Assembly (NCBI RefSeq): GCF_001482305.1
Contig: NZ_LOHP01000043.1
Span: 1 to 64,000 of the forward strand
Source of the DNA: Leucobacter sp. G161
Lineage (GTDB): Bacteria; Actinomycetota; Actinomycetes; Actinomycetales; Microbacteriaceae
Direction: 5' to 3'
Length of the DNA stretch: 64,000 bases
Numbering within the stretch: position 1 is the stretch's first letter; the number at the start of each line of letters is the position of its first letter. Shown here in pieces: positions 1 to 64,000 of this stretch. Below the pieces are notes generated by a model, which was given only the letters and a program-made list of their open reading frames with translations, did not search any database and had not been told where the DNA came from. A program made the translations under genes and the position numbers.

Positions 1-294
1 TCAGAAACCGACCACACCATCGATGCCGCCCTCGGCGGGCCCACAGCAACCGATAACCTGGCATATTTGTGCCGCAGCCATCACGCGTTGAAAGGCAACT
101 CGGACTGGACAGTGAAACAACTCCCAGGCGGGGTACTCGAATGGACGTCCCCGACGGGACGCATCTACATCGACCTGCCACCAGACCTCCTCCCAGAGCT
201 ACGGGCTTCACGGCCTACACCGAAACGCAAAGTGCAGTTCGAACCCGCGATCGAAGAACCCGCGATCGAAGAACCCGAACTCCATCCCTTCTAA
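1..294 (+). CDS. HNH endonuclease (DUF222/13E12-type), C-terminal fragment
   Basis: The reading frame is open from base 1 and ends at the TAA at 292-294, so only the C-terminus of about 97 residues is visible. It shows the end of an HNH fold (YLCRSHHALKGNSDW), followed by the EWTSPTGR and IDLPP segments typical of actinobacterial DUF222 plus HNH proteins. These are usually 400-600 residues long and occur in many copies per genome in Microbacteriaceae. Their role is not established; a nuclease of phage or mobile-element origin is often assumed. The tail has a 15-base tandem duplication giving AIEEPAIEEP. The N-terminal DUF222 part lies outside the window. Confidence 0.8.
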   Translation, partial: SETDHTIDAALGGPTATDNLAYLCRSHHALKGNSDWTVKQLPGGVLEWTSPTGRIYIDLPPDLLPELRASRPTPKRKVQFEPAIEEPAIEEPELHPF

Positions 295-1012
295 CTCGAG
301 GCTTCGCGCCTGATGGCGGCGCGGCAGCATTAGGAGCTGATTGCGTCCTGGCGGGTCTTTCGCCGGCCCCGGGACGCCGACGTCGCGCCAAAGCATCGTG
401 CACTTCAGAGCTTGCCACAGTGGTCCAGTGCTCATCGCGATCCAGCATCTATTCCGCCAGCCGCTAGGCTCTCAATTGCGAAGCGCCCCTGTGCAGGCTC
501 TTCACTTTTGAAAGCGTAGCGACTTCCGGCATGGGTGAGGAATCGTGATGGGCGTAGCATTGCCCCACTCGCTACAAAGCAAGAACCGCTAGGCCCGACG
601 AACGCGCCTGGGGCGCCGCGAAACGCACACAACCCGGGCCCATCTGCCCTGCACGGCAAGGGCGCGCAGCGCCCGCGGCAGCCCCGCGGCCCCTGCCCTG
701 AGCGGACCCCTCCGCCAAAGGCGCCGTATCGAAGCCTTCTCCTCTCCACGGCCACCACATTCTCAAAGCAAAGGTATCCCTAGCTTGAATCGCTCACGAG
801 ACCTTCCCTCAGCGAAGTGATGAGTAGTTTGCAGCAAAAGGCTCCTGATCTCGCTGAGGGCATGGCGTGTCAGCGTTCCTACTCGCTGAGATCTACACCT
901 TCAATTGTGAAGAACCCCGTTGCAGTCGGCCAGAGCATCCCGGGACCGACAAGACGGCCAGTGGGCTCACGCAGCCGAGAGCGGGCCGGCACGCTCAGGC
1001 CCGAATCGCAAA
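295..1012. other. Gene-free interval of about 720 bp
   Basis: No convincing coding sequence is seen on either strand. Open frames here are short, lack ribosome sites and overlap one another in opposite senses. The interval holds one copy of a dispersed palindromic repeat (806-860) and ends at the argG terminator. It separates the convergent HNH gene and argG. Composition stays G/C-rich with local C-rich runs near 620-720. No tRNA-like fold was recognised by eye. Confidence 0.6.
806..860. repeat. Dispersed palindromic (REP-like) element, copy 1
   Basis: The left arm is CCCTCAGCGAAGTGATGAG (806-824) and the right arm CTCCTGATCTCGCTGAGGG (842-860). They pair at 15 of 19 positions. This is the most degenerate of four copies in the window sharing the core TCAGCGAGGTCA; the others are at 35717, 37010 and 55277. 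Confidence 0.7.
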
Positions 1013-1044
1013 AGCCCCGGTTCCCAAAATCAGGAACCGGGGCT
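1013..1044 (-). terminator. Intrinsic terminator downstream of argG
   Basis: A perfect 12-bp stem (AGCCCCGGTTCC at 1013-1024 with its complement at 1033-1044) and an 8-base loop lie 12 bases beyond the argG stop codon. It presumably ends the serine hydrolase-mdh-argG transcript. Confidence 0.8.
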
Positions 1045-1056
1045 CGCACGCCAAGA

Positions 1057-3568
<2,512 letters not shown>

Positions 3569-3596
3569 TCAGGCTACCTCGGCGAGATGAGCGCCG

Positions 3597-4415
3597 CTAG
3601 GCCGCGGCACACTCCGCGAGCACAGCGTCGGAGAACACCGGCCATGCTTCTGCCGACCACTCGCCAAAATTACGGTCGGCAAGCCCGACGCAGGCGATGC
3701 CCGCGATCGGGTCCACCCACAAAAAGGTGCCCGCCTGCCCGAAGTGCCCGAAGGTCTCGGGGCTGTTGCGCGAGCCAGTCCAGTGCGGCGTCTTGCCATC
3801 TCGAATCTCAAAGCCGAGCCCCCAGTCGTTCGGACGTTGCCGGCCGAAGCCGGGCAGCACGCCGTCGATGCCCGGGAAGACGACCTGCGTCGCCTGCGCG
3901 ACCGTGTCTGGGTGCAGAATCTTGGGGTTCTGGATCTCAGCTGCGAAGCGTGACAGGTCAGCGGCGGTCGACACTCCGCCCGCCGCGGGGCTCCCGAGGA
4001 GCTTGGTCGATGTCATGCCGAGCGGCGCAAGCAGCCCCTCCCGCAGGTAGTCCTCGAACGGCATCTCAGCCCGCTCGGCGAAGGTCTCCGCGAGGGTATC
4101 GATGCCGATGTTCGAGTAGATGCGGCGCTGGCCGGGCCGGCCGCGCACCACGTCCTCCGAGAAGTCGAGGCCCGAAGCGTGGGCGAGCAGGTGACGGATC
4201 GTCGAGCCTTCAGGCCCTGCCGGGTCGTCAAGCTCGATCGCGCCCTCTTCGATCGCGAGCAGGATCGCGCTCGCGCTCAACAACTTCGTCACTGACGCGA
4301 GGGCGAACTGCCGGTCTTGGTCCCCGCGAGTGCCGAGGACACGGCCGTCGCGGGCAATCACCGCAACAGCCGCGTTGTCGACGGGCCAGGAATCAATCAG
4401 CTTGAGGCTTTCCAT
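3597..4415 (-). CDS. Serine hydrolase, beta-lactamase/PBP class C family (S12)
   Basis: A 272-residue protein with the S12 signature: SVTK at residues 41-44 (nucleophile Ser41, Lys44), YSN at 100-102, and HFGQAG near the C-terminus in place of the classic KTG/HxG motif. No signal peptide or membrane segment is visible, so it should be cytoplasmic. Family members include D,D-peptidases, esterases and D-aminopeptidases, and the substrate cannot be read from the sequence. It is the first gene of a run ending in mdh and argG, with no obvious functional link to them. It is shorter than typical class C beta-lactamases (about 360 residues). Confidence 0.8.
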   Translation of the reverse strand: MESLKLIDSWPVDNAAVAVIARDGRVLGTRGDQDRQFALASVTKLLSASAILLAIEEGAIELDDPAGPEGSTIRHLLAHASGLDFSEDVVRGRPGQRRIYSNIGIDTLAETFAERAEMPFEDYLREGLLAPLGMTSTKLLGSPAAGGVSTAADLSRFAAEIQNPKILHPDTVAQATQVVFPGIDGVLPGFGRQRPNDWGLGFEIRDGKTPHWTGSRNSPETFGHFGQAGTFLWVDPIAGIACVGLADRNFGEWSAEAWPVFSDAVLAECAAA

Positions 4416-4469
4416 GCCTCCACGCTAGCGCGCTTCGCTTGCACGGGGGCAGGGAAATCCGCGTTCGAA

Positions 4470-5306
4470 CTACCGCACGTCCATCTCGTGCGGGTTCGAG
4501 CCGAAGTTCTGCTGCGCGTCGAGAGCGTCGATCGCTGCCATCTCGGCGTCCGTGAGTGCGAAGTCGAAGATCTGCGCGTTTTCGATCATGCGCTCCTTGC
4601 GCACCGTCTTCGGGAACACGATCCGGCCCTGCTGGGCGTGCCAGCGGAGGATCACCTGCGCCGGGGTCTTGCCGTGCGCGGCGGCGGGCTCGGTGAGCTC
4701 CGGGCGCTCGAACAGGTCGGACTTGCCCTGCGCGAGCGGGCCCCACGCCTCAACACGGATCCCCTTCGCGGTGCAGTACTCGACGAGCTCGCGGCGCTGG
4801 TGCAGCGGGTGCAGCTCGATCTGGTTCACGGTCGGCACGACGCCGGTCTCGGAGATGATCTCTTCGAGGTCGGAGATCTCGAAGTTTGAGACGCCGATCG
4901 ACGTCGCGCGACCCGACTCGTGGATCTTGCTGAGCGAGCGCCACGCGGTGAGCGCCTCGCCGAACATGGGCTGCGGCCAGTGCACGAGGTACAGGTCGAC
5001 GCGATCGAGCCCGAGCTTGTCGAGGCTCTCCTGGAAAGCCTCCTCGCCGCGGGTTTGGTCGCTGTTCCAGAGCTTCGTCGTGACGAACAATTCGTCACGG
5101 GCCACACCGCTCGCGGCGATAGCGGCCCCCACCTCGGCCTCGTTGCGGTAGATCGCAGCGGTGTCGATGTGGCGGTAGCCTGCGGCGAGCGCGTCCTCGA
5201 CGACGCGCTGCGCTTCGCCCGGGTCGACCTTGAAGACGCCGAGCCCGAGCTGCGGGATCTCCGTGCCGTCATGGAGGGTGATGTTCGGGATAGTGAGCTT
5301 GCTCAT
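4470..5306 (-). CDS. Aldo/keto reductase
   Basis: An NADPH-dependent oxidoreductase of the 2,5-diketo-D-gluconate reductase type, 278 residues. The catalytic tetrad is visible: Asp and Tyr in GYRHIDTAAIYRNE, Lys in TTKLWN and His in LYLVHWP. The cofactor-binding FPKTVRKER segment is near the C-terminus. The ATG at 5306 is chosen because AGGAG lies 5 bases upstream; a GTG two codons earlier would sit too close to it. The gene is divergent from hrpA across 48 bp and 54 bp upstream of the serine hydrolase gene. The physiological substrate is unknown. Confidence 0.92.
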   Translation of the reverse strand: MSKLTIPNITLHDGTEIPQLGLGVFKVDPGEAQRVVEDALAAGYRHIDTAAIYRNEAEVGAAIAASGVARDELFVTTKLWNSDQTRGEEAFQESLDKLGLDRVDLYLVHWPQPMFGEALTAWRSLSKIHESGRATSIGVSNFEISDLEEIISETGVVPTVNQIELHPLHQRRELVEYCTAKGIRVEAWGPLAQGKSDLFERPELTEPAAAHGKTPAQVILRWHAQQGRIVFPKTVRKERMIENAQIFDFALTDAEMAAIDALDAQQNFGSNPHEMDVR

Positions 5307-5354
5307 GTGCACTCCTTTGGGTCGAATCGCTCACAGTCTATGACTCGCGCGATA

Positions 5355-8300
5355 ATGGGTGTTGTTATGTCGAATCCCCCGAAGGCCGAGAGCCTCACTC
5401 CGCGCATTGAGTTCCCCGCTGAGCTCCCCGTTTCGCAGATGCGCGACGAGATTCAGGCCGCGATCCGCGACAACCAGGTCGTCATCGTTGCGGGTGAGAC
5501 GGGTTCGGGTAAGACGACGCAGCTGCCAAAGATCGCGCTCGCACTCGGCCGGGAGCGTATCGCGCACACGCAGCCGCGCAGGATCGCCGCCCGCACCATC
5601 GCCGAGCGCATCGCGGAGGAGACGGGCACCGAGCTCGGCGGCCTCGTCGGCTACCAGGTGCGGTTCACGGATCAGGCGTCGAAGGACACGAAGATCCGCC
5701 TGATGACTGACGGGATCCTGCTGAACGCGATCCACCGCGACCGCGATCTGAAGGCCTACGACACGATCATCATCGATGAGGCGCACGAGCGCTCGTTGAA
5801 CATCGACTTCCTGCTCGGGTACCTGCAGACGCTGCTGCCGCGCCGCCCCGATCTGAAGGTCATCATCACCTCGGCGACGATCGACCCTGAGTCGTTCGCG
5901 AAGCACTTCGCCGACCATAAGACGGGTAAGCCGGCGCCGATCATCGAGGTGTCGGGCCGTACGTTCCCCGTCGAGGTGCGCTACCGGCCGCTCGTCGAGG
6001 AGCGCGAGGTCATCGACCCGAAGACCAAGCAGCCGAAGATCCGCAAGATTGAGCGCGACATGTTCGACGCGATCGGCGACGCGGTCGACGAGCTCGCGAA
6101 GGAGTCGCGTGGCGACGTGCTCGTATTCCTGTCGGGCGAGGCTGAGATTCGCGACGCGGCGGATGCGCTCTCGGGCCGCGTTCAGCGCGGCGGCCCCGCG
6201 AACCGCACCGAGATCCTCCCGCTCTACGGCAGGCTCTCGTCCGCCGAGCAGCACCGCGTCTTCGAGCGGCGCACGGGCGCGAACGCCGGTGCCCGCAGGA
6301 TCGTGCTCGCGACGAACGTCGCGGAGACCTCGCTCACGGTACCCGGGATCCGCTACGTGATCGACGCCGGCACCGCGCGCATCTCGCGCTACTCGGCGCG
6401 CTCGAAGGTGCAGCGCCTCCCGATCGAGGCGATCTCGCAGGCGAGCGCGAACCAGCGCTCGGGCCGCTCGGGGCGTACGAGCGACGGCATCGCGATCAGG
6501 CTGTACAGCGAGGAAGACTTCGCGTCGCGCCCCGAGTTCACCGAGCCGGAGATCAGGCGCACGGGGCTCGCGAGCGTCATTCTCCAGATGCTGTCGCTCG
6601 GTCTCGGCGACATCGCGGCGTTCCCGTTCCTCACTCCCCCGGATCAGCGCGGCATTCGCGACGGGATCGGGCTACTCGAGGAGCTCGGCGCGGTGCGCCC
6701 GGTGAAGCGGGGCAAGCGCGGCGAGCGCGGCGAGCGCGGCAGCGAACGCGAGAAGGAGCGCGGCGGCGAACGCGGCAGCGACGCGCCTGGCAGCGCCGAC
6801 AAGGCCGCGACCGGCGCAACCCACACGATCACGAAAACGGGCCGCGAGCTCGCCCGTCTCCCGATCGAGCCTCGCTTTGCGCGGATGGTCATCGAGGCAC
6901 GCAGGCACGAGGTCGTGCCCGAGGTGCTCGCGATCGTTGCGGGTCTCACGATCCAGGACGTGCGCGAGCGGCCCGTCGCCGAGCGCGCGAAGGCCGACCA
7001 GTTCCACGCGCGCTTCAACGACCCGCTCGGCGACCTGATGACGCTCTTGAACCTCTGGAATCACGTGCAGAAGCAGCAGCGCGAGCTCTCGTCGAGCGCG
7101 TTCCGCAGGCTCTGCAAGGCCGAGTTCTTGAACTTCCTGCGCGTGCGCGAGTGGATGGATCTCGTCAGGCAGCTGTCGAAGGCGGCCGGAGTCAAGGGCC
7201 AGGTGCAGGAGGTCACCGGTGGATCGGCCGAGCTGATCCACCGCTCGGTGCTCGCCGGCCTCCTCTCGCAGCTCGGCTCCCGCGACGACCGGCAGGATCG
7301 GCGCGAGCCTTCCCGCGGCCGCGACGTCGCGGGCGCTGTGAAGCGGAAGCCGGCGCAGGAGTACCTCGGCTCCCGCGGCACCCGCTTCGTGCTGTACCCG
7401 GGGTCGGTGCTCGCGAAGAAGCCGCCCGAGGTCGTGATGAGCGTCGAGCTCGTCGAGACGAGCCGGCTGTTTGCCAGGTCGAACGCGGTCGTGGATCCCG
7501 AGTGGGCCGAGGAGCTCGCCGGCCCCCTCGCGAAGCGGCAGCTGTCTGAGCCGCGCTGGGAGCGGAAGCAGGGCGCTGCGGTCGCGACCGAGCGCGTCAC
7601 GCTCTACGGCGTGCCGATCGTGACGGATCGCCGCGTGCAGCTCTCCCGCTTCGACCCCGTTGAGGCGCGCGACCTCTTCATCAGGCACGCGCTCGTCGAC
7701 GGCGACTGGGACTCGCCGCAGGCGTTCGATCGCGCCAACCACCAGCTCAGGCGCGAGCTCGCGCAGCTCGAGGAACGCACGCGCCGCCGCGACATCCTCG
7801 ACGGCGACGAGGCGGTGTTCGAGTTCTACGACGCCCGCATTCCGAAGGACGTCGCGAGCACCCGCGACTTCGAGGGGTGGTGGCGCAAGAAGCGCTCGGA
7901 CGACCCGCAATACCTGCACATGCGACGCGATGACCTGCTCGAGGAAGAGACCGTTGAGGTCGACGAGCAGGAGTATCCGAGGCAGTGGCAGCACGGCGAC
8001 CAGTCGCTGAAGCTCAAGTACCGCTTCGACCCGACGAGCGAGGACGACGGTGTGACCGTGAACGTGCCGCTGCCGCTGCTCCCCCGGCTCGCCAAGGGCG
8101 ACTTCGAGAAGCTCGTGCCCGGCATGCGCGAGGAGCTCGTGACGGCGCTCATCAAGACGCTGCCGAAGGCGATCCGCAAACACGTCGTGCCCGCGGCCGA
8201 CTGGGCGCGCACGCTGCTCGGCGTCGTGGGACCCAAGCTTGACGGCGCTGAGGCAACAGGGACCGATGCGTCGCTCACCCAGCTGCTCGCCGACGAGATC

Positions 8301-9392
8301 CGTCGCCGCACGAGCCAGCAGGTGACCCCGGGCGACTTCGATCCAACGCGGCTCCCCCACCACCTCACGCCCACGTTCCGCGTGATCGACGCGCGCGGCC
8401 GCACGGTCGGCGCCGGCAAGGACCTCGCCGAACTGCAGTCGACGCACAAGGAGCAGGCAACGAAGGGTGTCGCCAAGGTCGCGCAGGCGTCGCTGCCGAA
8501 GAGTGAGCTCGAACGCACCGGGGCAACCACCTGGGGGTTCGGCGACCTCCCGAAGCACGTCGATTCGAGCTACGCGAAGGGCCGCTCGGGCAGCGCCGGC
8601 GTGGTGCGGGCATACCCTGCGATCCTCGATCGCCGCACGAGCGTCGACCTCGTGCTCGTCGCCGACGAGGCCGAGCAGCGGCGAGTGTCACGGCGCGGGA
8701 TCCGCCGCCTGCTTGTCCTGTCGAGCCCATCGCCCGCGAGCTACGTGCGCGAGCACCTCTCGAACCAGGAGAAGCTGCTGCTCGGCGCTGGGCCCTACCG
8801 CTCGCTCGACACCGCGATCGCCGATGTCTCGCTCGCGGTCGCCGACCGCGTGATCCGCCGTCACGCTCCCGACGGGCTCGTGTGGTTCGCCGCAGACTTC
8901 GAGCAGATCGCGAATGACTACGCGCGCAGCCTCATCGACGAAATCTACGGCACAATCGCGCTCACCGCGAAGGTGCTCGACAAGGCGCGCCTCGCGAAGA
9001 AGGCCATCGACCAGGCGAAGTCACTGCAGGTGCTCGGCCAGGTCGCCGACGCCGCGAAACAGCTCGACGGGCTCGTGTTCGACGGCTTCGTCTCTCGCAC
9101 CGGGGCTGCGCAGCTCGAACGCCTCCCCGTGTACCTCGAGGCCCTCGCACACCGGATGCGCTCGCTCACCGACAACCCGGGCCGCGATCGCGCCTGGCAG
9201 AACGACGTGGATCGCGCGCTCGTGTTGTTCTCCGAGTCTGGCGGCACGATCCCGCTGCCGGTCGATCCGCCCGACCACATCGAGCGCGCCCGCTGGCTCA
9301 TCGAGGAACTCCGCGTGAGCCTCTTCGCGCAGCAGCTGCGCGCGGCCGAAGCCGTGTCCCTCAAACGCATTCAGAAGGTGCTTGAGGGGTAG
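5355..9392 (+). CDS. hrpA: ATP-dependent RNA helicase HrpA
   Basis: A large DEAH-box helicase of about 1345 residues, close to E. coli HrpA, which in E. coli acts on mRNA and on stalled ribosomes. Seen in order: Walker A GETGSGKT at residues 47-54, DEAH at 141-144, SAT, the C-terminal RecA motifs (ATNVAETSLTVPG, QRSGRSGR), the HA2/ratchet region, an OB-fold and the long HrpA-specific C-terminal DUF3418 region. Residues of about 450-490 form a low-complexity insert rich in Lys/Arg/Glu/Gly. Two in-frame ATGs (5355, 5367) are possible and neither has a strong ribosome site. The start lies just outside the divergent aldo/keto reductase promoter. Confidence 0.93.
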   Translation: MGVVMSNPPKAESLTPRIEFPAELPVSQMRDEIQAAIRDNQVVIVAGETGSGKTTQLPKIALALGRERIAHTQPRRIAARTIAERIAEETGTELGGLVGYQVRFTDQASKDTKIRLMTDGILLNAIHRDRDLKAYDTIIIDEAHERSLNIDFLLGYLQTLLPRRPDLKVIITSATIDPESFAKHFADHKTGKPAPIIEVSGRTFPVEVRYRPLVEEREVIDPKTKQPKIRKIERDMFDAIGDAVDELAKESRGDVLVFLSGEAEIRDAADALSGRVQRGGPANRTEILPLYGRLSSAEQHRVFERRTGANAGARRIVLATNVAETSLTVPGIRYVIDAGTARISRYSARSKVQRLPIEAISQASANQRSGRSGRTSDGIAIRLYSEEDFASRPEFTEPEIRRTGLASVILQMLSLGLGDIAAFPFLTPPDQRGIRDGIGLLEELGAVRPVKRGKRGERGERGSEREKERGGERGSDAPGSADKAATGATHTITKTGRELARLPIEPRFARMVIEARRHEVVPEVLAIVAGLTIQDVRERPVAERAKADQFHARFNDPLGDLMTLLNLWNHVQKQQRELSSSAFRRLCKAEFLNFLRVREWMDLVRQLSKAAGVKGQVQEVTGGSAELIHRSVLAGLLSQLGSRDDRQDRREPSRGRDVAGAVKRKPAQEYLGSRGTRFVLYPGSVLAKKPPEVVMSVELVETSRLFARSNAVVDPEWAEELAGPLAKRQLSEPRWERKQGAAVATERVTLYGVPIVTDRRVQLSRFDPVEARDLFIRHALVDGDWDSPQAFDRANHQLRRELAQLEERTRRRDILDGDEAVFEFYDARIPKDVASTRDFEGWWRKKRSDDPQYLHMRRDDLLEEETVEVDEQEYPRQWQHGDQSLKLKYRFDPTSEDDGVTVNVPLPLLPRLAKGDFEKLVPGMREELVTALIKTLPKAIRKHVVPAADWARTLLGVVGPKLDGAEATGTDASLTQLLADEIRRRTSQQVTPGDFDPTRLPHHLTPTFRVIDARGRTVGAGKDLAELQSTHKEQATKGVAKVAQASLPKSELERTGATTWGFGDLPKHVDSSYAKGRSGSAGVVRAYPAILDRRTSVDLVLVADEAEQRRVSRRGIRRLLVLSSPSPASYVREHLSNQEKLLLGAGPYRSLDTAIADVSLAVADRVIRRHAPDGLVWFAADFEQIANDYARSLIDEIYGTIALTAKVLDKARLAKKAIDQAKSLQVLGQVADAAKQLDGLVFDGFVSRTGAAQLERLPVYLEALAHRMRSLTDNPGRDRAWQNDVDRALVLFSESGGTIPLPVDPPDHIERARWLIEELRVSLFAQQLRAAEAVSLKRIQKVLEG

Positions 9393-9402
9393 CGGTTCCG
9401 AC

Positions 9403-9879
9403 CTACCCGCCCTGACCGGGTCGCGCCATCGAGGCGATGCCCACGTCGTGTGCGGTGCAGAGCGCATAGAGATCACTGAGGGCCGCGTCGACGGCTTCGC
9501 CGCCGGCGGGGTGTGCGAGAGCGGCATCCTTCAAGGCGTTGAGCGGCCGGGAGAACTCCGGGTCTGGTTCCGATTCGACGCCTGCGCTCCCCACGAAATA
9601 GGCGTACCCCTCAATGACGCTCCGGGTGACCTCGGCGAGTTGCTCGGGCGTCAAATCCACGGCTGTGGCGTCCGCTTCCGCGCGACTCGAGATACCTTCC
9701 AACGCACTCAGGCCACCACACACCCACGTCGCGGTGCCATCGGCCGGGTTCTCGGGCGCGATCGTGTCAGTCGCCGCGGCATCACTGCCGGCAGCGTCGG
9801 GGGTACAGCCCGCGACGGCGAGGCCGAATCCAGCGGCGAGAAGGAGAATCGCGCCCCCACGAATTGTCATGCGCCTCAT
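9403..9879 (-). CDS. Small secreted lipoprotein of unknown function
   Basis: A 158-residue protein starting MRRMTIRGGAILLLAAGF. It has a positively charged N-terminus, a hydrophobic core and a lipobox ending VAGC, so it is a predicted lipoprotein anchored outside the membrane. After the lipobox comes an Ala/Asp/Thr-rich linker and a mostly helical domain with two conserved-looking cysteines (TWVCGGL and YALCTAH) that could form a disulfide. A purine-rich AAGGGG lies about 9 bases before the chosen ATG; a second ATG three codons on is equally possible. It converges with hrpA (10-bp gap) and diverges from the MFS gene. No function is assigned. Confidence 0.65.
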   Translation of the reverse strand: MRRMTIRGGAILLLAAGFGLAVAGCTPDAAGSDAAATDTIAPENPADGTATWVCGGLSALEGISSRAEADATAVDLTPEQLAEVTRSVIEGYAYFVGSAGVESEPDPEFSRPLNALKDAALAHPAGGEAVDAALSDLYALCTAHDVGIASMARPGQGG

Positions 9880-9972
9880 GTACTGCAGCCCCTTCGCAAC
9901 AGAGTCAGTCTGGTGCCGCTCACCATAGCATCGCGGTACTCCCGCGCCCCGTTTCAGCACTAGACTCGCCTG

Positions 9973-11199
9973 ATGGGCATTTACCGTGAGCTGGCTCGCA
10001 ACGAGGGCGTTTTCCGTATCCTTTTCTCGCAGCTGACGGCCCGATTCCCGTTTGGGATGCTCTCGATTATTGTGCTGCTGCACATGCAGGAGCAGTTCGG
10101 CGAGTACACCGCGGCTGGGGTCGTGCTCGCGACGCAGAGCATCGGTCAGGCGATCTCGGGGCCACTCTCGAGCCGTCTGATGGGTAAGTTTGGGATGCGC
10201 CGTGTGCTGTGGATCACGTCGGTCCTCTGCACCGGCTTTATCGTCGTGATCGCGTTTGTTCACCTGCCGCTCGCAGTGACCGCGCTGATCTCCTTCGCGA
10301 TCGGTCTCGCAACTCCCCCAATCACGCCAGCGGTGCGCACCCTGTACCCGCGGCTCGTGCCTGGCAAGCAGATCTCGGCGCTGTTCTCGCTCGACGCCGC
10401 TGCGCAGGAGCTCATCTGGGTACTCGGACCCGTCGTGGCCGTGTTCATCGCAGCGCAGTTCGGCACGGCGATCGGCCTGACCGTTGCCGCAGCGTTTATG
10501 CTCGGTGGCGGCGCATGGTTCATTCTCAGCCGCCCCGTCGGAGTCGTCAAGATCCCGCCGTCGCGCGGCAGTCTCGGGGCCGTACTCAAGCGTCCCACCG
10601 TCGTCATCGCGACGATTATCGGCTTCTTCTTCGTTGCGTCGTTCGCCGCAATCGAGGCAGGGGTCGTCCGCGCATTCGCACCAGCGGGCGATGGCGGGCA
10701 CAGCAGCATCGAATCAGGCATCGTCCTCGCGATCTTCGCGGCTGGCTCACTCGTCGGCGGTCTCTTCGTCGGCGGTCGCCCCCTGCGTCCGTGGTCGCTT
10801 GCGATTCGCATCGGCATCGTGCTCGCGGGCACGCTTGCCTGCCTCGTGAGCCTGAACATTTGGTGGCTCTCTCTCGTGCTGTTCATCGGCGGCCTGGGCA
10901 CCGCGCCCACATTCGCCGGCATCTCCAGCATGATCGGTTCGACGATCAAGTTCTCGGAGACGGCGGAGGCCTTCGGATGGATTGGCACCGGGCAGCTCGT
11001 CGGCGTCGCAACGGGCTCCGCTGTGGCCGGCATCGCCATTGATGCGATGGGTGCGCAGGGGGCAATCATCGTCTCAGCGGGACTCATCACCGTCGCCGGC
11101 GTCATCGCGGCCTTCACGACCAAGTGGGTCCCCGACCTCAAGGGGCGAGACATCGAGCAGCCTCCCGAGACCGGCACCATCACGTTGCCGCTCCCCTAG
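9973..11199 (+). CDS. MFS transporter
   Basis: A 408-residue protein with about 12 hydrophobic segments and the MFS loop signature SSRLMGKFGMRR after the second segment. It resembles drug- or sugar-efflux type MFS carriers common in actinobacteria (N-terminus MGIYRELARNEGVFRILFSQ). The C-terminal 25 residues are hydrophilic. The start ATG at 9973 has only a weak ribosome site. The substrate is unknown. It lies between two lipoprotein genes, and the downstream one starts 63 bp after its stop. Confidence 0.85.
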   Translation: MGIYRELARNEGVFRILFSQLTARFPFGMLSIIVLLHMQEQFGEYTAAGVVLATQSIGQAISGPLSSRLMGKFGMRRVLWITSVLCTGFIVVIAFVHLPLAVTALISFAIGLATPPITPAVRTLYPRLVPGKQISALFSLDAAAQELIWVLGPVVAVFIAAQFGTAIGLTVAAAFMLGGGAWFILSRPVGVVKIPPSRGSLGAVLKRPTVVIATIIGFFFVASFAAIEAGVVRAFAPAGDGGHSSIESGIVLAIFAAGSLVGGLFVGGRPLRPWSLAIRIGIVLAGTLACLVSLNIWWLSLVLFIGGLGTAPTFAGISSMIGSTIKFSETAEAFGWIGTGQLVGVATGSAVAGIAIDAMGAQGAIIVSAGLITVAGVIAAFTTKWVPDLKGRDIEQPPETGTITLPLP

Positions 11200-11262
11200 C
11201 GCCGCCGTAACGATTCCGTATATTCTCGGCGGGTGTGCACGCGTCACAAGTATCTTGAACGC

Positions 11263-12219
11263 ATGTCACTCCGCCGTTTCCTCTCAGCAGTAGCCGCGGC
11301 GCTGGTCGCACTGACGATCGCCGGCTGCTCGGCGACCGCCCCGGACGACGGCGGCAGCACGGGGCTGGTCGAGATCGCCCCCGAGCCATTCCCGCCGGGG
11401 GCAGCACAGCTCGACGTTTCCCCCGAGATCGCAGACGACAATCTGTTCGAGCCGGATCGCGGCGCGGCGTTGCCGGGAGCGGCGCAGGGCCGCACCATCC
11501 TGCGAAGCGCGAGCATTGAGCTCACCGTCACGTCCGCGCGAACATCCGCGGCCGACGCGGCGCAGATCGCGCAGGATCTCGGCGGCACGGTGGAGTCGCA
11601 GTCACTCGCAAGCGAGGGCACGAGGGCAGAGTTCGCCGATCTCACGCTCCGCGTTCCCGCGGAGCGGCTCGACGAGGCCGTCGCCGAACTCGCCAGCCTG
11701 GGCGACGTGCGAACTGAGAGCCGATCAGCGGACGATGTGACCGAGGCCACCGTCGACCTCGAGGCGCGGGTCGAAGCGCTCGCGGCATCGGTCGCCCGCC
11801 TGACCGAGCTCATGGCGGGCGCGGACACGACGAGCGAACTCATCGAAGCCGAGAGTGCGCTCTCGCAACGACAGCAGGAGCTTGACGGCCTCAACGCGCA
11901 GCTCGACTCGCTCAAGGGACAGGCAGAAATGGCGAGCGTGTGGGTGTCCCTCCGTGAATCGAGCGCATTGCCAGGGGGCGGGCCGCAAACCTTCTGGGAT
12001 GCAATTCTTCTGGGTTTCTCCTCGATCGGCTCCTTCGCCGTTGGCCTCACTATCGCGCTCGGCGTGGCGCTTCCCTGGCTCGTTCTGGTTGCGCTAATTG
12101 CGTTGGCGATCATCGTCCCGATCCTGCGACGGAAGCGACGCGCCCGGACCGATTCATCCCCTGAGAAACCACTGGGTAGAAAACCTACGGATTCAGTCGC
12201 CTCGGACGATAGGCCCTAA
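11263..12219 (+). CDS. DUF4349 domain lipoprotein
   Basis: A 318-residue protein starting MSLRRFLSAVAAALVALT with a lipobox ending IAGC. The central part (about residues 85-235) matches DUF4349: ILRSASIELTV, then DLGGTVESQS, then LTLRVPAERLDEAVAEL, followed by a long alpha-helical coiled coil (residues of about 165-220) rich in Ala/Glu/Leu. A transmembrane helix at about 255-290 is followed by a basic cytoplasmic tail. So it is probably an envelope protein with an external coiled coil. The family's function is unknown. The ATG at 11263 fits the signal peptide; an upstream GTG would add a non-hydrophobic leader. Confidence 0.8.
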   Translation: MSLRRFLSAVAAALVALTIAGCSATAPDDGGSTGLVEIAPEPFPPGAAQLDVSPEIADDNLFEPDRGAALPGAAQGRTILRSASIELTVTSARTSAADAAQIAQDLGGTVESQSLASEGTRAEFADLTLRVPAERLDEAVAELASLGDVRTESRSADDVTEATVDLEARVEALAASVARLTELMAGADTTSELIEAESALSQRQQELDGLNAQLDSLKGQAEMASVWVSLRESSALPGGGPQTFWDAILLGFSSIGSFAVGLTIALGVALPWLVLVALIALAIIVPILRRKRRARTDSSPEKPLGRKPTDSVASDDRP

Positions 12220-12348
12220 GGATTCACGCAGAGAGATCCCTGCATACTGCCTGAAAGCGCAGTGCGTGGGGCGCTAGTGATCCTCACAGAGTTGTGAAAG
12301 ACTAGCCTGAACCAGACACCGACGAAGTCACTAAGGAGTGAGTCAATT

Positions 12349-13707
12349 ATGGGCATCTTCGCCGTTATCAACCCGGCTACGGGCGAGACCGTTGCCGAGT
12401 ACCCCGACGCGACAGCAGCTGATATTGAAACTGCAGTAGCGTCGGCACAGCAGACCTACCAGGAGTGGTCGCGCAAGACCACCGTCGCCGAGCGCGCAGC
12501 GCTCGCCAAGCGCGCAGCGGAGCTCTTCGACGAGCGCAAGGACGAGCTCGGCGCGATCATCAACCGCGAAATGGGCAAGCCCCTCGACCAGTCGATCGGC
12601 GAGGCAGAGTTCTCGGGTCAGATCACCGCTGCGTTCGCAGACAACGCCGAGAAGTGGCTTGCCGACGAGCCTCTCGAGGTTGAAGACGGCCTGAAGACCT
12701 TCTTCCGCTTCCAGGGCACCGGCGTGATCCTCGGCATCATGCCGTGGAACTACCCGTACTACCAGGTCGCGCGCTTCGCAGTGCCGAACCTCATCCTCGG
12801 TAACACCATCGTGCTCAAGCACGCTGCGCAGTGCCCCGAGTCGGCGCTCGCACTCGAGCAGCTGTTCCTTGACGCAGGCTTCCCGAAGGGCGCCTACGTC
12901 AACGTGTTCGCTTCGCACGACCAGATCAGCGACATCATTGCTGACGACCGCGTCCAGGGCGTCTCGCTCACCGGCTCCGAGCGCGCAGGCGCAATCGTCG
13001 CCGAGCAGGCCGGCCGTCACCTCAAGAAGTGCGTCCTCGAGCTCGGTGGCTCGGACGTGTTCCTCGTGCTCGACACCGCAGACCTCGACCACGCGGTCGA
13101 GCACGCAGTTGGCGGCCGCATGGAGAACACCGGCCAGGCGTGCAACGGTTCCAAGCGCATCGTCGTCATGGACAAGTACTTCGACGAGTTCTCGGAGAAG
13201 TTCAAGGCAGCTATCGCTGGCCAGTCGTACGAGGCAGGCGACTTCGGTCCCATGTCTTCTGAGGCGGCAACGAAGAACCTCGCATCGCAGGTACAGGGCG
13301 CCATCGATCAGGGCGCAGAGGTGCTCGTGGGCGACAACGCTCCCGAGGGCAACTTCTACACCCCGTCGGTGATCACCAACATCACCCCCGCAATGGACGT
13401 CTACAGCCAGGAGCTGGTCGGCCCGGTTGCGCCGCTCTACAAGGTTTCGAGCGACGAGGAAGCGATCAACCTCGCAAACTCCTCGCCGTACGGTCTCGGC
13501 TCCGTCATCATCTGTGACGACCTCGACCGCGCCGAGCAGGTGGGCAACCAGCTCGACGTCGGCATGGTCTTCATCGGCGGCGCAGGCCTCGAGGGCGCAG
13601 ACGTGCCCTTCGGCGGCGTGAAGAAGTCGGGCTACGGGCGCGAGCTCGGCAAGGTCGGCATGCTCGAGTTCTCGAACAAGAAGCTCTTCCGCTACTACGG
13701 CAGCTAA
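12349..13707 (+). CDS. gabD: NAD(P)-dependent succinate-semialdehyde dehydrogenase family
   Basis: A 452-residue aldehyde dehydrogenase of the short GabD/SSADH type. The fold markers are MPWNYPYYQ, the catalytic base in LELGG (Glu231) and the catalytic nucleophile in GQACNG (Cys265). GQACNGSKR and the C-terminal PFGGVKKSGYGRE agree with actinobacterial succinate-semialdehyde dehydrogenases, which turn succinate semialdehyde into succinate. An AAGGAG ribosome site lies 10 bases before the ATG. It stands alone, ended by a strong terminator. Codon use is notably rich in GCA and C-ending codons, suggesting good expression. It could drain succinate semialdehyde made by the HpaI aldolase encoded at 54.4 kb, though the genes are not linked. 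Confidence 0.88.
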   Translation: MGIFAVINPATGETVAEYPDATAADIETAVASAQQTYQEWSRKTTVAERAALAKRAAELFDERKDELGAIINREMGKPLDQSIGEAEFSGQITAAFADNAEKWLADEPLEVEDGLKTFFRFQGTGVILGIMPWNYPYYQVARFAVPNLILGNTIVLKHAAQCPESALALEQLFLDAGFPKGAYVNVFASHDQISDIIADDRVQGVSLTGSERAGAIVAEQAGRHLKKCVLELGGSDVFLVLDTADLDHAVEHAVGGRMENTGQACNGSKRIVVMDKYFDEFSEKFKAAIAGQSYEAGDFGPMSSEAATKNLASQVQGAIDQGAEVLVGDNAPEGNFYTPSVITNITPAMDVYSQELVGPVAPLYKVSSDEEAINLANSSPYGLGSVIICDDLDRAEQVGNQLDVGMVFIGGAGLEGADVPFGGVKKSGYGRELGKVGMLEFSNKKLFRYYGS

Positions 13708-13724
13708 TCGCTTCCGCAAATAGC

Positions 13725-13760
13725 TGAGGGGCTCGGATCCGTAAGGATCCGAGCCCCTCA
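13725..13760. terminator. Bidirectional terminator between gabD and the PucR regulator
   Basis: A perfect 16-bp stem (TGAGGGGCTCGGATCC and its complement) with a 4-base GTAA loop, 18 bp after the gabD stop and between convergent genes. Confidence 0.9.
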
Positions 13761-13800
13761 ACTATTCACGCGTCTGATGGCTTGGGCCTGAGGCCGCGTC

Positions 13801-13840
13801 GGCGCTACCGCCCGTCGGCGCTACCGCCCGTCGGCGCTAG
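13801..13840. repeat. 16-bp tandem repeat, two and a half copies
   Basis: The unit GGCGCTACCGCCCGTC occurs at 13801-13816 and 13817-13832, with a partial third copy that contains the regulator's stop codon. It lies in the 3' region of the PucR gene. Confidence 0.7.
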
Positions 13841-15522
13841 CGGTCGAGCAGCCGCAGCTGCAGCATGGCCGCGAACCGATCGTCAGCGTCGTCGAGATCG
13901 ATGCCGCTGATCTCGACCGCGCGTCGCAGGCGATAGCGGAAGGTGTTCGGGTGCACGAACAGCGTCGCCGCTGCCTGACCGACATCGCCGAAGTGATCGA
14001 ACCAGGCCCGCAGCGTATCCACGAGGTGACCCTTCTGCTTGCTATCGTGCGCGAGTAGCTTGGGGACGGGGCCGGTGAACTCGTCTCCGCGCACCACCAT
14101 GAGGTCCTTGAGCTCACGCATCAGCACGGCAGCGTGGACGTCAGCGAGGCGCGCGACGCGTGAGAGTGGCTTCGCCGTTCCGCCCTGCCCCGGTTCAAGC
14201 AGCGCTCGCAGGACGCGTCGCGTCGAGCTTCGCGATCGCGCGATCCCAGCAATATCGTTGGCGGGCGGTCCCACCGCGATCACGGCAGACATCCTGCCAC
14301 CCACGCGGTCAAGGAAGTCCTCCATCGTGCGGACCGCGTGAGCTCCGCCAGGGTCATGCGGCTCGGGCAGGATGCCATACGCAGTATCGCCCAGCTGCGC
14401 GACAGCGGATCCCGGGCGCATCGCAGACAGGTGCACCGCGAGCGCGTCAGTGAACCGCTCGCGCTCTGCCATCAGCGCCTGGTCAGCGCCCTCCGTCGCA
14501 GCGTGGTCGGTGCCAGTGAGCACCGCCGCGACCACACACACCGACTGGCCAGCAAGGTTGAGCCTGGAGAGCGCCTCGCTCGCGCCCGAACCGCCCTCGA
14601 GTGCAGTGCTGAGCAGCTCGGCGCGCAGCCGCCGTTGCACGTCAGCGCCGGCACGCAGCCGCAACAGGTGGAGCGCGACAAGCTTGGCTGCGTCACGCAG
14701 GGTAACGGTGCGCTCGTGCGTGAGCGGCCCGTCCATGGCTGCCCAAATGGATCCCAGCACCTCGTCGCCAGCTCGGATCCCAATCGCGACGCGCTGCGTC
14801 GACCCGTCGTTTGCAGACACGACCGAATCAATAACACCCGAATCAATCACGACAGGGTCATCGCTCCGGTACAGGTGCCGAAACACGCCGCGTTCGGTGA
14901 GTCGTTCCGTGTAGCGTTCCGGGACCCGGCGACCGATGATCGTTTCCGCTCGCGCGCTATCCGCTTCTTCTTGCCTCCCTGAAAACGCAAGCACACGTGA
15001 GGATCGGTCCTCGATCGTGACAGGCGCATCGAGCAGCGAAGCAATCGCGTTCGCGACGGCGAAGAGATCACCCGAGGGGATCCCGCCGAGGGAGTCGACA
15101 TGAGTGTCACCGACATCGTCTTCTGCGAGCAGCGTGCGGAGGAGGGCCGCGAGCTGCGTCCAGGTCGCACCGCGGGCGAGCCCGAGCACGACCACTCCGC
15201 GTTCGTCCGCTGCCTGGCGCACCTCGTCGGTTATTTCCACCGGCGAACGCACCACGACAGCTGCGACCGACTGATCCGGAAGCCCAGCAATGAGCTCAGC
15301 GAGCGCCTGGCTGCCGTGCACCCCAACCCCGAGCACGAAGGCGTGCTCGGGGTACAGGGGTTCATCGAACGGATCGAAGATCACGACTCCGCCAACGGGC
15401 TGCTGCTCGTCGGCACGGCCGTGCACCACCTCAAGGAGCGTGATCCCCAAATCGTCCAGGATTCGCGCGAAGCTGAACCGGGGAAAGCGGGGCTCGTGAC
15501 GGTCACTCATGAAGGGAAGCAT
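13837..15522 (-). CDS. PucR/CdaR-family transcriptional regulator
   Basis: A 561-residue regulator. The N-terminal half (about residues 15-170) is the PucR-like ligand region, a GGDEF-like/GAF-type middle follows, and the C-terminal 60 residues are the PucR/CdaR helix-turn-helix: FGDVGQAAATLFVHPNTFRYRLRR. Such proteins control purine, sugar-diacid or amino-acid catabolism in response to a pathway metabolite. It is the last gene of a long same-strand run encoding peptide uptake and D-amino-acid conversion, 36 bp after the racemase gene, so it probably controls that run. Two starts are possible: ATG 15522 or ATG 15510 (MSDRHEPRF). Neither has a clear ribosome site. Confidence 0.85.
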   Translation of the reverse strand: MLPFMSDRHEPRFPRFSFARILDDLGITLLEVVHGRADEQQPVGGVVIFDPFDEPLYPEHAFVLGVGVHGSQALAELIAGLPDQSVAAVVVRSPVEITDEVRQAADERGVVVLGLARGATWTQLAALLRTLLAEDDVGDTHVDSLGGIPSGDLFAVANAIASLLDAPVTIEDRSSRVLAFSGRQEEADSARAETIIGRRVPERYTERLTERGVFRHLYRSDDPVVIDSGVIDSVVSANDGSTQRVAIGIRAGDEVLGSIWAAMDGPLTHERTVTLRDAAKLVALHLLRLRAGADVQRRLRAELLSTALEGGSGASEALSRLNLAGQSVCVVAAVLTGTDHAATEGADQALMAERERFTDALAVHLSAMRPGSAVAQLGDTAYGILPEPHDPGGAHAVRTMEDFLDRVGGRMSAVIAVGPPANDIAGIARSRSSTRRVLRALLEPGQGGTAKPLSRVARLADVHAAVLMRELKDLMVVRGDEFTGPVPKLLAHDSKQKGHLVDTLRAWFDHFGDVGQAAATLFVHPNTFRYRLRRAVEISGIDLDDADDRFAAMLQLRLLDR

Positions 15523-15558
15523 ATCGCCCGCTCACTCGCTCTCCTCGGCTGCACGCGC

Positions 15559-16659
15559 CTAGACAGCAACCCACTCGACGCTCGTTGTGAACGCTTCGAG
15601 GAGTTCGGGAATCGGCGCGACGCCGAGCCCCGGACCCGTTGGAACCGTCAGGTGACCGTCTTCCATCACCCAGGGCTCGGTGATATCAGTCTCGTAGAAC
15701 CGGCTGCTTGAAGAAACATCGCCTGGCAGCGTGAATCCGGGAAGCGAGGCGAGCGCAATGTTCGCTGCGCGGCCGATGCCGGATTCGAGCATGCCGCCAC
15801 ACCACACGGGCACGCCAGCGGCAACCGCGAGGTCGTGGATACGACGGGCCTCAAGGTAGCCGCCAACCCGGCCAGGCTTGATGTTGATGACGCTCGTTGC
15901 GCCGAGTCGGATCGCTGCGGCAGCAGTCTGCGCAGAGGTGATCGACTCGTCAAGACATATCGGAGTCTTCATCATTTTCGCGAGATCAGCGTGACCGACG
16001 ATGTCCTCTTCTTCGAGGGGTTGCTCGATGAGCAACAGATCGAAGTCGTCGAGCTTCGCGAGATGGCGCGCATCGGCGAGCGTGTACGCGGTGTTCGCAT
16101 CGACCTGCAGCTGGACATCGTCGCCAAAGCGCTCACGCACCGCACGCACAGGTTCGATATCCCACCCGGGTTCGATCTTCAGTTTGATTCTGACGTAGCC
16201 CTCGTCGATGTATCCGCCGACGGCGTCGAGCAGCTCGGGAATCGAGTCCATAATGCCGACCGAGACGCCGCAGGGCACGCGATCCTTCACCGATCCGAGT
16301 TCACGACCGAACGACCGCCCGCTCGCCCGCAGCTCTGCGTCGAGCACTGCGGTCTCGAGCGCCGCTTTTGCCATCGGGTGCCCCTTGAACGGGTGCAGGG
16401 CCTGTCCGACGCCAATCGCGTCACGCACACCCGAGATCGCGGAAATGAAGTAGCGTTTCATGATGTCGGCGGCGCCGTCGGTGTACTCGGGAGAGTAGAG
16501 CGGATCACCGAGAGTGACGCACTCCCCCCAGCCCTCTGCTTCGTCGGTCACGACTTTGACGAGCAAAATGTCCCGCTCAGTCTGCGTGCTGAACGATGTC
16601 CGGAATGGCGAGACGAGCGGCAACCCAACACGGCGCAGCTCAAAGCCCTCAATCTTCAT
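15559..16659 (-). CDS. N-succinylamino acid racemase / o-succinylbenzoate synthase (enolase superfamily)
   Basis: A 366-residue enzyme of the muconate-lactonizing subgroup. Catalytic and metal residues are all present: KLK at 159-161, metal ligands Asp187 (QVDAN), Glu212 (LIEQP) and Asp237 (CLDES), and the second base Lys261 (NIKPGRVGG). The spacing matches the Amycolatopsis/Geobacillus NSAR-OSBS group. NSAR inverts N-succinyl-D-amino acids to the L form. The menaquinone role is less likely because no men genes are near, whereas an N-acyltransferase and a deacylase gene adjoin it. The start at 16659 overlaps the upstream acyltransferase gene by 11 bp, suggesting translational coupling. It is probably cytoplasmic. 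Confidence 0.85.
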   Translation of the reverse strand: MKIEGFELRRVGLPLVSPFRTSFSTQTERDILLVKVVTDEAEGWGECVTLGDPLYSPEYTDGAADIMKRYFISAISGVRDAIGVGQALHPFKGHPMAKAALETAVLDAELRASGRSFGRELGSVKDRVPCGVSVGIMDSIPELLDAVGGYIDEGYVRIKLKIEPGWDIEPVRAVRERFGDDVQLQVDANTAYTLADARHLAKLDDFDLLLIEQPLEEEDIVGHADLAKMMKTPICLDESITSAQTAAAAIRLGATSVINIKPGRVGGYLEARRIHDLAVAAGVPVWCGGMLESGIGRAANIALASLPGFTLPGDVSSSSRFYETDITEPWVMEDGHLTVPTGPGLGVAPIPELLEAFTTSVEWVAV

Positions 16660-17464
16660 CAGTCTTCTCCTCTGTTGATGCGTGTTCCAAGATGTAGCCG
16701 ACTCCACGCTCGAACCCGATGATCCGTGCGCCGTCGTTGAGGACGTCAGTGAGCGTCTCACGCAGCTCGCCGCGCCACTGTTTTGCCCGTTCAGGATCGG
16801 AGACGCGGAGCGCCTCAATGTCGTCGGGGACGGCGATCGTATGTCCCCCCGCGTCGCTGGGCACAGGCTGCGCCCCCGCGGCCAAGGCCGACACGTGCGG
16901 ATCGCGGAGGTACCAGCGCACGAGCAGGCGGTCGCTGAGATCGCCCGCGTTAATCGTGTCGGCCATCGCCCCGTAGAAGTTTTCGAGGTACTCGACGGGC
17001 AGCGCGCCAAGTTTCCTGATGTTGAACGCCGCGTTGCGCGACACGAGTGGATCGTACGTCCACTCAACGACGTCGATGCCCCGCTCGAGCGACCAGGCCC
17101 GCTGATGCAGCTTCAGCGCGTAGCCAATCGACCTCCCAACAGTGCCAGGCAGCACTCCGGCGATGTGGCTGTGCAGCGTGCGCCGCTCGGGGCTGGAGTG
17201 CACCCCGAGCGATGCTCCGACAAGTTCGCCGTCGATGAACGCGCCGCCAATGTAGTTCCCAGTCTTTCCGAGCACCCGCAGAAACTCCGTGGGGACGACC
17301 GGATTCTCCGCGGTGCGGCCCCAGATCACCGCCAGCAGCTCAGCCACTTGGGCTTCCTCATCGCGGCCGTGCATCTCGCGCACGGTCACCCCTGCGACGG
17401 CGGCCACCCGTGCCGCATCAGCGAGCGCCTGATGCACGTCTTCTCGTGAGATTTCAGTCATCAC
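16649..17464 (-). CDS. GNAT-family N-acyltransferase (putative D-amino acid N-succinyltransferase)
   Basis: A 271-residue protein of the COG3375-like GNAT group. The acyl-CoA-binding and core strands appear as GGAFIDGELVGASLGVHS and GVLPGTVGRSIGYALKLHQRAW. The segment WTYDPLVSRNAAFNIRKLG and the following YLENFYG are family hallmarks. In Geobacillus kaustophilus a GNAT succinyltransferase is encoded with an NSAR and an M20 desuccinylase, and the three together convert D- to L-amino acids irreversibly. The same three families are adjacent here in the same order. The stop overlaps the racemase start by 11 bp and the start overlaps the M20 gene's end by 4 bp. The acyl donor is inferred to be succinyl-CoA by analogy. 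Confidence 0.82.
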   Translation of the reverse strand: MMTEISREDVHQALADAARVAAVAGVTVREMHGRDEEAQVAELLAVIWGRTAENPVVPTEFLRVLGKTGNYIGGAFIDGELVGASLGVHSSPERRTLHSHIAGVLPGTVGRSIGYALKLHQRAWSLERGIDVVEWTYDPLVSRNAAFNIRKLGALPVEYLENFYGAMADTINAGDLSDRLLVRWYLRDPHVSALAAGAQPVPSDAGGHTIAVPDDIEALRVSDPERAKQWRGELRETLTDVLNDGARIIGFERGVGYILEHASTEEKTDED

Positions 17465-18582
17465 TCACCCGCTCCGGATTCAGTCAAGACGTCGGCCATG
17501 AGCGCGCCGAGCAGCCTGGTTCGTGGTTCGATCTCCTCGACGAGCACATGCTCAGTGTCAGCGTGTGCGCCGCCGCCGACCGCGCCGAGGCCGTCGAGCG
17601 TTGGTACGCCTATGCCGGCGGTAAAGTTGCCGTCGCTCGCGCCGCCGACGGCAACACCGGTGAGAGCCGCGAGGCCGAGGTGCGTCGCAATCGTCTGAGC
17701 CCGGGCGAACAGATCCGCGGAGGACTCGAGCTCAAGCACAGGACGATTCACCCCGCCGATCACTGCAAGCTCAGCCCCAGGCAGCACGGGCGTGAGTGCG
17801 CGCATTGCCTCGTCGACGCGGCGCTGCTCAGCACCGCTGCGGGCGCGCCCATCGACTTTGCAGGAGGCACGCGCCGGCACCGTGTTGCTCGTCGTACCGG
17901 AGATCGCGGCAGTCGGTGTCACCGTGGTGCCGAGCTCGGCGTTTCCGAGTGCGGCGATGGCGAGCAGCTGGTGAGCGAGTTCGACCGACGCGTTGACGCC
18001 CTTCTCCGGTTCGAGCCCGGCGTGCGCAGCGCGGCCGTGCACCACAAGTTCGTAGAGCGAGACGCCCTTGCGTTCGAGTTTCAAGGCGCCACCGTCTGCT
18101 GCTGCCTCGAGCACGAACGCGGCACGAGCTCCACGCGCGCTCTCCTCGATGAGCCCGCGCGAGGTGGGTGAGCCGAGTTCCTCGTCGCCCGTGACGATGA
18201 GGGTGACGCCGTCGCGGTCCTCGAGCGCAGCGATGGCGTGCATCGCCATCGCGAGCCCGGTCTTCATGTCGAAGCTGCCCGGCCCGGTCAGGACCCCGCC
18301 GCTGACTGCAAAGGGCAACCGTTCCAGTGTGCCGAGCGGCCACACCGTGTCGTGATGCGCGACCAGCAGCACGCGCGTGGTCGCCCCAAAGCTCCACCTC
18401 AGGTGGTTCACACCGTCAAGCACGATGCGCTCGGGAGCGACGCCCAGGAGCGATTCACCCACCTCCGCGACCAGATTCGCGGAGGCCGCGACCGCGGCAT
18501 GATCGTCCGAGGGCGATTCGCATTCAACGAGGGTGTGTATCGTCGCGACGATGTCTGCGAGACGTGCGGTGTCCGGGGTCAT
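17461..18582 (-). CDS. M20-family metallo-deacylase (putative N-succinyl-L-amino acid desuccinylase)
   Basis: A 373-residue protein of the ArgE/DapE/CPG2 family. Two-zinc-site motifs are visible: AHHDTVWPLG, the bridging Asp in GSFDMKTG, the catalytic Glu pair in TGDEELGSP, and the distal His in GGGAHADTEHV. The dimerisation lid domain lies at about residues 165-275. In the NSAR pathway this step releases the free L-amino acid from its N-succinyl form. Carboxypeptidase G2-like or N-acyl-amino acid hydrolysis is the alternative. The ATG at 18582 has AAAGG about 9 bases upstream; earlier in-frame starts lie in unrelated sequence. The gene end overlaps the acyltransferase start by 4 bp (ATGA type). 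Confidence 0.85.
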   Translation of the reverse strand: MTPDTARLADIVATIHTLVECESPSDDHAAVAASANLVAEVGESLLGVAPERIVLDGVNHLRWSFGATTRVLLVAHHDTVWPLGTLERLPFAVSGGVLTGPGSFDMKTGLAMAMHAIAALEDRDGVTLIVTGDEELGSPTSRGLIEESARGARAAFVLEAAADGGALKLERKGVSLYELVVHGRAAHAGLEPEKGVNASVELAHQLLAIAALGNAELGTTVTPTAAISGTTSNTVPARASCKVDGRARSGAEQRRVDEAMRALTPVLPGAELAVIGGVNRPVLELESSADLFARAQTIATHLGLAALTGVAVGGASDGNFTAGIGVPTLDGLGAVGGGAHADTEHVLVEEIEPRTRLLGALMADVLTESGAGE

Positions 18583-18649
18583 AGCGACGGACCTTTCTTC
18601 ATGAGTACCGGTGGAAAGTGTTGGCGAGGACGCGCGTGCTTGGGGTCGT

Positions 18650-20125
18650 TCATCGGAGCTGGCCTCGCAGGCCTCTGCCCGGGTAGGCGTCGAGGACAAC
18701 GTCCTCGTCACGCACGACGAACTCCCCCGCAACGAGGACGTGTGCGATCCCGATCGAGGGGCGCGTGCTGTTGAGATAGGTGGCGCGGTCAGTGACCCGC
18801 TGCGGATCAATGACCACGATGTCGGCATCGGCGCCAACGGCGAGGTGGCCCTTCGCCCGAAACGCAGCGGTGGTCGAGTCCATCACCCGCGCGGGGAGGT
18901 AGCTGCAGCGTCGGAACGCCTCACCCCAGGTCCACACCTGCTGCTCCCGGACCATGAGGCGGAGCGAGCGCGCAAACGTTCCTGCGGTTCGCGGATGCGT
19001 GGTGCCCCCCGCTGGCAGCGGCCACTCGCGCGTATCGGTTGAGCGGTCCGGCCAGGTGACGTGCATCGCGTCAGACGCGACGATGCTGTCAGGGAACGCG
19101 AGCGAACGAGCAAGTAGTGCCTGATCATGCGCGTCAGTATCGTCGAGGAACTCCACGATGCATGCGGCGCCAGGGTCCGTGCTGCGGACCTGCCGCAGGT
19201 GGGCCTCGTCAACAATGCGCTCCCCCGACTCGACGAGCACAATATTGGCGGGGCCGATCCCCCACACGTGCAGCCGCTCGGGCGCGAGGAACGCCGCCCC
19301 GATCCCGGTACTACCTGCGCCGTATGGATACGTCTCGACGGTCATGTGTGCGCCGCCGGAACGAGCGCGCTCGATAACGCCGAGCGTCCGGTCGACGTGC
19401 CGCCGGGAAGTGCTGTTCACGTGACAGTGATGAACCTGTCCGCCAAACTCCATCGCTGCGCGCGCGGCCTCCTCGGTCCCGTCAATGGGGGTCCCGGGAT
19501 CGGACTCGACGATCTCACGAACGTGAGTAAACGTTGGCACCCCAGCGCGGGCAGCCAGCTCGTTCACCGCGAGGTACTCCCGCGGGTCAGACTGCGGCGC
19601 GTACCCCTGCAACACCCCGATCCCGAGGGCACCATCGGCGAGCTCCTCCTCAAGCCTGCCGAGCCACGCGCCGAGCTGTGTTGGGGTGGAACTTGCCTGC
19701 CAAGCGGGGTCTCCCAGCATGGACAGCGCACCAACGAAGTTCGCGTCGGCCGGCCGGCCGGAAAGCACCTCGGCGCGCGCCATGCCCCAGGACGCGGAAA
19801 AGCCAAAGTTAATGGGCCTCCCCTGCTTCGCGGCTTCGGCGTAGGCGATTTCCACTGGCAGTAGTCCGGCCTCGAGTTCGAGTGCTGTTGTGACCCCGTC
19901 GCGCGCCTGCAGACGCTGCCCCGCGATCGAATTCACATGGCTGTGCAAGTCAACGAATCCGGGGCCAACGACCATTCCGGTGACATCGACTTCCGTGGCC
20001 TGTTCTGTCTGAAGTTCGAGCCCAACCGCAGCGATCTTGCCGTCTTCGATGAGGACATCGGCGATGCGATCCGATCCGGTTCCGGGATCAATGACACGCC
20101 CGCCACGCAACAGCACTCGAGGCAT
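18650..20125 (-). CDS. Amidohydrolase, N-acyl-D-amino acid (D-glutamate) deacylase-like
   Basis: A 491-residue protein of the Amidohydro_3 group. The beta-sandwich N-terminus (LLRGGRVIDPGTGSDRIADV) leads into the metal site DLHSHV, then GVTTALELEAG, which is characteristic of the N-acyl-D-glutamate deacylase/D-aminoacylase group. Later metal-site pieces are THVRE, HHCHVNST and SDAMHVTW. These enzymes remove N-acyl groups from D-amino acids in the cytoplasm. Its start codon overlaps the stop of the upstream S12 hydrolase gene by one base (TGATG), so the two are translated together. Its presence with NSAR suggests that acylated D-amino acids or muropeptide fragments are among the substrates. 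Exact acyl and residue preference is unknown. Confidence 0.8.
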   Translation of the reverse strand: MPRVLLRGGRVIDPGTGSDRIADVLIEDGKIAAVGLELQTEQATEVDVTGMVVGPGFVDLHSHVNSIAGQRLQARDGVTTALELEAGLLPVEIAYAEAAKQGRPINFGFSASWGMARAEVLSGRPADANFVGALSMLGDPAWQASSTPTQLGAWLGRLEEELADGALGIGVLQGYAPQSDPREYLAVNELAARAGVPTFTHVREIVESDPGTPIDGTEEAARAAMEFGGQVHHCHVNSTSRRHVDRTLGVIERARSGGAHMTVETYPYGAGSTGIGAAFLAPERLHVWGIGPANIVLVESGERIVDEAHLRQVRSTDPGAACIVEFLDDTDAHDQALLARSLAFPDSIVASDAMHVTWPDRSTDTREWPLPAGGTTHPRTAGTFARSLRLMVREQQVWTWGEAFRRCSYLPARVMDSTTAAFRAKGHLAVGADADIVVIDPQRVTDRATYLNSTRPSIGIAHVLVAGEFVVRDEDVVLDAYPGRGLRGQLR

Positions 20126-21549
20126 CAGGCGGCCGCTTCGGTGCTGTCCCGCTTACGCAGGCAACGAATGTCAGAGTACAAGCACGGGTGTCCGTCGACC
20201 TCGGTGAATGTGAGCTGAGCCCACGTCGTGAGTGTGTCGGGCCGGCCCGTAAAGCGGTTGGGCTTGTCTGTCGGGAACAGGTCGACCGTGATCGCTTGCC
20301 CTGGCTTCTCGGGGTCGAGACTCTGCGAGAGCTTTGCCTGGAGCGTGCCCTGCTCGGTCTTGACGATCTCGAAGGTGGTGATGAAGTCACCGTACGTTCC
20401 GAGCCACTCGTCCTGAATAACCACGTCGCGCGCCGGGCCCGCGGGCGCGACACTGGCCCCGGTCGTCGTACCGGCAAACTCCCGGGCAAACGCGCCAACG
20501 ATTTCGGCACCTGCAGCGTTGGCGACGCCGCCGTTGCAGAAGACAACGATGACGACGCCATCGTCCGGAAGCACTTGGAACCACGCCTTGTTGCCGATCG
20601 TCGTGCCGCCGTGCCAGACGACACGGTGCCCATTCCAATCATCGAGGATCCACCCAAGCCCCCACTGCGGAGACAGGGCGTCAGCATCGCCGAGATCGAC
20701 CTGTGGTTCGGACATGAGTCGCACGGATTCCGGGCTGAGCAGTGCGGTACCGGCCGAGCCGCGTCCCTCCCGCAAAAAGGAGCGTCCAAAGTCAAGCATG
20801 TCGTCAACGCTGCTGGTAATGATTCCCGCGGGGCCCACCGAACGCATGAGCCCGGTAACAGGTGCAGGTGACCATACCTTGCTGCCGAGCTCGCGGGTAT
20901 GTCCGTGCTGGTAACGGTGGCTCATGATCTGCTCGGGCAGAGTGAGGAAGTGTGTGAGGTCGAGTCGGGCGCTGATGCGGGCTTGGACGGATGCGTCCCA
21001 GCTGCGACCATCCAGGAGCTCGATGATGCGGCCGAGCACGACGAAACCCGAGTTGCAGTACGACCAGCCGTTACCTGGCGAAAACAGTGGCTCTGCGTCT
21101 TTGAGTAACGCGACGTACTTCTCGATGCAATCGTCCCCGCGGCCGGTGTCGGTGAACACGTCGCCGTTGATTCCAGAGGTGTGGGTGAGCAGGTGCTGCA
21201 CAGTGATGGAGCCGTCATCAGTCGTCGACAGCTTCGTGTCGGGGAGCAGGTCGGCAATGCGGGTGTCGAGGTCGAGCTTGCCCTCTTCGCGCAGCTGCAT
21301 GATCATGGTCGACGTCACCACTTTGGTCACGGATCCGATCTGGCAGAGCGCGTCACGCGAGGTCTCGACTCCGGTGACGTTGTTCGTCACGCCTGTACTC
21401 GCGACGAACCGCTGCTCGACGCCACTGTCGGGGTCGATGCTGAGCACGCCGGCAACGATGCCGGGGACCTGGTGGCGGCGCGCGCTTTCAGCCAGGAACC
21501 GTTCCCATCGGACCGGGTCGAAGGCGTTCTGGCTGAGTGCGTTGGTCAT
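20125..21549 (-). CDS. Serine hydrolase, beta-lactamase class C/D-aminopeptidase family (S12)
   Basis: A 474-residue protein. The S12 motifs are SVTK at 73-76, YCN at 164-166 and a C-terminal HGGTT. A lipocalin-like C-terminal domain of about 110 residues (from about 360) follows the catalytic domain, as in some D-aminopeptidases and D-amino acid amidases of the family. No signal peptide is seen, so it acts in the cytoplasm, which argues against an antibiotic-resistance or wall-synthesis role. The gene lies between the oligopeptide-binding protein gene (95 bp upstream) and the N-acyl-D-amino acid deacylase gene (1-bp overlap). The context suggests hydrolysis of imported D-residue peptides or amides. 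Confidence 0.82.
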   Translation of the reverse strand: MTNALSQNAFDPVRWERFLAESARRHQVPGIVAGVLSIDPDSGVEQRFVASTGVTNNVTGVETSRDALCQIGSVTKVVTSTMIMQLREEGKLDLDTRIADLLPDTKLSTTDDGSITVQHLLTHTSGINGDVFTDTGRGDDCIEKYVALLKDAEPLFSPGNGWSYCNSGFVVLGRIIELLDGRSWDASVQARISARLDLTHFLTLPEQIMSHRYQHGHTRELGSKVWSPAPVTGLMRSVGPAGIITSSVDDMLDFGRSFLREGRGSAGTALLSPESVRLMSEPQVDLGDADALSPQWGLGWILDDWNGHRVVWHGGTTIGNKAWFQVLPDDGVVIVVFCNGGVANAAGAEIVGAFAREFAGTTTGASVAPAGPARDVVIQDEWLGTYGDFITTFEIVKTEQGTLQAKLSQSLDPEKPGQAITVDLFPTDKPNRFTGRPDTLTTWAQLTFTEVDGHPCLYSDIRCLRKRDSTEAAA

Positions 21550-21644
21550 ATCGGTGACTCCTAAAATCTGGTGCGGTGAAGAGGGGTGCTGGGCGGTTGG
21601 GGCGCGCCGAGAGGTGGTCTCCCTGCCCGCCCCAACCGGAGCAG

Positions 21645-23228
21645 CTACTTAACGAGAATCAGGCTCGTGTAGAGTTCGTCGATCTCGTGTGAGGCAGTGC
21701 CCTGCGAGTAGGTCGACTCGAATGCCACAGCGAACGGAACGTAGTCGGCCGAGGCGTACATTTCTGCCTCTGCTACTTCCCACGCGTCGCATGCTTCCTG
21801 ACCGGTGTGCGTGTTCGCCTCCGCAACGAGCTTGTCGAACTCGGGGTTCGAGAGCGCTGCGAAGTTGTTGCCCTTGTCTGGCGACGGGCCGGAGAAGTAT
21901 GGCATCAGGGAGCTCGGCACCGGGAGGTTTGCCGCGAGCCAGATGACGTCGAGTTCGGAGGCAGCACCCGGGGTGCTGATTCGCTCGATGAATGCGCCGT
22001 ACTCTGCCCCGAGGTGGTTCGTGCCGACCCCGATCTCAGCCCACTGCTCAGCCATCATCTCGGCGGTTGCTGCGATCTCTGCGCCGCGAGTCTGCCACGC
22101 GAACTCAAGCACGAGCGGCGTGCCATCCTTGGATCGTTTCCCGTCGGCACCCTTCACCCAGCCGGCAGCGTCGAGCAGTTTCTCGGCGGCAGCAATGTCA
22201 GTCTTGGGGAGGTTGGGTGTTGCCGCGTCATACTGGCACACCTGCGGCTTCGCGACAGCGAGTCGCGGTGCGCGTTCGCCCTTGCCAGCGGTGCTGACCT
22301 GCATGAGTTCGTCAAGGTTCAACGCCTTCGTGAGCGCGATGCGCACGTCCTTGTCAGTGGTTGGCTGCCCCTCAGCCTGGCTGTAGAGGATCCCGCCGCT
22401 GATGAGCGTGTTCTGTGACAGCAGGTCGACCTTGTCGGCGACTCGTTCTTCGTCGGGACCGGCGATTGCCGCGATGTTGAGCTCACCCGAGAGCAACAGG
22501 TTGGCTCGCGTGCTTTCGTTCTCGACGATCTTGACCACAACGTTCTTCGGGTAGCCGGGGGTTTCTCCGGTCGGTGCGCCCTTCGGTCCCCAGGTGTCGT
22601 CGTCGCGCCGCTCAAACGAGTAGTGGTCGCCCGTGACAGCCTCGGTCATCACGAACGGGCCCGTCCCGTTCGTGGAGGTGGCCACACTCTGCGGATCGTC
22701 AAGCGCTGCCTGACAGTAGATCGTCTGCGAGCCGACGGCCGTGATCATGAACGGGTTCGGCTTCTCAGTGGTGATCGTCACGCTCGTGTCGTCGTGCTCA
22801 ATCGTCGCATCTGCCGGCACGACGGTGCCAAGAGCGGTTGAGCTATTCGCCGGGTCTGCGATCCATCGGAAGTTGTTCGCGATGGTCTCAGCGGTGAGCT
22901 TTGTTCCATCGGAGCACACGGCGTCATCGCGGACGACGAAGTGCAACGACGTTGGTGTTTCCTCCCACGACTCCGCGAGCCACCCCTGAGGCTGGCCGTC
23001 GGTATCGAAGTACACGAGCCGTTCGTAGGCCCAGGTGCTGACGGCACCGAGTGCCGAGCTCGGGTTGAGCGGCTGAAACAACAGGCCGGGGTCGCGGCTG
23101 ATCGCGGCGGTGAGAGTTCCGTCAATCACGGGCTCCCCGCCGGTTTCGTTTGGAGTGCTGCCGCCGCCACAGGCGGTGAGCGCTAGCGCGCCGACAGCCG
23201 CCAGGCTGACAATCGTAAACGCCTTCAT
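21645..23228 (-). CDS. ABC transporter substrate-binding lipoprotein, peptide type (SBP_bac_5)
   Basis: A 527-residue lipoprotein: signal peptide MKAFTIVSLAAVGALAL, lipobox LTAC, then the family-5 extracellular solute-binding domain (PLNPSSALGAVSTWAYERLVYFD at the N-lobe, then DDAVCSDGTKLTAETIANNFRWIADP). These proteins bind oligopeptides, dipeptides or nickel outside the membrane and hand them to DppBC-type permeases. The permease and ATPase genes lie upstream on the same strand. A 142-bp gap with its own candidate control sites precedes this gene, so it may be transcribed separately at higher level, as is common for binding proteins. Confidence 0.9.
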   Translation of the reverse strand: MKAFTIVSLAAVGALALTACGGGSTPNETGGEPVIDGTLTAAISRDPGLLFQPLNPSSALGAVSTWAYERLVYFDTDGQPQGWLAESWEETPTSLHFVVRDDAVCSDGTKLTAETIANNFRWIADPANSSTALGTVVPADATIEHDDTSVTITTEKPNPFMITAVGSQTIYCQAALDDPQSVATSTNGTGPFVMTEAVTGDHYSFERRDDDTWGPKGAPTGETPGYPKNVVVKIVENESTRANLLLSGELNIAAIAGPDEERVADKVDLLSQNTLISGGILYSQAEGQPTTDKDVRIALTKALNLDELMQVSTAGKGERAPRLAVAKPQVCQYDAATPNLPKTDIAAAEKLLDAAGWVKGADGKRSKDGTPLVLEFAWQTRGAEIAATAEMMAEQWAEIGVGTNHLGAEYGAFIERISTPGAASELDVIWLAANLPVPSSLMPYFSGPSPDKGNNFAALSNPEFDKLVAEANTHTGQEACDAWEVAEAEMYASADYVPFAVAFESTYSQGTASHEIDELYTSLILVK

Positions 23229-23370
23229 AGTGTGTTCCTTCGTGTTAAGGCTCAGGTCTTAATCATCTCGGCACAGCGCGCGAAGCACTTCGGCGTGCTC
23301 CACAATTCTCCGGACCGATATTGTCGCCCTGAACAATTGTTGGGCAAGAGGTGAGTAGTGGACAGGTGAG
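23229..23370 (-). promoter_or_regulatory. Gap upstream of the binding-protein gene with a palindrome
   Basis: The 142-bp space within an otherwise tightly packed operon contains the perfect 10-bp palindrome AACAATTGTT (23332-23341). It also contains an ATTGTC motif (23320-23325; GACAAT on the coding strand) also found upstream of the permease and class A hydrolase genes. An internal promoter or operator is likely but unproven. Confidence 0.4.
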
Positions 23371-24150
23371 TTAGAGCGACGGCACTGCCGCGATCAGCTC
23401 GCGGGTGTAGTCATGCGTGGGCGCGGTCATCACGTCAACCGTGTCTCCGACCTCCACAAGGGCACCGCTACGCATCACCGCGACGCGATCGCAGACGATC
23501 CGCACGACCGCCAGATTGTGACTGATAAAGAGCATCGAGAACCCGAGTTCCCGCTGCAGCTCCTTGAGGAGATTGAGCACCGAGCCCTGCACGGAAACAT
23601 CGAGCGCCGACGTAATCTCATCGGCGAGGATCACCGCGGGCTTGGCGGCAATCGCTCGCGCGACCGCGACGCGCTGGCGCTGACCGCCAGACAACTGTGC
23701 GGGCATGCGCAGCGCCGTCTCGGCAGGGAGCGCAACGGCGCGGAGGAGATTCGCAATCTCGTCCTTGCGTGCCCGCAGCTGCGGCGTCGATGTCCCCTCT
23801 CGACGGTGTGCGGCGATGAGCGCTTCGTCGAGCGACTGCCCGATGCTGCGTCGGGGGTTAAAGCACGACTGCGGATCCTGGAAGATCATCTGCACTCGGC
23901 GCCGCTCGCGGAGAACCGCTCCGCGTGCGTGCGAGATTTCGGTGTCCCCCAGCAGGATCCGCCCACCCGATGGCTCAGCAAGCCCCACCGCTGCGCGCGC
24001 AATCGTGGACTTGCCTGACCCGGATTCTCCGACCAGGCCGAGCACTTCGCCGGCTCGGAGGGTGAGGTCCACTCCGTCGACAGCGGTAAACGCGGACGCG
24101 CCATGCCCGTAGGTGATGCTGAGCGACTCGAAGGTGAGCTGGTTACTCAT
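23371..24150 (-). CDS. Peptide ABC transporter ATP-binding protein (DppF/OppF-like)
   Basis: A 259-residue ABC ATPase. Walker A is GESGSGKST at 41-49, the Q-loop is in QMIFQDPQSCFNPRR, the signature is LSGGQRQR, Walker B is ILADEITSALD (Ile replaces the usual Pro) and the H-loop is ISHNLAVV. It energises the oligopeptide importer formed with the permease-ATPase fusion and the other permease. It lacks the C-terminal oligopeptide_HPY zinc motif that many OppF proteins carry. Its start overlaps the fusion gene's end by 4 bp, and 142 bp separate its stop from the binding-protein gene. Confidence 0.92.
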   Translation of the reverse strand: MSNQLTFESLSITYGHGASAFTAVDGVDLTLRAGEVLGLVGESGSGKSTIARAAVGLAEPSGGRILLGDTEISHARGAVLRERRRVQMIFQDPQSCFNPRRSIGQSLDEALIAAHRREGTSTPQLRARKDEIANLLRAVALPAETALRMPAQLSGGQRQRVAVARAIAAKPAVILADEITSALDVSVQGSVLNLLKELQRELGFSMLFISHNLAVVRIVCDRVAVMRSGALVEVGDTVDVMTAPTHDYTRELIAAVPSL

Positions 24151-26018
24151 CGCGCTCCTCCTTCAAAATCAATCAGGCTAATAGCGCCGGTTGGTGGCAG
24201 CACGGCCTCAAGCACGCCGATTGGCGAGGTTCCCGTGAAGTCTGCGTCGTCTGGGATCGAAGCCATTGGTTCACCCCGCGGGCTCTCCATGGTCGGCACG
24301 GTCGCCATGAGCGCCCGCGTGTATGGATGCACCGCGTGACCAGCCCGCAACTCGTCGGCGGCAATGTCCTCGACGAGTCTCCCCCGATACATCACGAGCA
24401 CTCGCGTGCACAGCGACGTGACCACCGCAATGTCGTGCGACACGAACATGATGGCGGTGCCGTCGACTTCGTTGATCCGCTTGAGCAGCTCGAGAATGCC
24501 CGCTTGCACGGTGACGTCGAGCGCAGTCGTTGGCTCGTCGGCAAGGATGAGCGACGGCTTCCCAATGAGGCCGGCAGCGATCATCGCGCGCTGCCGCATG
24601 CCGCCAGAGTATTCGTGTGGGTACTGCGAGTATCTGCGCTCTGCGTCCGGGATCCGCACGGCGTCAAGCCTGTCGATGGCGGCCTGCTTTGCTTCGCTGC
24701 GGTCCATGTCGAGGTGCAGCATGCCGGTCTCCGCGACCTGAGTGCCAACATGCAGCGCAGGGTTGAGCGACGACATGGGGTCCTGGAACACCATCGCCAG
24801 ACGCGTTCCAAAATGGTGATCGAGCGATTTCGGGTGACCGTCCTCGCTGAGCACGAGATCCTCGCCGTCGAAGCTCGCCGAGCGAGCCGTGACGTGCAGC
24901 GGGGATTCAACGAGCCCAGCGATCGACATCAGCGTGAGGCTCTTGCCCGAGCCGGACTCACCAACGACGCCGACGATCTCGCCGCGCGCAATATCGAATG
25001 AGACGCCGTCGACGAGCGGTCGCAGCTCTTCCTCGCCCTGCGGCGCGTACACCTTTAGCCCGCGCACCGAAAGCACGAGTTCGCTCGCTGCATCCGTGGC
25101 AATCTGGCCGGTAGCCGAAGCTGCCGCGTCGACCGCCGCCGAACGGGATCGCGCGAGTCGCTTCAGCATTCTGCTCGAGAGGGTGCGCTGTGCGCCGACG
25201 GCGAGCACCCGGTTGAGGACCTCACCGAGCAACATGAATGTCATCCCCGCAAGAATGATGGCGACACCGGGCACCAGCGCCGCAGCCGGCGTAATGAAGA
25301 TGCGGCTCACGCCTTCATTCAGCATCCGCCCCCAGTCGTACTCCGGAACCTGAATGCCGAGGCCGAGGAACGACAGCCCCGCGAACGCGAGGAGTGTCCC
25401 GCCCGCGGTGAGCGCGGCATTCACGAGCAGTGGATCGCGAATGTTCGGCAGTACGTGCCGCAACACGATCTGCCGCTTCGGAACCCCCAGCACGAGCGCA
25501 GCCGACACGTAATCGCGCCCCCACACTGATGCGGCGAGGTTGTGCACGAGACGCGCATAGTTCGGCATCATCGCGATCGCAATCGCAAGGCTCGCCGCAA
25601 ACCCACTCTGACCGAGGATCACCGAGAAGGCGATCGCCAGCAGGAGCCCAGGAAACGCGACACCGATATTAATGCCGGCCACCAACCAGCGCCCCGGTGT
25701 GCCGCCGAGCACGAGCGGGAGGAGACCGAGCAGCACTCCGCAGACGATCCCAACGGCCGTCGCGCTCAGCGCCATGACAACCGAGAGCCTCGTGGCGACG
25801 AGTGTACGCAGCAGAATGTCGCGACCGCTGCCATCGGTGCCGAAAATATGCTCCGCGCTCGACGGCTGCGAAATCATACTGGTGTTCGTGACAGCGGCTT
25901 GCTGCCCCCAGATGATGGGAGCGAAGATCGCGAGGAACGCGAGCGCGGCAAACGATACTGCCGCAACGATGCCGAGCGGTGAGCGCAGCGCGGCGAGAAA
26001 ACGATGGGTCGTGGTCAT
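24147..26018 (-). CDS. Fused permease and ATPase of a peptide ABC transporter (DppC-DppD)
   Basis: A 623-residue two-domain protein. Residues 1-285 are a DppC/OppC-like permease: one N-terminal membrane helix, the HIFGTDGSGRDILLR signature, five further helices and the EAA-type loop (ALVLGVPKRQIVLRHVLPN). Residues of about 312-600 are a DppD-like ATPase: Walker A GESGSGKS at 353-360, then FQDPMSSLNP, SGGMRQR and LADEPTTALD. The reading frame runs through both with a linker of about 30 Ala/Arg/Ser-rich residues. Usually these are separate proteins of about 290 and 330 residues. Four-base overlaps join it to the genes on both sides. A single base error removing a stop is unlikely given the clean linker. 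Confidence 0.9.
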   Translation of the reverse strand: MTTTHRFLAALRSPLGIVAAVSFAALAFLAIFAPIIWGQQAAVTNTSMISQPSSAEHIFGTDGSGRDILLRTLVATRLSVVMALSATAVGIVCGVLLGLLPLVLGGTPGRWLVAGINIGVAFPGLLLAIAFSVILGQSGFAASLAIAIAMMPNYARLVHNLAASVWGRDYVSAALVLGVPKRQIVLRHVLPNIRDPLLVNAALTAGGTLLAFAGLSFLGLGIQVPEYDWGRMLNEGVSRIFITPAAALVPGVAIILAGMTFMLLGEVLNRVLAVGAQRTLSSRMLKRLARSRSAAVDAAASATGQIATDAASELVLSVRGLKVYAPQGEEELRPLVDGVSFDIARGEIVGVVGESGSGKSLTLMSIAGLVESPLHVTARSASFDGEDLVLSEDGHPKSLDHHFGTRLAMVFQDPMSSLNPALHVGTQVAETGMLHLDMDRSEAKQAAIDRLDAVRIPDAERRYSQYPHEYSGGMRQRAMIAAGLIGKPSLILADEPTTALDVTVQAGILELLKRINEVDGTAIMFVSHDIAVVTSLCTRVLVMYRGRLVEDIAADELRAGHAVHPYTRALMATVPTMESPRGEPMASIPDDADFTGTSPIGVLEAVLPPTGAISLIDFEGGAR

Positions 26019-27037
26019 GACTTATCCAATGCAGTGCGCGGGTCCAACAGAATGAGGACGATATCGATGACGAGGTTGATCAGCAGCACCACCGCTCCGT
26101 AGAAAATGATGATGGCTTGGACAAGCGGGTAGTCCTTCTCCTGGATCGACTGCACGATCACGCCCCCGAGTCCTGGCCACGCGAAGATGCTCTCGACGAG
26201 CACGGTTCCCGCGATCATTCCACCGAGCGCCATACCCGAGATCGTGAGGGTCGAGGTGAGCAGGTTCGGTAGGACGTGCTTGCCGTACAACCTGACTGCT
26301 GGCATTCGCCGCGACCGGGCGGTGCGCACGTAGTCCTGCTGCAGCACCGAAAGCGTTTCGGCCCGAACGATTCGCGTGAGTCCCGCAGCAGGCCCGAAGG
26401 ACAGCGCGATGACCGGCAAGATGTACGACGAGAAGCCGCTCCTGCCGGCGACTGGCAGCAGGTCGAGCGTGACCGCAAACAGGTAGACCAGGAGAATTCC
26501 GGCGAGAAACTCTGGAATCAGTGCGAGCGCGGCAGTCACCGAGTTGAAGCCCGCGTCGACGCCTGGCCGCCGCCCTCCGTGGGTGAGTGCGCCGAACGTC
26601 AGCCCGAGGCAGACCGCGACAATCAGTGAGATTGCTACGGCTGCCCACGCGATTTCGAGCGTTGCAGGGGCGCGCTGCATAATGACGTCGATAACGGGCA
26701 TCCGCGAGCTGATCGATTCACCGAGGTCTCCGGTAAACAGCCCCTTCCAGAACGACAGGTACTGCACAAATACCGGGCGATCGAGCCCGAGTTCCGCGCG
26801 CCGCGCTTCGACGGCCTCGGGCGAGGCGTTCTCGCCAACCGACACGCGCGCCGGATCGCCGGGAATGAGCTGCATGAGCAGAAACGCCACGGTGATAAGC
26901 ACAAACATCGAAACTACGAAGTAACCGCCGCGCCGAATCAGATAGGCCACCCACGGTTTGCTGACGAGGAACGACTCCCGCTTCTGCTTCGTGATCGGTG
27001 GGTCGTCCACTTCGGGACTCGCAGAAATAGCTGGCAT
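26015..27037 (-). CDS. Peptide ABC transporter permease (DppB-like)
   Basis: A 340-residue integral membrane protein of the DppB/OppB family. It has an N-terminal helix (GGYFVVSMFVLITVAFLL), the periplasmic-side segment LIPGDPARVSVGENASPE, five more helices and the EAA loop around YVRTARSRRMPAVRLYGKHV. The ATG at 27037 is chosen because AGGAG lies 5 bases upstream; an ATG eight codons earlier has no such site. It is the first gene of the minus-strand operon, divergent from the D-aminopeptidase gene, and overlaps the fusion gene by 4 bp. Confidence 0.92.
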   Translation of the reverse strand: MPAISASPEVDDPPITKQKRESFLVSKPWVAYLIRRGGYFVVSMFVLITVAFLLMQLIPGDPARVSVGENASPEAVEARRAELGLDRPVFVQYLSFWKGLFTGDLGESISSRMPVIDVIMQRAPATLEIAWAAVAISLIVAVCLGLTFGALTHGGRRPGVDAGFNSVTAALALIPEFLAGILLVYLFAVTLDLLPVAGRSGFSSYILPVIALSFGPAAGLTRIVRAETLSVLQQDYVRTARSRRMPAVRLYGKHVLPNLLTSTLTISGMALGGMIAGTVLVESIFAWPGLGGVIVQSIQEKDYPLVQAIIIFYGAVVLLINLVIDIVLILLDPRTALDKS

Positions 27038-27248
27038 GCGCTCTCCTCGCCGTTGGGTCATAGCTGCCTACTCAGTATTGCGGAGAACCAAATCCCCCCG
27101 CATTGTCGGACACTCCAGGCAACCTCCGCAAAAACTGTCCGGTTGACCAACATCCCCTGTGGGTTTCCTTCTAGGCTTCGAAGTTGGAAGCCTACGGCTT
27201 CGCCGCGAACAGAGTGTTCCGCGGGGCTCACCCGGGAAAGGTCAACGC
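27038..27248. promoter_or_regulatory. Divergent control region between the peptide operon and dppA
   Basis: About 210 bp serve both directions. CGCATTGTC (27099-27107) and GGTTGACCA (27141-27149) both recur upstream of the class A hydrolase gene near 29.1 kb. CGCATTGTC lies 62 bp from the permease start codon and 63 bp from the hydrolase start codon, in the same orientation. On the minus strand it reads GACAATGCG, which could be a -10 element or an operator. The imperfect inverted pair TTGTCGGACA/TGTCCGGTTG lies at 27103-27112 and 27136-27145. Confidence 0.4.
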
Positions 27249-28091
27249 ATGCGCGTCTATATTTCAATCGACATGGAGGGCGTCGCTGGTATCGCCACAA
27301 TGGATCAGGTCGTGCGGGGCGGTCACGGCTATCCTCGCGCCCAGCACCTCATGACCGGCGAGGCGAACGCCGCGATCGCCGGGGCCTTCGCGGGCGGCGC
27401 GACAGCTGTCACGATCAATGACAGCCACGGCACCATGGACAACCTCATCCACGAGGATCTCGATCAGCGCGCTCGCGTCGTCTTCGGGAGCCCAAAGATG
27501 GATTGCATGGCCGAGGGCATCGACAAGGACCATGATGTCGCACTGTTCATCGGCTACCACGCGGCCGCCGGCGGACCGGGAGTCATCGCCCACACGTTCT
27601 CCTCGCTGTTCAACGAGGTGCGCGTCAACGGCCGAGCCGTGTCAGAGGCCGACGTCAACGCGCTGCAGGCAGCCGCTGTCGGCGTCCCGGTCGCGCTACT
27701 CACGGGAGACAACATCATCTGCGCCGACATTGCGGCGACGCTGCCTGGCATCGAAACGGTCACCGTGAAGGAGGCGCACGGCTACAACGCCGCCGATTCC
27801 ATTTCCCCCACCGAATCACGCCGCCTCATCGGCGAGGCCGCTGCACGCGCGGTCGCTGGCGCACGCACGCTGCACGTGAGCGAGGTCCCCGAGCGCATGG
27901 AGATCGAGATCGATATGCCCAACATTTCGGCAGCCGAGCTCGCCCAGATGATCCCGACCTCCGAGCGCACCGCGATCCGCACCATCAAGGTCGTTGCGCA
28001 CTCTCCGCGCGAGGCAGTGAACTTCATCACCGCGTGCTACCAGTTCGCGGCGAACTCGATGCGCGCGATGCTCCCGCTCATCAACCGCTAA
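27249..28091 (+). CDS. dppA: D-aminopeptidase, M55 family
   Basis: A 280-residue zinc peptidase like Bacillus subtilis DppA, which releases N-terminal D-residues from D-peptides such as D-Ala-D-Ala. All the residues reported for DppA are at the same numbers here: metal ligands Asp8, Glu10, His60, His104 and Glu133, and the nucleophile His115. It has no signal peptide and is cytoplasmic; the family forms decamers. The start ATG at 27249 has GAAAGG 7 bases upstream. It is divergent from the peptide importer operon and ended by a strong hairpin. Together with the racemase pathway it supports D-peptide use as a nutrient. Confidence 0.95.
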   Translation: MRVYISIDMEGVAGIATMDQVVRGGHGYPRAQHLMTGEANAAIAGAFAGGATAVTINDSHGTMDNLIHEDLDQRARVVFGSPKMDCMAEGIDKDHDVALFIGYHAAAGGPGVIAHTFSSLFNEVRVNGRAVSEADVNALQAAAVGVPVALLTGDNIICADIAATLPGIETVTVKEAHGYNAADSISPTESRRLIGEAAARAVAGARTLHVSEVPERMEIEIDMPNISAAELAQMIPTSERTAIRTIKVVAHSPREAVNFITACYQFAANSMRAMLPLINR

Positions 28092-28125
28092 CGTCACCTC
28101 CCCGCAGTGGGCGCGCACAGACGCT

Positions 28126-28163
28126 CATGCCTCAGGCCTCCCTCACGGGAGGCCTGAGGCATG
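28126..28163. terminator. Bidirectional terminator between dppA and the class A hydrolase gene
   Basis: A perfect 17-bp stem (28126-28142 with 28147-28163) and a 4-base TCAC loop, between convergent genes, 34 bp after the dppA stop and 13 bp from the hydrolase stop. Confidence 0.9.
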
Positions 28164-28176
28164 TCACAGGGCGCTG

Positions 28177-29088
28177 TTACGCCCGCACGTTGAGCGCGTC
28201 GGACAGCAGCCGCGCGACCGTGCCAATGACGCGGTCTGCCTTTGGATTGCGTGAGAGCAGCTCCGTGCTGCGCAGGAACACCGCAATGGCGTGCCGCCTG
28301 CCATCCGCAAACTCAACAACACCGATCTCGTTGCGCACGATACCGAGGGTGCCGGTCTTCCCGCTGATCTTGACATCGTCCTGCGGAAAGCCGGAGCTCA
28401 GACGGTGCGGCCACACCTGCAAGCCAAGAATTCTGCGCGCCTCCGCGCATGCCGCCGGCGTCGCCGCGGCATCCGTCCAGAGCAGTTCGAGGAGGCGTGT
28501 CGCCTCGCGCGGAGTCGAGCGGTTGGTCTTCGCTGGCGTGCTCGCCGCAAACTCCGAGGCTGTGGCGACATCGTTGAGCGTCAGCTCTTCAGTGAGCGAG
28601 AGACCAGCCGCCTGCAGATCATCAGCGATGCTCGCAAAGAGCGTCGCACAGTCGCCCACAAGCTGCGTCCCTGGCAGCCCGAGTTCCGCCATCGTCGCGT
28701 TCACGCGGTCAACACCGACGAGTTCGACGACAATGTCGGTCGCCGCGTTGTCGCTGACCGTGATCATCGAAGTGGCGATATCGCGCAGCGACCATTCGGT
28801 CTCATCTGAGAACACGCTCAGTCCGGTTGGCCCACGCGTGACGCTCGCCGGCGACACGAGGATCCGCTGGGCGGGATCGAGTTCGCCCGCGGCGACCTGA
28901 CGCACGTATTCGAGGAGCACGGGCACCTTAAACACCGACGCGGTCACCGTGGGCTCATCGAAGTGGTACCCAACTTCTGCGCCCGAGTCGAGGTCGCGCG
29001 CGTGCGCGAACACGCTCACGCCTGCCGCAGTTGCGGCCTCAGCGATGGCCTCGGAAACTGATTGTTGGTCGATCGTCTGCTGTGTCAT
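28177..29088 (-). CDS. Class A beta-lactamase-like serine hydrolase without signal peptide
   Basis: A 303-residue protein carrying every class A landmark: SVFK at 51-54, SDN at 112-114, the omega-loop ELTLN starting with Glu168 (ExxLN), and KTG at 244-246. Unlike resistance beta-lactamases it begins MTQQTIDQQSVSEAIAEA with no secretion signal or lipobox, so it should stay in the cytoplasm. It lies inside the D-peptide/D-amino acid gene group and shares upstream motifs with the importer operon. An intracellular amidase or peptidase acting on D-configured substrates is therefore more likely than antibiotic defence. Export by a non-classical route cannot be ruled out. Confidence 0.8.
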   Translation of the reverse strand: MTQQTIDQQSVSEAIAEAATAAGVSVFAHARDLDSGAEVGYHFDEPTVTASVFKVPVLLEYVRQVAAGELDPAQRILVSPASVTRGPTGLSVFSDETEWSLRDIATSMITVSDNAATDIVVELVGVDRVNATMAELGLPGTQLVGDCATLFASIADDLQAAGLSLTEELTLNDVATASEFAASTPAKTNRSTPREATRLLELLWTDAAATPAACAEARRILGLQVWPHRLSSGFPQDDVKISGKTGTLGIVRNEIGVVEFADGRRHAIAVFLRSTELLSRNPKADRVIGTVARLLSDALNVRA

Positions 29089-29173
29089 AGTCGCAGACTA
29101 ACGCTTCCGCGACGCACCAGCTTGGTTGACCAGGCCAAGAGCACCTCACCCGCATTGTCTCGCAACACAACAA

Positions 29174-29200
29174 ACCGCCCGGAGCACTGCTCCGGGCGGT
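29174..29200 (-). terminator. Terminator of the amino-acid dehydrogenase gene
   Basis: A 12-bp perfect stem (ACCGCCCGGAGC with its complement) and a 3-base loop, followed on the minus strand by a T-rich run, 20 bp beyond the dehydrogenase stop. Confidence 0.85.
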
Positions 29201-29219
29201 CAGTCGATGCGTCTGCAAC

Positions 29220-30299
29220 CTATCGCGCGAGCATGCCCTCAACGACACGGTCTGCGGCGGCAACGGTGGTGATCCCCTGCTCATGCGCCTCGTCGAAGAC
29301 GCGCGCGAGCGTGCCGCCGATCGCGTCGATTCGCGCGAGCCGAGCATCGAGGTCGCCCTCCGCGCCCAGGTAGAGCACCCCGCCGGCGTTCACGAGGTAG
29401 TCCGGCGCGTAGAGGATCCCGCGGCCGGCGAGCTGCTCGGCGCCGTTCGGCTGGGCGAGCTGGTTGTTCGCGGGGCCGACAACGGCGGCAGTATCGAGCT
29501 CGTCGATGACCTGCGGGGAGAGCATGCCGCCGACACCAGCGGGCATGAACACGTCTGCCGGCACGAGGTGCGCGGCTGCTGGCTCGGCCCACTCGGCCCC
29601 GAGCTCTGCGGCGAGCTCGCGCTTCGACTCGTTGATGTCCGAGAGTGTGAGCTGCGCACCCTCGTCGGCGAGACGGCGCGCGAGCGATGAGCCGACGTGC
29701 CCCAGGCCGACGATCGTGATCTTGCGGTCGCGTGCGTCTGCTGCCCCGTGCGTACGACGGAGCGCCTCGAGCAGCGCGGAGTGGACGCCGCGTGCGGTGA
29801 AGTCACCGGGATCGCCAAGCCCACCCTGGTCCTCGGGCAGCCCGACGGCGTGCGCGGTGCGCTCGGCAACGACGGCCATGTCCGCGGCTGTCGTGCCCAC
29901 GTCCTCGGCAGTCATGTACGCGCCGCCCAGCGCCTCAACAGCATCCCCGAGATCCAGGAACGCGTCGCGACGCTGATCGCCCTCGAGCTTCTGGCCGGGA
30001 GCGAGGGCGATGACCGACTTGCCGCCACCTGCGGCGAGGCCCGCGAGGGCGTTCTTCGATGTCATGCCGCTCGACAGGCGGAGCGCGTCGGCGACTGCTT
30101 CGTCCCAGCTGCCGTAGTTCCAGACGCGGCAGCCACCGAGCGCCGGGCCAAGGACGGTGCTGTGCACGGCGATGATGATCGTCAGGCCCGAGCGCGGCCC
30201 GGTCGAGACGTTCAGGTGTTCGTGGGTGAAGCCGGTCAGGGACTGCGATGCCGCAGCTGTCGAATCAACCGAGGTCGCGAGCGTGGATGCAGGTGTCAT
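29220..30299 (-). CDS. Leucine/valine/phenylalanine-type amino acid dehydrogenase
   Basis: A 359-residue NAD-dependent oxidative deaminase of the Glu/Leu/Phe/Val group. Seen: GPALGGCRVW, the glycine-rich MTSKNALAGLAAGGGKSVI carrying the substrate and catalytic lysines, MTAEDVGTT, then the Rossmann GLGHVGSSLA and the C-terminal PDYLVNAGGVLY. It converts L-branched-chain or aromatic amino acids to 2-oxo acids plus ammonia. It is divergent from an Lrp-type regulator (91-bp gap), the usual arrangement for such dehydrogenases. Next to the D- to L-amino acid genes it would supply the catabolic exit, or the phenylalanine route towards phenylacetate-type acids. Substrate preference is not readable by eye. 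Confidence 0.88.
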   Translation of the reverse strand: MTPASTLATSVDSTAAASQSLTGFTHEHLNVSTGPRSGLTIIIAVHSTVLGPALGGCRVWNYGSWDEAVADALRLSSGMTSKNALAGLAAGGGKSVIALAPGQKLEGDQRRDAFLDLGDAVEALGGAYMTAEDVGTTAADMAVVAERTAHAVGLPEDQGGLGDPGDFTARGVHSALLEALRRTHGAADARDRKITIVGLGHVGSSLARRLADEGAQLTLSDINESKRELAAELGAEWAEPAAAHLVPADVFMPAGVGGMLSPQVIDELDTAAVVGPANNQLAQPNGAEQLAGRGILYAPDYLVNAGGVLYLGAEGDLDARLARIDAIGGTLARVFDEAHEQGITTVAAADRVVEGMLAR

Positions 30300-30390
30300 G
30301 TCAAGAATTCAATCGGCAACTGGCAGTTCAAACAAGTGATCGTTGTCGCATTGATCGAAGTGACCGATACGTATCGCTTCTAATGACGCT
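30300..30390. promoter_or_regulatory. Divergent promoter region with 12-bp palindrome (Lrp site candidate)
   Basis: The perfect palindrome CGATACGTATCG (30365-30376) lies between the dehydrogenase and lrp-like genes. Repeated TGATCG words at 30338 and 30351 surround it. The location fits an Lrp/AsnC operator controlling both directions. Confidence 0.45.
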
Positions 30391-30855
30391 ATGTTGATCA
30401 TTATGTATCTCCTCGACGCCACCGACCGGCGGATCCTCGCTGCCCTCGACGCAGACTCACGCGCGACCGTGCAGGCGATCGCGTACGAACTCGGTCTCGC
30501 ACGCGGCACCGTACACACGAGACTTGATCGGCTGCAGCGCTCGGGCGCGCTCAAGGCGCACTCGCCGCGACTCCACCCGCCGGCGCTCGGCTGGCCGCTG
30601 CGGGCGCACATCACCGCCGAGGCGAACCAGGACAAGCTCGACCTCACGATCGCCGACCTCGAACAGATCCCAGAGATCATTGAGTGTGTCGCGGTGTCCG
30701 GGCAGAGCGACCTCTCGATCGAGATCGTTGCGCGCGACGCCGACGATGTCTACCGAATCACGCAGGCCATCATGAAGTGCCGCGGGGTACTCCGCACCGC
30801 GACGTCGATCATGCTGCGCGAACTCATCTCGCGGCGCCAACACCAGCTGCTCTAG
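30391..30855 (+). CDS. Lrp/AsnC-family transcriptional regulator
   Basis: A 154-residue regulator with an N-terminal winged HTH (DATDRRILAALDADSRATVQAIAYELGLARGTVHTRLDRL) and a C-terminal AsnC ligand-binding domain ending IMLRELISRRQ. Two start codons are possible, 30391 or the ATG four codons later (MYLLDATDRR), which matches the family N-terminus better. Being divergent from the amino-acid dehydrogenase gene, it most likely activates it in response to an amino acid, as BkdR/Lrp-type proteins do. Confidence 0.88.
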   Translation: MLIIMYLLDATDRRILAALDADSRATVQAIAYELGLARGTVHTRLDRLQRSGALKAHSPRLHPPALGWPLRAHITAEANQDKLDLTIADLEQIPEIIECVAVSGQSDLSIEIVARDADDVYRITQAIMKCRGVLRTATSIMLRELISRRQHQLL

Positions 30856-30885
30856 CCGGCGGCGGCGCCGCGAGTCGTCTGCGCG

Positions 30886-32790
30886 TTAGCGCTCGAGGAG
30901 CGCCTGGCCGAGGAACTCGCCGAGCGCCTCCGGGGCGTCAAGCGGGAGGATCGCGGCGACGTACTGATCCGGCCGCACCACAACCACGACGCCGTCGCGG
31001 CTCAGCTCACGGATGTCGAAGATGTCCTCGCCGGGGTTCGCCGCGTAGATCTTCTCGTAGTCGGTCATACCAAGCGGCCCCGAGGCTGGGAGGAACAGCT
31101 TCGACAGCTCCTCGATGCGCACCTCGCGGTGCGGCTGCTGCATGACGGCTTTCACGTCGAAGAGCGAGTCGATGTCCTTGCCCTCCGGTGTGAAGCGGCG
31201 GATCGGCGACGCCTCGTTCTCGAGCATCCAATCAGCCCATCGCGCGAGCTGCTCGCCCGAGCGGTCGGCGAACGCGTACACGCGGTAGCGGCCGTCGGCG
31301 CGGTGGTGGTGACCGAGGTGGATCGGCACCGCGTCAGCGACGCGGGTCGTCTGGACCGACTTGAAGCGCTTGCCGATCGGGAACCCTGCGGCGAGCGTCT
31401 GGTGCTCGTGGTCGCTGGTGAGCATGGATTCGGTGTACTCGGTCATGAAACCCGCGGGGAACTCCGCGGTTTGCACGTAGAACTCTTCGAGCTCCGAGGG
31501 CGAGTCGAACTCCTCGGGCTTCTTCGCCATGAGCGTCGACCATTCCTTGTCGAAGTCGATGAGGTTCTTCGCGGTGACGCGCCGCTCCTCAGAGTAGGTG
31601 GCGAGCAGCGACTCGGGGCTGCGGCCTTCGAGCACGTAGCCGAGCTTCCAGCCGAGGTTCCAGCCGTCCTGCATCGAGACGTTCATGCCCTGACCGGCCT
31701 TCGCGCTGTGCGTGTGGCAGGCGTCTCCCATAAGGAACACGCGACCCTTCCCGTCCGGCGCGGTCTCCGCGTCGTCGAAGCGGTCGGTGAGGCGGTGCCC
31801 CACCTCGTAGACGCTGTGCCAGGGCACGTCACGCACGTCGAGCGTGTACGGGCTGAGGATCGCGTTCGCGCGGGCGATGATCTCCTCGAGCGGCGTGGTG
31901 CGCACCTTCTTGCCGTCCTCGGCCGCGACCTCGCCGAGGTCGACGTAGATCCGGCACAGGTGGTTCCCCTCGCGCGGGATGTGCAGGATGCTGCCGGCCT
32001 CCGAGTGAATGATGCACTTCTTGCGGATATCCGGGAAGTCAGTGACGGCGAGCACGTCCATGACGCCCCAGGCGTGCAGGGATGTGGATCCCGACAGCGA
32101 TCCGCCGATCGCGCTGCGCACCCGCGAGCGTGCCCCGTCAGCTCCGATGACGTACTTCGCGCGCACGGTGCGCGTGCCGCCCTCGGTCGCCGAGTCCGCC
32201 TCGGCGGCGTTGATGCCGGCCCCGCGCTGCCCCGTGACTTCGCGGAGCGTCACGGTGACGGGGTACTCCCCCGTGCCGACCTCGAGGCCCTCGAATTCGT
32301 AGCCATAGTCGATGTCGCCGCGGGCCGGGGCGCGGCGCGCATACTCGGCGAAGTAGTCGATGACGCGGGCCTGGTTCACGATGAGGTGCGGGAACTCGCT
32401 GATGCCCGCAGGGTCGTCGTCGGTGACGGAGGTGCGCACGATCTGCGCGGGGTTGGCGGGGTCGGGAGTCCAGAAGTTCGTCTCGGTGATCTGGTAGGCC
32501 TCATCGGTGATCTGCTTGGCGAACCCGAAGGCCTGGAACGTCTCGACGCTGCGCGCCTGGATCCCGTCGGCCTGGCCAAGCACGAGCCGCGAGTCGCGGC
32601 GCTCGACGACGCGCGTGACGACGTTCGGGAACTGCGCGAGCTGCGCCGCAGCGACGATTCCCGCGGGGCCCGACCCGACGATGAGCACGTCGACTTCCTC
32701 CGGAAGCTCCTCGGGCCGATTGAGACCGACACCCTCGGCTGGCAGCACGCGCGGATCCGTGGAAACATAGCCGTGATGGTGGAACTGCAT
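30886..32790 (-). CDS. FAD-dependent aromatic hydroxylase, 3-hydroxybenzoate 4-monooxygenase-like
   Basis: A 634-residue class A flavoprotein monooxygenase. It has the FAD dinucleotide motif GSGPAG at 39-44, the DG motif YVIGADGARSRVR, and the GD motif VFLMGDACHTHSAKAGQGMN. A thioredoxin-like C-terminal domain (from about 445) is as in phenol hydroxylase and Comamonas MobA (639 residues). MobA turns 3-hydroxybenzoate into protocatechuate with NADPH and oxygen. A GAGG site lies 8 bases before the ATG. It is divergent from an IclR regulator with a near-ideal operator between them, so induction by the aromatic substrate is likely. Another phenolic substrate is possible; no protocatechuate pathway genes are in the window. 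Confidence 0.82.
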   Translation of the reverse strand: MQFHHHGYVSTDPRVLPAEGVGLNRPEELPEEVDVLIVGSGPAGIVAAAQLAQFPNVVTRVVERRDSRLVLGQADGIQARSVETFQAFGFAKQITDEAYQITETNFWTPDPANPAQIVRTSVTDDDPAGISEFPHLIVNQARVIDYFAEYARRAPARGDIDYGYEFEGLEVGTGEYPVTVTLREVTGQRGAGINAAEADSATEGGTRTVRAKYVIGADGARSRVRSAIGGSLSGSTSLHAWGVMDVLAVTDFPDIRKKCIIHSEAGSILHIPREGNHLCRIYVDLGEVAAEDGKKVRTTPLEEIIARANAILSPYTLDVRDVPWHSVYEVGHRLTDRFDDAETAPDGKGRVFLMGDACHTHSAKAGQGMNVSMQDGWNLGWKLGYVLEGRSPESLLATYSEERRVTAKNLIDFDKEWSTLMAKKPEEFDSPSELEEFYVQTAEFPAGFMTEYTESMLTSDHEHQTLAAGFPIGKRFKSVQTTRVADAVPIHLGHHHRADGRYRVYAFADRSGEQLARWADWMLENEASPIRRFTPEGKDIDSLFDVKAVMQQPHREVRIEELSKLFLPASGPLGMTDYEKIYAANPGEDIFDIRELSRDGVVVVVRPDQYVAAILPLDAPEALGEFLGQALLER

Positions 32791-32824
32791 GGGTAATCCT
32801 CACTTCGTTGTGCCCTGAGAGCCT

Positions 32825-32845
32825 AGTGTTCAACTATTGAACACT
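32825..32845. promoter_or_regulatory. Perfect inverted repeat, IclR operator candidate
   Basis: Nine-base arms AGTGTTCAA and TTGAACACT flank a CTA spacer. The site lies between the hydroxylase start (32790) and the IclR gene (32922), so it can control both. No other perfect copy is seen in the window; a half site GTGTTCAA recurs upstream of the MHS transporter at 38.5 kb. Confidence 0.65.
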
Positions 32846-32921
32846 GAATTCGAATACTGCACACTAGTTTATGCGGGCCAGCCCCGTCGCACAACACCGG
32901 ACCCAACGATTAGGAGAGCCC

Positions 32922-33626
32922 ATGGCCACCACCCCGACCGCAGGCTCACAGACACTCGCCCGCGGACTGCGCGCGCTCGAGGTCCTCGCCGAGGCCCGAT
33001 CCCCCATCTCCATCGCCAGACTGTCCGAGGAACTCGGAGTCCACCGGTCGAACACCTACCGGCTCCTGCGCACCCTCGAAGAGCACCGCTTCGCGATCCG
33101 CGACGATGCCGGGCTGATCCGCCTCGGCCCGCGTATCGCCGCGCTCGCACACGGCGTCGCCCCGCAGCTCAACACCGCAGCGGCGCCAGCCCTCACCGAG
33201 CTCGCACACGGCCTCGGCATGACCGCGTTCCTCACCGTGCTCGACGCTGGCGACATCGTCACGCTCGCCTCGGTCGAGCCAGGCAACGTCGACGCGAGCA
33301 TCGCGCGCAACCCGGGTGTCAGGCACCCCTGGGATCGCGGCGCCCCCGGCCACGCCATCGAGTCAGCCCTCTCACCGGCCGAACGCGAGGCAGCGTTCGG
33401 AGCAGCAGACCCGAGCCCTGCCGCGGTCGAGGCGCGCGAGCTCGGTTACGCGCTCAGCGAGAGCGAGGTCATCGAGGGCGTCACCTCCATCGCGGTGCCG
33501 CTCCGGATCCCTGGCGAGCCTCCCGCCGCGATCGCAATCGTCCACTTCCGTGTGCCCGATTCGCTCGACACAGTCACCGCCCGACTGCACCGGGCCGCGC
33601 GCGAGGTCCTTGCAAGCTACCGCTAG
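32922..33626 (+). CDS. IclR-family transcriptional regulator
   Basis: A 234-residue regulator: N-terminal winged HTH at about residues 8-70 (LARGLRALEVLAEARSPISI, then LGVHRSNTYRLLRTLEEH) and a C-terminal IclR effector domain (about 80-234) with the WDRGAPGHA segment. AGGAG lies 5 bases before the ATG. It is divergent from the 3-hydroxybenzoate 4-monooxygenase-like gene, so it is its likely regulator, with the TPP-enzyme gene 133 bp downstream on the same strand as a possible second target. IclR members of aromatic pathways bind the substrate and often activate. Confidence 0.87.
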   Translation: MATTPTAGSQTLARGLRALEVLAEARSPISIARLSEELGVHRSNTYRLLRTLEEHRFAIRDDAGLIRLGPRIAALAHGVAPQLNTAAAPALTELAHGLGMTAFLTVLDAGDIVTLASVEPGNVDASIARNPGVRHPWDRGAPGHAIESALSPAEREAAFGAADPSPAAVEARELGYALSESEVIEGVTSIAVPLRIPGEPPAAIAIVHFRVPDSLDTVTARLHRAAREVLASYR

Positions 33627-33653
33627 CCCGATCCGCTACACTACGAATTGTCC

Positions 33654-33670
33654 ACCCGGGCTCCCCGGGT
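33654..33670 (+). other. Hairpin in the leader of the TPP-enzyme gene
   Basis: A perfect 7-bp stem (ACCCGGG/CCCGGGT) with a 3-base loop, 27 bp after the IclR stop. It could be a weak terminator or part of a structured 5' leader (33627-33759). No known riboswitch consensus was recognised. Confidence 0.4.
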
Positions 33671-33759
33671 AAGGCACCCGAAAAAGGGGCGCTGCTGCGA
33701 GGCTTCGCGAGACATACACGGTCACCATTCACCGCTCGATCCAATGAAGGATTTCGCAG

Positions 33760-35610
33760 ATGTCTCTCTCGCACCCAGTTTCGTCGACCCCGCAGACCCT
33801 CGCAGCAGCGACCGCCAAGGCGCTCGCTGAGCACGCCACACAGAGCTTCGGCCTCATGGGCAACGGCAACGCCCACCTCATCGACCACCTCGGGCACGCA
33901 GGCGTCGTCTACACCGCCGTGCGGCACGAGGCCGCGACAGTCGCAGCCGCCGACGCCTACACCCGGGTAAGCGGCAAGCTCGCCATCGCCACCACCACCT
34001 ACGGTGCAGGATTCACGAACACGCTCACCGCACTCGCCGAAGCAGCGCAGGCACGCACCCCTATGCTCGTCGTCGTGGGCGATGCCCCCTCCAGCGGGCC
34101 GCGCCCCTGGGACGTCGACGAGGAAATGCTCAGCGCAGCGGTTGGCGTGCGACTCTTCACCCTCGGCGTTGCCAAGGTCGAGGAAACCGTCGATCGGGCC
34201 GCAGCATATGCCGTGCGAATGCGTCGCCCAGTCGTGCTCGGCCTGCCATACGACCTCGTGAACGCGCCCGTCGCCACCCCGGCGCCCGCCGTCACCGCTC
34301 CAGCCACGCCGGCCGGCATCGACCTCAACGACCCAGCCCTCATCGCCGAGCTCAGTTACTCCGCGGCAGACGACCACCAGGTCGCTCCAGTAGACCCCGC
34401 TCCCACGAGCATGTTGCCCGGCGCCATCGTGTCCGGTTCTACTGTGCCCGCCGCGCACCGTATCGAGGCCGCAGCCGAAGTGCTCGCCGGCGCCACGCGA
34501 CCCATCATCATCGCTGGCCGCGGCGCACACCTCTCCGGTGCTGCGACCGAGCTCGGCGCACTCGCAGACCAGCTCGGCGCGCTCACCGCGACCACCGCGC
34601 TCGCACGCAACATCTTCCCCGAAGCGCACTACGACCTCGGTGTTGCCGGCGGCTTCGGACAGCTCAAAGCCATGGCCGTGATCGAGCAGGCAGATGTCGC
34701 GCTCGTCGTCGGAGCTGGCCTGAACCAGTTCACCATGCGCTTCGGCGAGCTCTTCGGGCCGGGAACCACCGTGATCCGCATCGACACCGAGCAGGTCGCT
34801 GCACCCAAGACCCAGCACCCGATCACTCACCAACTCTTGCAGGGCGACGCCCGTGCGACCCTCGAAGCCATCGCAACGGCGCTTCCCGCCGCGATTGCCG
34901 CGGCCGGTGGCGCACCTGCAGGCGCCGGCGGATGGCGGGCGGCTGTCTCTGGCCTCGAGCCTGGTGGCGCACTCCGTGCGCGCCCGACCGGCGACTCCGA
35001 GCTCTGCGCGGACGGCCTGCTCGATCCACGCGCCGCCGCAGCCCGCATCGGCGAACTTCTCCCCGAAGACCGGCACGTGACGAGCGACGGCGGACACTTC
35101 ATTGCCTGGGCAAACATGTTCTGGCCGGTCGCCTCCCCCGAGCGCATGATCATGGTCGGGACCGCATACCAAACCATCGGACTCGGTTTCAGCACGGTGC
35201 CCGGCGTCGCCGCAGCTGCCCCAGACTCGACGATTGTGCTCACAACCGGCGACGGCGGCGGCCTCATGGGAATCGCGGACCTTGAGTCAGCGATCCGCAC
35301 CGCGCGCAGCCAGGTCATCGTCGTCTGGAACGACAGCGCCTACAGCGCCGAGGTCCATCTCTATGGCGAGATGGGACTCGACCAGGGGCCGATGCTCATT
35401 CCGACCGTCAACTTCGCCGGTGTTGCGACGGCACTCGGGGCGGAGGGTGTCACCGTGCGCACACTCGCTGATCTTGCTGCGCTCGAGGCGTGGGTCGCCG
35501 CTGGCCGGCAGGGCACCATTGTTCTTGACCTGCGGGTGTCGGGCAGCGTTGTCGCCGATTACCAGCGCGAGGTGCAAAAGGTTAACGGCCTCGAGGTGCC
35601 GGAGGCCTAG
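33760..35610 (+). CDS. Thiamine diphosphate-dependent enzyme (acetolactate synthase/benzoylformate decarboxylase family)
   Basis: A 616-residue protein with the three-domain ThDP fold: the N-terminal PYR domain carries the activating Glu57 in AVRHEAATVAAADAYTR, a central TPP_enzyme_M domain covers about 230-365, and the C-terminal PP domain has the cofactor motif GDGGGLMGIADLESA ending in WNDSAY. Family members are acetolactate synthases, 2-oxo acid decarboxylases and carboligases. No regulatory small subunit gene adjoins it and the middle-domain linker is longer than usual (Pro/Ala-rich, about 175-235), so it is probably not the biosynthetic IlvB. A role in aromatic 2-oxo acid metabolism beside the hydroxylase is possible but unproven. 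The start has GAAGGA upstream. Confidence 0.78.
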   Translation: MSLSHPVSSTPQTLAAATAKALAEHATQSFGLMGNGNAHLIDHLGHAGVVYTAVRHEAATVAAADAYTRVSGKLAIATTTYGAGFTNTLTALAEAAQARTPMLVVVGDAPSSGPRPWDVDEEMLSAAVGVRLFTLGVAKVEETVDRAAAYAVRMRRPVVLGLPYDLVNAPVATPAPAVTAPATPAGIDLNDPALIAELSYSAADDHQVAPVDPAPTSMLPGAIVSGSTVPAAHRIEAAAEVLAGATRPIIIAGRGAHLSGAATELGALADQLGALTATTALARNIFPEAHYDLGVAGGFGQLKAMAVIEQADVALVVGAGLNQFTMRFGELFGPGTTVIRIDTEQVAAPKTQHPITHQLLQGDARATLEAIATALPAAIAAAGGAPAGAGGWRAAVSGLEPGGALRARPTGDSELCADGLLDPRAAAARIGELLPEDRHVTSDGGHFIAWANMFWPVASPERMIMVGTAYQTIGLGFSTVPGVAAAAPDSTIVLTTGDGGGLMGIADLESAIRTARSQVIVVWNDSAYSAEVHLYGEMGLDQGPMLIPTVNFAGVATALGAEGVTVRTLADLAALEAWVAAGRQGTIVLDLRVSGSVVADYQREVQKVNGLEVPEA

Positions 35611-35621
35611 CCTCTGGGCCT

Positions 35622-35699
35622 CAGCCCCCTGAGCCCCCTGAGCCCCCTGAGCCCCCTGAGCCCCGGGGCCCTGAGCCCCTGAGCCTCTGAGCCCCTGAG
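35622..35699. repeat. 9-bp tandem repeat array (AGCCCCCTG units)
   Basis: Four exact 9-base AGCCCCCTG units are followed by variants (CCCTGAGC, CCTCTGAGC) until 35699. The array lies just after the TPP-enzyme stop and just before a dispersed palindrome. Confidence 0.75.
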
Positions 35700-35716
35700 C
35701 GAGAGCGTCGCCCACA

Positions 35717-35785
35717 AGCCATTACCTCAGCGAGGTCATGAGCGTTCTACCGCAGGATGCTCCTGACCTCGCTGAGGTGATGGCT
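35717..35785. repeat. Dispersed palindromic (REP-like) element, copy 2
   Basis: Arms of 27 bases (35717-35743 and 35759-35785) pair at 25 positions around a 15-base loop. The core ACCTCAGCGAGGTCATGAGC is shared with three other copies. It lies upstream of the AbiEi-like gene. Confidence 0.85.
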
Positions 35786-35886
35786 AGCCAGCACCGGAGC
35801 CTGAAGCACTTTCGCCGCTTGCAACCTGTTTCCACAGGTTGTCGGGTGACGCACCATCGAGATGCCAGGAGTGACACACTCCCAGC

Positions 35887-36942
35887 ATGACTTTCTCCGG
35901 CCTTCTGGCAGAAGCAGCATCACATCTCTTACACCGCGACGATCTCGCGCGCGCCGGGATTGGCGCCCGTAAGATCACCGCAATGGAGCGCTCCGGAGAA
36001 CTTGTACGCGTTCGTGCCGGAATCTTTGTTCCGCGCGCATATTGGGAGACAGCATTCCCGGAAGCCCGTCATGCGCTCGCGATACACACAGCACATCAGG
36101 CAGCACGGCGTCCTCCGGTGTTCTCCCACCGCAGCGCAGCCGTGTTACACGGCTTGCCTGCGTGGTCAGGCTCGTTGAACTCCACGGCGCAGGATCCCTT
36201 GCAGGTGCACACCACCGTAGCAAGGGGCTCGGACGCCACGTCCACACGCGTCACCCGCCGCCACATCGCGCACCTCTCCACTGACGATGTGACGCAGGTT
36301 GGCGAGTTTACAGCCACCAGCGCAGATCTCACGCTCGCCGACCTCGCACGAAGCGACTCGTTCGCGGTAGCGCTCGCCTGCGCGGATGCGCATCTCCACC
36401 GCAACATGGGGGCGCGTCATTCGTCCGCCACCCGTGGATGGGGAGATTGGCAGGATCGCTTCGAGCAGCGCTCGGCGTCGATGGCCGGGTACTCAGGAGT
36501 ACGGGCAGTGCGGGCGCTCGCTGAACTGGCCGACCCGCGCGCTGAGTCGCCGCTGGAATCGCTCAGCAGACTGCGGTTTTTGCAACTCGGGCTCGTGCCT
36601 GAGTTACAGGTGTCTGTGCCTGCGAGGTCAGGAGGGCACCTGTATCTCGACTTCGCGCTCTCGGAGTTGGGGTTCTGGGGTGAGTGCGACGGAAAGTCAA
36701 AGTACACAAGTAGTGAGCTGCTGCGCGGCTCGTCGCCCGAAGAGATCGTCTACGCGGAGAAACGCAGACAGGAATGGATCGAGGGAACCACCGGGCTTCG
36801 GTGCATACGCTGGGGAGTGTCCGAGGTACGCACCCTCGAACGCTTTGCAGCCCATCTTCGAGCCCACGGAGTACCAGTTCCCGGGCACCCGAGCGAACTG
36901 GATACCCCGGCGACAGCACAGTTCCTCGCGGCCCTCCCCTGA
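35887..36942 (+). CDS. AbiEi-like/DUF559-like protein (putative antitoxin-type or endonuclease-fold)
   Basis: A 351-residue protein of a type abundant in Microbacteriaceae. Residues 1-90 resemble an AbiEi antitoxin N-terminal HTH: DDLARAGIGARKITAMERSG, then LVRVRAGIFVPRAYW. The middle contains FSHRSAAVLHGLPAW. The C-terminal third looks like a DUF559/Vsr-like PD-(D/E)XK nuclease: SPLESLSRLRFL, then YLDFALSELGFWGECDGKSKY with possible catalytic Asp, Glu and Lys. No partner toxin gene adjoins it. It is flanked on both sides by dispersed palindromes (35717 and 37010), and its codon use is less G/C-biased than its neighbours, which suggests a transferred module. Function is unproven. Confidence 0.65.
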   Translation: MTFSGLLAEAASHLLHRDDLARAGIGARKITAMERSGELVRVRAGIFVPRAYWETAFPEARHALAIHTAHQAARRPPVFSHRSAAVLHGLPAWSGSLNSTAQDPLQVHTTVARGSDATSTRVTRRHIAHLSTDDVTQVGEFTATSADLTLADLARSDSFAVALACADAHLHRNMGARHSSATRGWGDWQDRFEQRSASMAGYSGVRAVRALAELADPRAESPLESLSRLRFLQLGLVPELQVSVPARSGGHLYLDFALSELGFWGECDGKSKYTSSELLRGSSPEEIVYAEKRRQEWIEGTTGLRCIRWGVSEVRTLERFAAHLRAHGVPVPGHPSELDTPATAQFLAALP

Positions 36943-37009
36943 CTCGGCGTAGGGGGCTCGTCCGCCGCGCTCACCTCCCGCACCATCCAGACAGCATCGC
37001 TGAAACAGG

Positions 37010-37070
37010 ATGACCTCAGCGAGGTCAGGAGCTTTTCGCTGCGAAAAAGTCCTGACCTCGCTGAGGTCAT
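37010..37070. repeat. Dispersed palindromic (REP-like) element, copy 3
   Basis: Perfect 21-base arms (37010-37030 and 37050-37070) start and end ATGACC and GGTCAT. The inner CTTTTCGC/GCGAAAAAG can extend the stem with one bulge. This is the best-preserved copy. It lies between the AbiEi-like gene and the convergent MHS transporter gene. Confidence 0.88.
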
Positions 37071-37094
37071 GTCATCTGAGCGCCCGTGGGTAGG

Positions 37095-37137
37095 GGTGCC
37101 AGGGGCACCAGGGGCACCAAGGGCAGCAGGGGCAGCA
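37095..37137. repeat. Short 9-bp tandem repeat (AGGGGCACC units)
   Basis: Two exact AGGGGCACC units followed by the variants AAGGGCAGC and AGGGGCAGC. They lie 25 bp from palindrome copy 3 and just beyond the transporter stop, mirroring the array near copy 2. Confidence 0.6.
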
Positions 37138-37153
37138 CCCCGCGGTGAAGGGG

Positions 37154-38530
37154 CTAGACGGCCGCCTTCTCCCAGATAAAGTGGCCCTTCTGCTGCAGCT
37201 CTTCGTGCTCTGGGCCGAGCGGGATGTCCGTGCGGTCACGCAGCAGCAGCGTCGCGACAAAGGCAACCACCATGACGATCGCGATGTAGATCGCGACGGA
37301 CGTTGAGGTGCCTGTCTGCGCGACGAGCCAGGTCGAGATCATGGGCGCGAATGCGCCGCCGATGATCGCACCGATCGCATACGTGATCGAGACGCCCGAG
37401 AAGCGGATCGACGCCGGGAAGAGCTCGGCAAAGTACGCCGCCTGCTGCCCGTAGGTGAGGCCGTTTCCGATCGCGAAGAGCGAGAGACCCAGGAAGAGGA
37501 GCCACACGTTTCCGGTGTTCACGAGCGGGAACAGGATAAACACGACGGCGAGGAAGGCGATCCAGCCGGCGATGTAGGTGTTCTTGCGGCCGATCTTGTC
37601 GGAGATCACGCCCGCGAGGAATGTCATGATGAGCCACACGACCGAAGCTGCAGCGACCGCAAGGAGCACGGGGGTGCGCTCCATACCCACATGGCCGCCG
37701 TCAGCGACGGGGGTGGTGGCATAGTTCTGGATGTATCCGCCCGTGGTCATGTACCCGGCAGCGTTATTGCCGGCGAAGGTGAGTGCGGCGAGGATGACGA
37801 GCAGCCAGTGCTTCTTGAAGAGCTGGACGACGGGAACCTTCGTCTGCTCCTTGCGCTCCGAGATCTCGGTGAACACGGGGCTCTCCTCGACCGAGCGGCG
37901 CACAACGAGGCCGACGATGATGAGCACGAAGCTCAGCAGGAACGGCACGCGCCAACCCCACTCGAGGAATGCCGCGCCCGGCGAGATAACGCCGGTCATG
38001 AGCGCGAGCATGCCCGAGGCGAGCAGCAGTCCGATTGGCACGCCGATCTGTGGGAAGGCACCCATCCGGCCACGCTGGCCTTCGGGTGAGTGCTCAACGG
38101 CCATGAGGACAGCGCCGCCCCATTCGCCGCCGGTCGACAGCCCCTGGAGGATACGCAGCAGCATGAGGAGGATCGGCGCGAGCATCCCGACCTGTTCATA
38201 GGTCGGGAGCACTCCGATGAGGGTTGTCGCGACACCCATAAGAATCAGGGTGACGACGAGGATCGCCTTGCGTCCGATGCGGTCACCGAAGTGGCCGGCG
38301 AGGAAGGCTCCGAGGGGACGGAACAGGAAGCTCACGCCGACGGTGGCGAAGGCAATGATGGTGCCCGCCTGGCCGCCTGCGGGCTTGAAGAACAGTTCAG
38401 CGAAGACGAGACCAGCCGCACTCGCATACAGGAAGAAGTCGTACCACTCGATGGTGGTGCCGATGACGGTGGCGGCCGCCACCCGCCGCAGTTCGCGCTG
38501 CGATGTGGGCGCAGCAGTTGGGGAGGACAT
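37154..38530 (-). CDS. MFS transporter, metabolite:H+ symporter (MHS) family, copy A
   Basis: A 458-residue carrier with 12 membrane segments, an N-terminal TIEWYDFFLYASAAGLVF and the loop signature GHFGDRIGRKA typical of the MHS family (ShiA, KgtP, ProP relatives), which imports small organic acids, amines or zwitterions with protons. It is closely similar along its whole length to the protein at 43531-44910, including the C-terminal RDRTDIPLGPEHEE. The two flank the amine-oxidase genes, so uptake of the amine or the aromatic acid is likely. The upstream 60 bp also resemble the other copy's upstream region. Confidence 0.9.
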   Translation of the reverse strand: MSSPTAAPTSQRELRRVAAATVIGTTIEWYDFFLYASAAGLVFAELFFKPAGGQAGTIIAFATVGVSFLFRPLGAFLAGHFGDRIGRKAILVVTLILMGVATTLIGVLPTYEQVGMLAPILLMLLRILQGLSTGGEWGGAVLMAVEHSPEGQRGRMGAFPQIGVPIGLLLASGMLALMTGVISPGAAFLEWGWRVPFLLSFVLIIVGLVVRRSVEESPVFTEISERKEQTKVPVVQLFKKHWLLVILAALTFAGNNAAGYMTTGGYIQNYATTPVADGGHVGMERTPVLLAVAAASVVWLIMTFLAGVISDKIGRKNTYIAGWIAFLAVVFILFPLVNTGNVWLLFLGLSLFAIGNGLTYGQQAAYFAELFPASIRFSGVSITYAIGAIIGGAFAPMISTWLVAQTGTSTSVAIYIAIVMVVAFVATLLLRDRTDIPLGPEHEELQQKGHFIWEKAAV

Positions 38531-38790
38531 ACCCAGGAGACTCCTTTGTCGTTTAATGAACAGCGTGTGCGGTATTTGAACACCACAGCTCGGGAATCAC
38601 AATACACGAAACACACGGTTTTCGCCGAGCTACAACAGAAAGTACGCAAAGTGAGTACCTACTTGCGTGGGGGCAACGCCCGGGTGCCGTGCCCGGGAGC
38701 GCTGCCCGCGCGCAGCGCTCCCGACTCAGCCCCGGGCCCCAGCGACGGTGCCGCACAGCGACTTGGCTTCCGAGCAATTCGATGTAGTCT
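38531..38790. promoter_or_regulatory. Divergent region between transporter A and the AraC regulator
   Basis: It contains TGAACA words at 38557 and 38577 matching the leader of the second transporter. It also has an imperfect inverted pair ACGCAAAGT/ACTTGCGT at 38644-38652 and 38661-38668, and a perfect hairpin with 10-bp arms at 38695-38722. The inverted pair is a candidate AraC-type site. No gene is seen here. Confidence 0.4.
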
Positions 38791-39732
38791 GTGCGCATGA
38801 TGGGGCAAAACCTAGCGGAGAGCCTCGGCGCGTTTCGAAACCAGGTGACGGACTCGTTCGTGCCGCTCGAGGTGACACGGGAGTACCGCGATCGCGGCGC
38901 GGCGTTCGGCGCGTGCATGACGTCGATTACGGCCGACGGCATCGCTTTCACCGAGGTCGACGCGGCCCCGCACATTGTGGAGCGTACGGAGGCGACGATC
39001 GCCGCCGGTGGCTCCGGTTACTACAAACTCAGCCTCATGCTCGCGGGCACCGGCCACCTCGTGCAGGACGGACGCGAGCTCCTGTTGCGGCCCGGCGACC
39101 TCGCCATCTACGACACTTCACGGCCGTACACACTGGGGTTTGACCAGGAGTTTCGCTCCCTTATCGTCATGTTCTCGAAGGACCGGCTCGATCTCCCCGT
39201 CCCCCTTACCGAACAACTGTCAGCGGCGTCCCTCAGTCACGAGCACGGTGGCCTCGCGCCGGTGATCGCAGGGTTCCTGTCGCAGTTCCCGGCCCAGCTC
39301 GATCCGCTCACCGCCGGCGTGCGCACGAAGCTCGCGCACACGAGCCTTGACCTCATCAGCACGCTGTGCGCCGAGGTGCTCGATGCCTCGGCCGCGCAGC
39401 GGGATCCGCACCAGCTGCTCCTGCAACGCATCTACGCCTACATCGAGGAGCATCTCGGCTCCCCCGAGCTCTCTCCCGGCAGCATCGCAGCTGCGCACTT
39501 CATCTCGAAACGGCATCTGCACGTGCTGTTCCGCGAGGCCGGCACGACCGTGTCGAGCCTCATCCGCGAGCGGCGGCTCGAACGATCCCGCGCAGACCTG
39601 CTCGACCCAGCACTGCACGGCCGCACCGCCGCGGCGATTGCCGCACGGTGGGGCTTTAGTGATGCGGCGCACTTCAGCCGCGTGTTCAAGGCAACCTACG
39701 GGGTCTCTCCGAGCGAGCTTCGCACCGCCTAA
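38791..39732 (+). CDS. AraC-family regulator, FeaR-like
   Basis: A 313-residue activator. Its N-terminal part is the AraC-binding-like (FeaR-type) domain (about residues 20-190: RDRGAAFGACMTSITADG, then LLLRPGDLAIYDTSRPYTLGF). Its C-terminal 100 residues are the double HTH (SPGSIAAAHFISKRHLHVLFREAGTTV, then GFSDAAHFSRVFKATYGVSPSELR). FeaR activates the tyramine/phenylethylamine oxidase and aldehyde dehydrogenase genes in E. coli. The same pair of enzyme genes follows here, so amine-induced control is likely. Start choice: 38791 has no clear ribosome site, and the ATG three codons later is an alternative. Confidence 0.87.
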   Translation: MRMMGQNLAESLGAFRNQVTDSFVPLEVTREYRDRGAAFGACMTSITADGIAFTEVDAAPHIVERTEATIAAGGSGYYKLSLMLAGTGHLVQDGRELLLRPGDLAIYDTSRPYTLGFDQEFRSLIVMFSKDRLDLPVPLTEQLSAASLSHEHGGLAPVIAGFLSQFPAQLDPLTAGVRTKLAHTSLDLISTLCAEVLDASAAQRDPHQLLLQRIYAYIEEHLGSPELSPGSIAAAHFISKRHLHVLFREAGTTVSSLIRERRLERSRADLLDPALHGRTAAAIAARWGFSDAAHFSRVFKATYGVSPSELRTA

Positions 39733-39848
39733 CGACGCTTCGGTCACCGCGAGTCAACTCCGTTGCGCCCACGTGCAAGACCCAGCAGGGTGTGCCCTGC
39801 GATACTCAGCGTGGTTCACCATCTTTCAACGGCGACAAGGACGATTCA

Positions 39849-41942
39849 ATGACGCACGTTCACGACTCTCACACCCCCGATGTCACGCACACGCACGGCA
39901 AGCGGGTCACGACCCCTGCCGAGGCGCGGCACCCGCTGGATCCCCTGACGGGTGAGGAAATTGCGGCCGCGCGGCGGATCCTTGCCGATGCCGGTCACGT
40001 TACGGAGCATACGCGAGTGCCGCGGATGCTCCCCGTCGACCCTCCGAAGGATGTGTTGGCCGCGTGGCGTGAGGGCGACGCGCTGGATCGCCGCATCCGG
40101 GTGACCTTGCTCGACCGCGACACCGGGGTGTCCTCGGAGGCGATCGTCTCGGTGAGCCGAGGAGAGATCGATGCGCTCACCGTGCTCGACACGGGATCGG
40201 CGCCCTACGGCCAGCCGCAGTACCTGTTCGAGGAGTACGACGCCGCGGCCCAGCTCGTGAAGGCCTCCCCCGAGTGGCAGGCTGCGATGCACCGTCGCGG
40301 GCTCGAGGAGCACATGGAGCTCGCGTTCTGTTCGCCGCTCGCCCCGGGCTTCTTCGACCGCGAGGACGAGGTCGGCAAGCGGATCATCCGCTCGCACACC
40401 TACCTCCGGTTCTCAGAGAGCGACAGCCCGTGGGCGCACCCGATCGAGGGGCTCGTCGCGCACGTCGACCTCACCGCGCGCCGAGTCTTCAAGCTCGACG
40501 ACGAGGGCGATATTCCGGTCCCGCAGCAGCACGGCAACTACACGCTCGACGTGCAGGGACCAGCGCGCAGCTCGCTGAAACCCATCGAGATCACGCAGCC
40601 CGAGGGCCCGTCGTTCTCGGTCGATGGCAGCCTGGTGCAGTGGGAGAACTGGAAGTTCCGGGTCGGCTTCAACCAGCAGGAGGGCCTCGTCCTCAACCAG
40701 GTGACCTGGCGCGATGGCGACGAGGATCGCTCGGTCGCGACCCGCGCGAGCGTGCCAGAGATGGTGGTGCCGTATGGCGACACCTCGGTGAGCAGGCACT
40801 GGATCAGCTACTTCGACGCCGGCGAGTACCTCCTCGGCAAGAACGCGAACTCACTCGCGCTCGGCTGCGACTGCCTCGGCGTGATCCACTACTTCGACGC
40901 GTTCGTGCCCGACGACCACGGTAACCCCGTCGTCATCCCGCAGGCCGTGTGCATGCACGAGGAGGACTACGGCATCCTCTGGAAGCACACGGACCTGGCC
41001 GGCAATGCCGAGACCCGCCGCAGCCGCCGCCTCGTGGTGAGCTACTTCACGACGATCGGCAACTACGACTACGGCTTCTTCTGGTACTTCTACCTCGACG
41101 GCTCGATCCAGATGGAGGCGAAGGCGACAGGCATCGTGGTCGCGGGCGCCGGGATCCCGGGCAGTGAGGATCCGCACGGGCCCGAGATCGCGCCGGGCAT
41201 CTTCACGCCCGTGCACCAGCACATTTTCTGCGCGCGCCTCGACGTCGCGATCGACGGCGAAGACAACACGCTGCACGAGATCGAGGCGGCGGGCATCCCG
41301 ACCGGCCCCGAGAACCCCTACGGCAACGCGTTCACCTGGACGAACACGCAGCTCACGAGCGAGCTCGAGGCGCAGCGGATCGCGAACGGGCTGGCTTCGC
41401 GGGTGTGGGAGGTCCGCTCGGCGCACCGCACGAACTACGTCGGCAAGCCAACTGCGTACTGGCTCATTCCCGAGGGCAAAATGCTGCTCGCCGCGCAGCC
41501 CGAGTCGACCGTGCACGGCCGCGCGGCGTTTGCGACGAAGCACCTCTGGGGCACGCAGTACGACGCCGAGGAGCTGTACCCTGCGGGCTTCGCCCCGAAC
41601 TCGCGGCAGCCGGGCGACGGCCTGCCGGCGTGGACGGCGGCCGACCGTTCGCTCGACGGCGAGGACATCGTGCTCTGGCACTCCTTCGGCCCGACGCACA
41701 TTCCGCGCACCGAGGACTGGCCGATCATGCCCGTCGATTACTCGGGCTTTTGGTTCAAGCCGCACGGCTTCCTCGACCAGAACCCCGCGATGAATCTCCC
41801 TGCCGACGCCCGTGCGAGCGCCTCGTGCGCATCGGGCGACAGCACCGGCAACTGCTGCACGGCCGGCGGATGCGGCTGCTGCGCCGGAGACGCCTGCCGC
41901 TGCGGCAGCGCGAACTGCGGCTGCGGCACGCCGCGCGGTTGA
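39849..41942 (+). CDS. Copper-containing amine oxidase with Cys-rich C-terminal tail
   Basis: A 697-residue quinoprotein that oxidises primary amines to aldehydes, H2O2 and ammonia. Tyr406 in NYDYG is the topaquinone precursor, Asp323 in YFDAGEY is the probable catalytic base, and the copper ligands are His456, His458 (VHQHIF) and His617 (GPTHIPR). The spacing matches Arthrobacter phenylethylamine oxidase. After the normal domain end, residues 660-692 hold ten cysteines in CC and CxC patterns, like a small metallothionein. The N-terminus has five His in the first 16 residues. No signal peptide is seen. AAGGA lies before the chosen ATG. It sits between the FeaR-like regulator and an aldehyde dehydrogenase. 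Substrate: tyramine, phenylethylamine, dopamine or histamine. Confidence 0.93.
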   Translation: MTHVHDSHTPDVTHTHGKRVTTPAEARHPLDPLTGEEIAAARRILADAGHVTEHTRVPRMLPVDPPKDVLAAWREGDALDRRIRVTLLDRDTGVSSEAIVSVSRGEIDALTVLDTGSAPYGQPQYLFEEYDAAAQLVKASPEWQAAMHRRGLEEHMELAFCSPLAPGFFDREDEVGKRIIRSHTYLRFSESDSPWAHPIEGLVAHVDLTARRVFKLDDEGDIPVPQQHGNYTLDVQGPARSSLKPIEITQPEGPSFSVDGSLVQWENWKFRVGFNQQEGLVLNQVTWRDGDEDRSVATRASVPEMVVPYGDTSVSRHWISYFDAGEYLLGKNANSLALGCDCLGVIHYFDAFVPDDHGNPVVIPQAVCMHEEDYGILWKHTDLAGNAETRRSRRLVVSYFTTIGNYDYGFFWYFYLDGSIQMEAKATGIVVAGAGIPGSEDPHGPEIAPGIFTPVHQHIFCARLDVAIDGEDNTLHEIEAAGIPTGPENPYGNAFTWTNTQLTSELEAQRIANGLASRVWEVRSAHRTNYVGKPTAYWLIPEGKMLLAAQPESTVHGRAAFATKHLWGTQYDAEELYPAGFAPNSRQPGDGLPAWTAADRSLDGEDIVLWHSFGPTHIPRTEDWPIMPVDYSGFWFKPHGFLDQNPAMNLPADARASASCASGDSTGNCCTAGGCGCCAGDACRCGSANCGCGTPRG

Positions 41943-42033
41943 TCCGCCCGCACCCACAGCCACCTCACATCACCCACAGGTGCCCCGCCTAACCTGGGGC
42001 CGAACACGAATCCTTTCGAAGAGGAGCAGAACA

Positions 42034-43455
42034 ATGAGCTACGAAACCCTACTCGCCGCAGTCACCGCACCGGCAGGCGCGTCCGGAGACCACACCCGCG
42101 AGGTCTGTGACCCCGCCACCGGCGAGCTCATCGGCATCGCCCCGGTGCAGGACGTCGCGGCGCTCGAGGCCGCCATCGACCGCGCCGAGGCCGCCCAGAA
42201 GGCGTGGGCGGCGCTGCCCGAGGCGAAGCGCTCGGAGTACCTGAACCTCGCCGCCGACGCTATCGAGGCGCACGCCGAGCCGCTCGCGGAGCTGCTGTCC
42301 CGCGAGCAGGGCAAGCCGCTCAACGGCCCGAACGCCCGCTTCGAGGTGGGCGGCTGCGTCGCCTGGACGCGCGCCGCGGCAGGCACCCCGCTCGCCCCCG
42401 AGGTCGTCGTCGACGACGAGTCGGGGTATGCCGAGATGCACTACCGCCCGATCGGTGTCGTCGGCGCGATCTCGCCGTGGAACTGGCCGATGATGATCTC
42501 GATCTGGCAGATCGCGCCGTCGCTGCGCATGGGCAACACGGTCGTCATCAAGCCCGCTGAGACGACAACCCTGTCGGTGCTCGCGCTCGTGCACGTCATG
42601 AACACGGTGCTCCCTGAGGGCGTACTGAACATCGTCCCGGGCCCCGGCCGCTCGGTGGGCGACGCGCTCGCCCGCAGCCCGAAGATCGGCAAGATCATGT
42701 TCACGGGATCGACGAAGGTCGGCAAGGGCATCGTCGAGGCATCCGCACCGAACCTCACCCGGCTCACGCTCGAGCTCGGCGGCAACGATGCGGGCATCGT
42801 GCTCCCCGACGCCGACCCGCAGGCGATTGCGGAGGATCTGTTCTGGGGCGCGTTCATCAACACCGGCCAGACATGCGCGGCGCTCAAGCGGCTGTACGTG
42901 CACGACTCCATCTACGACGCGGTTGTTGCGGAGCTCGCGAAGGTCGCCGAGGCCACCCCGATGGGTGTCGGGCTCGACGAGCAGAACCTGCTGGGCCCCC
43001 TGCAAAACCAGGCCCAGTTCGATGTGGTGGATCGTCTGGTTGAGTCGGCGAAGGCCTCGGGCGCGCGCGTCGTGACCGGCGGCACCCCCGACCGCGACGC
43101 CGTCGGTTTCTTCTACCCGGCGACCCTCATTGCCGACATCGACCCGCACCAGGAGCTCGTGCTCGAGGAGCAGTTCGGCCCGGCGCTGCCGATCATCCGC
43201 TACTCCGACGTCGACGAGGCGGTGCGGCTCGCAAACGAGGTCGAGGTCGGCCTCGGCTCGTCGGTGTGGTCGAGCGACCGGGCGAAGGCCCTCGAGGTCG
43301 CGGCGCGGCTCGAGGCCGGCACGACGTGGATCAACTCGCACGGCGGTCTGCACCCGATGATCCCGTTCGGCGGCATCAAGCAGTCGGGGTATGGCCGCGA
43401 GTTCGGCGTCGAGGGCCTGAAGGCGGTCGCGAACCCGCACGTCATTAGCGGTTAG
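42034..43455 (+). CDS. Aldehyde dehydrogenase (FeaB/phenylacetaldehyde type)
   Basis: A 473-residue NAD(P)-dependent aldehyde dehydrogenase with SPWNWPMM, the general base Glu247 in LELGGND, the nucleophile Cys281 in GQTCAALKR, and PFGGIKQSGYGRE near the end. It follows the amine oxidase gene by 91 bp and would oxidise the aryl-acetaldehyde to the acid (for example 4-hydroxyphenylacetate), as FeaB does in E. coli. An AGAGGAG ribosome site precedes the ATG at 42034; the frame is open further upstream but overlaps the oxidase tail. A terminator-like hairpin follows. Confidence 0.9.
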   Translation: MSYETLLAAVTAPAGASGDHTREVCDPATGELIGIAPVQDVAALEAAIDRAEAAQKAWAALPEAKRSEYLNLAADAIEAHAEPLAELLSREQGKPLNGPNARFEVGGCVAWTRAAAGTPLAPEVVVDDESGYAEMHYRPIGVVGAISPWNWPMMISIWQIAPSLRMGNTVVIKPAETTTLSVLALVHVMNTVLPEGVLNIVPGPGRSVGDALARSPKIGKIMFTGSTKVGKGIVEASAPNLTRLTLELGGNDAGIVLPDADPQAIAEDLFWGAFINTGQTCAALKRLYVHDSIYDAVVAELAKVAEATPMGVGLDEQNLLGPLQNQAQFDVVDRLVESAKASGARVVTGGTPDRDAVGFFYPATLIADIDPHQELVLEEQFGPALPIIRYSDVDEAVRLANEVEVGLGSSVWSSDRAKALEVAARLEAGTTWINSHGGLHPMIPFGGIKQSGYGREFGVEGLKAVANPHVISG

Positions 43456-43475
43456 CTCTCCCCAGCTGGTATCCG

Positions 43476-43524
43476 ACTGCCCGGATCGCTCTCCTGCACA
43501 CCCAACGGGAGCGACCCGGGCAGT
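43476..43524. terminator. Terminator-like hairpin between aldehyde dehydrogenase and transporter B
   Basis: A long imperfect stem (ACTGCCCGGATCGCTC pairs with GAGCGACCCGGGCAGT except for one mismatch) with a loop of about 17 bases, between convergent genes. Confidence 0.7.
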
Positions 43525-43530
43525 TGGTCT

Positions 43531-44910
43531 TTATGCGGCCGGCTTCTCCCAGATGAAGTGACCGCGCCGCTGTTGCTCCTCGTGTTCGGGGCCGAGCGGA
43601 ATGTCGGTGCGGTCGCGCAGCAGCATGGTCGCAACGAACGCGATGCACATCACACCCGCGATGTAGAAGGCGACCGAGGTCGAGGTTCCAGTGAACGTGA
43701 CGAGGGCCTCGGAGATCATGGGCGCGAACGCGCCGCCGAGGATCGCGCCGATCGCGTACGCGATCGACACACCGGAGAAGCGGATCGAGGCGGGGAACAG
43801 CTCCGCAAAGTAGGCCGCCTGGGGGCCGTAGGTCAGGCCGTTGCCGATGGCAAACAGCGCGAGCCCGAGGAACAGCATCCAGACGCTCCCCGTGTTCACC
43901 ATCGGGAAGAGCACGAAAATGACCGCGAGGAAGGCGATCCAGCCGGCAATATACGTGTTCTTTCGCCCGATCCTGTCGGAGATCACCCCGGCGAAGAACG
44001 TGATGGCCAGCCAAATCACGGATGCCCCAGCCACGGCCAGCAGCACCGGCGTACGCTCAAGCCCGACGTGCCCGCCCTCGGCGAGCGGTTTCGTCGCATA
44101 GCCCTGAATGTATCCGCCGGTCGTCATGTAGCCCGCCGCGTTGTTCCCTGCGAATGTGAGCGCTGCGAGCAGGACGAGCAGCCAGTGGTGTTTGAAGAGC
44201 TGCACGATCGGCACCTTGGTCTGCTGCTTCCGGGTCGCTATCTCGGTAAAGACCGGGCTCTCTTCGACGGCGCGGCGTACAACGACACCCACGATAATGA
44301 GCACGAAGCTCAGCAGGAACGGCACGCGCCAGCCCCATTCCAGGAACGCGTCACCCGGCGAGATCACACCAGTCATGAGCGCGAGCACGCCCGAGGCGAG
44401 GAGCAGCCCGATGGGCACACCGATCTGCGGGTAGGCCCCCATGAGTCCGCGTTTGCCTGCCGGAGCGTGTTCGACGGCCATGAGCACGGCCCCGCCCCAT
44501 TCGCCGCCGGTCGACAGCCCCTGCAAGATACGCAGGAAGATGAGCAGGATCGGCGCGGCCAGGCCGATCTGCGAGTAGGTGGGGAGCACCCCGAGCAGCG
44601 TCGTCGCCGTGCCCATGAGCAGCAGCGTGATGACGAGCATTGCCTTGCGCCCGATGCGGTCACCGAAGTGCCCGGCGAGGAAAGCGCCGAGGGGCCGAAA
44701 CAGGAAACTCACCCCGACGGTGGCGAAGGAAATGATTGTCGCGAACCGCGCGCCAGCTGGCGCGAAGAACAGCTCTGAAAACACGAGGCCGGCGGCACTC
44801 GCGTAGAGAAAGAAGTCGTACCACTCGACCGTGGTCCCGATGACCGTCGCAGCGGCGACCCGCCGTAACTCGCGTTGCGAGGTGGGCGGGTGCGCTGTAG
44901 TGGAAGACAT
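43531..44910 (-). CDS. MFS transporter, metabolite:H+ symporter (MHS) family, copy B
   Basis: A 459-residue carrier almost co-linear with copy A (37154-38530): the same TVEWYDFFLYAS start, GHFGDRIGRKA loop and IPLGPEHEE end, with differences mostly in loops and the N-terminal 15 residues. It converges with the aldehyde dehydrogenase gene. The start at 44910 has AGGAG about 9 bases upstream; an ATG 14 codons earlier lies in the conserved leader and is unlikely. The pair probably arose by duplication around the amine-oxidation genes and may have diverged in substrate. Confidence 0.9.
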   Translation of the reverse strand: MSSTTAHPPTSQRELRRVAAATVIGTTVEWYDFFLYASAAGLVFSELFFAPAGARFATIISFATVGVSFLFRPLGAFLAGHFGDRIGRKAMLVITLLLMGTATTLLGVLPTYSQIGLAAPILLIFLRILQGLSTGGEWGGAVLMAVEHAPAGKRGLMGAYPQIGVPIGLLLASGVLALMTGVISPGDAFLEWGWRVPFLLSFVLIIVGVVVRRAVEESPVFTEIATRKQQTKVPIVQLFKHHWLLVLLAALTFAGNNAAGYMTTGGYIQGYATKPLAEGGHVGLERTPVLLAVAGASVIWLAITFFAGVISDRIGRKNTYIAGWIAFLAVIFVLFPMVNTGSVWMLFLGLALFAIGNGLTYGPQAAYFAELFPASIRFSGVSIAYAIGAILGGAFAPMISEALVTFTGTSTSVAFYIAGVMCIAFVATMLLRDRTDIPLGPEHEEQQRRGHFIWEKPAA

Positions 44911-44966
44911 TCGCGGTGGACTCCTGTGTCTGTTCGTGAACAACGTGCCCACTATTTATACACCAG
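44911..44966 (-). promoter_or_regulatory. Conserved leader of transporter B with TGTTCGTGAACA palindrome
   Basis: The 12-bp perfect palindrome TGTTCGTGAACA (44931-44942) and the flanking ACGTGCCC and TATTTATACACC words align with the region upstream of transporter A (38531-38583). This suggests a shared operator or promoter. Confidence 0.5.
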
Positions 44967-45097
44967 ACGAGACCAATACGCGACACCTATAGCGAACTTA
45001 TCGCACACTAACGGGCATTAACTGACGCAGCAGGAACAGCACAGCGGCCCGGCGCGCACTGCACCGGACCGCTGTAGTGTTCAGCGAGGAGTCGAGG

Positions 45098-47263
45098 TTA
45101 GCCCGCGAGCTCAGCCTTCTTCCGCAACCGCAGCGCGTGCAGCAGCGGCTCGGTGTAGCCGTTGGGCTGTGTCGCGCCGTCGATGATGAGCCTGCGCGCA
45201 GCCTCGTATGCGGTGCCGGTGCCGCCCGTGAGGGATTCATACTCGGCGTCGCCGGCGTTCTGGCGATCCACGATCTCCGAGCACTTCGCGAGCGCGGCGT
45301 CGATCTCTGCCTCCGAGATCACGTCGTGCATGAGCCAGTTTGCGAGCAGCTGGCTCGAGATACGTAGGGTCGCACGGTCCTCCATCAGCCCGACATCGTG
45401 AATGTCGGGCACCTTCGAACAGCCGACGCCCTGATCCACCCAGCGCACGACGTAGCCGAGAATCGACTGCACATTGTTCTCCACCTCGGTCGCGACGACC
45501 TCCGGCGTGAGCGCACCCTCGGTTGCGAGCGGGATCGTGAGCAGCACGTCGAGGCTATCGGCGGCGAGCTCGGGCAGCCCGCGGCGGGCGGCGAACGCGT
45601 CGACCTGGTGGTAATGGAGCGCGTGCAGCGTCGCGGCGGTCGGCGACGGCACCCAGGCGGTCGAGGCGCCAGCGCGGACGTGGCCGATCTTCTGCTCGAG
45701 CATCGCAGCCATGAGATCGGGCATCGCCCACATGCCCTTGCCGATCTGTGCGCGACCGTCGAGGCCGCAGTCGACACCGATCGCGACGTTGCGAGCCTCG
45801 TAAATCGGCAGCCACGGCTGCTCACGGATAGCGCCCTTCGGGAGCATGGCCCCCGCGCGCATTGAGGTGTGGATCTCGTCGCCCGTACGGTCGAGGAACC
45901 CGGTGTTGATGAAGACGACGCGGTCGCTCGCAGCGTTGATGCACGCGGCGAGGTTGGCGGAGGTGCGGCGCTCCTCGTCCATGATCCCGATCTTCAGCGT
46001 GTTCGCCGGCAGACCGAGCAACGCCTCGACGCGCGCGAAGAGCGTCGCGGCGAAGGACACCTCAGCCGAACCGTGCATCTTCGGCTTCACGATGTACATC
46101 GATCCCTCGCGCGAGTTGCGCCCCTTGGCAGCGCCGCGGAGCTCGGCGAGCGAGCCGACCGCCGTCATGATCGCGTCGAGGATCCCCTCGAACACCTCGA
46201 CACCGTTCGCGTCGTGCACCGCGGGGGTACGCATGAGGTGGCCGACGTTGCGGACGAACAGCAGCGAGCGACCCGGCACGACGAGCGCTTCGCCGCCGGG
46301 GGCCGTGTACTCGCGGTCCGGGTTCGCCGAACGGGTGAAGGTCTCGCCGCCCTTCGTGACGCGCTCCTCGAGCGTGCCGTCCATGAGGCCGCGCCAGTTG
46401 CGGTAGCCGAGCGCCTTGTCCTCGGCGTCGACCGCTGCGACCGAGTCCTCAAGGTCCATGATTGTCGTCAGCGCGGACTCGAGCTCGATGTCATTGATGC
46501 CCGCCGCGTCGGTGGCCCCATTGGTTCCCGCGCGGTCGATGACGATGTCGATGTGCAGTCCGTTGTGCGCGAGCAGCACGCGCTCAGGGGCGGCCTCGGC
46601 ACCCCGGTACCCCACGAACCCTGCCTGATCCGCGAGCGTCGTCGAATCACCCTCGGCCAGCGCGACCACCAGCGCGCCGTCGACTACCGCATACCCGGTC
46701 GCCTCGGCGTGCGAGCCGCGGGCAAGCGGCACGTGCGCGTCAAGGATCCTGCGCCCCTCAGCGATAACCTCAGCCCCACGAGCCTGATTGTACCCCTTCC
46801 CCGGTGCGAGCTCGCCCTCGCGGGAGATCGCGTCGGTGCCGTACAGCGCGTCGTAGAGCGAGCCCCAGCGGGCATTCACGGCATTGAGCGCGAAGCGCGC
46901 GTTGAGCAGTGGAACGACGAGCTGCGGGCCTGCGAGGTGTGCAATCTCGGCGTCAACGCGATCAGAGGTCACGCTCACTGCGGCGGGCTCGGCCTCGAGG
47001 TACCCAATCTCCTCGAGGAACGCCCGGTAGTGCGCGGGATCGGGCTGGCCCGGCCGCTCAGAATGATAGGCATCGATCCGCGCCTGCAGCGCATCGCGCT
47101 GGGCGAGGAGGGCCTCATTCGCCGGGGTGAGGTCGCGCAGGATGTCCGCGACGCCCGCCCAGAATGCGCTGACGTCGCTCCCGTCTGCGGCGAGCGCCTC
47201 CTCGGCGAATTCGATGATGGGCTGGGCGACTGCGAGACCTGCGCGGTCTTCGATGTGGGTCAT
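45098..47263 (-). CDS. glcB: Malate synthase G
   Basis: A 721-residue enzyme (E. coli GlcB is 723) that condenses glyoxylate with acetyl-CoA to malate. Seen: the TIM-barrel catalytic segments [17 protein letters not shown] (metal-binding Glu/Asp), [18 protein letters not shown] with [11 protein letters not shown], and the C-terminal plug. Isocitrate lyase is not nearby, but a GlcD-type glycolate/lactate oxidase is, so glyoxylate may come from glycolate. The start at 47263 fits the family N-terminus ([14 protein letters not shown]), although the sequence just before it is pyrimidine-rich (CCCCTCC) with no clear ribosome site. An in-frame GTG at 47314 exists. It is divergent from an IclR regulator. 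Confidence 0.94.
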
Positions 47264-47354
47264 AGGAGGGGATCCTTCGCTCGGTGATTCGGGCAACCCG
47301 CTCAGGCAGGTCACAGGCTCAGCCTAGAGAATCCAACTGTATTTTGGAACAGCA

Positions 47355-47371
47355 ATTCCGTATTATGGAAT
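47355..47371. promoter_or_regulatory. IclR operator candidate ATTCC-N7-GGAAT
   Basis: The inverted repeat ATTCC (47355-47359) and GGAAT (47367-47371) has an additional TTGGAAC at 47344-47350. It overlaps the immediate upstream region of the IclR gene and lies about 90 bp from the malate synthase start. The pattern resembles the TGGAAT-type sites of glyoxylate-pathway IclR proteins. Confidence 0.55.
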
Positions 47372-47372
47372 C

Positions 47373-48134
47373 ATGAATGCAGCACCGAGCCCCACCGACG
47401 GCACCGTCCAGTCCGTCGCCCGCGCCTTCGCGATACTGGAAGAACTCGCGGCAGCCAGCGGCGAACTCCCACTCGCCGAGCTTGCTTCGGCCACCGGCCT
47501 CGCGCAGCCCACCGCGCACCGGCTCCTGAAGACCCTGCAGACGCTCGGCTACGCCCGCCAATCCGAAACACGCAGCTACGGTCTCGGGCCCGGGTTGATC
47601 GCGCTCGGCAACCGGGCCGCCCCGCAGCTCGCCGCGCGCGCCCAGCCGCTCCTCAACGAACTCGAGGAGCTGTCGCAGGAGACCGCCAACCTCGTCATGC
47701 TCGACGGCTCGATGGCCGTGTATGTCGCACAGCAACCCTCACGGCACCAGATGCGCATGTTCACCGAAGTGGGTAGGCGTGTACTCCCCCACTCCGCAGG
47801 AGCCGGCAAGGCGATGCTCGCCACCCTCAGCGAGGCGCGCGTGCGTGAGATCGTCGAACTGACAGGGCTCCCCAGATTCACGGACACGACCATCACCTCG
47901 TCCACACGCCTCCTCGCCGAGCTGCGCGAGACCAGGCGCCGTGGCTACGCACTCGACGAGGGCGAACGCGAGGTGGGCGTGCGCTGCATCGCCGTCGCGG
48001 TTCCAGGCGCGATGCCACCCGCGGCGCTTTCAGTGTCCGGGCCGGCAGCACGCATCACCGACGACATGACGCGCAGCATCGTCGAAGCGCTGCAGGGCGC
48101 CGCGGCTCGCCTCGCGGCCACCACGGACAGCTAG
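47373..48134 (+). CDS. IclR-family transcriptional regulator of glyoxylate/glycolate genes
   Basis: A 253-residue IclR protein with a winged HTH (SVARAFAILEELAAASGELPLAELASATGLAQPTAHRLLKTL) and an effector domain from about residue 85 (VYVAQQPSRHQMRMFTEVGRRVLPHSAGAGKAMLA), whose RMFTEVGRR and HSAGAGKA segments are those of glyoxylate/allantoin-type IclR members. It is divergent from malate synthase and followed after 78 bp by the GlcD-type oxidase, so it probably controls both. The ATG at 47373 lies directly beside the candidate operator, hinting at autorepression or a leaderless transcript. Confidence 0.88.
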   Translation: MNAAPSPTDGTVQSVARAFAILEELAAASGELPLAELASATGLAQPTAHRLLKTLQTLGYARQSETRSYGLGPGLIALGNRAAPQLAARAQPLLNELEELSQETANLVMLDGSMAVYVAQQPSRHQMRMFTEVGRRVLPHSAGAGKAMLATLSEARVREIVELTGLPRFTDTTITSSTRLLAELRETRRRGYALDEGEREVGVRCIAVAVPGAMPPAALSVSGPAARITDDMTRSIVEALQGAAARLAATTDS

Positions 48135-48212
48135 CTCGCTCCGCGCGCCCTCACCACCCGCTGCTAGTATCCCTCCCGAACGGCCAACGACGTCCGACGA
48201 GGAAGGTGCATC

Positions 48213-49592
48213 ATGCGCACTCACCCCACCCACACGCTCGAGTTACTCTCCGCGAGCCTGCCGGCAGGATCCATCATCACTGATCCAGCCGCAATGGATG
48301 CGTATCGCTGGGACAGGGCGCGTGACTCGAACGCCGGGATCCCCCTGGCGGTCGCTCGCGTCACCTCCACCGCCGAAGCACAAACGGTTGTGCGCATCGC
48401 AGGCGCTGCTGGGGTACCGATTGTTCCACGCGGCGCGGGATCGGGCCTCTCCGGAGGCAGCACCGCCGTCGCAGGTGGGATCGTCCTCTCCCTGGACCGG
48501 ATGCGCGACATCACGATCGATCCGCGCACCCGCACCGCGACGGCACAGCCAGGCGCGCTCAACGCCGAGGTGAAGGCCGCAGCGGCATCGCACGGCCTCT
48601 GGTATCCGCCCGACCCGTCCTCGTTCGAGTTCTGCTCGATCGGCGGAAACGTGGCAACTAACGCCGGCGGGCTGTGCTGCGTGAAGTACGGCGTCACTAC
48701 CGACTATGTACTCGGCCTCACCGTGGTGCTCGCCGACGGCCGGGCCGTGCAACTCGGCGGGCCCCGCCTCAAGGACGTCGCTGGGCTGTCACTCACGAAA
48801 CTCTTCGTCGGCAGCGAGGGCACGCTCGGCATCATCACCGAGGTGACACTCCGGCTCATCCCCGCCCAGGCTCCCTCGGTCACCCTCGTCGCGTTCTTTC
48901 CGGCGCTCCCCAGCGCGACCAACGCGGTGCCCAGCATCACCGCTGCGATGCGGCCCTCGATGCTCGAGTTCATGGACCACATGACCATCAACGCGGTCGA
49001 AGACGAGACCCGAATGGGACTCGACCGTGACGCTGCGGCGATGCTCGTCGTGCAGTGCGACGAACCAGGCGCGCACGCCGCCGAACAGATTGCCCACGCA
49101 GCGAAGATCTGCGTAGCTTCCGGCGCCACCGAGCAGTTCTCCACCACTGACCCTGACGACGGGGAAGCCTTCGTCACCGCACGCCGGATGGCGATCCCCG
49201 CAGTGGAACGGCGCGGCACCCTCCTCCTCGAAGACGTCGGGGTGCCACTGCCCCGCCTCGGGGATCTCGTCACGGGGATCGCCGAGATCTCGGAGCGCGC
49301 ACGCGTACCCATCGCGGTGGTCGCGCACGCGGGCGACGGCAACACCCACCCATTGCTCGTCGTCGACCCGAATGACCCAGCACAACGAGAGCGCGCGGAC
49401 CTGGCTTTCGGGGAAGTGATGGATCTGGCCACTCGGCTCGGCGGCACCATCACCGGCGAGCACGGGGTCGGGCGGCTCAAGCAGCCCTGGCTCGCCGGCT
49501 ACCTCGGCGACGACGTCATGGAACTCAACGCGCGAGTGAAGGCAGCGTTGGATCCCGACAACCTGTTCAATCCAGGCGCCGTGTACGGGTGA
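48213..49592 (+). CDS. FAD-linked glycolate/D-lactate oxidase (GlcD-like)
   Basis: A 459-residue flavoprotein of the GlcD/DLD family. The FAD_binding_4 domain covers about 35-180 (PIVPRGAGSGLSGGSTAVAGG, then FCSIGGNVATNAGG), and the FAD-oxidase_C domain has the HAGDGNTHPLL and GGTITGEHGVG motifs ending NLFNPGAVYG. It oxidises a 2-hydroxy acid such as glycolate or D-lactate. Next to malate synthase, glycolate to glyoxylate is the best guess. No GlcE/GlcF genes follow, so it is probably a single-subunit D-lactate or glycolate dehydrogenase. AGGAAGG lies upstream of the ATG. Confidence 0.88.
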   Translation: MRTHPTHTLELLSASLPAGSIITDPAAMDAYRWDRARDSNAGIPLAVARVTSTAEAQTVVRIAGAAGVPIVPRGAGSGLSGGSTAVAGGIVLSLDRMRDITIDPRTRTATAQPGALNAEVKAAAASHGLWYPPDPSSFEFCSIGGNVATNAGGLCCVKYGVTTDYVLGLTVVLADGRAVQLGGPRLKDVAGLSLTKLFVGSEGTLGIITEVTLRLIPAQAPSVTLVAFFPALPSATNAVPSITAAMRPSMLEFMDHMTINAVEDETRMGLDRDAAAMLVVQCDEPGAHAAEQIAHAAKICVASGATEQFSTTDPDDGEAFVTARRMAIPAVERRGTLLLEDVGVPLPRLGDLVTGIAEISERARVPIAVVAHAGDGNTHPLLVVDPNDPAQRERADLAFGEVMDLATRLGGTITGEHGVGRLKQPWLAGYLGDDVMELNARVKAALDPDNLFNPGAVYG

Positions 49593-49624
49593 GGCAAGCC
49601 ACCACGGCGAGGCAAGCCACCACG
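49591..49624. repeat. 16-bp direct repeat (GAGGCAAGCCACCACG) x2
   Basis: Two exact copies at 49591-49606 and 49609-49624, starting inside the GlcD stop codon. The first copy probably duplicated locally. Confidence 0.7.
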
Positions 49625-49638
49625 CTGGAGACGAAAAG

Positions 49639-49680
49639 CGAGAAGGCCCCCACCCCTTTGCAGGGTTGGGGGCCTTCTCG
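49639..49680. terminator. Bidirectional terminator between glcD-like and DEAD-box genes
   Basis: Perfect 14-bp arms (CGAGAAGGCCCCCA at 49639-49652, complement at 49667-49680), extendable with CCC/GGG, between two convergent genes. Confidence 0.9.
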
Positions 49681-49706
49681 CTAGACGCTGTGCGGTTCGC
49701 TACTGG

Positions 49707-52091
49707 TTACCAGCGGGGCTTACGCTTGCCGTCGGGGCGGTCGTTGCCGCCGCCATAGCCACCGCGGTCATCACGACCACGATCGTTGCCGCCGCGGTAG
49801 CCGCCACGGTCTTCGCCGCCACGGTATCCACCGCGATCGCCACCGCGCTCGTTGCCGCCGCCGTAACCACCACGTCCGCCGCCGGAGCCGCCGCCGTAAC
49901 CGCCGCGATCTCCGCCGCCACTGTAGCCGCCACGGTCTCCGCCGCCGCTGTAACCACCACGGTCTCCACCGCGGTCGCTTCCGCCGCGGTAGCCGCCACG
50001 GTCGCCGCCGCGGTCACTGCCACCACGGTACCCACCGCGATCGCCACCACGGTCGTTGCCGCCGTACCCGCCGCGTCCGCCACGGTCACCACCGCGGTCG
50101 CCGCCGCGGTCGTAGCCGCCGCGACCTGCGCCGCCGCTGTCAGGCTTGAGCTCGATGAGCTTGCCGCTGATGCGGGTCGCTGCGAGCGCCGACATCGTCG
50201 ACTCCGAGAGGCCCTTGGGCAGCTCGACGAGCGAGAAGTCGTCGCGCACCTGGATGCGCCCGAAGTCACCGCGGGTGAGTCCACCCTCATTCGCGATCGC
50301 TCCGATGATCTGGCCCGGCTGAATCTTCTGGCGACGCCCGACCTCGATGCGGTACATCTGCCGGTCACTGCGCTGCTCGCGGGGCTCACGCTTCTCGCGG
50401 CCACCGCGGTCGTCGCGCCCACCACGGTCACCGCTGTCCTCGAGGAAGCGGGTAGCCTGCTGGCGGTCACGAGCAAACTTCTGGTCGTCGGCCTCGTCAA
50501 GCAGCAGCGGGGTCTTGCCCTGCGAGACGACGGCGAGCGCAGCGGCGACGTCAGCTTCGGGAACATCATGGTGACGCACGTAGTGGTCGATGATGTCGCG
50601 GAAGCGCTCAATGCGCTTGGTCTCGCCGAGTGCTGCGGTGATCGCATCGTCGAAGCGGGTGAGGCGCGTTGCGTTCACCTCGTCGATGCGGGGCAGCTGC
50701 AGCTGGGTGAGCGTCTGCTTGGTCGCCTTCTCGATAGCGCCGAGCATGCGGCGCTCGCGCGGAGTCACGAAGCTGATCGCGTCGCCCGAGCGGCCGGCGC
50801 GGCCGGTACGGCCGATACGGTGCACGTACGATTCGGTATCGATCGGCAGGTCGTAGTTGACGACGTGGCTGATGCGCTCAACGTCGAGACCACGTGCGGC
50901 GACGTCGGTCGCGACGAGAATGTCGAGGGTGCCGTCCTTCAGGGCCTGCACGGTGCGCTCGCGCACGTTCTGCGGCACGTCGCCGTTGATCGCGGCTGCC
51001 GAGTAGCCACGAGCGCGCAGCTTCTCAGCGACCTGCTCGGAGTCACCGCGGGTGCGGGTGAAGACGATCATGCCGTCGAAGTCCTCGACCTCGAAGATGC
51101 GGGTCAGCGCATCGAGCTTCTGCATGTACGACACAACGAGGTAGCGCTGGGTGATGTTCGACGAGGTCTGCGTCTTACCCGCAATCTTCACCTCGCGGGG
51201 GTCGTTGAGGTACTGCTGCGAGATGCGGCGGATCTGGTTCGGCATGGTTGCCGAGAAGAGCGCGACCTGCTTCGACTTCGGGGTGTCGGCGAGGATCGTC
51301 TCGACGTCTTCAGCGAAGCCCATCTTCAGCATCTCGTCGGCCTCGTCAAGCACGAGGTACTTGATCTGCGTGAGGTCGAGCGAGCCCCGCTTGAGGTGAT
51401 CCATGATGCGCCCGGGTGTGCCCACGACGATGTCAACGCCGCGGCGAAGCGCCGAGAGCTGCTGGCCGTATGCCTGGCCACCGTAGACGGGGAGGAGGTG
51501 CACCTCGGGAAGCTTCGAGGCGAAGCTCTCGAACGCCTCGCAGACCTGGAGCGCGAGCTCACGGGTCGGCGCGAGCACGAGTGCCTGCGGGACGCCCTGG
51601 CCCGGCACGATGCGCGAGAGGATCGGCAGCGCGAACGCCGCGGTCTTGCCGGTGCCGGTCTGCGCGAGGCCGACAACGTCGCGCCCTTCGAGCAGGGTCG
51701 GAATCGTCGCGGCCTGAATGGCGGACGGGGTCTCGAACCCAACGGCGGTGATCGCTTCGAGCACCTTAGGCGCGAGGCCCAGATCTGCGAACGTCACGCG
51801 GTCAGGGTCGGCCTCGGCCGCGGGAGCTGGCTTTTCTGCAGCGGGCTCAGCCACAACGGGCTCGGCTGCTGCGGGCTCGGTGGCAGCAGGCTCAACTGCT
51901 GCGGGCTCAGCCGGCGCGGCCTCGGCCGCGGGAGCTGAATCGTTAGATGAATCGGATGAAGTTTCAGGAGCAGTCACAGGAGCAGTCTCAGGAGTCGCTT
52001 CTGGCGTCTCGGTCTGCGCGTCAGCGGTTGCGGTCTCGGCAGCGATGGTTTCGTCTGCGGACTCGGGCGCGGGGTTCTCGGAAGAGGGCAT
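49707..52091 (-). CDS. DEAD-box RNA helicase with RGG-rich tail (DeaD/CsdA-like)
   Basis: A 794-residue helicase. Residues 1-97 are an acidic Ala/Glu/Pro low-complexity head. Then come the Q motif (TPSAIQ), Walker A AQTGTGKT (143-150), DEAD (249-252), SAT (280-282), HRIGRTGRAG and a DbpA-type RNA-binding domain (about 577-650). Residues from about 655 to 794 consist almost only of RGG, YRGG, DRGG and YSGG repeats. DeaD-type helicases unwind structured RNA in ribosome assembly and cold adaptation. The Gly/Arg/Tyr/Asp tail suggests non-specific RNA binding and possibly condensate formation. The gene is monocistronic and divergent from the DmpA-type peptidase gene. Confidence 0.93.
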   Translation of the reverse strand: MPSSENPAPESADETIAAETATADAQTETPEATPETAPVTAPETSSDSSNDSAPAAEAAPAEPAAVEPAATEPAAAEPVVAEPAAEKPAPAAEADPDRVTFADLGLAPKVLEAITAVGFETPSAIQAATIPTLLEGRDVVGLAQTGTGKTAAFALPILSRIVPGQGVPQALVLAPTRELALQVCEAFESFASKLPEVHLLPVYGGQAYGQQLSALRRGVDIVVGTPGRIMDHLKRGSLDLTQIKYLVLDEADEMLKMGFAEDVETILADTPKSKQVALFSATMPNQIRRISQQYLNDPREVKIAGKTQTSSNITQRYLVVSYMQKLDALTRIFEVEDFDGMIVFTRTRGDSEQVAEKLRARGYSAAAINGDVPQNVRERTVQALKDGTLDILVATDVAARGLDVERISHVVNYDLPIDTESYVHRIGRTGRAGRSGDAISFVTPRERRMLGAIEKATKQTLTQLQLPRIDEVNATRLTRFDDAITAALGETKRIERFRDIIDHYVRHHDVPEADVAAALAVVSQGKTPLLLDEADDQKFARDRQQATRFLEDSGDRGGRDDRGGREKREPREQRSDRQMYRIEVGRRQKIQPGQIIGAIANEGGLTRGDFGRIQVRDDFSLVELPKGLSESTMSALAATRISGKLIELKPDSGGAGRGGYDRGGDRGGDRGGRGGYGGNDRGGDRGGYRGGSDRGGDRGGYRGGSDRGGDRGGYSGGGDRGGYSGGGDRGGYGGGSGGGRGGYGGGNERGGDRGGYRGGEDRGGYRGGNDRGRDDRGGYGGGNDRPDGKRKPRW

Positions 52092-52280
52092 CGTATCAGT
52101 CTACACCCTTGGGGTATACACCATGCGACATCCCCTATCTCTTGATCGAGAGCACTCAAACCCGCAGACTGGGAGTCCATATGGAGCCCCACGACGACTG
52201 CGACAGCTGCCTGCGCGTCACCCATCAGACGTTCACGGACCCCATAGCACCGGACCCCGTAGCACCCCAGGAAGGATCCG

Positions 52281-53465
52281 ATGACTCCCAGTTCCAAGCC
52301 CGTGGTTCCCGGCGAGGCTTCCGGCCGAAAGGCCCGCGACCTCGGCATCCGAATGGGCTCATTACCCAACGGCCCACTCAATGCAATCACTGATGTCGCA
52401 GGAGTTCGCGTGGGGCACACCACGCTCATCGCTGGCGACGGCCCGCTGATCCGCGGCTCAGGCCCCATCCGCACCGGCGTCACGGTCGTTATTCCTGGGG
52501 AGACCCCGTGGAGGCGGCCACTGTTCGCAGCGCCACACCGCCTTAACGGGAATGGCGAGATGACCGGACTCGAACTCATCAGAGAGTCTGGCGAGCTCAG
52601 TTCTTACATCGGCCTCACGAATACCCACAGCGTCGGGGTCGTGCGGGACGCTCTCGTCGAGCACGAGGCAACCCTGCGCCCCGCGGGCGAGGAGTACTGG
52701 TCGCTCCCGGTCGTTGCAGAAACCTGGGACGGGGTCCTGAACGATCTCAACGGCTTCCATGTCACCCGGGAGCACGTGTTCGATGCAATCGCCAATGCCC
52801 ACGGAGGCCACGTTGCTGAGGGGAACGTCGGGAGTGGAACCGGCATGATTACACACGGCTTCAAGGGAGGCATCGGCACCGCTTCTCGCGTCGTCGGTGA
52901 GGCCGATGGCGGCTACACGGTGGGAGTGCTCGTTCAAGCAAACCACGGCAGGCGGGAGCGGCTCATGATCGAGGGAACACTCGTGGGCCCGGAGATCATG
53001 CTCCCCGGCGACGGGGATTCGGCCCGCGAGGAACCGGATGCCAGGTTTGCCCAGCGACTCCCGGACGGCAGCGGCTCGATCATCGTGGTCATTGCGACCG
53101 ACGCGCCGCTCCTCCCACACCAGTGCGCCCGGCTCGCGCAGCGCGCCACGCTCGGCATCGGCCGCCTGGGTGGGGCCGGCGAAAACGGAAGTGGGGACCT
53201 GGTTCTGTGCTTCTCGACCGGCAACACTGATATCCCCGGCGGCTTCGCCGGCACCGCGGCCCCACTCACCTACCCCGCCACCGTACTCAGCAACGAGCGC
53301 ATCGATCCGCTCTTCTACGCGGTCATAGAGGCAACGGAGGAGGCCATCGTGAACTCCATGCTTGCCGCGGACACGATGGTCGGGATCAATGGCGTGACCC
53401 GCCACGCGCTCCCCCACGACCAGCTACTCACACTGTTGAACGCGGCCGGGTCACTACACTCCTAA
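52281..53465 (+). CDS. P1-family aminopeptidase (DmpA-like L-aminopeptidase/D-esterase)
   Basis: A 394-residue Ntn-type hydrolase. Family landmarks are ITDVAGVRVGHTTL, THSVGVVRDA, GNVGSGTGM, VLVQANHG and the segment DGSGSIIVVIATDAPLLP. In it the autoproteolytic Gly-Ser bond (about residue 265/266) would create the alpha and beta subunits with Ser as nucleophile. DmpA from Ochrobactrum releases L-residues from peptides and D-residues from amides and esters; the related BapA enzymes act on beta-peptides. No signal peptide. The ATG at 52281 has GAAGGAT 5 bases upstream. It stands between the helicase and the hpa operon with no obvious partner, and may contribute to unusual-peptide use together with the D-peptide genes at 14-29 kb. 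Confidence 0.88.
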   Translation: MTPSSKPVVPGEASGRKARDLGIRMGSLPNGPLNAITDVAGVRVGHTTLIAGDGPLIRGSGPIRTGVTVVIPGETPWRRPLFAAPHRLNGNGEMTGLELIRESGELSSYIGLTNTHSVGVVRDALVEHEATLRPAGEEYWSLPVVAETWDGVLNDLNGFHVTREHVFDAIANAHGGHVAEGNVGSGTGMITHGFKGGIGTASRVVGEADGGYTVGVLVQANHGRRERLMIEGTLVGPEIMLPGDGDSAREEPDARFAQRLPDGSGSIIVVIATDAPLLPHQCARLAQRATLGIGRLGGAGENGSGDLVLCFSTGNTDIPGGFAGTAAPLTYPATVLSNERIDPLFYAVIEATEEAIVNSMLAADTMVGINGVTRHALPHDQLLTLLNAAGSLHS

Positions 53466-53521
53466 CTACCCGGAACAGCCGGCAACGCCCCAGTCCGCAG
53501 ACACGCTAGCGCCCGCGCAGC

Positions 53522-53539
53522 CAGATCGTATACGATCTG
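53522..53539 (+). promoter_or_regulatory. GntR-type operator upstream of hpaH
   Basis: The perfect 18-bp palindrome CAGATCGTATACGATCTG lies about 100 bp before the hpaH start. Its 12-bp core ATCGTATACGAT recurs upstream of the FAH-RraA gene (55460), and a GntR/FCD regulator is encoded in the same operon. Confidence 0.75.
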
Positions 53540-53636
53540 CACTGTGTGCTCACGCATCACGCCCGGCCGCAGCGCCAGCGCGACAGGTCCGCGCACCGAT
53601 CACCCAGTTTTACACCCCCAACGAAGCGGAGGCCAC

Positions 53637-54422
53637 GTGCTCGACCCCTCTCAGATCGCATCCATCGCCGATGAGCTTGTTCAGGCGGATCGCGACCGCG
53701 CCGTGATCCCGAAGCTCACCTCGCGCTACCCGGACATGGTGATCGAGGATTCGTACGCGATCCAGAAGGAATGGTCCGACCGGCGTATCAAGGACGGCGC
53801 CCGGCTCGTCGGCCACAAGATCGGTCTCACGTCGAAGGTCATGCAGGTCGCTACCGGGATCTCCGAGCCCGATTACGGCGTGATCCACGACGACATGGTG
53901 CATGAATCGGGCGCGACGCTCGAATTCGATAGGTTCTCGAACGTCCGCGTCGAGGTCGAGTTGGCCTTCGTGCTCTCGAAGCCACTCGCTGGGCCAAACG
54001 TCAACATCTTCGACGTACTCGACGCGACCGCCTACGTCGTGCCCGCGCTCGAGATCCTCAACTCCCACCTCGAGCTCGAGGGCCGCACGATCGTCGATAC
54101 GATCAGCGACAACGCCGCGATGGGTGCGATGGTGCTCGGCGGCCGCCCGGTCAAGGTCGATGAGGTCGACCTCAGCTGGGTCCCGGCGCTGCTGTACCGC
54201 AACCAGACGATCGAGGACTCTGGCGTCGCCGGAGCAATTCTCGGCCACCCCGCGCTCGGGGTCGCCTGGCTGGCGAACAAACTCGCCCAGCACGGGCAAT
54301 CGCTCGAAGCTGGCGAGATCATCCTCGCGGGGTCGTTCACGAAGCCCATGTGGGTGGAACGTGGCGACACCATCCACGCTGACTACAACGAGCTGGGGTC
54401 AGTCACATGCCGATTCGTCTAG
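53637..54422 (+). CDS. hpaH: 2-oxo-hept-3-ene-1,7-dioate hydratase
   Basis: A 261-residue hydratase of the MhpD/HpaH family that adds water to 2-oxohept-3-ene-1,7-dioate in the homoprotocatechuate pathway. Seen: the segment LVGHKIGLTSKVMQVATGISEPDYGVI, the metal-site ligands in VEVELAFVLSKPL, then ALEILNSHLELEGRTIVDTISDNAA. HpaH is about 267 residues in E. coli. The start is a GTG at 53637 with GGAGG 4 bases upstream; the open frame extends upstream through the operator region and is rejected. Its end overlaps hpaI by 16 bp. Confidence 0.9.
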   Translation: MLDPSQIASIADELVQADRDRAVIPKLTSRYPDMVIEDSYAIQKEWSDRRIKDGARLVGHKIGLTSKVMQVATGISEPDYGVIHDDMVHESGATLEFDRFSNVRVEVELAFVLSKPLAGPNVNIFDVLDATAYVVPALEILNSHLELEGRTIVDTISDNAAMGAMVLGGRPVKVDEVDLSWVPALLYRNQTIEDSGVAGAILGHPALGVAWLANKLAQHGQSLEAGEIILAGSFTKPMWVERGDTIHADYNELGSVTCRFV

Positions 54423-55234
54423 ACCTTCCCCCGACGCTGCGGGACCGCCTCGGCGAAACCGACCGCGCACTCATCGGCCTGTGGGCCACGGCAGGCAGTG
54501 CGGTGAACGCTGAGATCGTTGCCGGCAGCGGCTGTGATTGGGTACTCCTCGACGCGGAGCACTCCCCCAACGGGCTCGAATCGCTGCTCGCACAGCTGCA
54601 CGCCATGGCTGCCTACCCGGCCACGGTCGTGGTGCGCCCGCCATATGGCGACGCGGTCACCATCAAGCAGTACCTCGACCTGGGAGCCCAGAACCTGCTC
54701 ATTCCGATGGTGGATTCGGCGGAGCAGGCGGCGGAGGTCGTTCGTTCCGCCCGCTACGCCCCAGAGGGAGTACGTGGTGTCGGGTCGGCGCTTGCCAGGT
54801 CGGCCCGATGGAACCGTGTCGAAAACTACCTTGCCCGCGCGAACGAAACCATCAGCATCACCGTTCAGATCGAGAGCGCTGCTGCCGTGAGCGATGTCGC
54901 GCGCATTCTTGCAGTTGACGGTGTTGACGCGATCTTCATCGGGCCGGCTGATTTGTCGGCCTCGATGGGCTTGCTCGGCCAGCAGTCACACCCCGCTGTC
55001 GTCGATGCCGTGTTGCACGCGATCTCGGCCGCACAGGCCGCGGGAAAGCCCGTCGGCGTGAACGCGTTCGCGCCCGAGCAGGCCGAGCGCTACATCGAGG
55101 CTGGCGCGGACTTCGTCGCGGTTGGGGCCGACGTGGCGATCCTGGCCCGCGCTACCGAGGCGCTCGTCGACCAGTTCATTCCCCAGCAGCCCACTGCTGG
55201 CGAGCCCTCGGCCACCCCTCGCGCAAGCTACTAG
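54407..55234 (+). CDS. hpaI: 4-hydroxy-2-oxoheptane-1,7-dioate aldolase
   Basis: A 275-residue class II aldolase of the HpcH/HpaI family that splits 4-hydroxy-2-oxoheptanedioate into pyruvate and succinate semialdehyde. Seen: WVLLDAEHSPNGLESL with the catalytic His, VVRPPYGD, the metal-binding Glu in ITVQIESAAAV, then DAIFIGPADLSASMG. The C-terminus continues with a Pro/Ala-rich tail of about 15 residues. It overlaps hpaH by 16 bp, so translation is coupled. The succinate semialdehyde released could be oxidised by the dehydrogenase encoded at 12349-13707. Confidence 0.92.
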   Translation: MPIRLDLPPTLRDRLGETDRALIGLWATAGSAVNAEIVAGSGCDWVLLDAEHSPNGLESLLAQLHAMAAYPATVVVRPPYGDAVTIKQYLDLGAQNLLIPMVDSAEQAAEVVRSARYAPEGVRGVGSALARSARWNRVENYLARANETISITVQIESAAAVSDVARILAVDGVDAIFIGPADLSASMGLLGQQSHPAVVDAVLHAISAAQAAGKPVGVNAFAPEQAERYIEAGADFVAVGADVAILARATEALVDQFIPQQPTAGEPSATPRASY

Positions 55235-55276
55235 CCCGCGCACACTCCCCCGGCGCTCCCGCTGCCGCTGACCTGC

Positions 55277-55400
55277 CATGCCTTCAGCGAGGTCATGGCT
55301 CTTGTACCGCCGAGACGTCATGACCTCGCTGAGCAGCCATGACCTGAGCAGCCATGACCCGCTCGGGTCATGACCCGAGCAGCCATAACCTGAGCAGCTG
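55277..55400. repeat. Dispersed palindromic element copy 4 with adjoining GAGCAGCCATGACC repeats
   Basis: The core TCAGCGAGGTCATG (55284-55297) pairs perfectly with 55319-55332. It continues into repeats of GAGCAGCCATGACC (two exact, one variant with ATAACC) and a perfect hairpin ATGACCCG-CT-CGGGTCAT. This composite sits between hpaI and the FAH-RraA gene. Confidence 0.75.
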
Positions 55401-55459
55401 GCGGGCACCGCTCCAGCACCACCTGAACACACACAGACACACTTCCCATCGCCCGATGG

Positions 55460-55471
55460 ATCGTATACGAT
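55460..55471 (+). promoter_or_regulatory. GntR-type operator upstream of the FAH-RraA gene
   Basis: The perfect palindrome ATCGTATACGAT lies 30 bp before the start codon at 55501. It is identical to the core of the site upstream of hpaH. Confidence 0.75.
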
Positions 55472-55500
55472 ATGAAATACAAAGAAGAGACGAGGTAGTC

Positions 55501-57000
55501 ATGACGTTCGGAATCGACACCCCCGGCAAGATCATTGCTGTCCACCTGAACTATCCCTCGCGGATCGCCCAGCGCGGCCGCACCCCGGAGTTCCCCTCCT
55601 ACTTCTTCAAACCGGCCTCCTCGCTGGCACCGACCGGCGGCACCGTTGAGCGCCCGGCCGGCACCGCGCTCCTCGCGTTCGAAGGCGAGATCGCGCTCGT
55701 CATCGGCGAAGAGGCACGCTGGGTCTCCCCCGAAGACGGCTGGAACTTCGTCTCGCAGGTCACCGCAGCAAACGACCTCGGACTCTACGACCTCCGCGCG
55801 GCTGACAAAGGCTCGAACGTGCGCAACAAGGGCGGCGACGGCTTCACCCCGATCGGCCCGGCGACGATCCCGACCGAGGGCATCGGCGAGGGCGACTGGC
55901 GCGTGCGCACCTGGGTGAACGGCGAGCTCGTACAGGAGGACACGAGCGACACGCTCAAGTTCCCCTTCGGCCAGCTCGTCGCTGACCGCTCGCAGCACAT
56001 GACGCTCGAGCCCGGCGACGTGATCCTCACCGGCACACCTGCCGGTTCCTCGGTCGTGCTCCCCGGCGACGTCGTCGAGGTCGAGGTCGACGCGCCAAAC
56101 GTTCCTGGCGCACCGACCACCGGCCGCCTCGTCACGACGGTCACACAGGGCGAGACCGAGTTTGGTGACTACGGCAACACCCCGACGCTCAGCGAAGCGC
56201 AGCAGGTCGAGGCGTGGGGCAGCGAAGCGGATCTCGCCGCGGCACGCACGGCGGGCCATGCGACGGACCTCGCCGCAGAAACAGCAGCAGCGAGCACCGC
56301 CGGCCCGCTCACCGACGAAATCCGCGAGCAGCTCGCGGGCGTCGCAGTCGCGACCGTCTCAGCAGCACTGCGCAAGCGCGGGTACACGGAGATCTTCATC
56401 GACGGCGTCTACCCGAACCACGAGGGCGACGCGATCCTCGGCACCGCGAAGACGCTGCGGTTCATCCCGTTCCGTCCGGATCTCTTTAAGGAGCACGCGG
56501 GCGGCTTCAACGCGCAGAAGCGCGCCTTCGACACAGTGAATCCTGGCGAGGTACTCGTCGTCGAGGCACGCGGCGTCCCCTCAACCGGCACCGTCGGCGA
56601 TGTGCTCGCGCTCCGGGCTCAGGTCCGTGGGGCTGCTGGCGTCGTCACCGACGGCGGCGTGCGCGACTTCGCCGCCGTGCAGCAGTTCGACATCCCCGTC
56701 TTCTCGCAGGGCGCGCACCCGAGCGTGCTCGGCCGCCGCCACGTGCCGTGGGAGACCGACGTCACGATCGCCTGCGGCGGCGCTGCAGTGCAGCCCGGCG
56801 ACATCATCATGGGCGACCGCGACGGCGTCATCGTGATCCCGCCGTTCCTACTCGCTGAGATCGCGGCAGAAGCTGCCGCGCAGGAAGTCGAGGATGGCTG
56901 GGTTGCCGATCGTGTCGCCGAGGGCCACGCCGTCGACGGCCTGTTCCCGATGAACGCCGAGTGGCGCGCGCGCTACAACGCAGAAACCGGCAAGGCGTAA
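55501..57000 (+). CDS. Fused FAH-family decarboxylase/isomerase and RraA-like aldolase domain (HpaG-like)
   Basis: A 499-residue two-domain protein. Residues 1-230 are a fumarylacetoacetate-hydrolase fold like one half of HpaG: FEGEIALVIGEEAR with metal-binding Glu residues, DLRAADKGSNVRNKGGDGFTP and LTGTPAG. A linker of about 35 residues rich in Ala/Glu/Thr follows. Residues of about 280-495 are RraA-like (HMG/CHA aldolase family): GDVLALRAQVRGAAGVVTDGGVRD with the metal Asp/Arg pair. E. coli HpaG has two FAH halves with decarboxylase and isomerase activity; here the second half is replaced. RraA-like enzymes can decarboxylate oxaloacetate, so the fusion may perform 5-oxopent-3-ene-1,2,5-tricarboxylate decarboxylation plus isomerisation. 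GAGG lies upstream of the ATG. Confidence 0.85.
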   Translation: MTFGIDTPGKIIAVHLNYPSRIAQRGRTPEFPSYFFKPASSLAPTGGTVERPAGTALLAFEGEIALVIGEEARWVSPEDGWNFVSQVTAANDLGLYDLRAADKGSNVRNKGGDGFTPIGPATIPTEGIGEGDWRVRTWVNGELVQEDTSDTLKFPFGQLVADRSQHMTLEPGDVILTGTPAGSSVVLPGDVVEVEVDAPNVPGAPTTGRLVTTVTQGETEFGDYGNTPTLSEAQQVEAWGSEADLAAARTAGHATDLAAETAAASTAGPLTDEIREQLAGVAVATVSAALRKRGYTEIFIDGVYPNHEGDAILGTAKTLRFIPFRPDLFKEHAGGFNAQKRAFDTVNPGEVLVVEARGVPSTGTVGDVLALRAQVRGAAGVVTDGGVRDFAAVQQFDIPVFSQGAHPSVLGRRHVPWETDVTIACGGAAVQPGDIIMGDRDGVIVIPPFLLAEIAAEAAAQEVEDGWVADRVAEGHAVDGLFPMNAEWRARYNAETGKA

Positions 57001-57002
57001 CC

Positions 57003-57674
57003 GTGTCTGCCGAATCCAAGTCGGAGCGGGCGTACCGCCTCATCAGGGGGCGGATCAACGCCGGCCAGTACATGCCGGGCCACCGGCTCGTGCTCGCGCC
57101 GATCGCCACCGAGCTCGACATGTCGGTGGTGCCGGTGCGCGAGGCGATCCGCCGCCTCGAGGCGGAGCAGCTCGTCACCTTCGAGCGCAACGTCGGCGCC
57201 CAGGTCTCGCTCGTGAAGGAGACCGAGTATCTGCACACCATGCAGACGCTCGCGCTCGTCGAGGGCTCGGCGACGGGGCTCGCCGCCCCGTTCATCACGG
57301 CGGATCAGGTCGCGCGCGCACGCACAGTGAACGAGACGATGCGTGAATCGCTCACCGCGTTCGACCCGCAGCGCTTCACGGAGCTCAACCTCGAGTTCCA
57401 CGCCGTGCTGTTCGAAACGTGCCCGAACCCGCACATCCTCGAACTTGTGCATCGCGGTTGGAGCCGCATGAACGTGCTCCGTAATTCATCGTTCAGCTTC
57501 GTCCCGGGCCGCGCAAGCGAATCGGTCGAGGAGCACGAGCGGATACTCCAGCTCATCGAGCAGGGCGCGTCCCCGCTCGACATCGAGCTCGCAGCCCGCG
57601 AGCACCGCACCAAGACGCTCGACGCCGTCATGGCCCGCGCGGACGAGCAGAAGCACCCGGCTTCGGCCGCGTAA
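57003..57674 (+). CDS. GntR-family (FCD) transcriptional regulator of the hpa operon
   Basis: A 223-residue regulator with a GntR winged HTH (SERAYRLIRGRINAGQYMPGHRLVLAPIATELDMSVVPVREAIRRLEAEQLV) and an FCD effector domain (FHAVLFETCPNPHILEL and VEEHERILQLIEQG, with metal-ligand His residues). It starts with a GTG two bases after the upstream stop, with AAGGCG inside the end of that gene. Lying inside the operon and accompanied by two identical palindromes (53522 and 55460), it almost certainly controls the pathway, probably as a repressor released by a pathway acid. Confidence 0.9.
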   Translation: MSAESKSERAYRLIRGRINAGQYMPGHRLVLAPIATELDMSVVPVREAIRRLEAEQLVTFERNVGAQVSLVKETEYLHTMQTLALVEGSATGLAAPFITADQVARARTVNETMRESLTAFDPQRFTELNLEFHAVLFETCPNPHILELVHRGWSRMNVLRNSSFSFVPGRASESVEEHERILQLIEQGASPLDIELAAREHRTKTLDAVMARADEQKHPASAA

Positions 57675-57735
57675 CTCAGCCCACAGCACCCCACATCATC
57701 CAGATTCAAGCACCCAGACCAACGGAGGCGACAGC

Positions 57736-59238
57736 ATGACTCAGAACACACCCGCAGGGATTCCCGACAAGATCCGCCACTTCATCGACGGTAAGTTCGT
57801 CGATTCGGTCGGCGGCGAGGAGTTCGACGTCCTCGATCCCGTCACGAACGAGACCTATATTCGCGCGTCGGCAGGCCAGCAGGCCGATATTGACCTCGCG
57901 GTCGCGGCTGCGCGTCGCGCGTTCACCGACGGCCCGTGGCCGAAGATGGTGCCGCGGGAACGCTCACGCATCCTGCACAAGATCGCCGACATCGTCGAGT
58001 CGCGTGACGCGCAGCTCGCCGAGCTCGAGAGCTTCGACTCGGGCCTGCCCATCACGCAGGCCAAGGGCCAGGCACGCCGCGCCGCAGAGAACTTCCGGTT
58101 CTTCGCCGACCTCATCGTCGCCCAGCACGACGACACTTTCAAGGTGCCCGGCCGCCAGATCAACTACGTGAACCGCAAGCCGATCGGCGTCGCCGGGCTC
58201 ATTACGCCGTGGAACACGCCGTTCATGCTCGAGTCGTGGAAGCTCGGCCCCGCGCTCGCGACCGGCAACACCGTCGTGCTCAAGCCCGCCGAGTTCACGC
58301 CACTGTCGGCGTCGCTCTGGGGCGAGATCTTCCGCGAGGCCGGCGTGCCCGACGGCGTCTTCAACCTCGTGAACGGATTCGGCGAGGAGGCTGGCGACGC
58401 GCTCGTCAAGCACCCCGAGGTGCCGCTCATCTCGTTCACGGGTGAGTCGAGCACCGGCTCGCTCATCTTCGGCAACGCTGCCCCCTATCTCAAGGGACTC
58501 TCGATGGAGCTCGGCGGGAAGAGCCCGGCTGTCGTGTTCGCAGATGCGGATCTCGAGTCGGCGCTCGACGCAACCGTGTTCGGTGTGTTCAGCCTGAACG
58601 GCGAGCGCTGCACCGCCGGCAGCCGCATCCTCGTCGAGCGTTCGATCTACGACGAGTTCGTCGAGCGCTACGCCGAGCGCGCGAAGAACGTGGTCGTCGG
58701 CCTGCCGTCGGACCCCGCAACTGAGGTTGGCGCGCTCGTGCACCCCGAGCACTACGAGAAGGTCATGAGCTACGTCGAGATCGGCAAGACCGAGGGCCGT
58801 CTCGTCGCCGGTGGCGGCCGCCCCGAGGGCTTCCCCGTCGGCAACTTCGTCTCCCCCACCGTGTTCGCTGATGTCTCCCCCGACGCGCGCATCTTCCAGG
58901 AGGAGATCTTCGGGCCGGTCGTCGCGATCACCCCGTTCGACACCGACGAGGAAGCACTCGAGCTCGCGAACAACACGAAGTACGGCCTCGCGGCCTACAT
59001 CTGGACCTCGGATCTCAAGCGCGCCCACAACTTCTCGCAGTCCGTTGAGGCCGGCATGGTGTGGCTGAACTCGAACAACGTGCGCGACCTGCGCACCCCG
59101 TTCGGCGGCGTGAAGGCCTCGGGTCTCGGCCACGAGGGCGGCTACCGCTCGATCGATTTCTACACCGACCAGCAGGCCGTGCACATCACGCTGAACGAGG
59201 CACACTCGCCGAAGTTCGGCGCGGGCCCCAGCAAGTAA
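57736..59238 (+). CDS. hpaE: 5-carboxymethyl-2-hydroxymuconate semialdehyde dehydrogenase
   Basis: A 500-residue aldehyde dehydrogenase of the HpaE group, which oxidises the ring-cleavage product CHMS with NAD. Seen: TPWNTPFMLESWKLGPALA, general base Glu258 (MELGGKSP), nucleophile Cys292 (GERCTAGSR) and the end signature TPFGGVKASGLGHEGG. The segment DLIVAQHDDTFKVPGRQINYVNRKPIG is typical of hydroxymuconic semialdehyde dehydrogenases. GGAGG precedes the ATG. It lies between the regulator and hpaD. Confidence 0.93.
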   Translation: MTQNTPAGIPDKIRHFIDGKFVDSVGGEEFDVLDPVTNETYIRASAGQQADIDLAVAAARRAFTDGPWPKMVPRERSRILHKIADIVESRDAQLAELESFDSGLPITQAKGQARRAAENFRFFADLIVAQHDDTFKVPGRQINYVNRKPIGVAGLITPWNTPFMLESWKLGPALATGNTVVLKPAEFTPLSASLWGEIFREAGVPDGVFNLVNGFGEEAGDALVKHPEVPLISFTGESSTGSLIFGNAAPYLKGLSMELGGKSPAVVFADADLESALDATVFGVFSLNGERCTAGSRILVERSIYDEFVERYAERAKNVVVGLPSDPATEVGALVHPEHYEKVMSYVEIGKTEGRLVAGGGRPEGFPVGNFVSPTVFADVSPDARIFQEEIFGPVVAITPFDTDEEALELANNTKYGLAAYIWTSDLKRAHNFSQSVEAGMVWLNSNNVRDLRTPFGGVKASGLGHEGGYRSIDFYTDQQAVHITLNEAHSPKFGAGPSK

Positions 59239-59307
59239 CCACAGCCAAGATTCCGGTGTGCGCGCTCCGCTGCGAGCGCGCACACCACCACCCAGGAAGG
59301 ACAACGC

Positions 59308-60450
59308 ATGTCTGAGCTCAAGGGTCGCGAAAAGACCTCCTCCGGCTTCTACGTCACCAAGGAAGCCCCCATCGTGACCGACAACCCGGTCCCCACCCCC
59401 TCGGTTCCCGCGCCGGATATTCTCCGCTGCGCGTACATGGAGCTGGTCGTCACCGACCTCGCGAAGTCGCGCGAGTTCTACGTTGACGTGCTCGGCCTCA
59501 CCGTCACCGAGGAATACGAGAACACGATCTACCTCCGTTCGCTCGAGGAGTTCATCCACCACAACCTCGTGCTCCGCAAGGGCGACGTCGCCGCGGTTGC
59601 CGCGTTCTCGTACCGCGTGCGCAGCCCCGAAGAGCTCGATAAGGCTGTCGCCTTCTACGAGGAGCTCGGCTGCCGTGTTGAGCGCCGCACAGAGGGCTTC
59701 ACAAAGGGCATCGGCGACTCGGTGCGCGTTGAGGATCCGCTCGGCTTCCCCTACGAGTTCTTCTACGACGTCGAGCACGTCGAGCGGCTGTCGTGGCGCT
59801 ACGACCTGCACACGCCTGGCGCGCTCGTGCGGCTCGACCACTTCAACCAGATCACGCCTGACGTGCCGCGCGCGGTGAAGTTCATGCAGGATCTCGGCTT
59901 CCGCGTCACCGAGGACATTCAGGACGAGGAGGGCACCGTCTACGCCGCGTGGATGCGCCGCAAGCCGACCGTGCACGACACCGCGATGACCGGCGGCGAC
60001 GGCCCCCGCATGCACCACGTCGCGTTCTCGACCCACGAGAAGCACAACATCCTCGCGATCTGCGACAAGCTCGGAGCGCTCCGCATGTCCGACCGCATCG
60101 AGCGCGGCCCGGGCCGCCACGGCGTCTCGAACGCGTTCTACCTGTACATCCTCGATCCCGACGGCCACCGCGTCGAGATCTACACGCAGGATTACTACAC
60201 GGGCGACCCCGACAACCCGGTCGTCACGTGGGACGTGCACGACAACCAGCGCCGCGACTGGTGGGGCAACCCCGTCGTGCCGTCGTGGTACACCGAGGGC
60301 TCGCTCGTGCTCGATCTCGACGGCAAGCCGCGCGAGGTCGTCGCCCGCACCGATGCCAGCGAGATGGCAGTGACCATCGGCGCTGACGGCTTCTCCTACA
60401 CGCGTGACGAAGAGGGCGACAAGGGCTTCAAGCTCGGCAACACGCTCTAG
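59308..60450 (+). CDS. hpaD: 3,4-dihydroxyphenylacetate 2,3-dioxygenase (extradiol)
   Basis: A 380-residue type I extradiol dioxygenase that opens homoprotocatechuate next to its hydroxyls to give CHMS. Two vicinal-oxygen-chelate domains are seen. The metal ligands are the His in RLDHFNQI, the His pair region MHHVAFST and the Glu in DGHRVEIYTQDY. Length and sequence resemble the Fe or Mn enzymes of Brevibacterium and Arthrobacter (about 365 residues), with an N-terminal extension of about 15 residues. AAGGA lies before the ATG. Last gene of the operon, followed by a strong terminator. Confidence 0.93.
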   Translation: MSELKGREKTSSGFYVTKEAPIVTDNPVPTPSVPAPDILRCAYMELVVTDLAKSREFYVDVLGLTVTEEYENTIYLRSLEEFIHHNLVLRKGDVAAVAAFSYRVRSPEELDKAVAFYEELGCRVERRTEGFTKGIGDSVRVEDPLGFPYEFFYDVEHVERLSWRYDLHTPGALVRLDHFNQITPDVPRAVKFMQDLGFRVTEDIQDEEGTVYAAWMRRKPTVHDTAMTGGDGPRMHHVAFSTHEKHNILAICDKLGALRMSDRIERGPGRHGVSNAFYLYILDPDGHRVEIYTQDYYTGDPDNPVVTWDVHDNQRRDWWGNPVVPSWYTEGSLVLDLDGKPREVVARTDASEMAVTIGADGFSYTRDEEGDKGFKLGNTL

Positions 60451-60462
60451 CGTTCGCAGCGA

Positions 60463-60498
60463 GAATGGGCCGGTGCGCACGCGCGCACCGGCCCATTC
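60463..60498. terminator. Terminator downstream of hpaD
   Basis: A perfect 16-bp stem (GAATGGGCCGGTGCGC and its complement) with a 4-base ACGC loop, 12 bp after the hpaD stop and ahead of a convergent gene. Confidence 0.92.
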
Positions 60499-60565
60499 CT
60501 GTATCCAGACGACGGGTTTGCAGGTGTAGCGATCAGTAGAAGTTGTGGGATACGGTGACAGGCGA

Positions 60566-61144
60566 TCACGCGAGCATCGATCCAAGCATCAGTGACATCG
60601 CCCCCGCTTCCACGGCAGCGACCCGTCGTCCATCTCGGAGTGCGGCGAGTGCGACTCCCCCGAGCGCTACCACGAGCACGACGACGGCCGCTACCAGCCA
60701 GCCTGCGGGTAACGTTCCGCCGTGGTGGTGGACAACCTCGCCGATTTCTGGCTCGGCTCCCGCGTTCATGGCGGCGACACCCGAGGCGGCGATCTCAGCC
60801 CCACGAGTGAACTCTGGAGCCGCCCGAAGTAGCACGAGCGCCGCCATCGCCGGATACGCGATAGCGCACAGAATCCCCTGCGCACGGTCGCTCGAGATTT
60901 CCGGCCCGCCGGCCCCAGCACCAGTGTCGACCTGCGCCGGCCGCAACGATGACCCGACCAGCAGTCCTCCCCCGATGAGGAGTGCGGCCCAGATCACTGG
61001 GGATACGAGCAGGGTGATCGCATGATCAAGCATCGCAATGCACATCACCGACGCAGCGACAATCTGCAACGGGCTGCGCGACTGGGCGGCGCACCACACA
61101 CACAGTGCGGCGGCCGCGACCATCACTGTCGCTGCGAGCATCAT
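60566..61144 (-). CDS. Integral membrane protein of unknown function
   Basis: A 192-residue protein with about five or six hydrophobic segments (residues 1-20, 28-45, 48-65, 88-105, 115-130 and 145-168). Two cysteines lie near the N-terminus (LCVWC), a His cluster VVHHHGG lies in a predicted outer loop, and an Arg pair is near the end. The overall look is of actinobacterial small membrane proteins, some DUF5134-like, with histidines that could bind metal. Two adjacent ATGs (61144, 61141) are possible; GGGTGG is just upstream. It converges with hpaD. No function is proposed. Confidence 0.6.
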   Translation of the reverse strand: MMLAATVMVAAAALCVWCAAQSRSPLQIVAASVMCIAMLDHAITLLVSPVIWAALLIGGGLLVGSSLRPAQVDTGAGAGGPEISSDRAQGILCAIAYPAMAALVLLRAAPEFTRGAEIAASGVAAMNAGAEPEIGEVVHHHGGTLPAGWLVAAVVVLVVALGGVALAALRDGRRVAAVEAGAMSLMLGSMLA

Positions 61145-61398
61145 TCCACCCTACGGAGCTTGCCTGCAGATTCGATGCCGCGCGGGCGAGGCATGCGCTC
61201 AGAGACATGCACTATGCGCCCCCAGCAGAGTCACTGTCACGTGACCTGGGAAGTCTGCACTGCGAGTCATGGGCCGTGCGCTGGCTACACAGCCAAGGCC
61301 TACCTCCACGCTGTGCAGCTTCTTAGACTCTGTTTCGACGCGCTCAACGGGACCCCGAATGGCGCACCGGCAACGACGCCACGAGAGGACTCACGCAC
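61145..61398. other. Intergenic region between membrane protein and permease genes
   Basis: A 254-bp divergent interval with no convincing gene. It should contain promoters for both directions, but no clear -35/-10 pair or palindrome was picked out by eye. Confidence 0.4.
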
Positions 61399-62937
61399 AT
61401 GAGCGAAGCAACGCACTCCGCGCACCCGACAGACCCTGGCTTGAGCCGCCGCACGCTGGGGGCTCCCGCGATCACGTTCATGATCATCGCGGCATCTGCC
61501 CCGCTCACGGTCATCGCTGGCGGTGTCACCACATCCTTCGCGGTGACCGGCTCGCTCGGGGTGCCGCTCGGGTTCCTCGTGATCGCGGTGATTCTCACCG
61601 TGTTCGCGGTCGGATACACGGCGATGGGCCGCCACATCACGAACGCGGGCGCCTTCTACGCGTACATTTCGCAGGGCCTCGGTCGTGCGGCGGGAGTGGG
61701 CGCTGCGCTCATCGCGCTCGTTGCGTACAACGCGATGCAGATCGGCATCTTTGGGCTGTTCGGGTTTCAACTGTCGATGTTCCTCGAAACAAAGTTCGGT
61801 ATCAGCACGCCGTGGTGGGCGTGGATCATCGGCGGCATTGCCCTCGTCGGCGTGCTCGGCATGAACAAGATCGACGTCTCAGCGAAGGTGCTCGGGGTGC
61901 TCGTCGCACTGGAGTTCCTCGTGGTCATCGTCTTTGATGTGTACGCGATTGCTGCCGCACCTGAGGGTGTGACGACGGCGACGCTGAATCCCGCGGAGCT
62001 CTTCGGCCCGTCGCTCGGCATCGTACTTGTCTTCGGTGTCGCCGCGTTCATGGGGTTCGAGGGCGCTGCGATCTACGGCGAGGAAGCGAAGGATCCGAAG
62101 CGCACCGTGCCGCGGGCAACCTACGCGGCGGTCGCGATCATCGGCCTGTTCTACGCCTTCAGCGCCTGGGCGTTCTCGGTTGGTGTCGGCCCCTCGAACA
62201 TCGTCGCGGCCTCGCAGGAGTCCGGGCCCGACCTCATGTTCGTGTTCATGTCGGACCACGTGAGCGTGCTGTTCGTGGACATCATGAACATCCTGTTCCT
62301 CACGAGCCTGTTCGCTGCGCTCCAGTCGTTCCACAACGCTGTCGCGCGCTACTTCTTCTCGCTCGGGCGCGAGGGTGTGCTGCCGACCTGGTTCGCCCGC
62401 ACTGGCCCCTCGGGGGCGCCCTGGGCTGGCTCGATCGCACAGACGATGATCGCACTCGTTGTGACCGTCGGTTTCGCCCTCGCCGGCGACGCATTCGGGG
62501 GCGCCGAGGCGCTCGGCGACCAAAGCTTCCTGTACCCGGTGCTCACAATGTTCACCTGGCTCACGAACACCGGAGCGATGGCGCTCGTGATGCTCATGGC
62601 GGTGATCGCGGCAGCCGTGATCGGGTTCTTTGCGAAGGATCGGCGCGGCCTCGGACTCTGGCCGACCCTCATTGCTCCCCTACTCTCTGGCCTCCTCCTC
62701 GCGTGGGTCTTCGTGATGATCATCGCGAACTTCCACGTGCAGATGGGCCAGGAGTCGCCGGAACCGAGCACCTACGTGCTGCCGATCATCGTCGCGCTCG
62801 CCGGGGTCGTCGGTGTGGTGTGGGGGCTCGTGCTCCGGGCGAAGCGGCCAGCAATCTACGAGCGGATCGGTCGCGGCACCGAGCCGGGCGCGTACGGCAC
62901 GCAGCTCGTCGACGTCGTGGATTCCAGGGAGCTGTAG
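61399..62937 (+). CDS. APC-family amino acid permease
   Basis: A 512-residue carrier with about 12 membrane segments. It has the APC signature at helix 1 (APAITFMIIAASAPLTVIAGG), the helix 6 segment FMGFEGAAIYGEEAKDPKRTVPRA, and a hydrophilic C-terminal tail of about 40 residues. Members import amino acids, amines or related compounds by proton exchange. It lies 110 bp upstream of hutU on the same strand, so histidine or urocanate is one candidate substrate; an amine is another, given the amine-oxidation genes. A GAGG site lies before the ATG. Confidence 0.88.
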   Translation: MSEATHSAHPTDPGLSRRTLGAPAITFMIIAASAPLTVIAGGVTTSFAVTGSLGVPLGFLVIAVILTVFAVGYTAMGRHITNAGAFYAYISQGLGRAAGVGAALIALVAYNAMQIGIFGLFGFQLSMFLETKFGISTPWWAWIIGGIALVGVLGMNKIDVSAKVLGVLVALEFLVVIVFDVYAIAAAPEGVTTATLNPAELFGPSLGIVLVFGVAAFMGFEGAAIYGEEAKDPKRTVPRATYAAVAIIGLFYAFSAWAFSVGVGPSNIVAASQESGPDLMFVFMSDHVSVLFVDIMNILFLTSLFAALQSFHNAVARYFFSLGREGVLPTWFARTGPSGAPWAGSIAQTMIALVVTVGFALAGDAFGGAEALGDQSFLYPVLTMFTWLTNTGAMALVMLMAVIAAAVIGFFAKDRRGLGLWPTLIAPLLSGLLLAWVFVMIIANFHVQMGQESPEPSTYVLPIIVALAGVVGVVWGLVLRAKRPAIYERIGRGTEPGAYGTQLVDVVDSREL

Positions 62938-62970
62938 ACGCGGCGACGAACCCCGCGTCCGGGGTCCCGG

Positions 62971-63017
62971 ACACCCGCGAGCCGGGGAGCGTTGTGTCGC
63001 TCTCCGGCTCGCGGTGT
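62971..63017 (+). terminator. Hairpin between the permease gene and hutU
   Basis: Two arms of about 20 bases pair with one bulge and a mismatch (CACCCGCGAGCCGGGGAGCG against CGCTCTCCGGCTCGCGGTG) around a short TTGTGT loop. It is probably a terminator or attenuator, which would separate hutU from permease transcription. Confidence 0.6.
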
Positions 63018-63047
63018 GATGGAGTCACCTGATCGAAAGGACCCATC

Positions 63048-64000
63048 ATGGCCCTCCCCGGTGCACGCCCCGTCCGCTCCCCTCGCGGCACGGAGATCTC
63101 AACGAAGAGCTGGCAGACCGAAGCCCCGCTACGCATGCTCATGAACAATCTCGACCCCGAGGTTGCAGAGCGACCGGACGACCTCGTCGTCTACGGCGGC
63201 ACCGGCCGCGCCGCCCGCTCGTGGGATGCCTTTGACGCAATCATTGACACGCTCCGCGATCTCGAGGACGACGAGACGCTCCTCGTGCAGTCGGGCAAGC
63301 CCGTCGGCGTCTTCCGCACCAACACATGGGCACCGCGCGTGCTCCTCGCAAACTCGAACCTCGTCGGCGACTGGGCAACGTGGCCCGAGTTTCGTAAGCT
63401 CGAGGCCGAGGGCCTCATGATGTACGGCCAGATGACCGCGGGCTCGTGGATCTACATCGGCACGCAGGGCATTCTGCAGGGCACCTACGAGACCTTCGCC
63501 GCCGCGGGCAGGAAGCTCATCAGCCAGGGCCGCGCTGCAGCTGTCGAGGGCAAGGGATCCCTCGCTGGCACCATCACACTCACCGGCGGCTGCGGCGGCA
63601 TGGGCGGTGCCCAGCCGCTCGCCGTCACCCTCAACGACGGCGCCTGCCTCGTCGTCGACGTCGACAAGACCCGGCTCGACCGCCGCGTCGGCAAGCGCTA
63701 CCTCGACGAGGTCGCCACGAACCTCGACGACGCGCTCGCGACGCTGCAGCGCGCGAAGGACGAGCAGCGCGGCTGGTCCGTCGGCCTCGTCGGCAACGCC
63801 GCCGAGGTGTTCCCCGAGATCCTCCGCCGGCATCGCGCCGGCGAGATCACGGTGGATCTCGTGACCGACCAGACGAGCGCGCACGACCCCCTCTCGTACC
63901 TCCCGATCGGCTACGAGGCGAGCGAGCTGCTCGCGCGTGCCGAGGCGGACCCCGAGGGCTTCACCCGTGACGCGCAGGCGTCGATGGCGCAGCACGTGCG
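63048..64000 (+). CDS. hutU: Urocanate hydratase, N-terminal part
   Basis: The first 317 codons of urocanase, which converts urocanate to 4-imidazolone-5-propionate in histidine breakdown with tightly bound NAD. Seen: [32 protein letters not shown] near the start, [46 protein letters not shown], the NAD-binding [11 protein letters not shown], then [12 protein letters not shown]. The full protein is about 555 residues; the rest lies beyond the window. The ATG at 63048 has AAAGG 7 bases upstream. Other hut genes would be expected to the right. Confidence 0.95.

Follow-up and report, generated by a model that had tools for sequence, protein, structure and literature searches.

What does an N-succinylamino acid racemase (NSAR) do when its gene sits among genes for peptide uptake and peptide hydrolysis? 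The question is raised by a 64,000-nt stretch of Leucobacter sp. G161 (contig NZ_LOHP01000043.1, positions 1 to 64,000; the whole stretch is called the window here), in which an earlier note had read a salvage region for D-peptides and D-amino acids. All genes that it named lie within 13837-30855 and belong to the families it gave. Its strands needed correction in two cases: of the M55, class A, dehydrogenase and Lrp genes, all described as divergent, M55 and Lrp are on the plus strand as stated, but the class A and dehydrogenase genes are on the minus strand, as is the operon (Table 1). From the observed gene content and order, conservation, NSAR residues, GNAT fold and MenC genes, we conclude that this is probably an inducible salvage operon for D-residue peptides.

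Table 1. Features of the salvage region, in window coordinates.
Feature	Coordinates	Strand	Evidence
PucR-type regulator, last gene of the operon	13837..15522	-	HTH_30 80.4 bits, GGDEF_2 38.8 bits
NSAR (NSAR/OSBS subfamily)	15559..16659	-	583 bits to 1sja
GNAT acyltransferase, presumed D-amino acid N-succinyltransferase	16649..17461	-	Predicted fold
M20 metallohydrolase, carboxypeptidase G2-like, presumed N-succinyl-L-amino acid desuccinylase	17461..18582	-	Pfam and PDB match
D-acylase-like amidohydrolase (NF006560/PRK09061)	18650..20125	-	620.8 bits, cut-off 340
S12 serine hydrolase	20125..21549	-	PF00144 195.9 bits
Family 5 solute-binding lipoprotein	21645..23228	-	SBP_bac_5 158.6 bits
DppF-type ATPase	23371..24150	-	ABC_tran 104.7 bits
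DppC-DppD fusion, permease and ATPase	24147..26018	-	Both domains in one ORF
DppB-type permease, start revised	26015..27037	-	BPD_transp_1 and its N-domain
Interrupted palindrome, candidate operator in the DppB/M55 gap	27172..27194		11-nt arms
M55 D-aminopeptidase, DppA-like, accessory	27249..28091	+	Peptidase_M55 295.2 bits
Class A-fold serine hydrolase, BlaB-like, accessory	28177..29088	-	Beta-lactamase2 190.6 bits
Amino-acid dehydrogenase	29220..30299	-	
Lrp	30391..30855	+	

Comparison with homologues placed the NSAR start at ATG 16659, where the ORF opens at 17067, and the M20 and M55 starts at 18582 and 27249. DppB most likely starts at 27037: neither of two Leucobacter relatives keeps the upstream ATG (27061), whereas GAGGAGAGCGCATG around 27037 is identical in all three aligned sequences. 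The GNAT, NSAR and M20 genes are adjacent and co-directional, and the first two overlap by 11 bp. The DppC-D fusion reported in the earlier note is real, with BPD_transp_1 at residues 90-270 and ABC_tran at 337-498 of a single 623-aa ORF; it recurs in 35 of 80 related loci selected by their M20 gene, and no unfused copy above 40% identity was found in the ORF set of those 80 loci. DppF scores 230.2 bits on PRK11308, below the cut-off of 408, and the solute-binding lipoprotein has a lipobox (LTAC) at residue 17. The arms of the palindrome in the DppB/M55 gap are 91% complementary; it is partly conserved in two Leucobacter relatives, and no other site in the genome matches its pattern within 2 mismatches. 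Scans gave 2 promoter-like sites against 1.5 expected by chance and 8 terminator-like sites against 8.4. Since such sites are no commoner than chance, only a GC-rich terminator-like 13-bp hairpin between the dehydrogenase and class A genes (29201-29173) is used, with caution, as a sign that the dehydrogenase stands apart from the cluster.

The earlier reading depended on the neighbouring genes being conserved together, and for the core they are: PucR, NSAR, GNAT and M20 occur in this order on one strand in 58 of the 80 M20-selected loci, counting matched genes only. NSAR is found in 68 of these loci (12 have no NSAR match), GNAT in 69, S12 in 54, the solute-binding protein in 47 and DppB in 41. 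The DppB/C-D-fusion/F transporter, the lipoprotein and S12 recur in many genera, the D-acylase-like and class A-like genes in fewer. Across 345 genomes of the class, M20 was found in 53, NSAR in 96 and both in 44 (odds ratio 22.6); 9 of the 53 M20 genomes lack NSAR and 52 of the 96 NSAR genomes lack a type-A M20. In the same sample 39 of the 58 M20 hits have an NSAR gene within 10 kb and 19 have none at that distance, a count made with 65 of 103 NSAR places; the other 38 belong to genomes without a type-A M20 hit, except for one on another contig of genome G318, and leave the count unchanged. The clustering is far from chance. Judged from sequence, the GNAT-NSAR-M20 trio is conserved across many actinomycete genera as one unit with the peptide ABC transporter and the beta-lactamase-fold hydrolases.

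Of the 52 NSAR loci of the host's family, 34 have a GNAT gene nearby and 14 an M20 gene. At locus L032, whose NSAR is 79% identical to the window's, neither GNAT nor M20 is matched in 20 kb, and a search of that genome at E 1e-90 gave no type-A M20. NSARs of about 59% identity have varied neighbours, such as the aldo-keto reductase, PAP2 and glycosidase genes at locus L061. The full set that the earlier note assembled is seen together in two Leucobacter relatives (L083, L084), minus the dehydrogenase and Lrp. The dehydrogenase, proposed as a deaminating exit, lies beside the cluster only in L. komagatae among nine named genomes searched, and Leucobacter UT-8R has the rest of the cluster and no dehydrogenase match at all. 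We rejected it as a general part of the system, as it is not generally linked in those nine genomes. Lrp was matched at 2 of the 80 loci, within 10-kb flanks outside which a window-like order would place it.

The three core enzymes differ in how readily they are recognized. The window NSAR is 70.5% identical to the Amycolatopsis enzyme 1sja. K163, D189, E214, D239, K263 and R266 (1sja numbering), which we take to be the two catalytic lysines, the three metal ligands and R266, are present in it and in 120/120 homologues (residue and motif counts here use one best match per locus). R266 is of no use as an NSAR discriminator within this set, since all 120 keep it. The M20 protein (Peptidase_M20 83.8 bits, M20_dimer 55.1 bits) has carboxypeptidase G2 as its best PDB match, and H76, D105, E134, E135, E159 and H340 are invariant across seven aligned M20s. 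The window GNAT matches no Pfam or NCBIfam model at E 0.001; Acetyltransf_6 alone comes up, at E 0.087 and under its cut-off, and no PDB sequence is matched at E up to 1. Its AlphaFold model (pLDDT 90.7) matches known folds over residues 25-192 with a best Z of 16.5 (rmsd 2.2, 151 aligned), so by its modelled fold it is a GNAT protein. Of 19 aligned members, 14 match Acetyltransf_1 at E up to 1, the strongest at 5.2e-8; the window's own protein is not one of the 14. Two lists of fold matches, 50 rows in each, contain acetyltransferases and no named succinyltransferase, a result from which nothing can be concluded.

We infer all substrates, stereospecificities, the direction and the regulation of the operon as follows. 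The lipoprotein with DppB, DppC-D and DppF would import short peptides, as their families suggest. The cytosolic S12 hydrolase would free residues from them. In the window the D-acylase-like amidohydrolase, the class A-like enzyme and M55 would assist it, as would an S9-S12 fusion in relatives. GNAT would then N-succinylate the free D-amino acid, NSAR would racemise the N-succinyl-amino acid, and M20 would strip succinate from the L-form only, giving a one-way flux to the L-amino acid; PucR, encoded within the operon, is the likely sensor. The chemistry assigned to GNAT, NSAR and M20 is taken from Geobacillus, where a GNAT succinyltransferase, an NSAR and an M20 desuccinylase reportedly form a D- to L-amino acid pathway. 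The two systems share the three enzyme families and the expected one-way logic. In the window the trio stands with PucR, other hydrolases and a peptide ABC transporter whose DppC and DppD are fused; its GNAT has no Pfam match over the cut-off, and its M20 is carboxypeptidase G2-like.

An alternative is that the locus is a murein-peptide recycling operon proper, importing wall fragments that contain L-Ala-D-Glu. This idea draws on a second set of operons from the same family, type B (L072-L082), whose NSARs form a separate lineage (branch support 100 in a quick tree) only 41-46% identical to the window's. Like the window, type B operons have NSAR, GNAT and M20 (11/11) and in most cases solute-binding protein and Dpp genes (transporter genes in 8/11), but their NSAR-GNAT pair is divergent from M20 and their partners differ, with S66 LD-carboxypeptidase in 6/11, M19 dipeptidase in 6/11 and a SIS protein in 10/11. 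The M55 and S12 families of the window also include wall-peptide enzymes. Against this, S66, SIS, GATase and PabC-like proteins of type B have no match in the window or within the flanks of the 80 M20-selected loci, and M19 is found in 4 of these at 30-31% identity. S66, our criterion for a murein-specific enzyme, is also absent from the window genome at E 0.001, and no lytic or amino-sugar gene was recognized within the cluster. Murein recycling is therefore an unlikely main role for the window operon.

Salvage of D-residue peptides assigns the front end of the pathway to the hydrolases, and here a second alternative arises, in which N-acyl-D-amino acids are imported by the Dpp-type system and enter the pathway through the amidohydrolase. 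The best PDB matches of this protein are N-acyl-D-glutamate deacylase and D-aminoacylase. The metal site of these enzymes consists of HxH, two His, an Asp and a bridging Cys; in the alignment with 1rjp the HxH, His, His and Asp positions align and the Cys position is Ala. The gene lies directly upstream of M20 in 20 of the 80 loci, but is present in only 24 of them, under 6 genus labels, and an S9-S12 peptidase fusion takes its place directly upstream of M20 in 30. The fusion in that position indicates peptides as the substrate, and we regard N-acyl-amino acid salvage as distinctly improbable. For peptide salvage itself the gene is awkward: were its product a genuine N-acyl-D-amino acid deacylase, it could reverse the first step of the pathway in a futile cycle.

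The other hydrolases were compared with characterized relatives. The S12 protein has no signal-like segment by hydropathy, and the patterns of its motifs SVTK73, YCN164 and HGG313 are kept in 60, 60 and 61 of 61 homologues. The class A-like protein, found at 23/80 loci, has SVFK51, SDN112 and KTG244, and its best solved match is BlaB (2wuq, 103.2 bits), presumably from Streptomyces cacaoi. The depositors named BlaB a beta-lactamase regulatory protein, whereas the window gene sits among peptide-uptake and NSAR genes. In class A enzymes the general base Glu166 motif ExxLN usually lies about 36 residues after SDN. The window protein has ELTLN 56 residues past SDN, and ExxLN after SDN was found in 0 of the 19 homologues with SDN, a count that excludes 4 of the 23 without SDN in the cut sequence, two Leucobacter proteins included. 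A beta-lactamase role for this gene is unsupported, ExxLN not being at its usual spacing. M55 aligns over residues 1-260 with B. subtilis DppA (1hi9, 146 bits) and scores 295.2 bits on PF04951, but only 195.8 on the NCBIfam DppA equivalog, whose cut-off is 430. The B. subtilis dppA-dppBCDE and ykf genes likewise combine an M55 DppA, a dipeptide transporter and an enolase-superfamily racemase. The ykf L-Ala-D/L-Glu epimerase acts on a dipeptide, whereas the racemase of the window is an NSAR accompanied by GNAT and M20. M55 was matched in only 5 of the 80 loci, a lower bound because its place is close to where the 10-kb flank stops.

A detoxifying role, directed at D-residue peptide antibiotics or at D-amino acids that neighbours release, would suit the beta-lactamase-fold hydrolases and the patchy presence of the system (NSAR is absent at E 1e-60 from all three other genomes of the genus in the sample), but an importer fits it poorly and no known resistance gene or exporter was recognized within the unit, which makes it very unlikely. 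That NSAR is physiologically an o-succinylbenzoate synthase (OSBS), as its 303.2 bits on menC_lowGC_arch (cut-off 200.65) might suggest, we reject as hardly credible, given a separate MenC over the cut-off beside MenB, MenA and a MenE-like gene in the window genome, MenC in 50/50 NSAR-positive genomes of the host's family and, over the cut-off, in 40/50 operon-bearing named genomes (from 50 of the 68 NSAR-bearing loci; 12/12 Amycolatopsis included), and no profile match to a men gene among the scanned NSAR neighbours.

An exclusive OSBS role was what the earlier note said would count against it; for the core, these separate MenC genes indicate that NSAR is dispensable for menaquinone. The argument extends to Amycolatopsis itself: the A. 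rubida NSAR, which shares 98.9% identity with 1sja, is encoded in a window-type operon (L108), and the A. rubida genome has MenC. In the stretch seen, that operon differs from the window's in having no M55, two class A-like genes and a different transporter gene order. A 2014 review gives OSBS as the biologically relevant function of the Amycolatopsis enzyme (PMC4215206). A 2021 review tabulates a rate of 42,000 per M per s for 'AmyNSAR' acting on N-succinyl-phenylglycine, and rates of 350 and 1,111 for the Amycolatopsis enzyme acting on N-acetyl-methionine (PMC8142540); these figures speak for the salvage reading, though weakly, since the amino acids differ. Specialists may already accept that some NSARs are not OSBSs. 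Among the listed titles and opening abstract lines of openly licensed papers on the NSAR operon, its regulation or its physiology, none describes this operon.

The step that flips D- to L-residues is known chemistry; its coupling to uptake and peptidases points to the purpose of a long-studied enzyme. Enzyme promiscuity is commonly illustrated with the Amycolatopsis NSAR/OSBS. Operon context and separate MenC genes together argue for D-amino acid salvage from peptides and against an OSBS role, and the operon supplies a substrate class, named partner genes and a regulator for NSAR function. We tentatively suggest, as a possibility somewhat short of even, that succinylation-gated racemisation is a general actinomycete route for D-peptides, assembled at least twice: in window-type operons, with S12, S9-S12 or D-acylase front ends and the DppC-D fusion transporter, and in a wall-peptide operon with its separate NSAR lineage, LD-carboxypeptidase and M19. 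If so, the 'promiscuous' racemase of Amycolatopsis would be dedicated to salvaging peptides, and the S9-S12 fusion would act as a two-headed peptidase on peptides of mixed L/D composition. Cell walls and non-ribosomal peptides make D-residues common in nature, and a widespread dedicated route for them would therefore bear on nitrogen turnover.

The single-strand run of putative D-peptide genes from DppB to PucR that had been described in the earlier note was confirmed. Because neighbouring genes overlap by 1 to 11 bases (DppB/DppC-D, DppC-D/DppF, S12/amidohydrolase, M20/GNAT and GNAT/NSAR), this run fits a single predicted operon. M55, the class A hydrolase, the dehydrogenase and Lrp had all been called divergent, which holds for M55 and Lrp but not for the class A-like gene and the dehydrogenase.

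Genes of the proposed D-peptide salvage region and its flank in Leucobacter sp. G161
Gene	Position	Strand	Place
PucR	13837-15522	-	last gene of minus-strand run
NSAR	15559-16659	-	minus-strand run
GNAT	16649-17461	-	minus-strand run
M20	17461-18582	-	minus-strand run
D-acylase-like amidohydrolase	18650-20125	-	minus-strand run
S12 hydrolase	20125-21549	-	minus-strand run
Family 5 lipoprotein	21645-23228	-	minus-strand run
DppF	23371-24150	-	minus-strand run
DppC-D fusion	24147-26018	-	minus-strand run
DppB	26015-27037	-	first gene of minus-strand run
M55	27249-28091	+	divergent from DppB
Class A-like gene	28177-29088	-	beyond M55
Amino-acid dehydrogenase	29220-30299	-	beyond class A-like gene
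Lrp	30391-30855	+	beyond dehydrogenase

An interrupted palindrome lies between DppB and M55 (27172-27194) and is partly retained in two Leucobacter relatives; the genome holds no second match within two mismatches and one at three. PucR is the obvious candidate to bind this putative operator. A GC-rich 13-bp hairpin with a T-rich tail (29173-29201) downstream of the dehydrogenase is terminator-like. An aldehyde dehydrogenase gene (12349-13707) is convergent with PucR; in both Leucobacter relatives its counterpart also adjoins the cluster, at 95% identity in L083 and 86% in L084. Elsewhere the window carries an argininosuccinate synthase-like gene adjoining a lactate/malate dehydrogenase-like gene (1057-3568), a helicase with DUF3418 (4920-9392), a phenol 2-monooxygenase-like gene (30886-32790), a copper amine oxidase adjoining an aldehyde dehydrogenase (39792-43455) and an FAD-linked oxidase (48213-49592).

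NSAR shares 70.5% identity with 1sja, the Amycolatopsis racemase of known structure, and retains its two lysines, its metal ligands and R266. GNAT gave one weak family match of its own (E 0.087); its predicted model (pLDDT 90.7) has a GNAT fold across residues 25-192 (Z 16.5). Of the 19 members that were aligned, 14 match Acetyltransf_1. M20 is closest to carboxypeptidase G2. The S12 protein has the SxxK, YxN and HxG motifs, retained in 60, 60 and 61 of 61 homologues respectively (one best match per locus); among solved structures, IS11 and alkaline D-peptidase match it best. The closest match of the class A-like protein is BlaB; a motif check found no ExxLN in the relatives of this class A-like protein. 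The amidohydrolase scores above the NF006560 cut-off (620.8 bits) and is similar to N-acyl-D-glutamate deacylase, with one metal-site residue different. A lipobox is present in the family 5 lipoprotein; a simple hydropathy check gave no lipobox-type signal for the S12, class A-like, amidohydrolase or M55 proteins. A further enolase-superfamily gene of this genome (L163, 6335-7450) matches cis-3-hydroxy-L-proline dehydratase below the cut-off (327.9 of 500 bits).

To follow the operon in other bacteria, four aligned M20 proteins served as the query in a scan of named genomes, and the nearest loci, the best 80 of the 511 confirmed, were used. Among these 80 we found GNAT in 69, NSAR in 68, PucR in 62, S12 in 54, the solute-binding protein in 47, DppB in 41 and the amidohydrolase in 24 (identity cut-offs applied), and the class A-like gene in at least 23 and M55 in at least 5, both lower bounds with flanks of 10 kb, shorter in 13 of the 80. 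Lrp matched in 2 of the 80, where it and the dehydrogenase, if in window-like order, fall beyond these flanks. PucR-NSAR-GNAT-M20 is ordered and co-stranded in 58 of these best 80 loci (matched genes only). The 80 fall under 27 genus labels, although four of these are MAG, unnamed or duplicate labels; NSAR occurs under 22 labels and the DppC-D fusion in 35 loci under 16. Leucobacter komagatae (L083) and Leucobacter UT-8R (L084) share the window's gene order over the whole set from PucR to M55 plus the class A-like gene, the L083 NSAR being 95-96% identical to the window's; an NSAR match was absent in all three other same-genus genomes of the family sample.

In an evenly sampled class set of 345 genomes, M20 of the window type (E <=1e-100) was present in 53, NSAR in 96 and both in 44, whereas the marginal totals predict about 15 with both (odds ratio 22.6 by Fisher's test, p 3.8e-20, without correction for relatedness). 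NSAR lay within 10 kb for 39 of the 58 M20 hits, in 37 genomes; nine genomes had M20 without NSAR and 52 had NSAR without M20 of the window type. In the 199-genome family sample, M20 of the window type (E <=1e-90) occurred in three genomes, each with NSAR in the same locus.

The dehydrogenase, proposed earlier as a deaminating exit, is not supported as a general part of the system. At E 0.001, seven of the nine named genomes searched gave a match, which in two was a weak fragment; the only copy adjoining the cluster, judged by contig number and coordinates, is that of L. komagatae, about 0.7 kb past the locus end at the class A-like gene, and L084 had no match. In two Microbacterium loci (L105, L124) a gene of Lrp type, with 47-50% identity to that of the window, lies beyond PucR, at the opposite side of the operon from Lrp in the window.

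A role for NSAR in menaquinone synthesis, acting only as o-succinylbenzoate synthase (OSBS), is contradicted by a separate PRK02901-type MenC in this genome (439.5 bits vs a cut-off of 288). It is on a contig other than the window's, about 1 kb from MenB, with MenA and a gene resembling MenE (scoring under the MenE cut-off) close by. MenC was above cut-off in 50 of 50 NSAR-positive family genomes and, among 50 named genomes that carry the operon, in 40, all 12 Amycolatopsis among them, in a census covering 50 of the 68 NSAR loci. The ten without MenC above cut-off (six Streptomyces, Catellatospora, Actinocatenispora, Nucisporomicrobium and Streptosporangium) likely use the futalosine route, by which Streptomyces make menaquinone. 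PMC4215206 gives OSBS as the relevant function of the Amycolatopsis enzyme, a claim that is hard to keep because 1sja is 98.9% identical to an A. rubida protein encoded in an operon of this kind.

Some observations count against salvage of D-residue peptides. Locus L032 (genome G079) holds a close NSAR, at 79% identity to that of the window, with neither GNAT nor M20 matched within 20 kb, and among 52 family NSAR loci GNAT is nearby in 34 and M20 in 14. An N-acyl-D-amino acid deacylase beside N-succinyl-D-amino acids could also cause a futile cycle, which would be avoided if either succinate falls outside the acyl preference of the amidohydrolase or the enzyme acts on a peptide-like amide.

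Eleven family loci (L072-L082) encode an NSAR 41-46% identical to the window's; it is placed on a separate branch (support 100) by a quick midpoint-rooted tree, in which six unlabelled rows fall within the M20-linked side. NSAR-GNAT is divergent from M20 in all eleven, and Dpp transporter genes follow M20 in seven and lie on the opposite side in L076. Six of the 11 loci hold an S66 LD-carboxypeptidase and six an M19 dipeptidase; ten have a stand-alone SIS protein (about 220 aa), and S12 and class A-like matches are present in four and three. The S66, SIS, GATase and PabC-like genes have no match in the window or the best 80 of 511 M20 loci, where M19 gave four matches only, at 30-31%. Since S66 and M19 accompany this lineage and S66 has no match in the window's genome, wall peptides are a good guess as the substrate of the lineage and would be a more tentative one for the window operon.

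In the best 80 of 511 loci, the gene immediately upstream of M20 is the amidohydrolase in 20 cases and a long S9-S12 ORF in 30. This ORF, of about 1,110 aa, joins an acyl-peptide-hydrolase-like S9 part to an S12 part, as in L090 (5844-9998) and L089 (6600-9995), and among its 60 best PDB rows matches span one part or the other, never both. The same 80 loci hold 34 such ORFs of >900 aa, in 32 loci and 15 genus labels, lengths being overestimates as taken from the longest ORF. With this length filter, amidohydrolase and S9-S12 ORF occur together in one locus only, a Kutzneria; 17 NSAR loci among the 80 have neither. In our reading the S12 enzyme is paired with either one or the other, and peptides are therefore favoured as the substrate.
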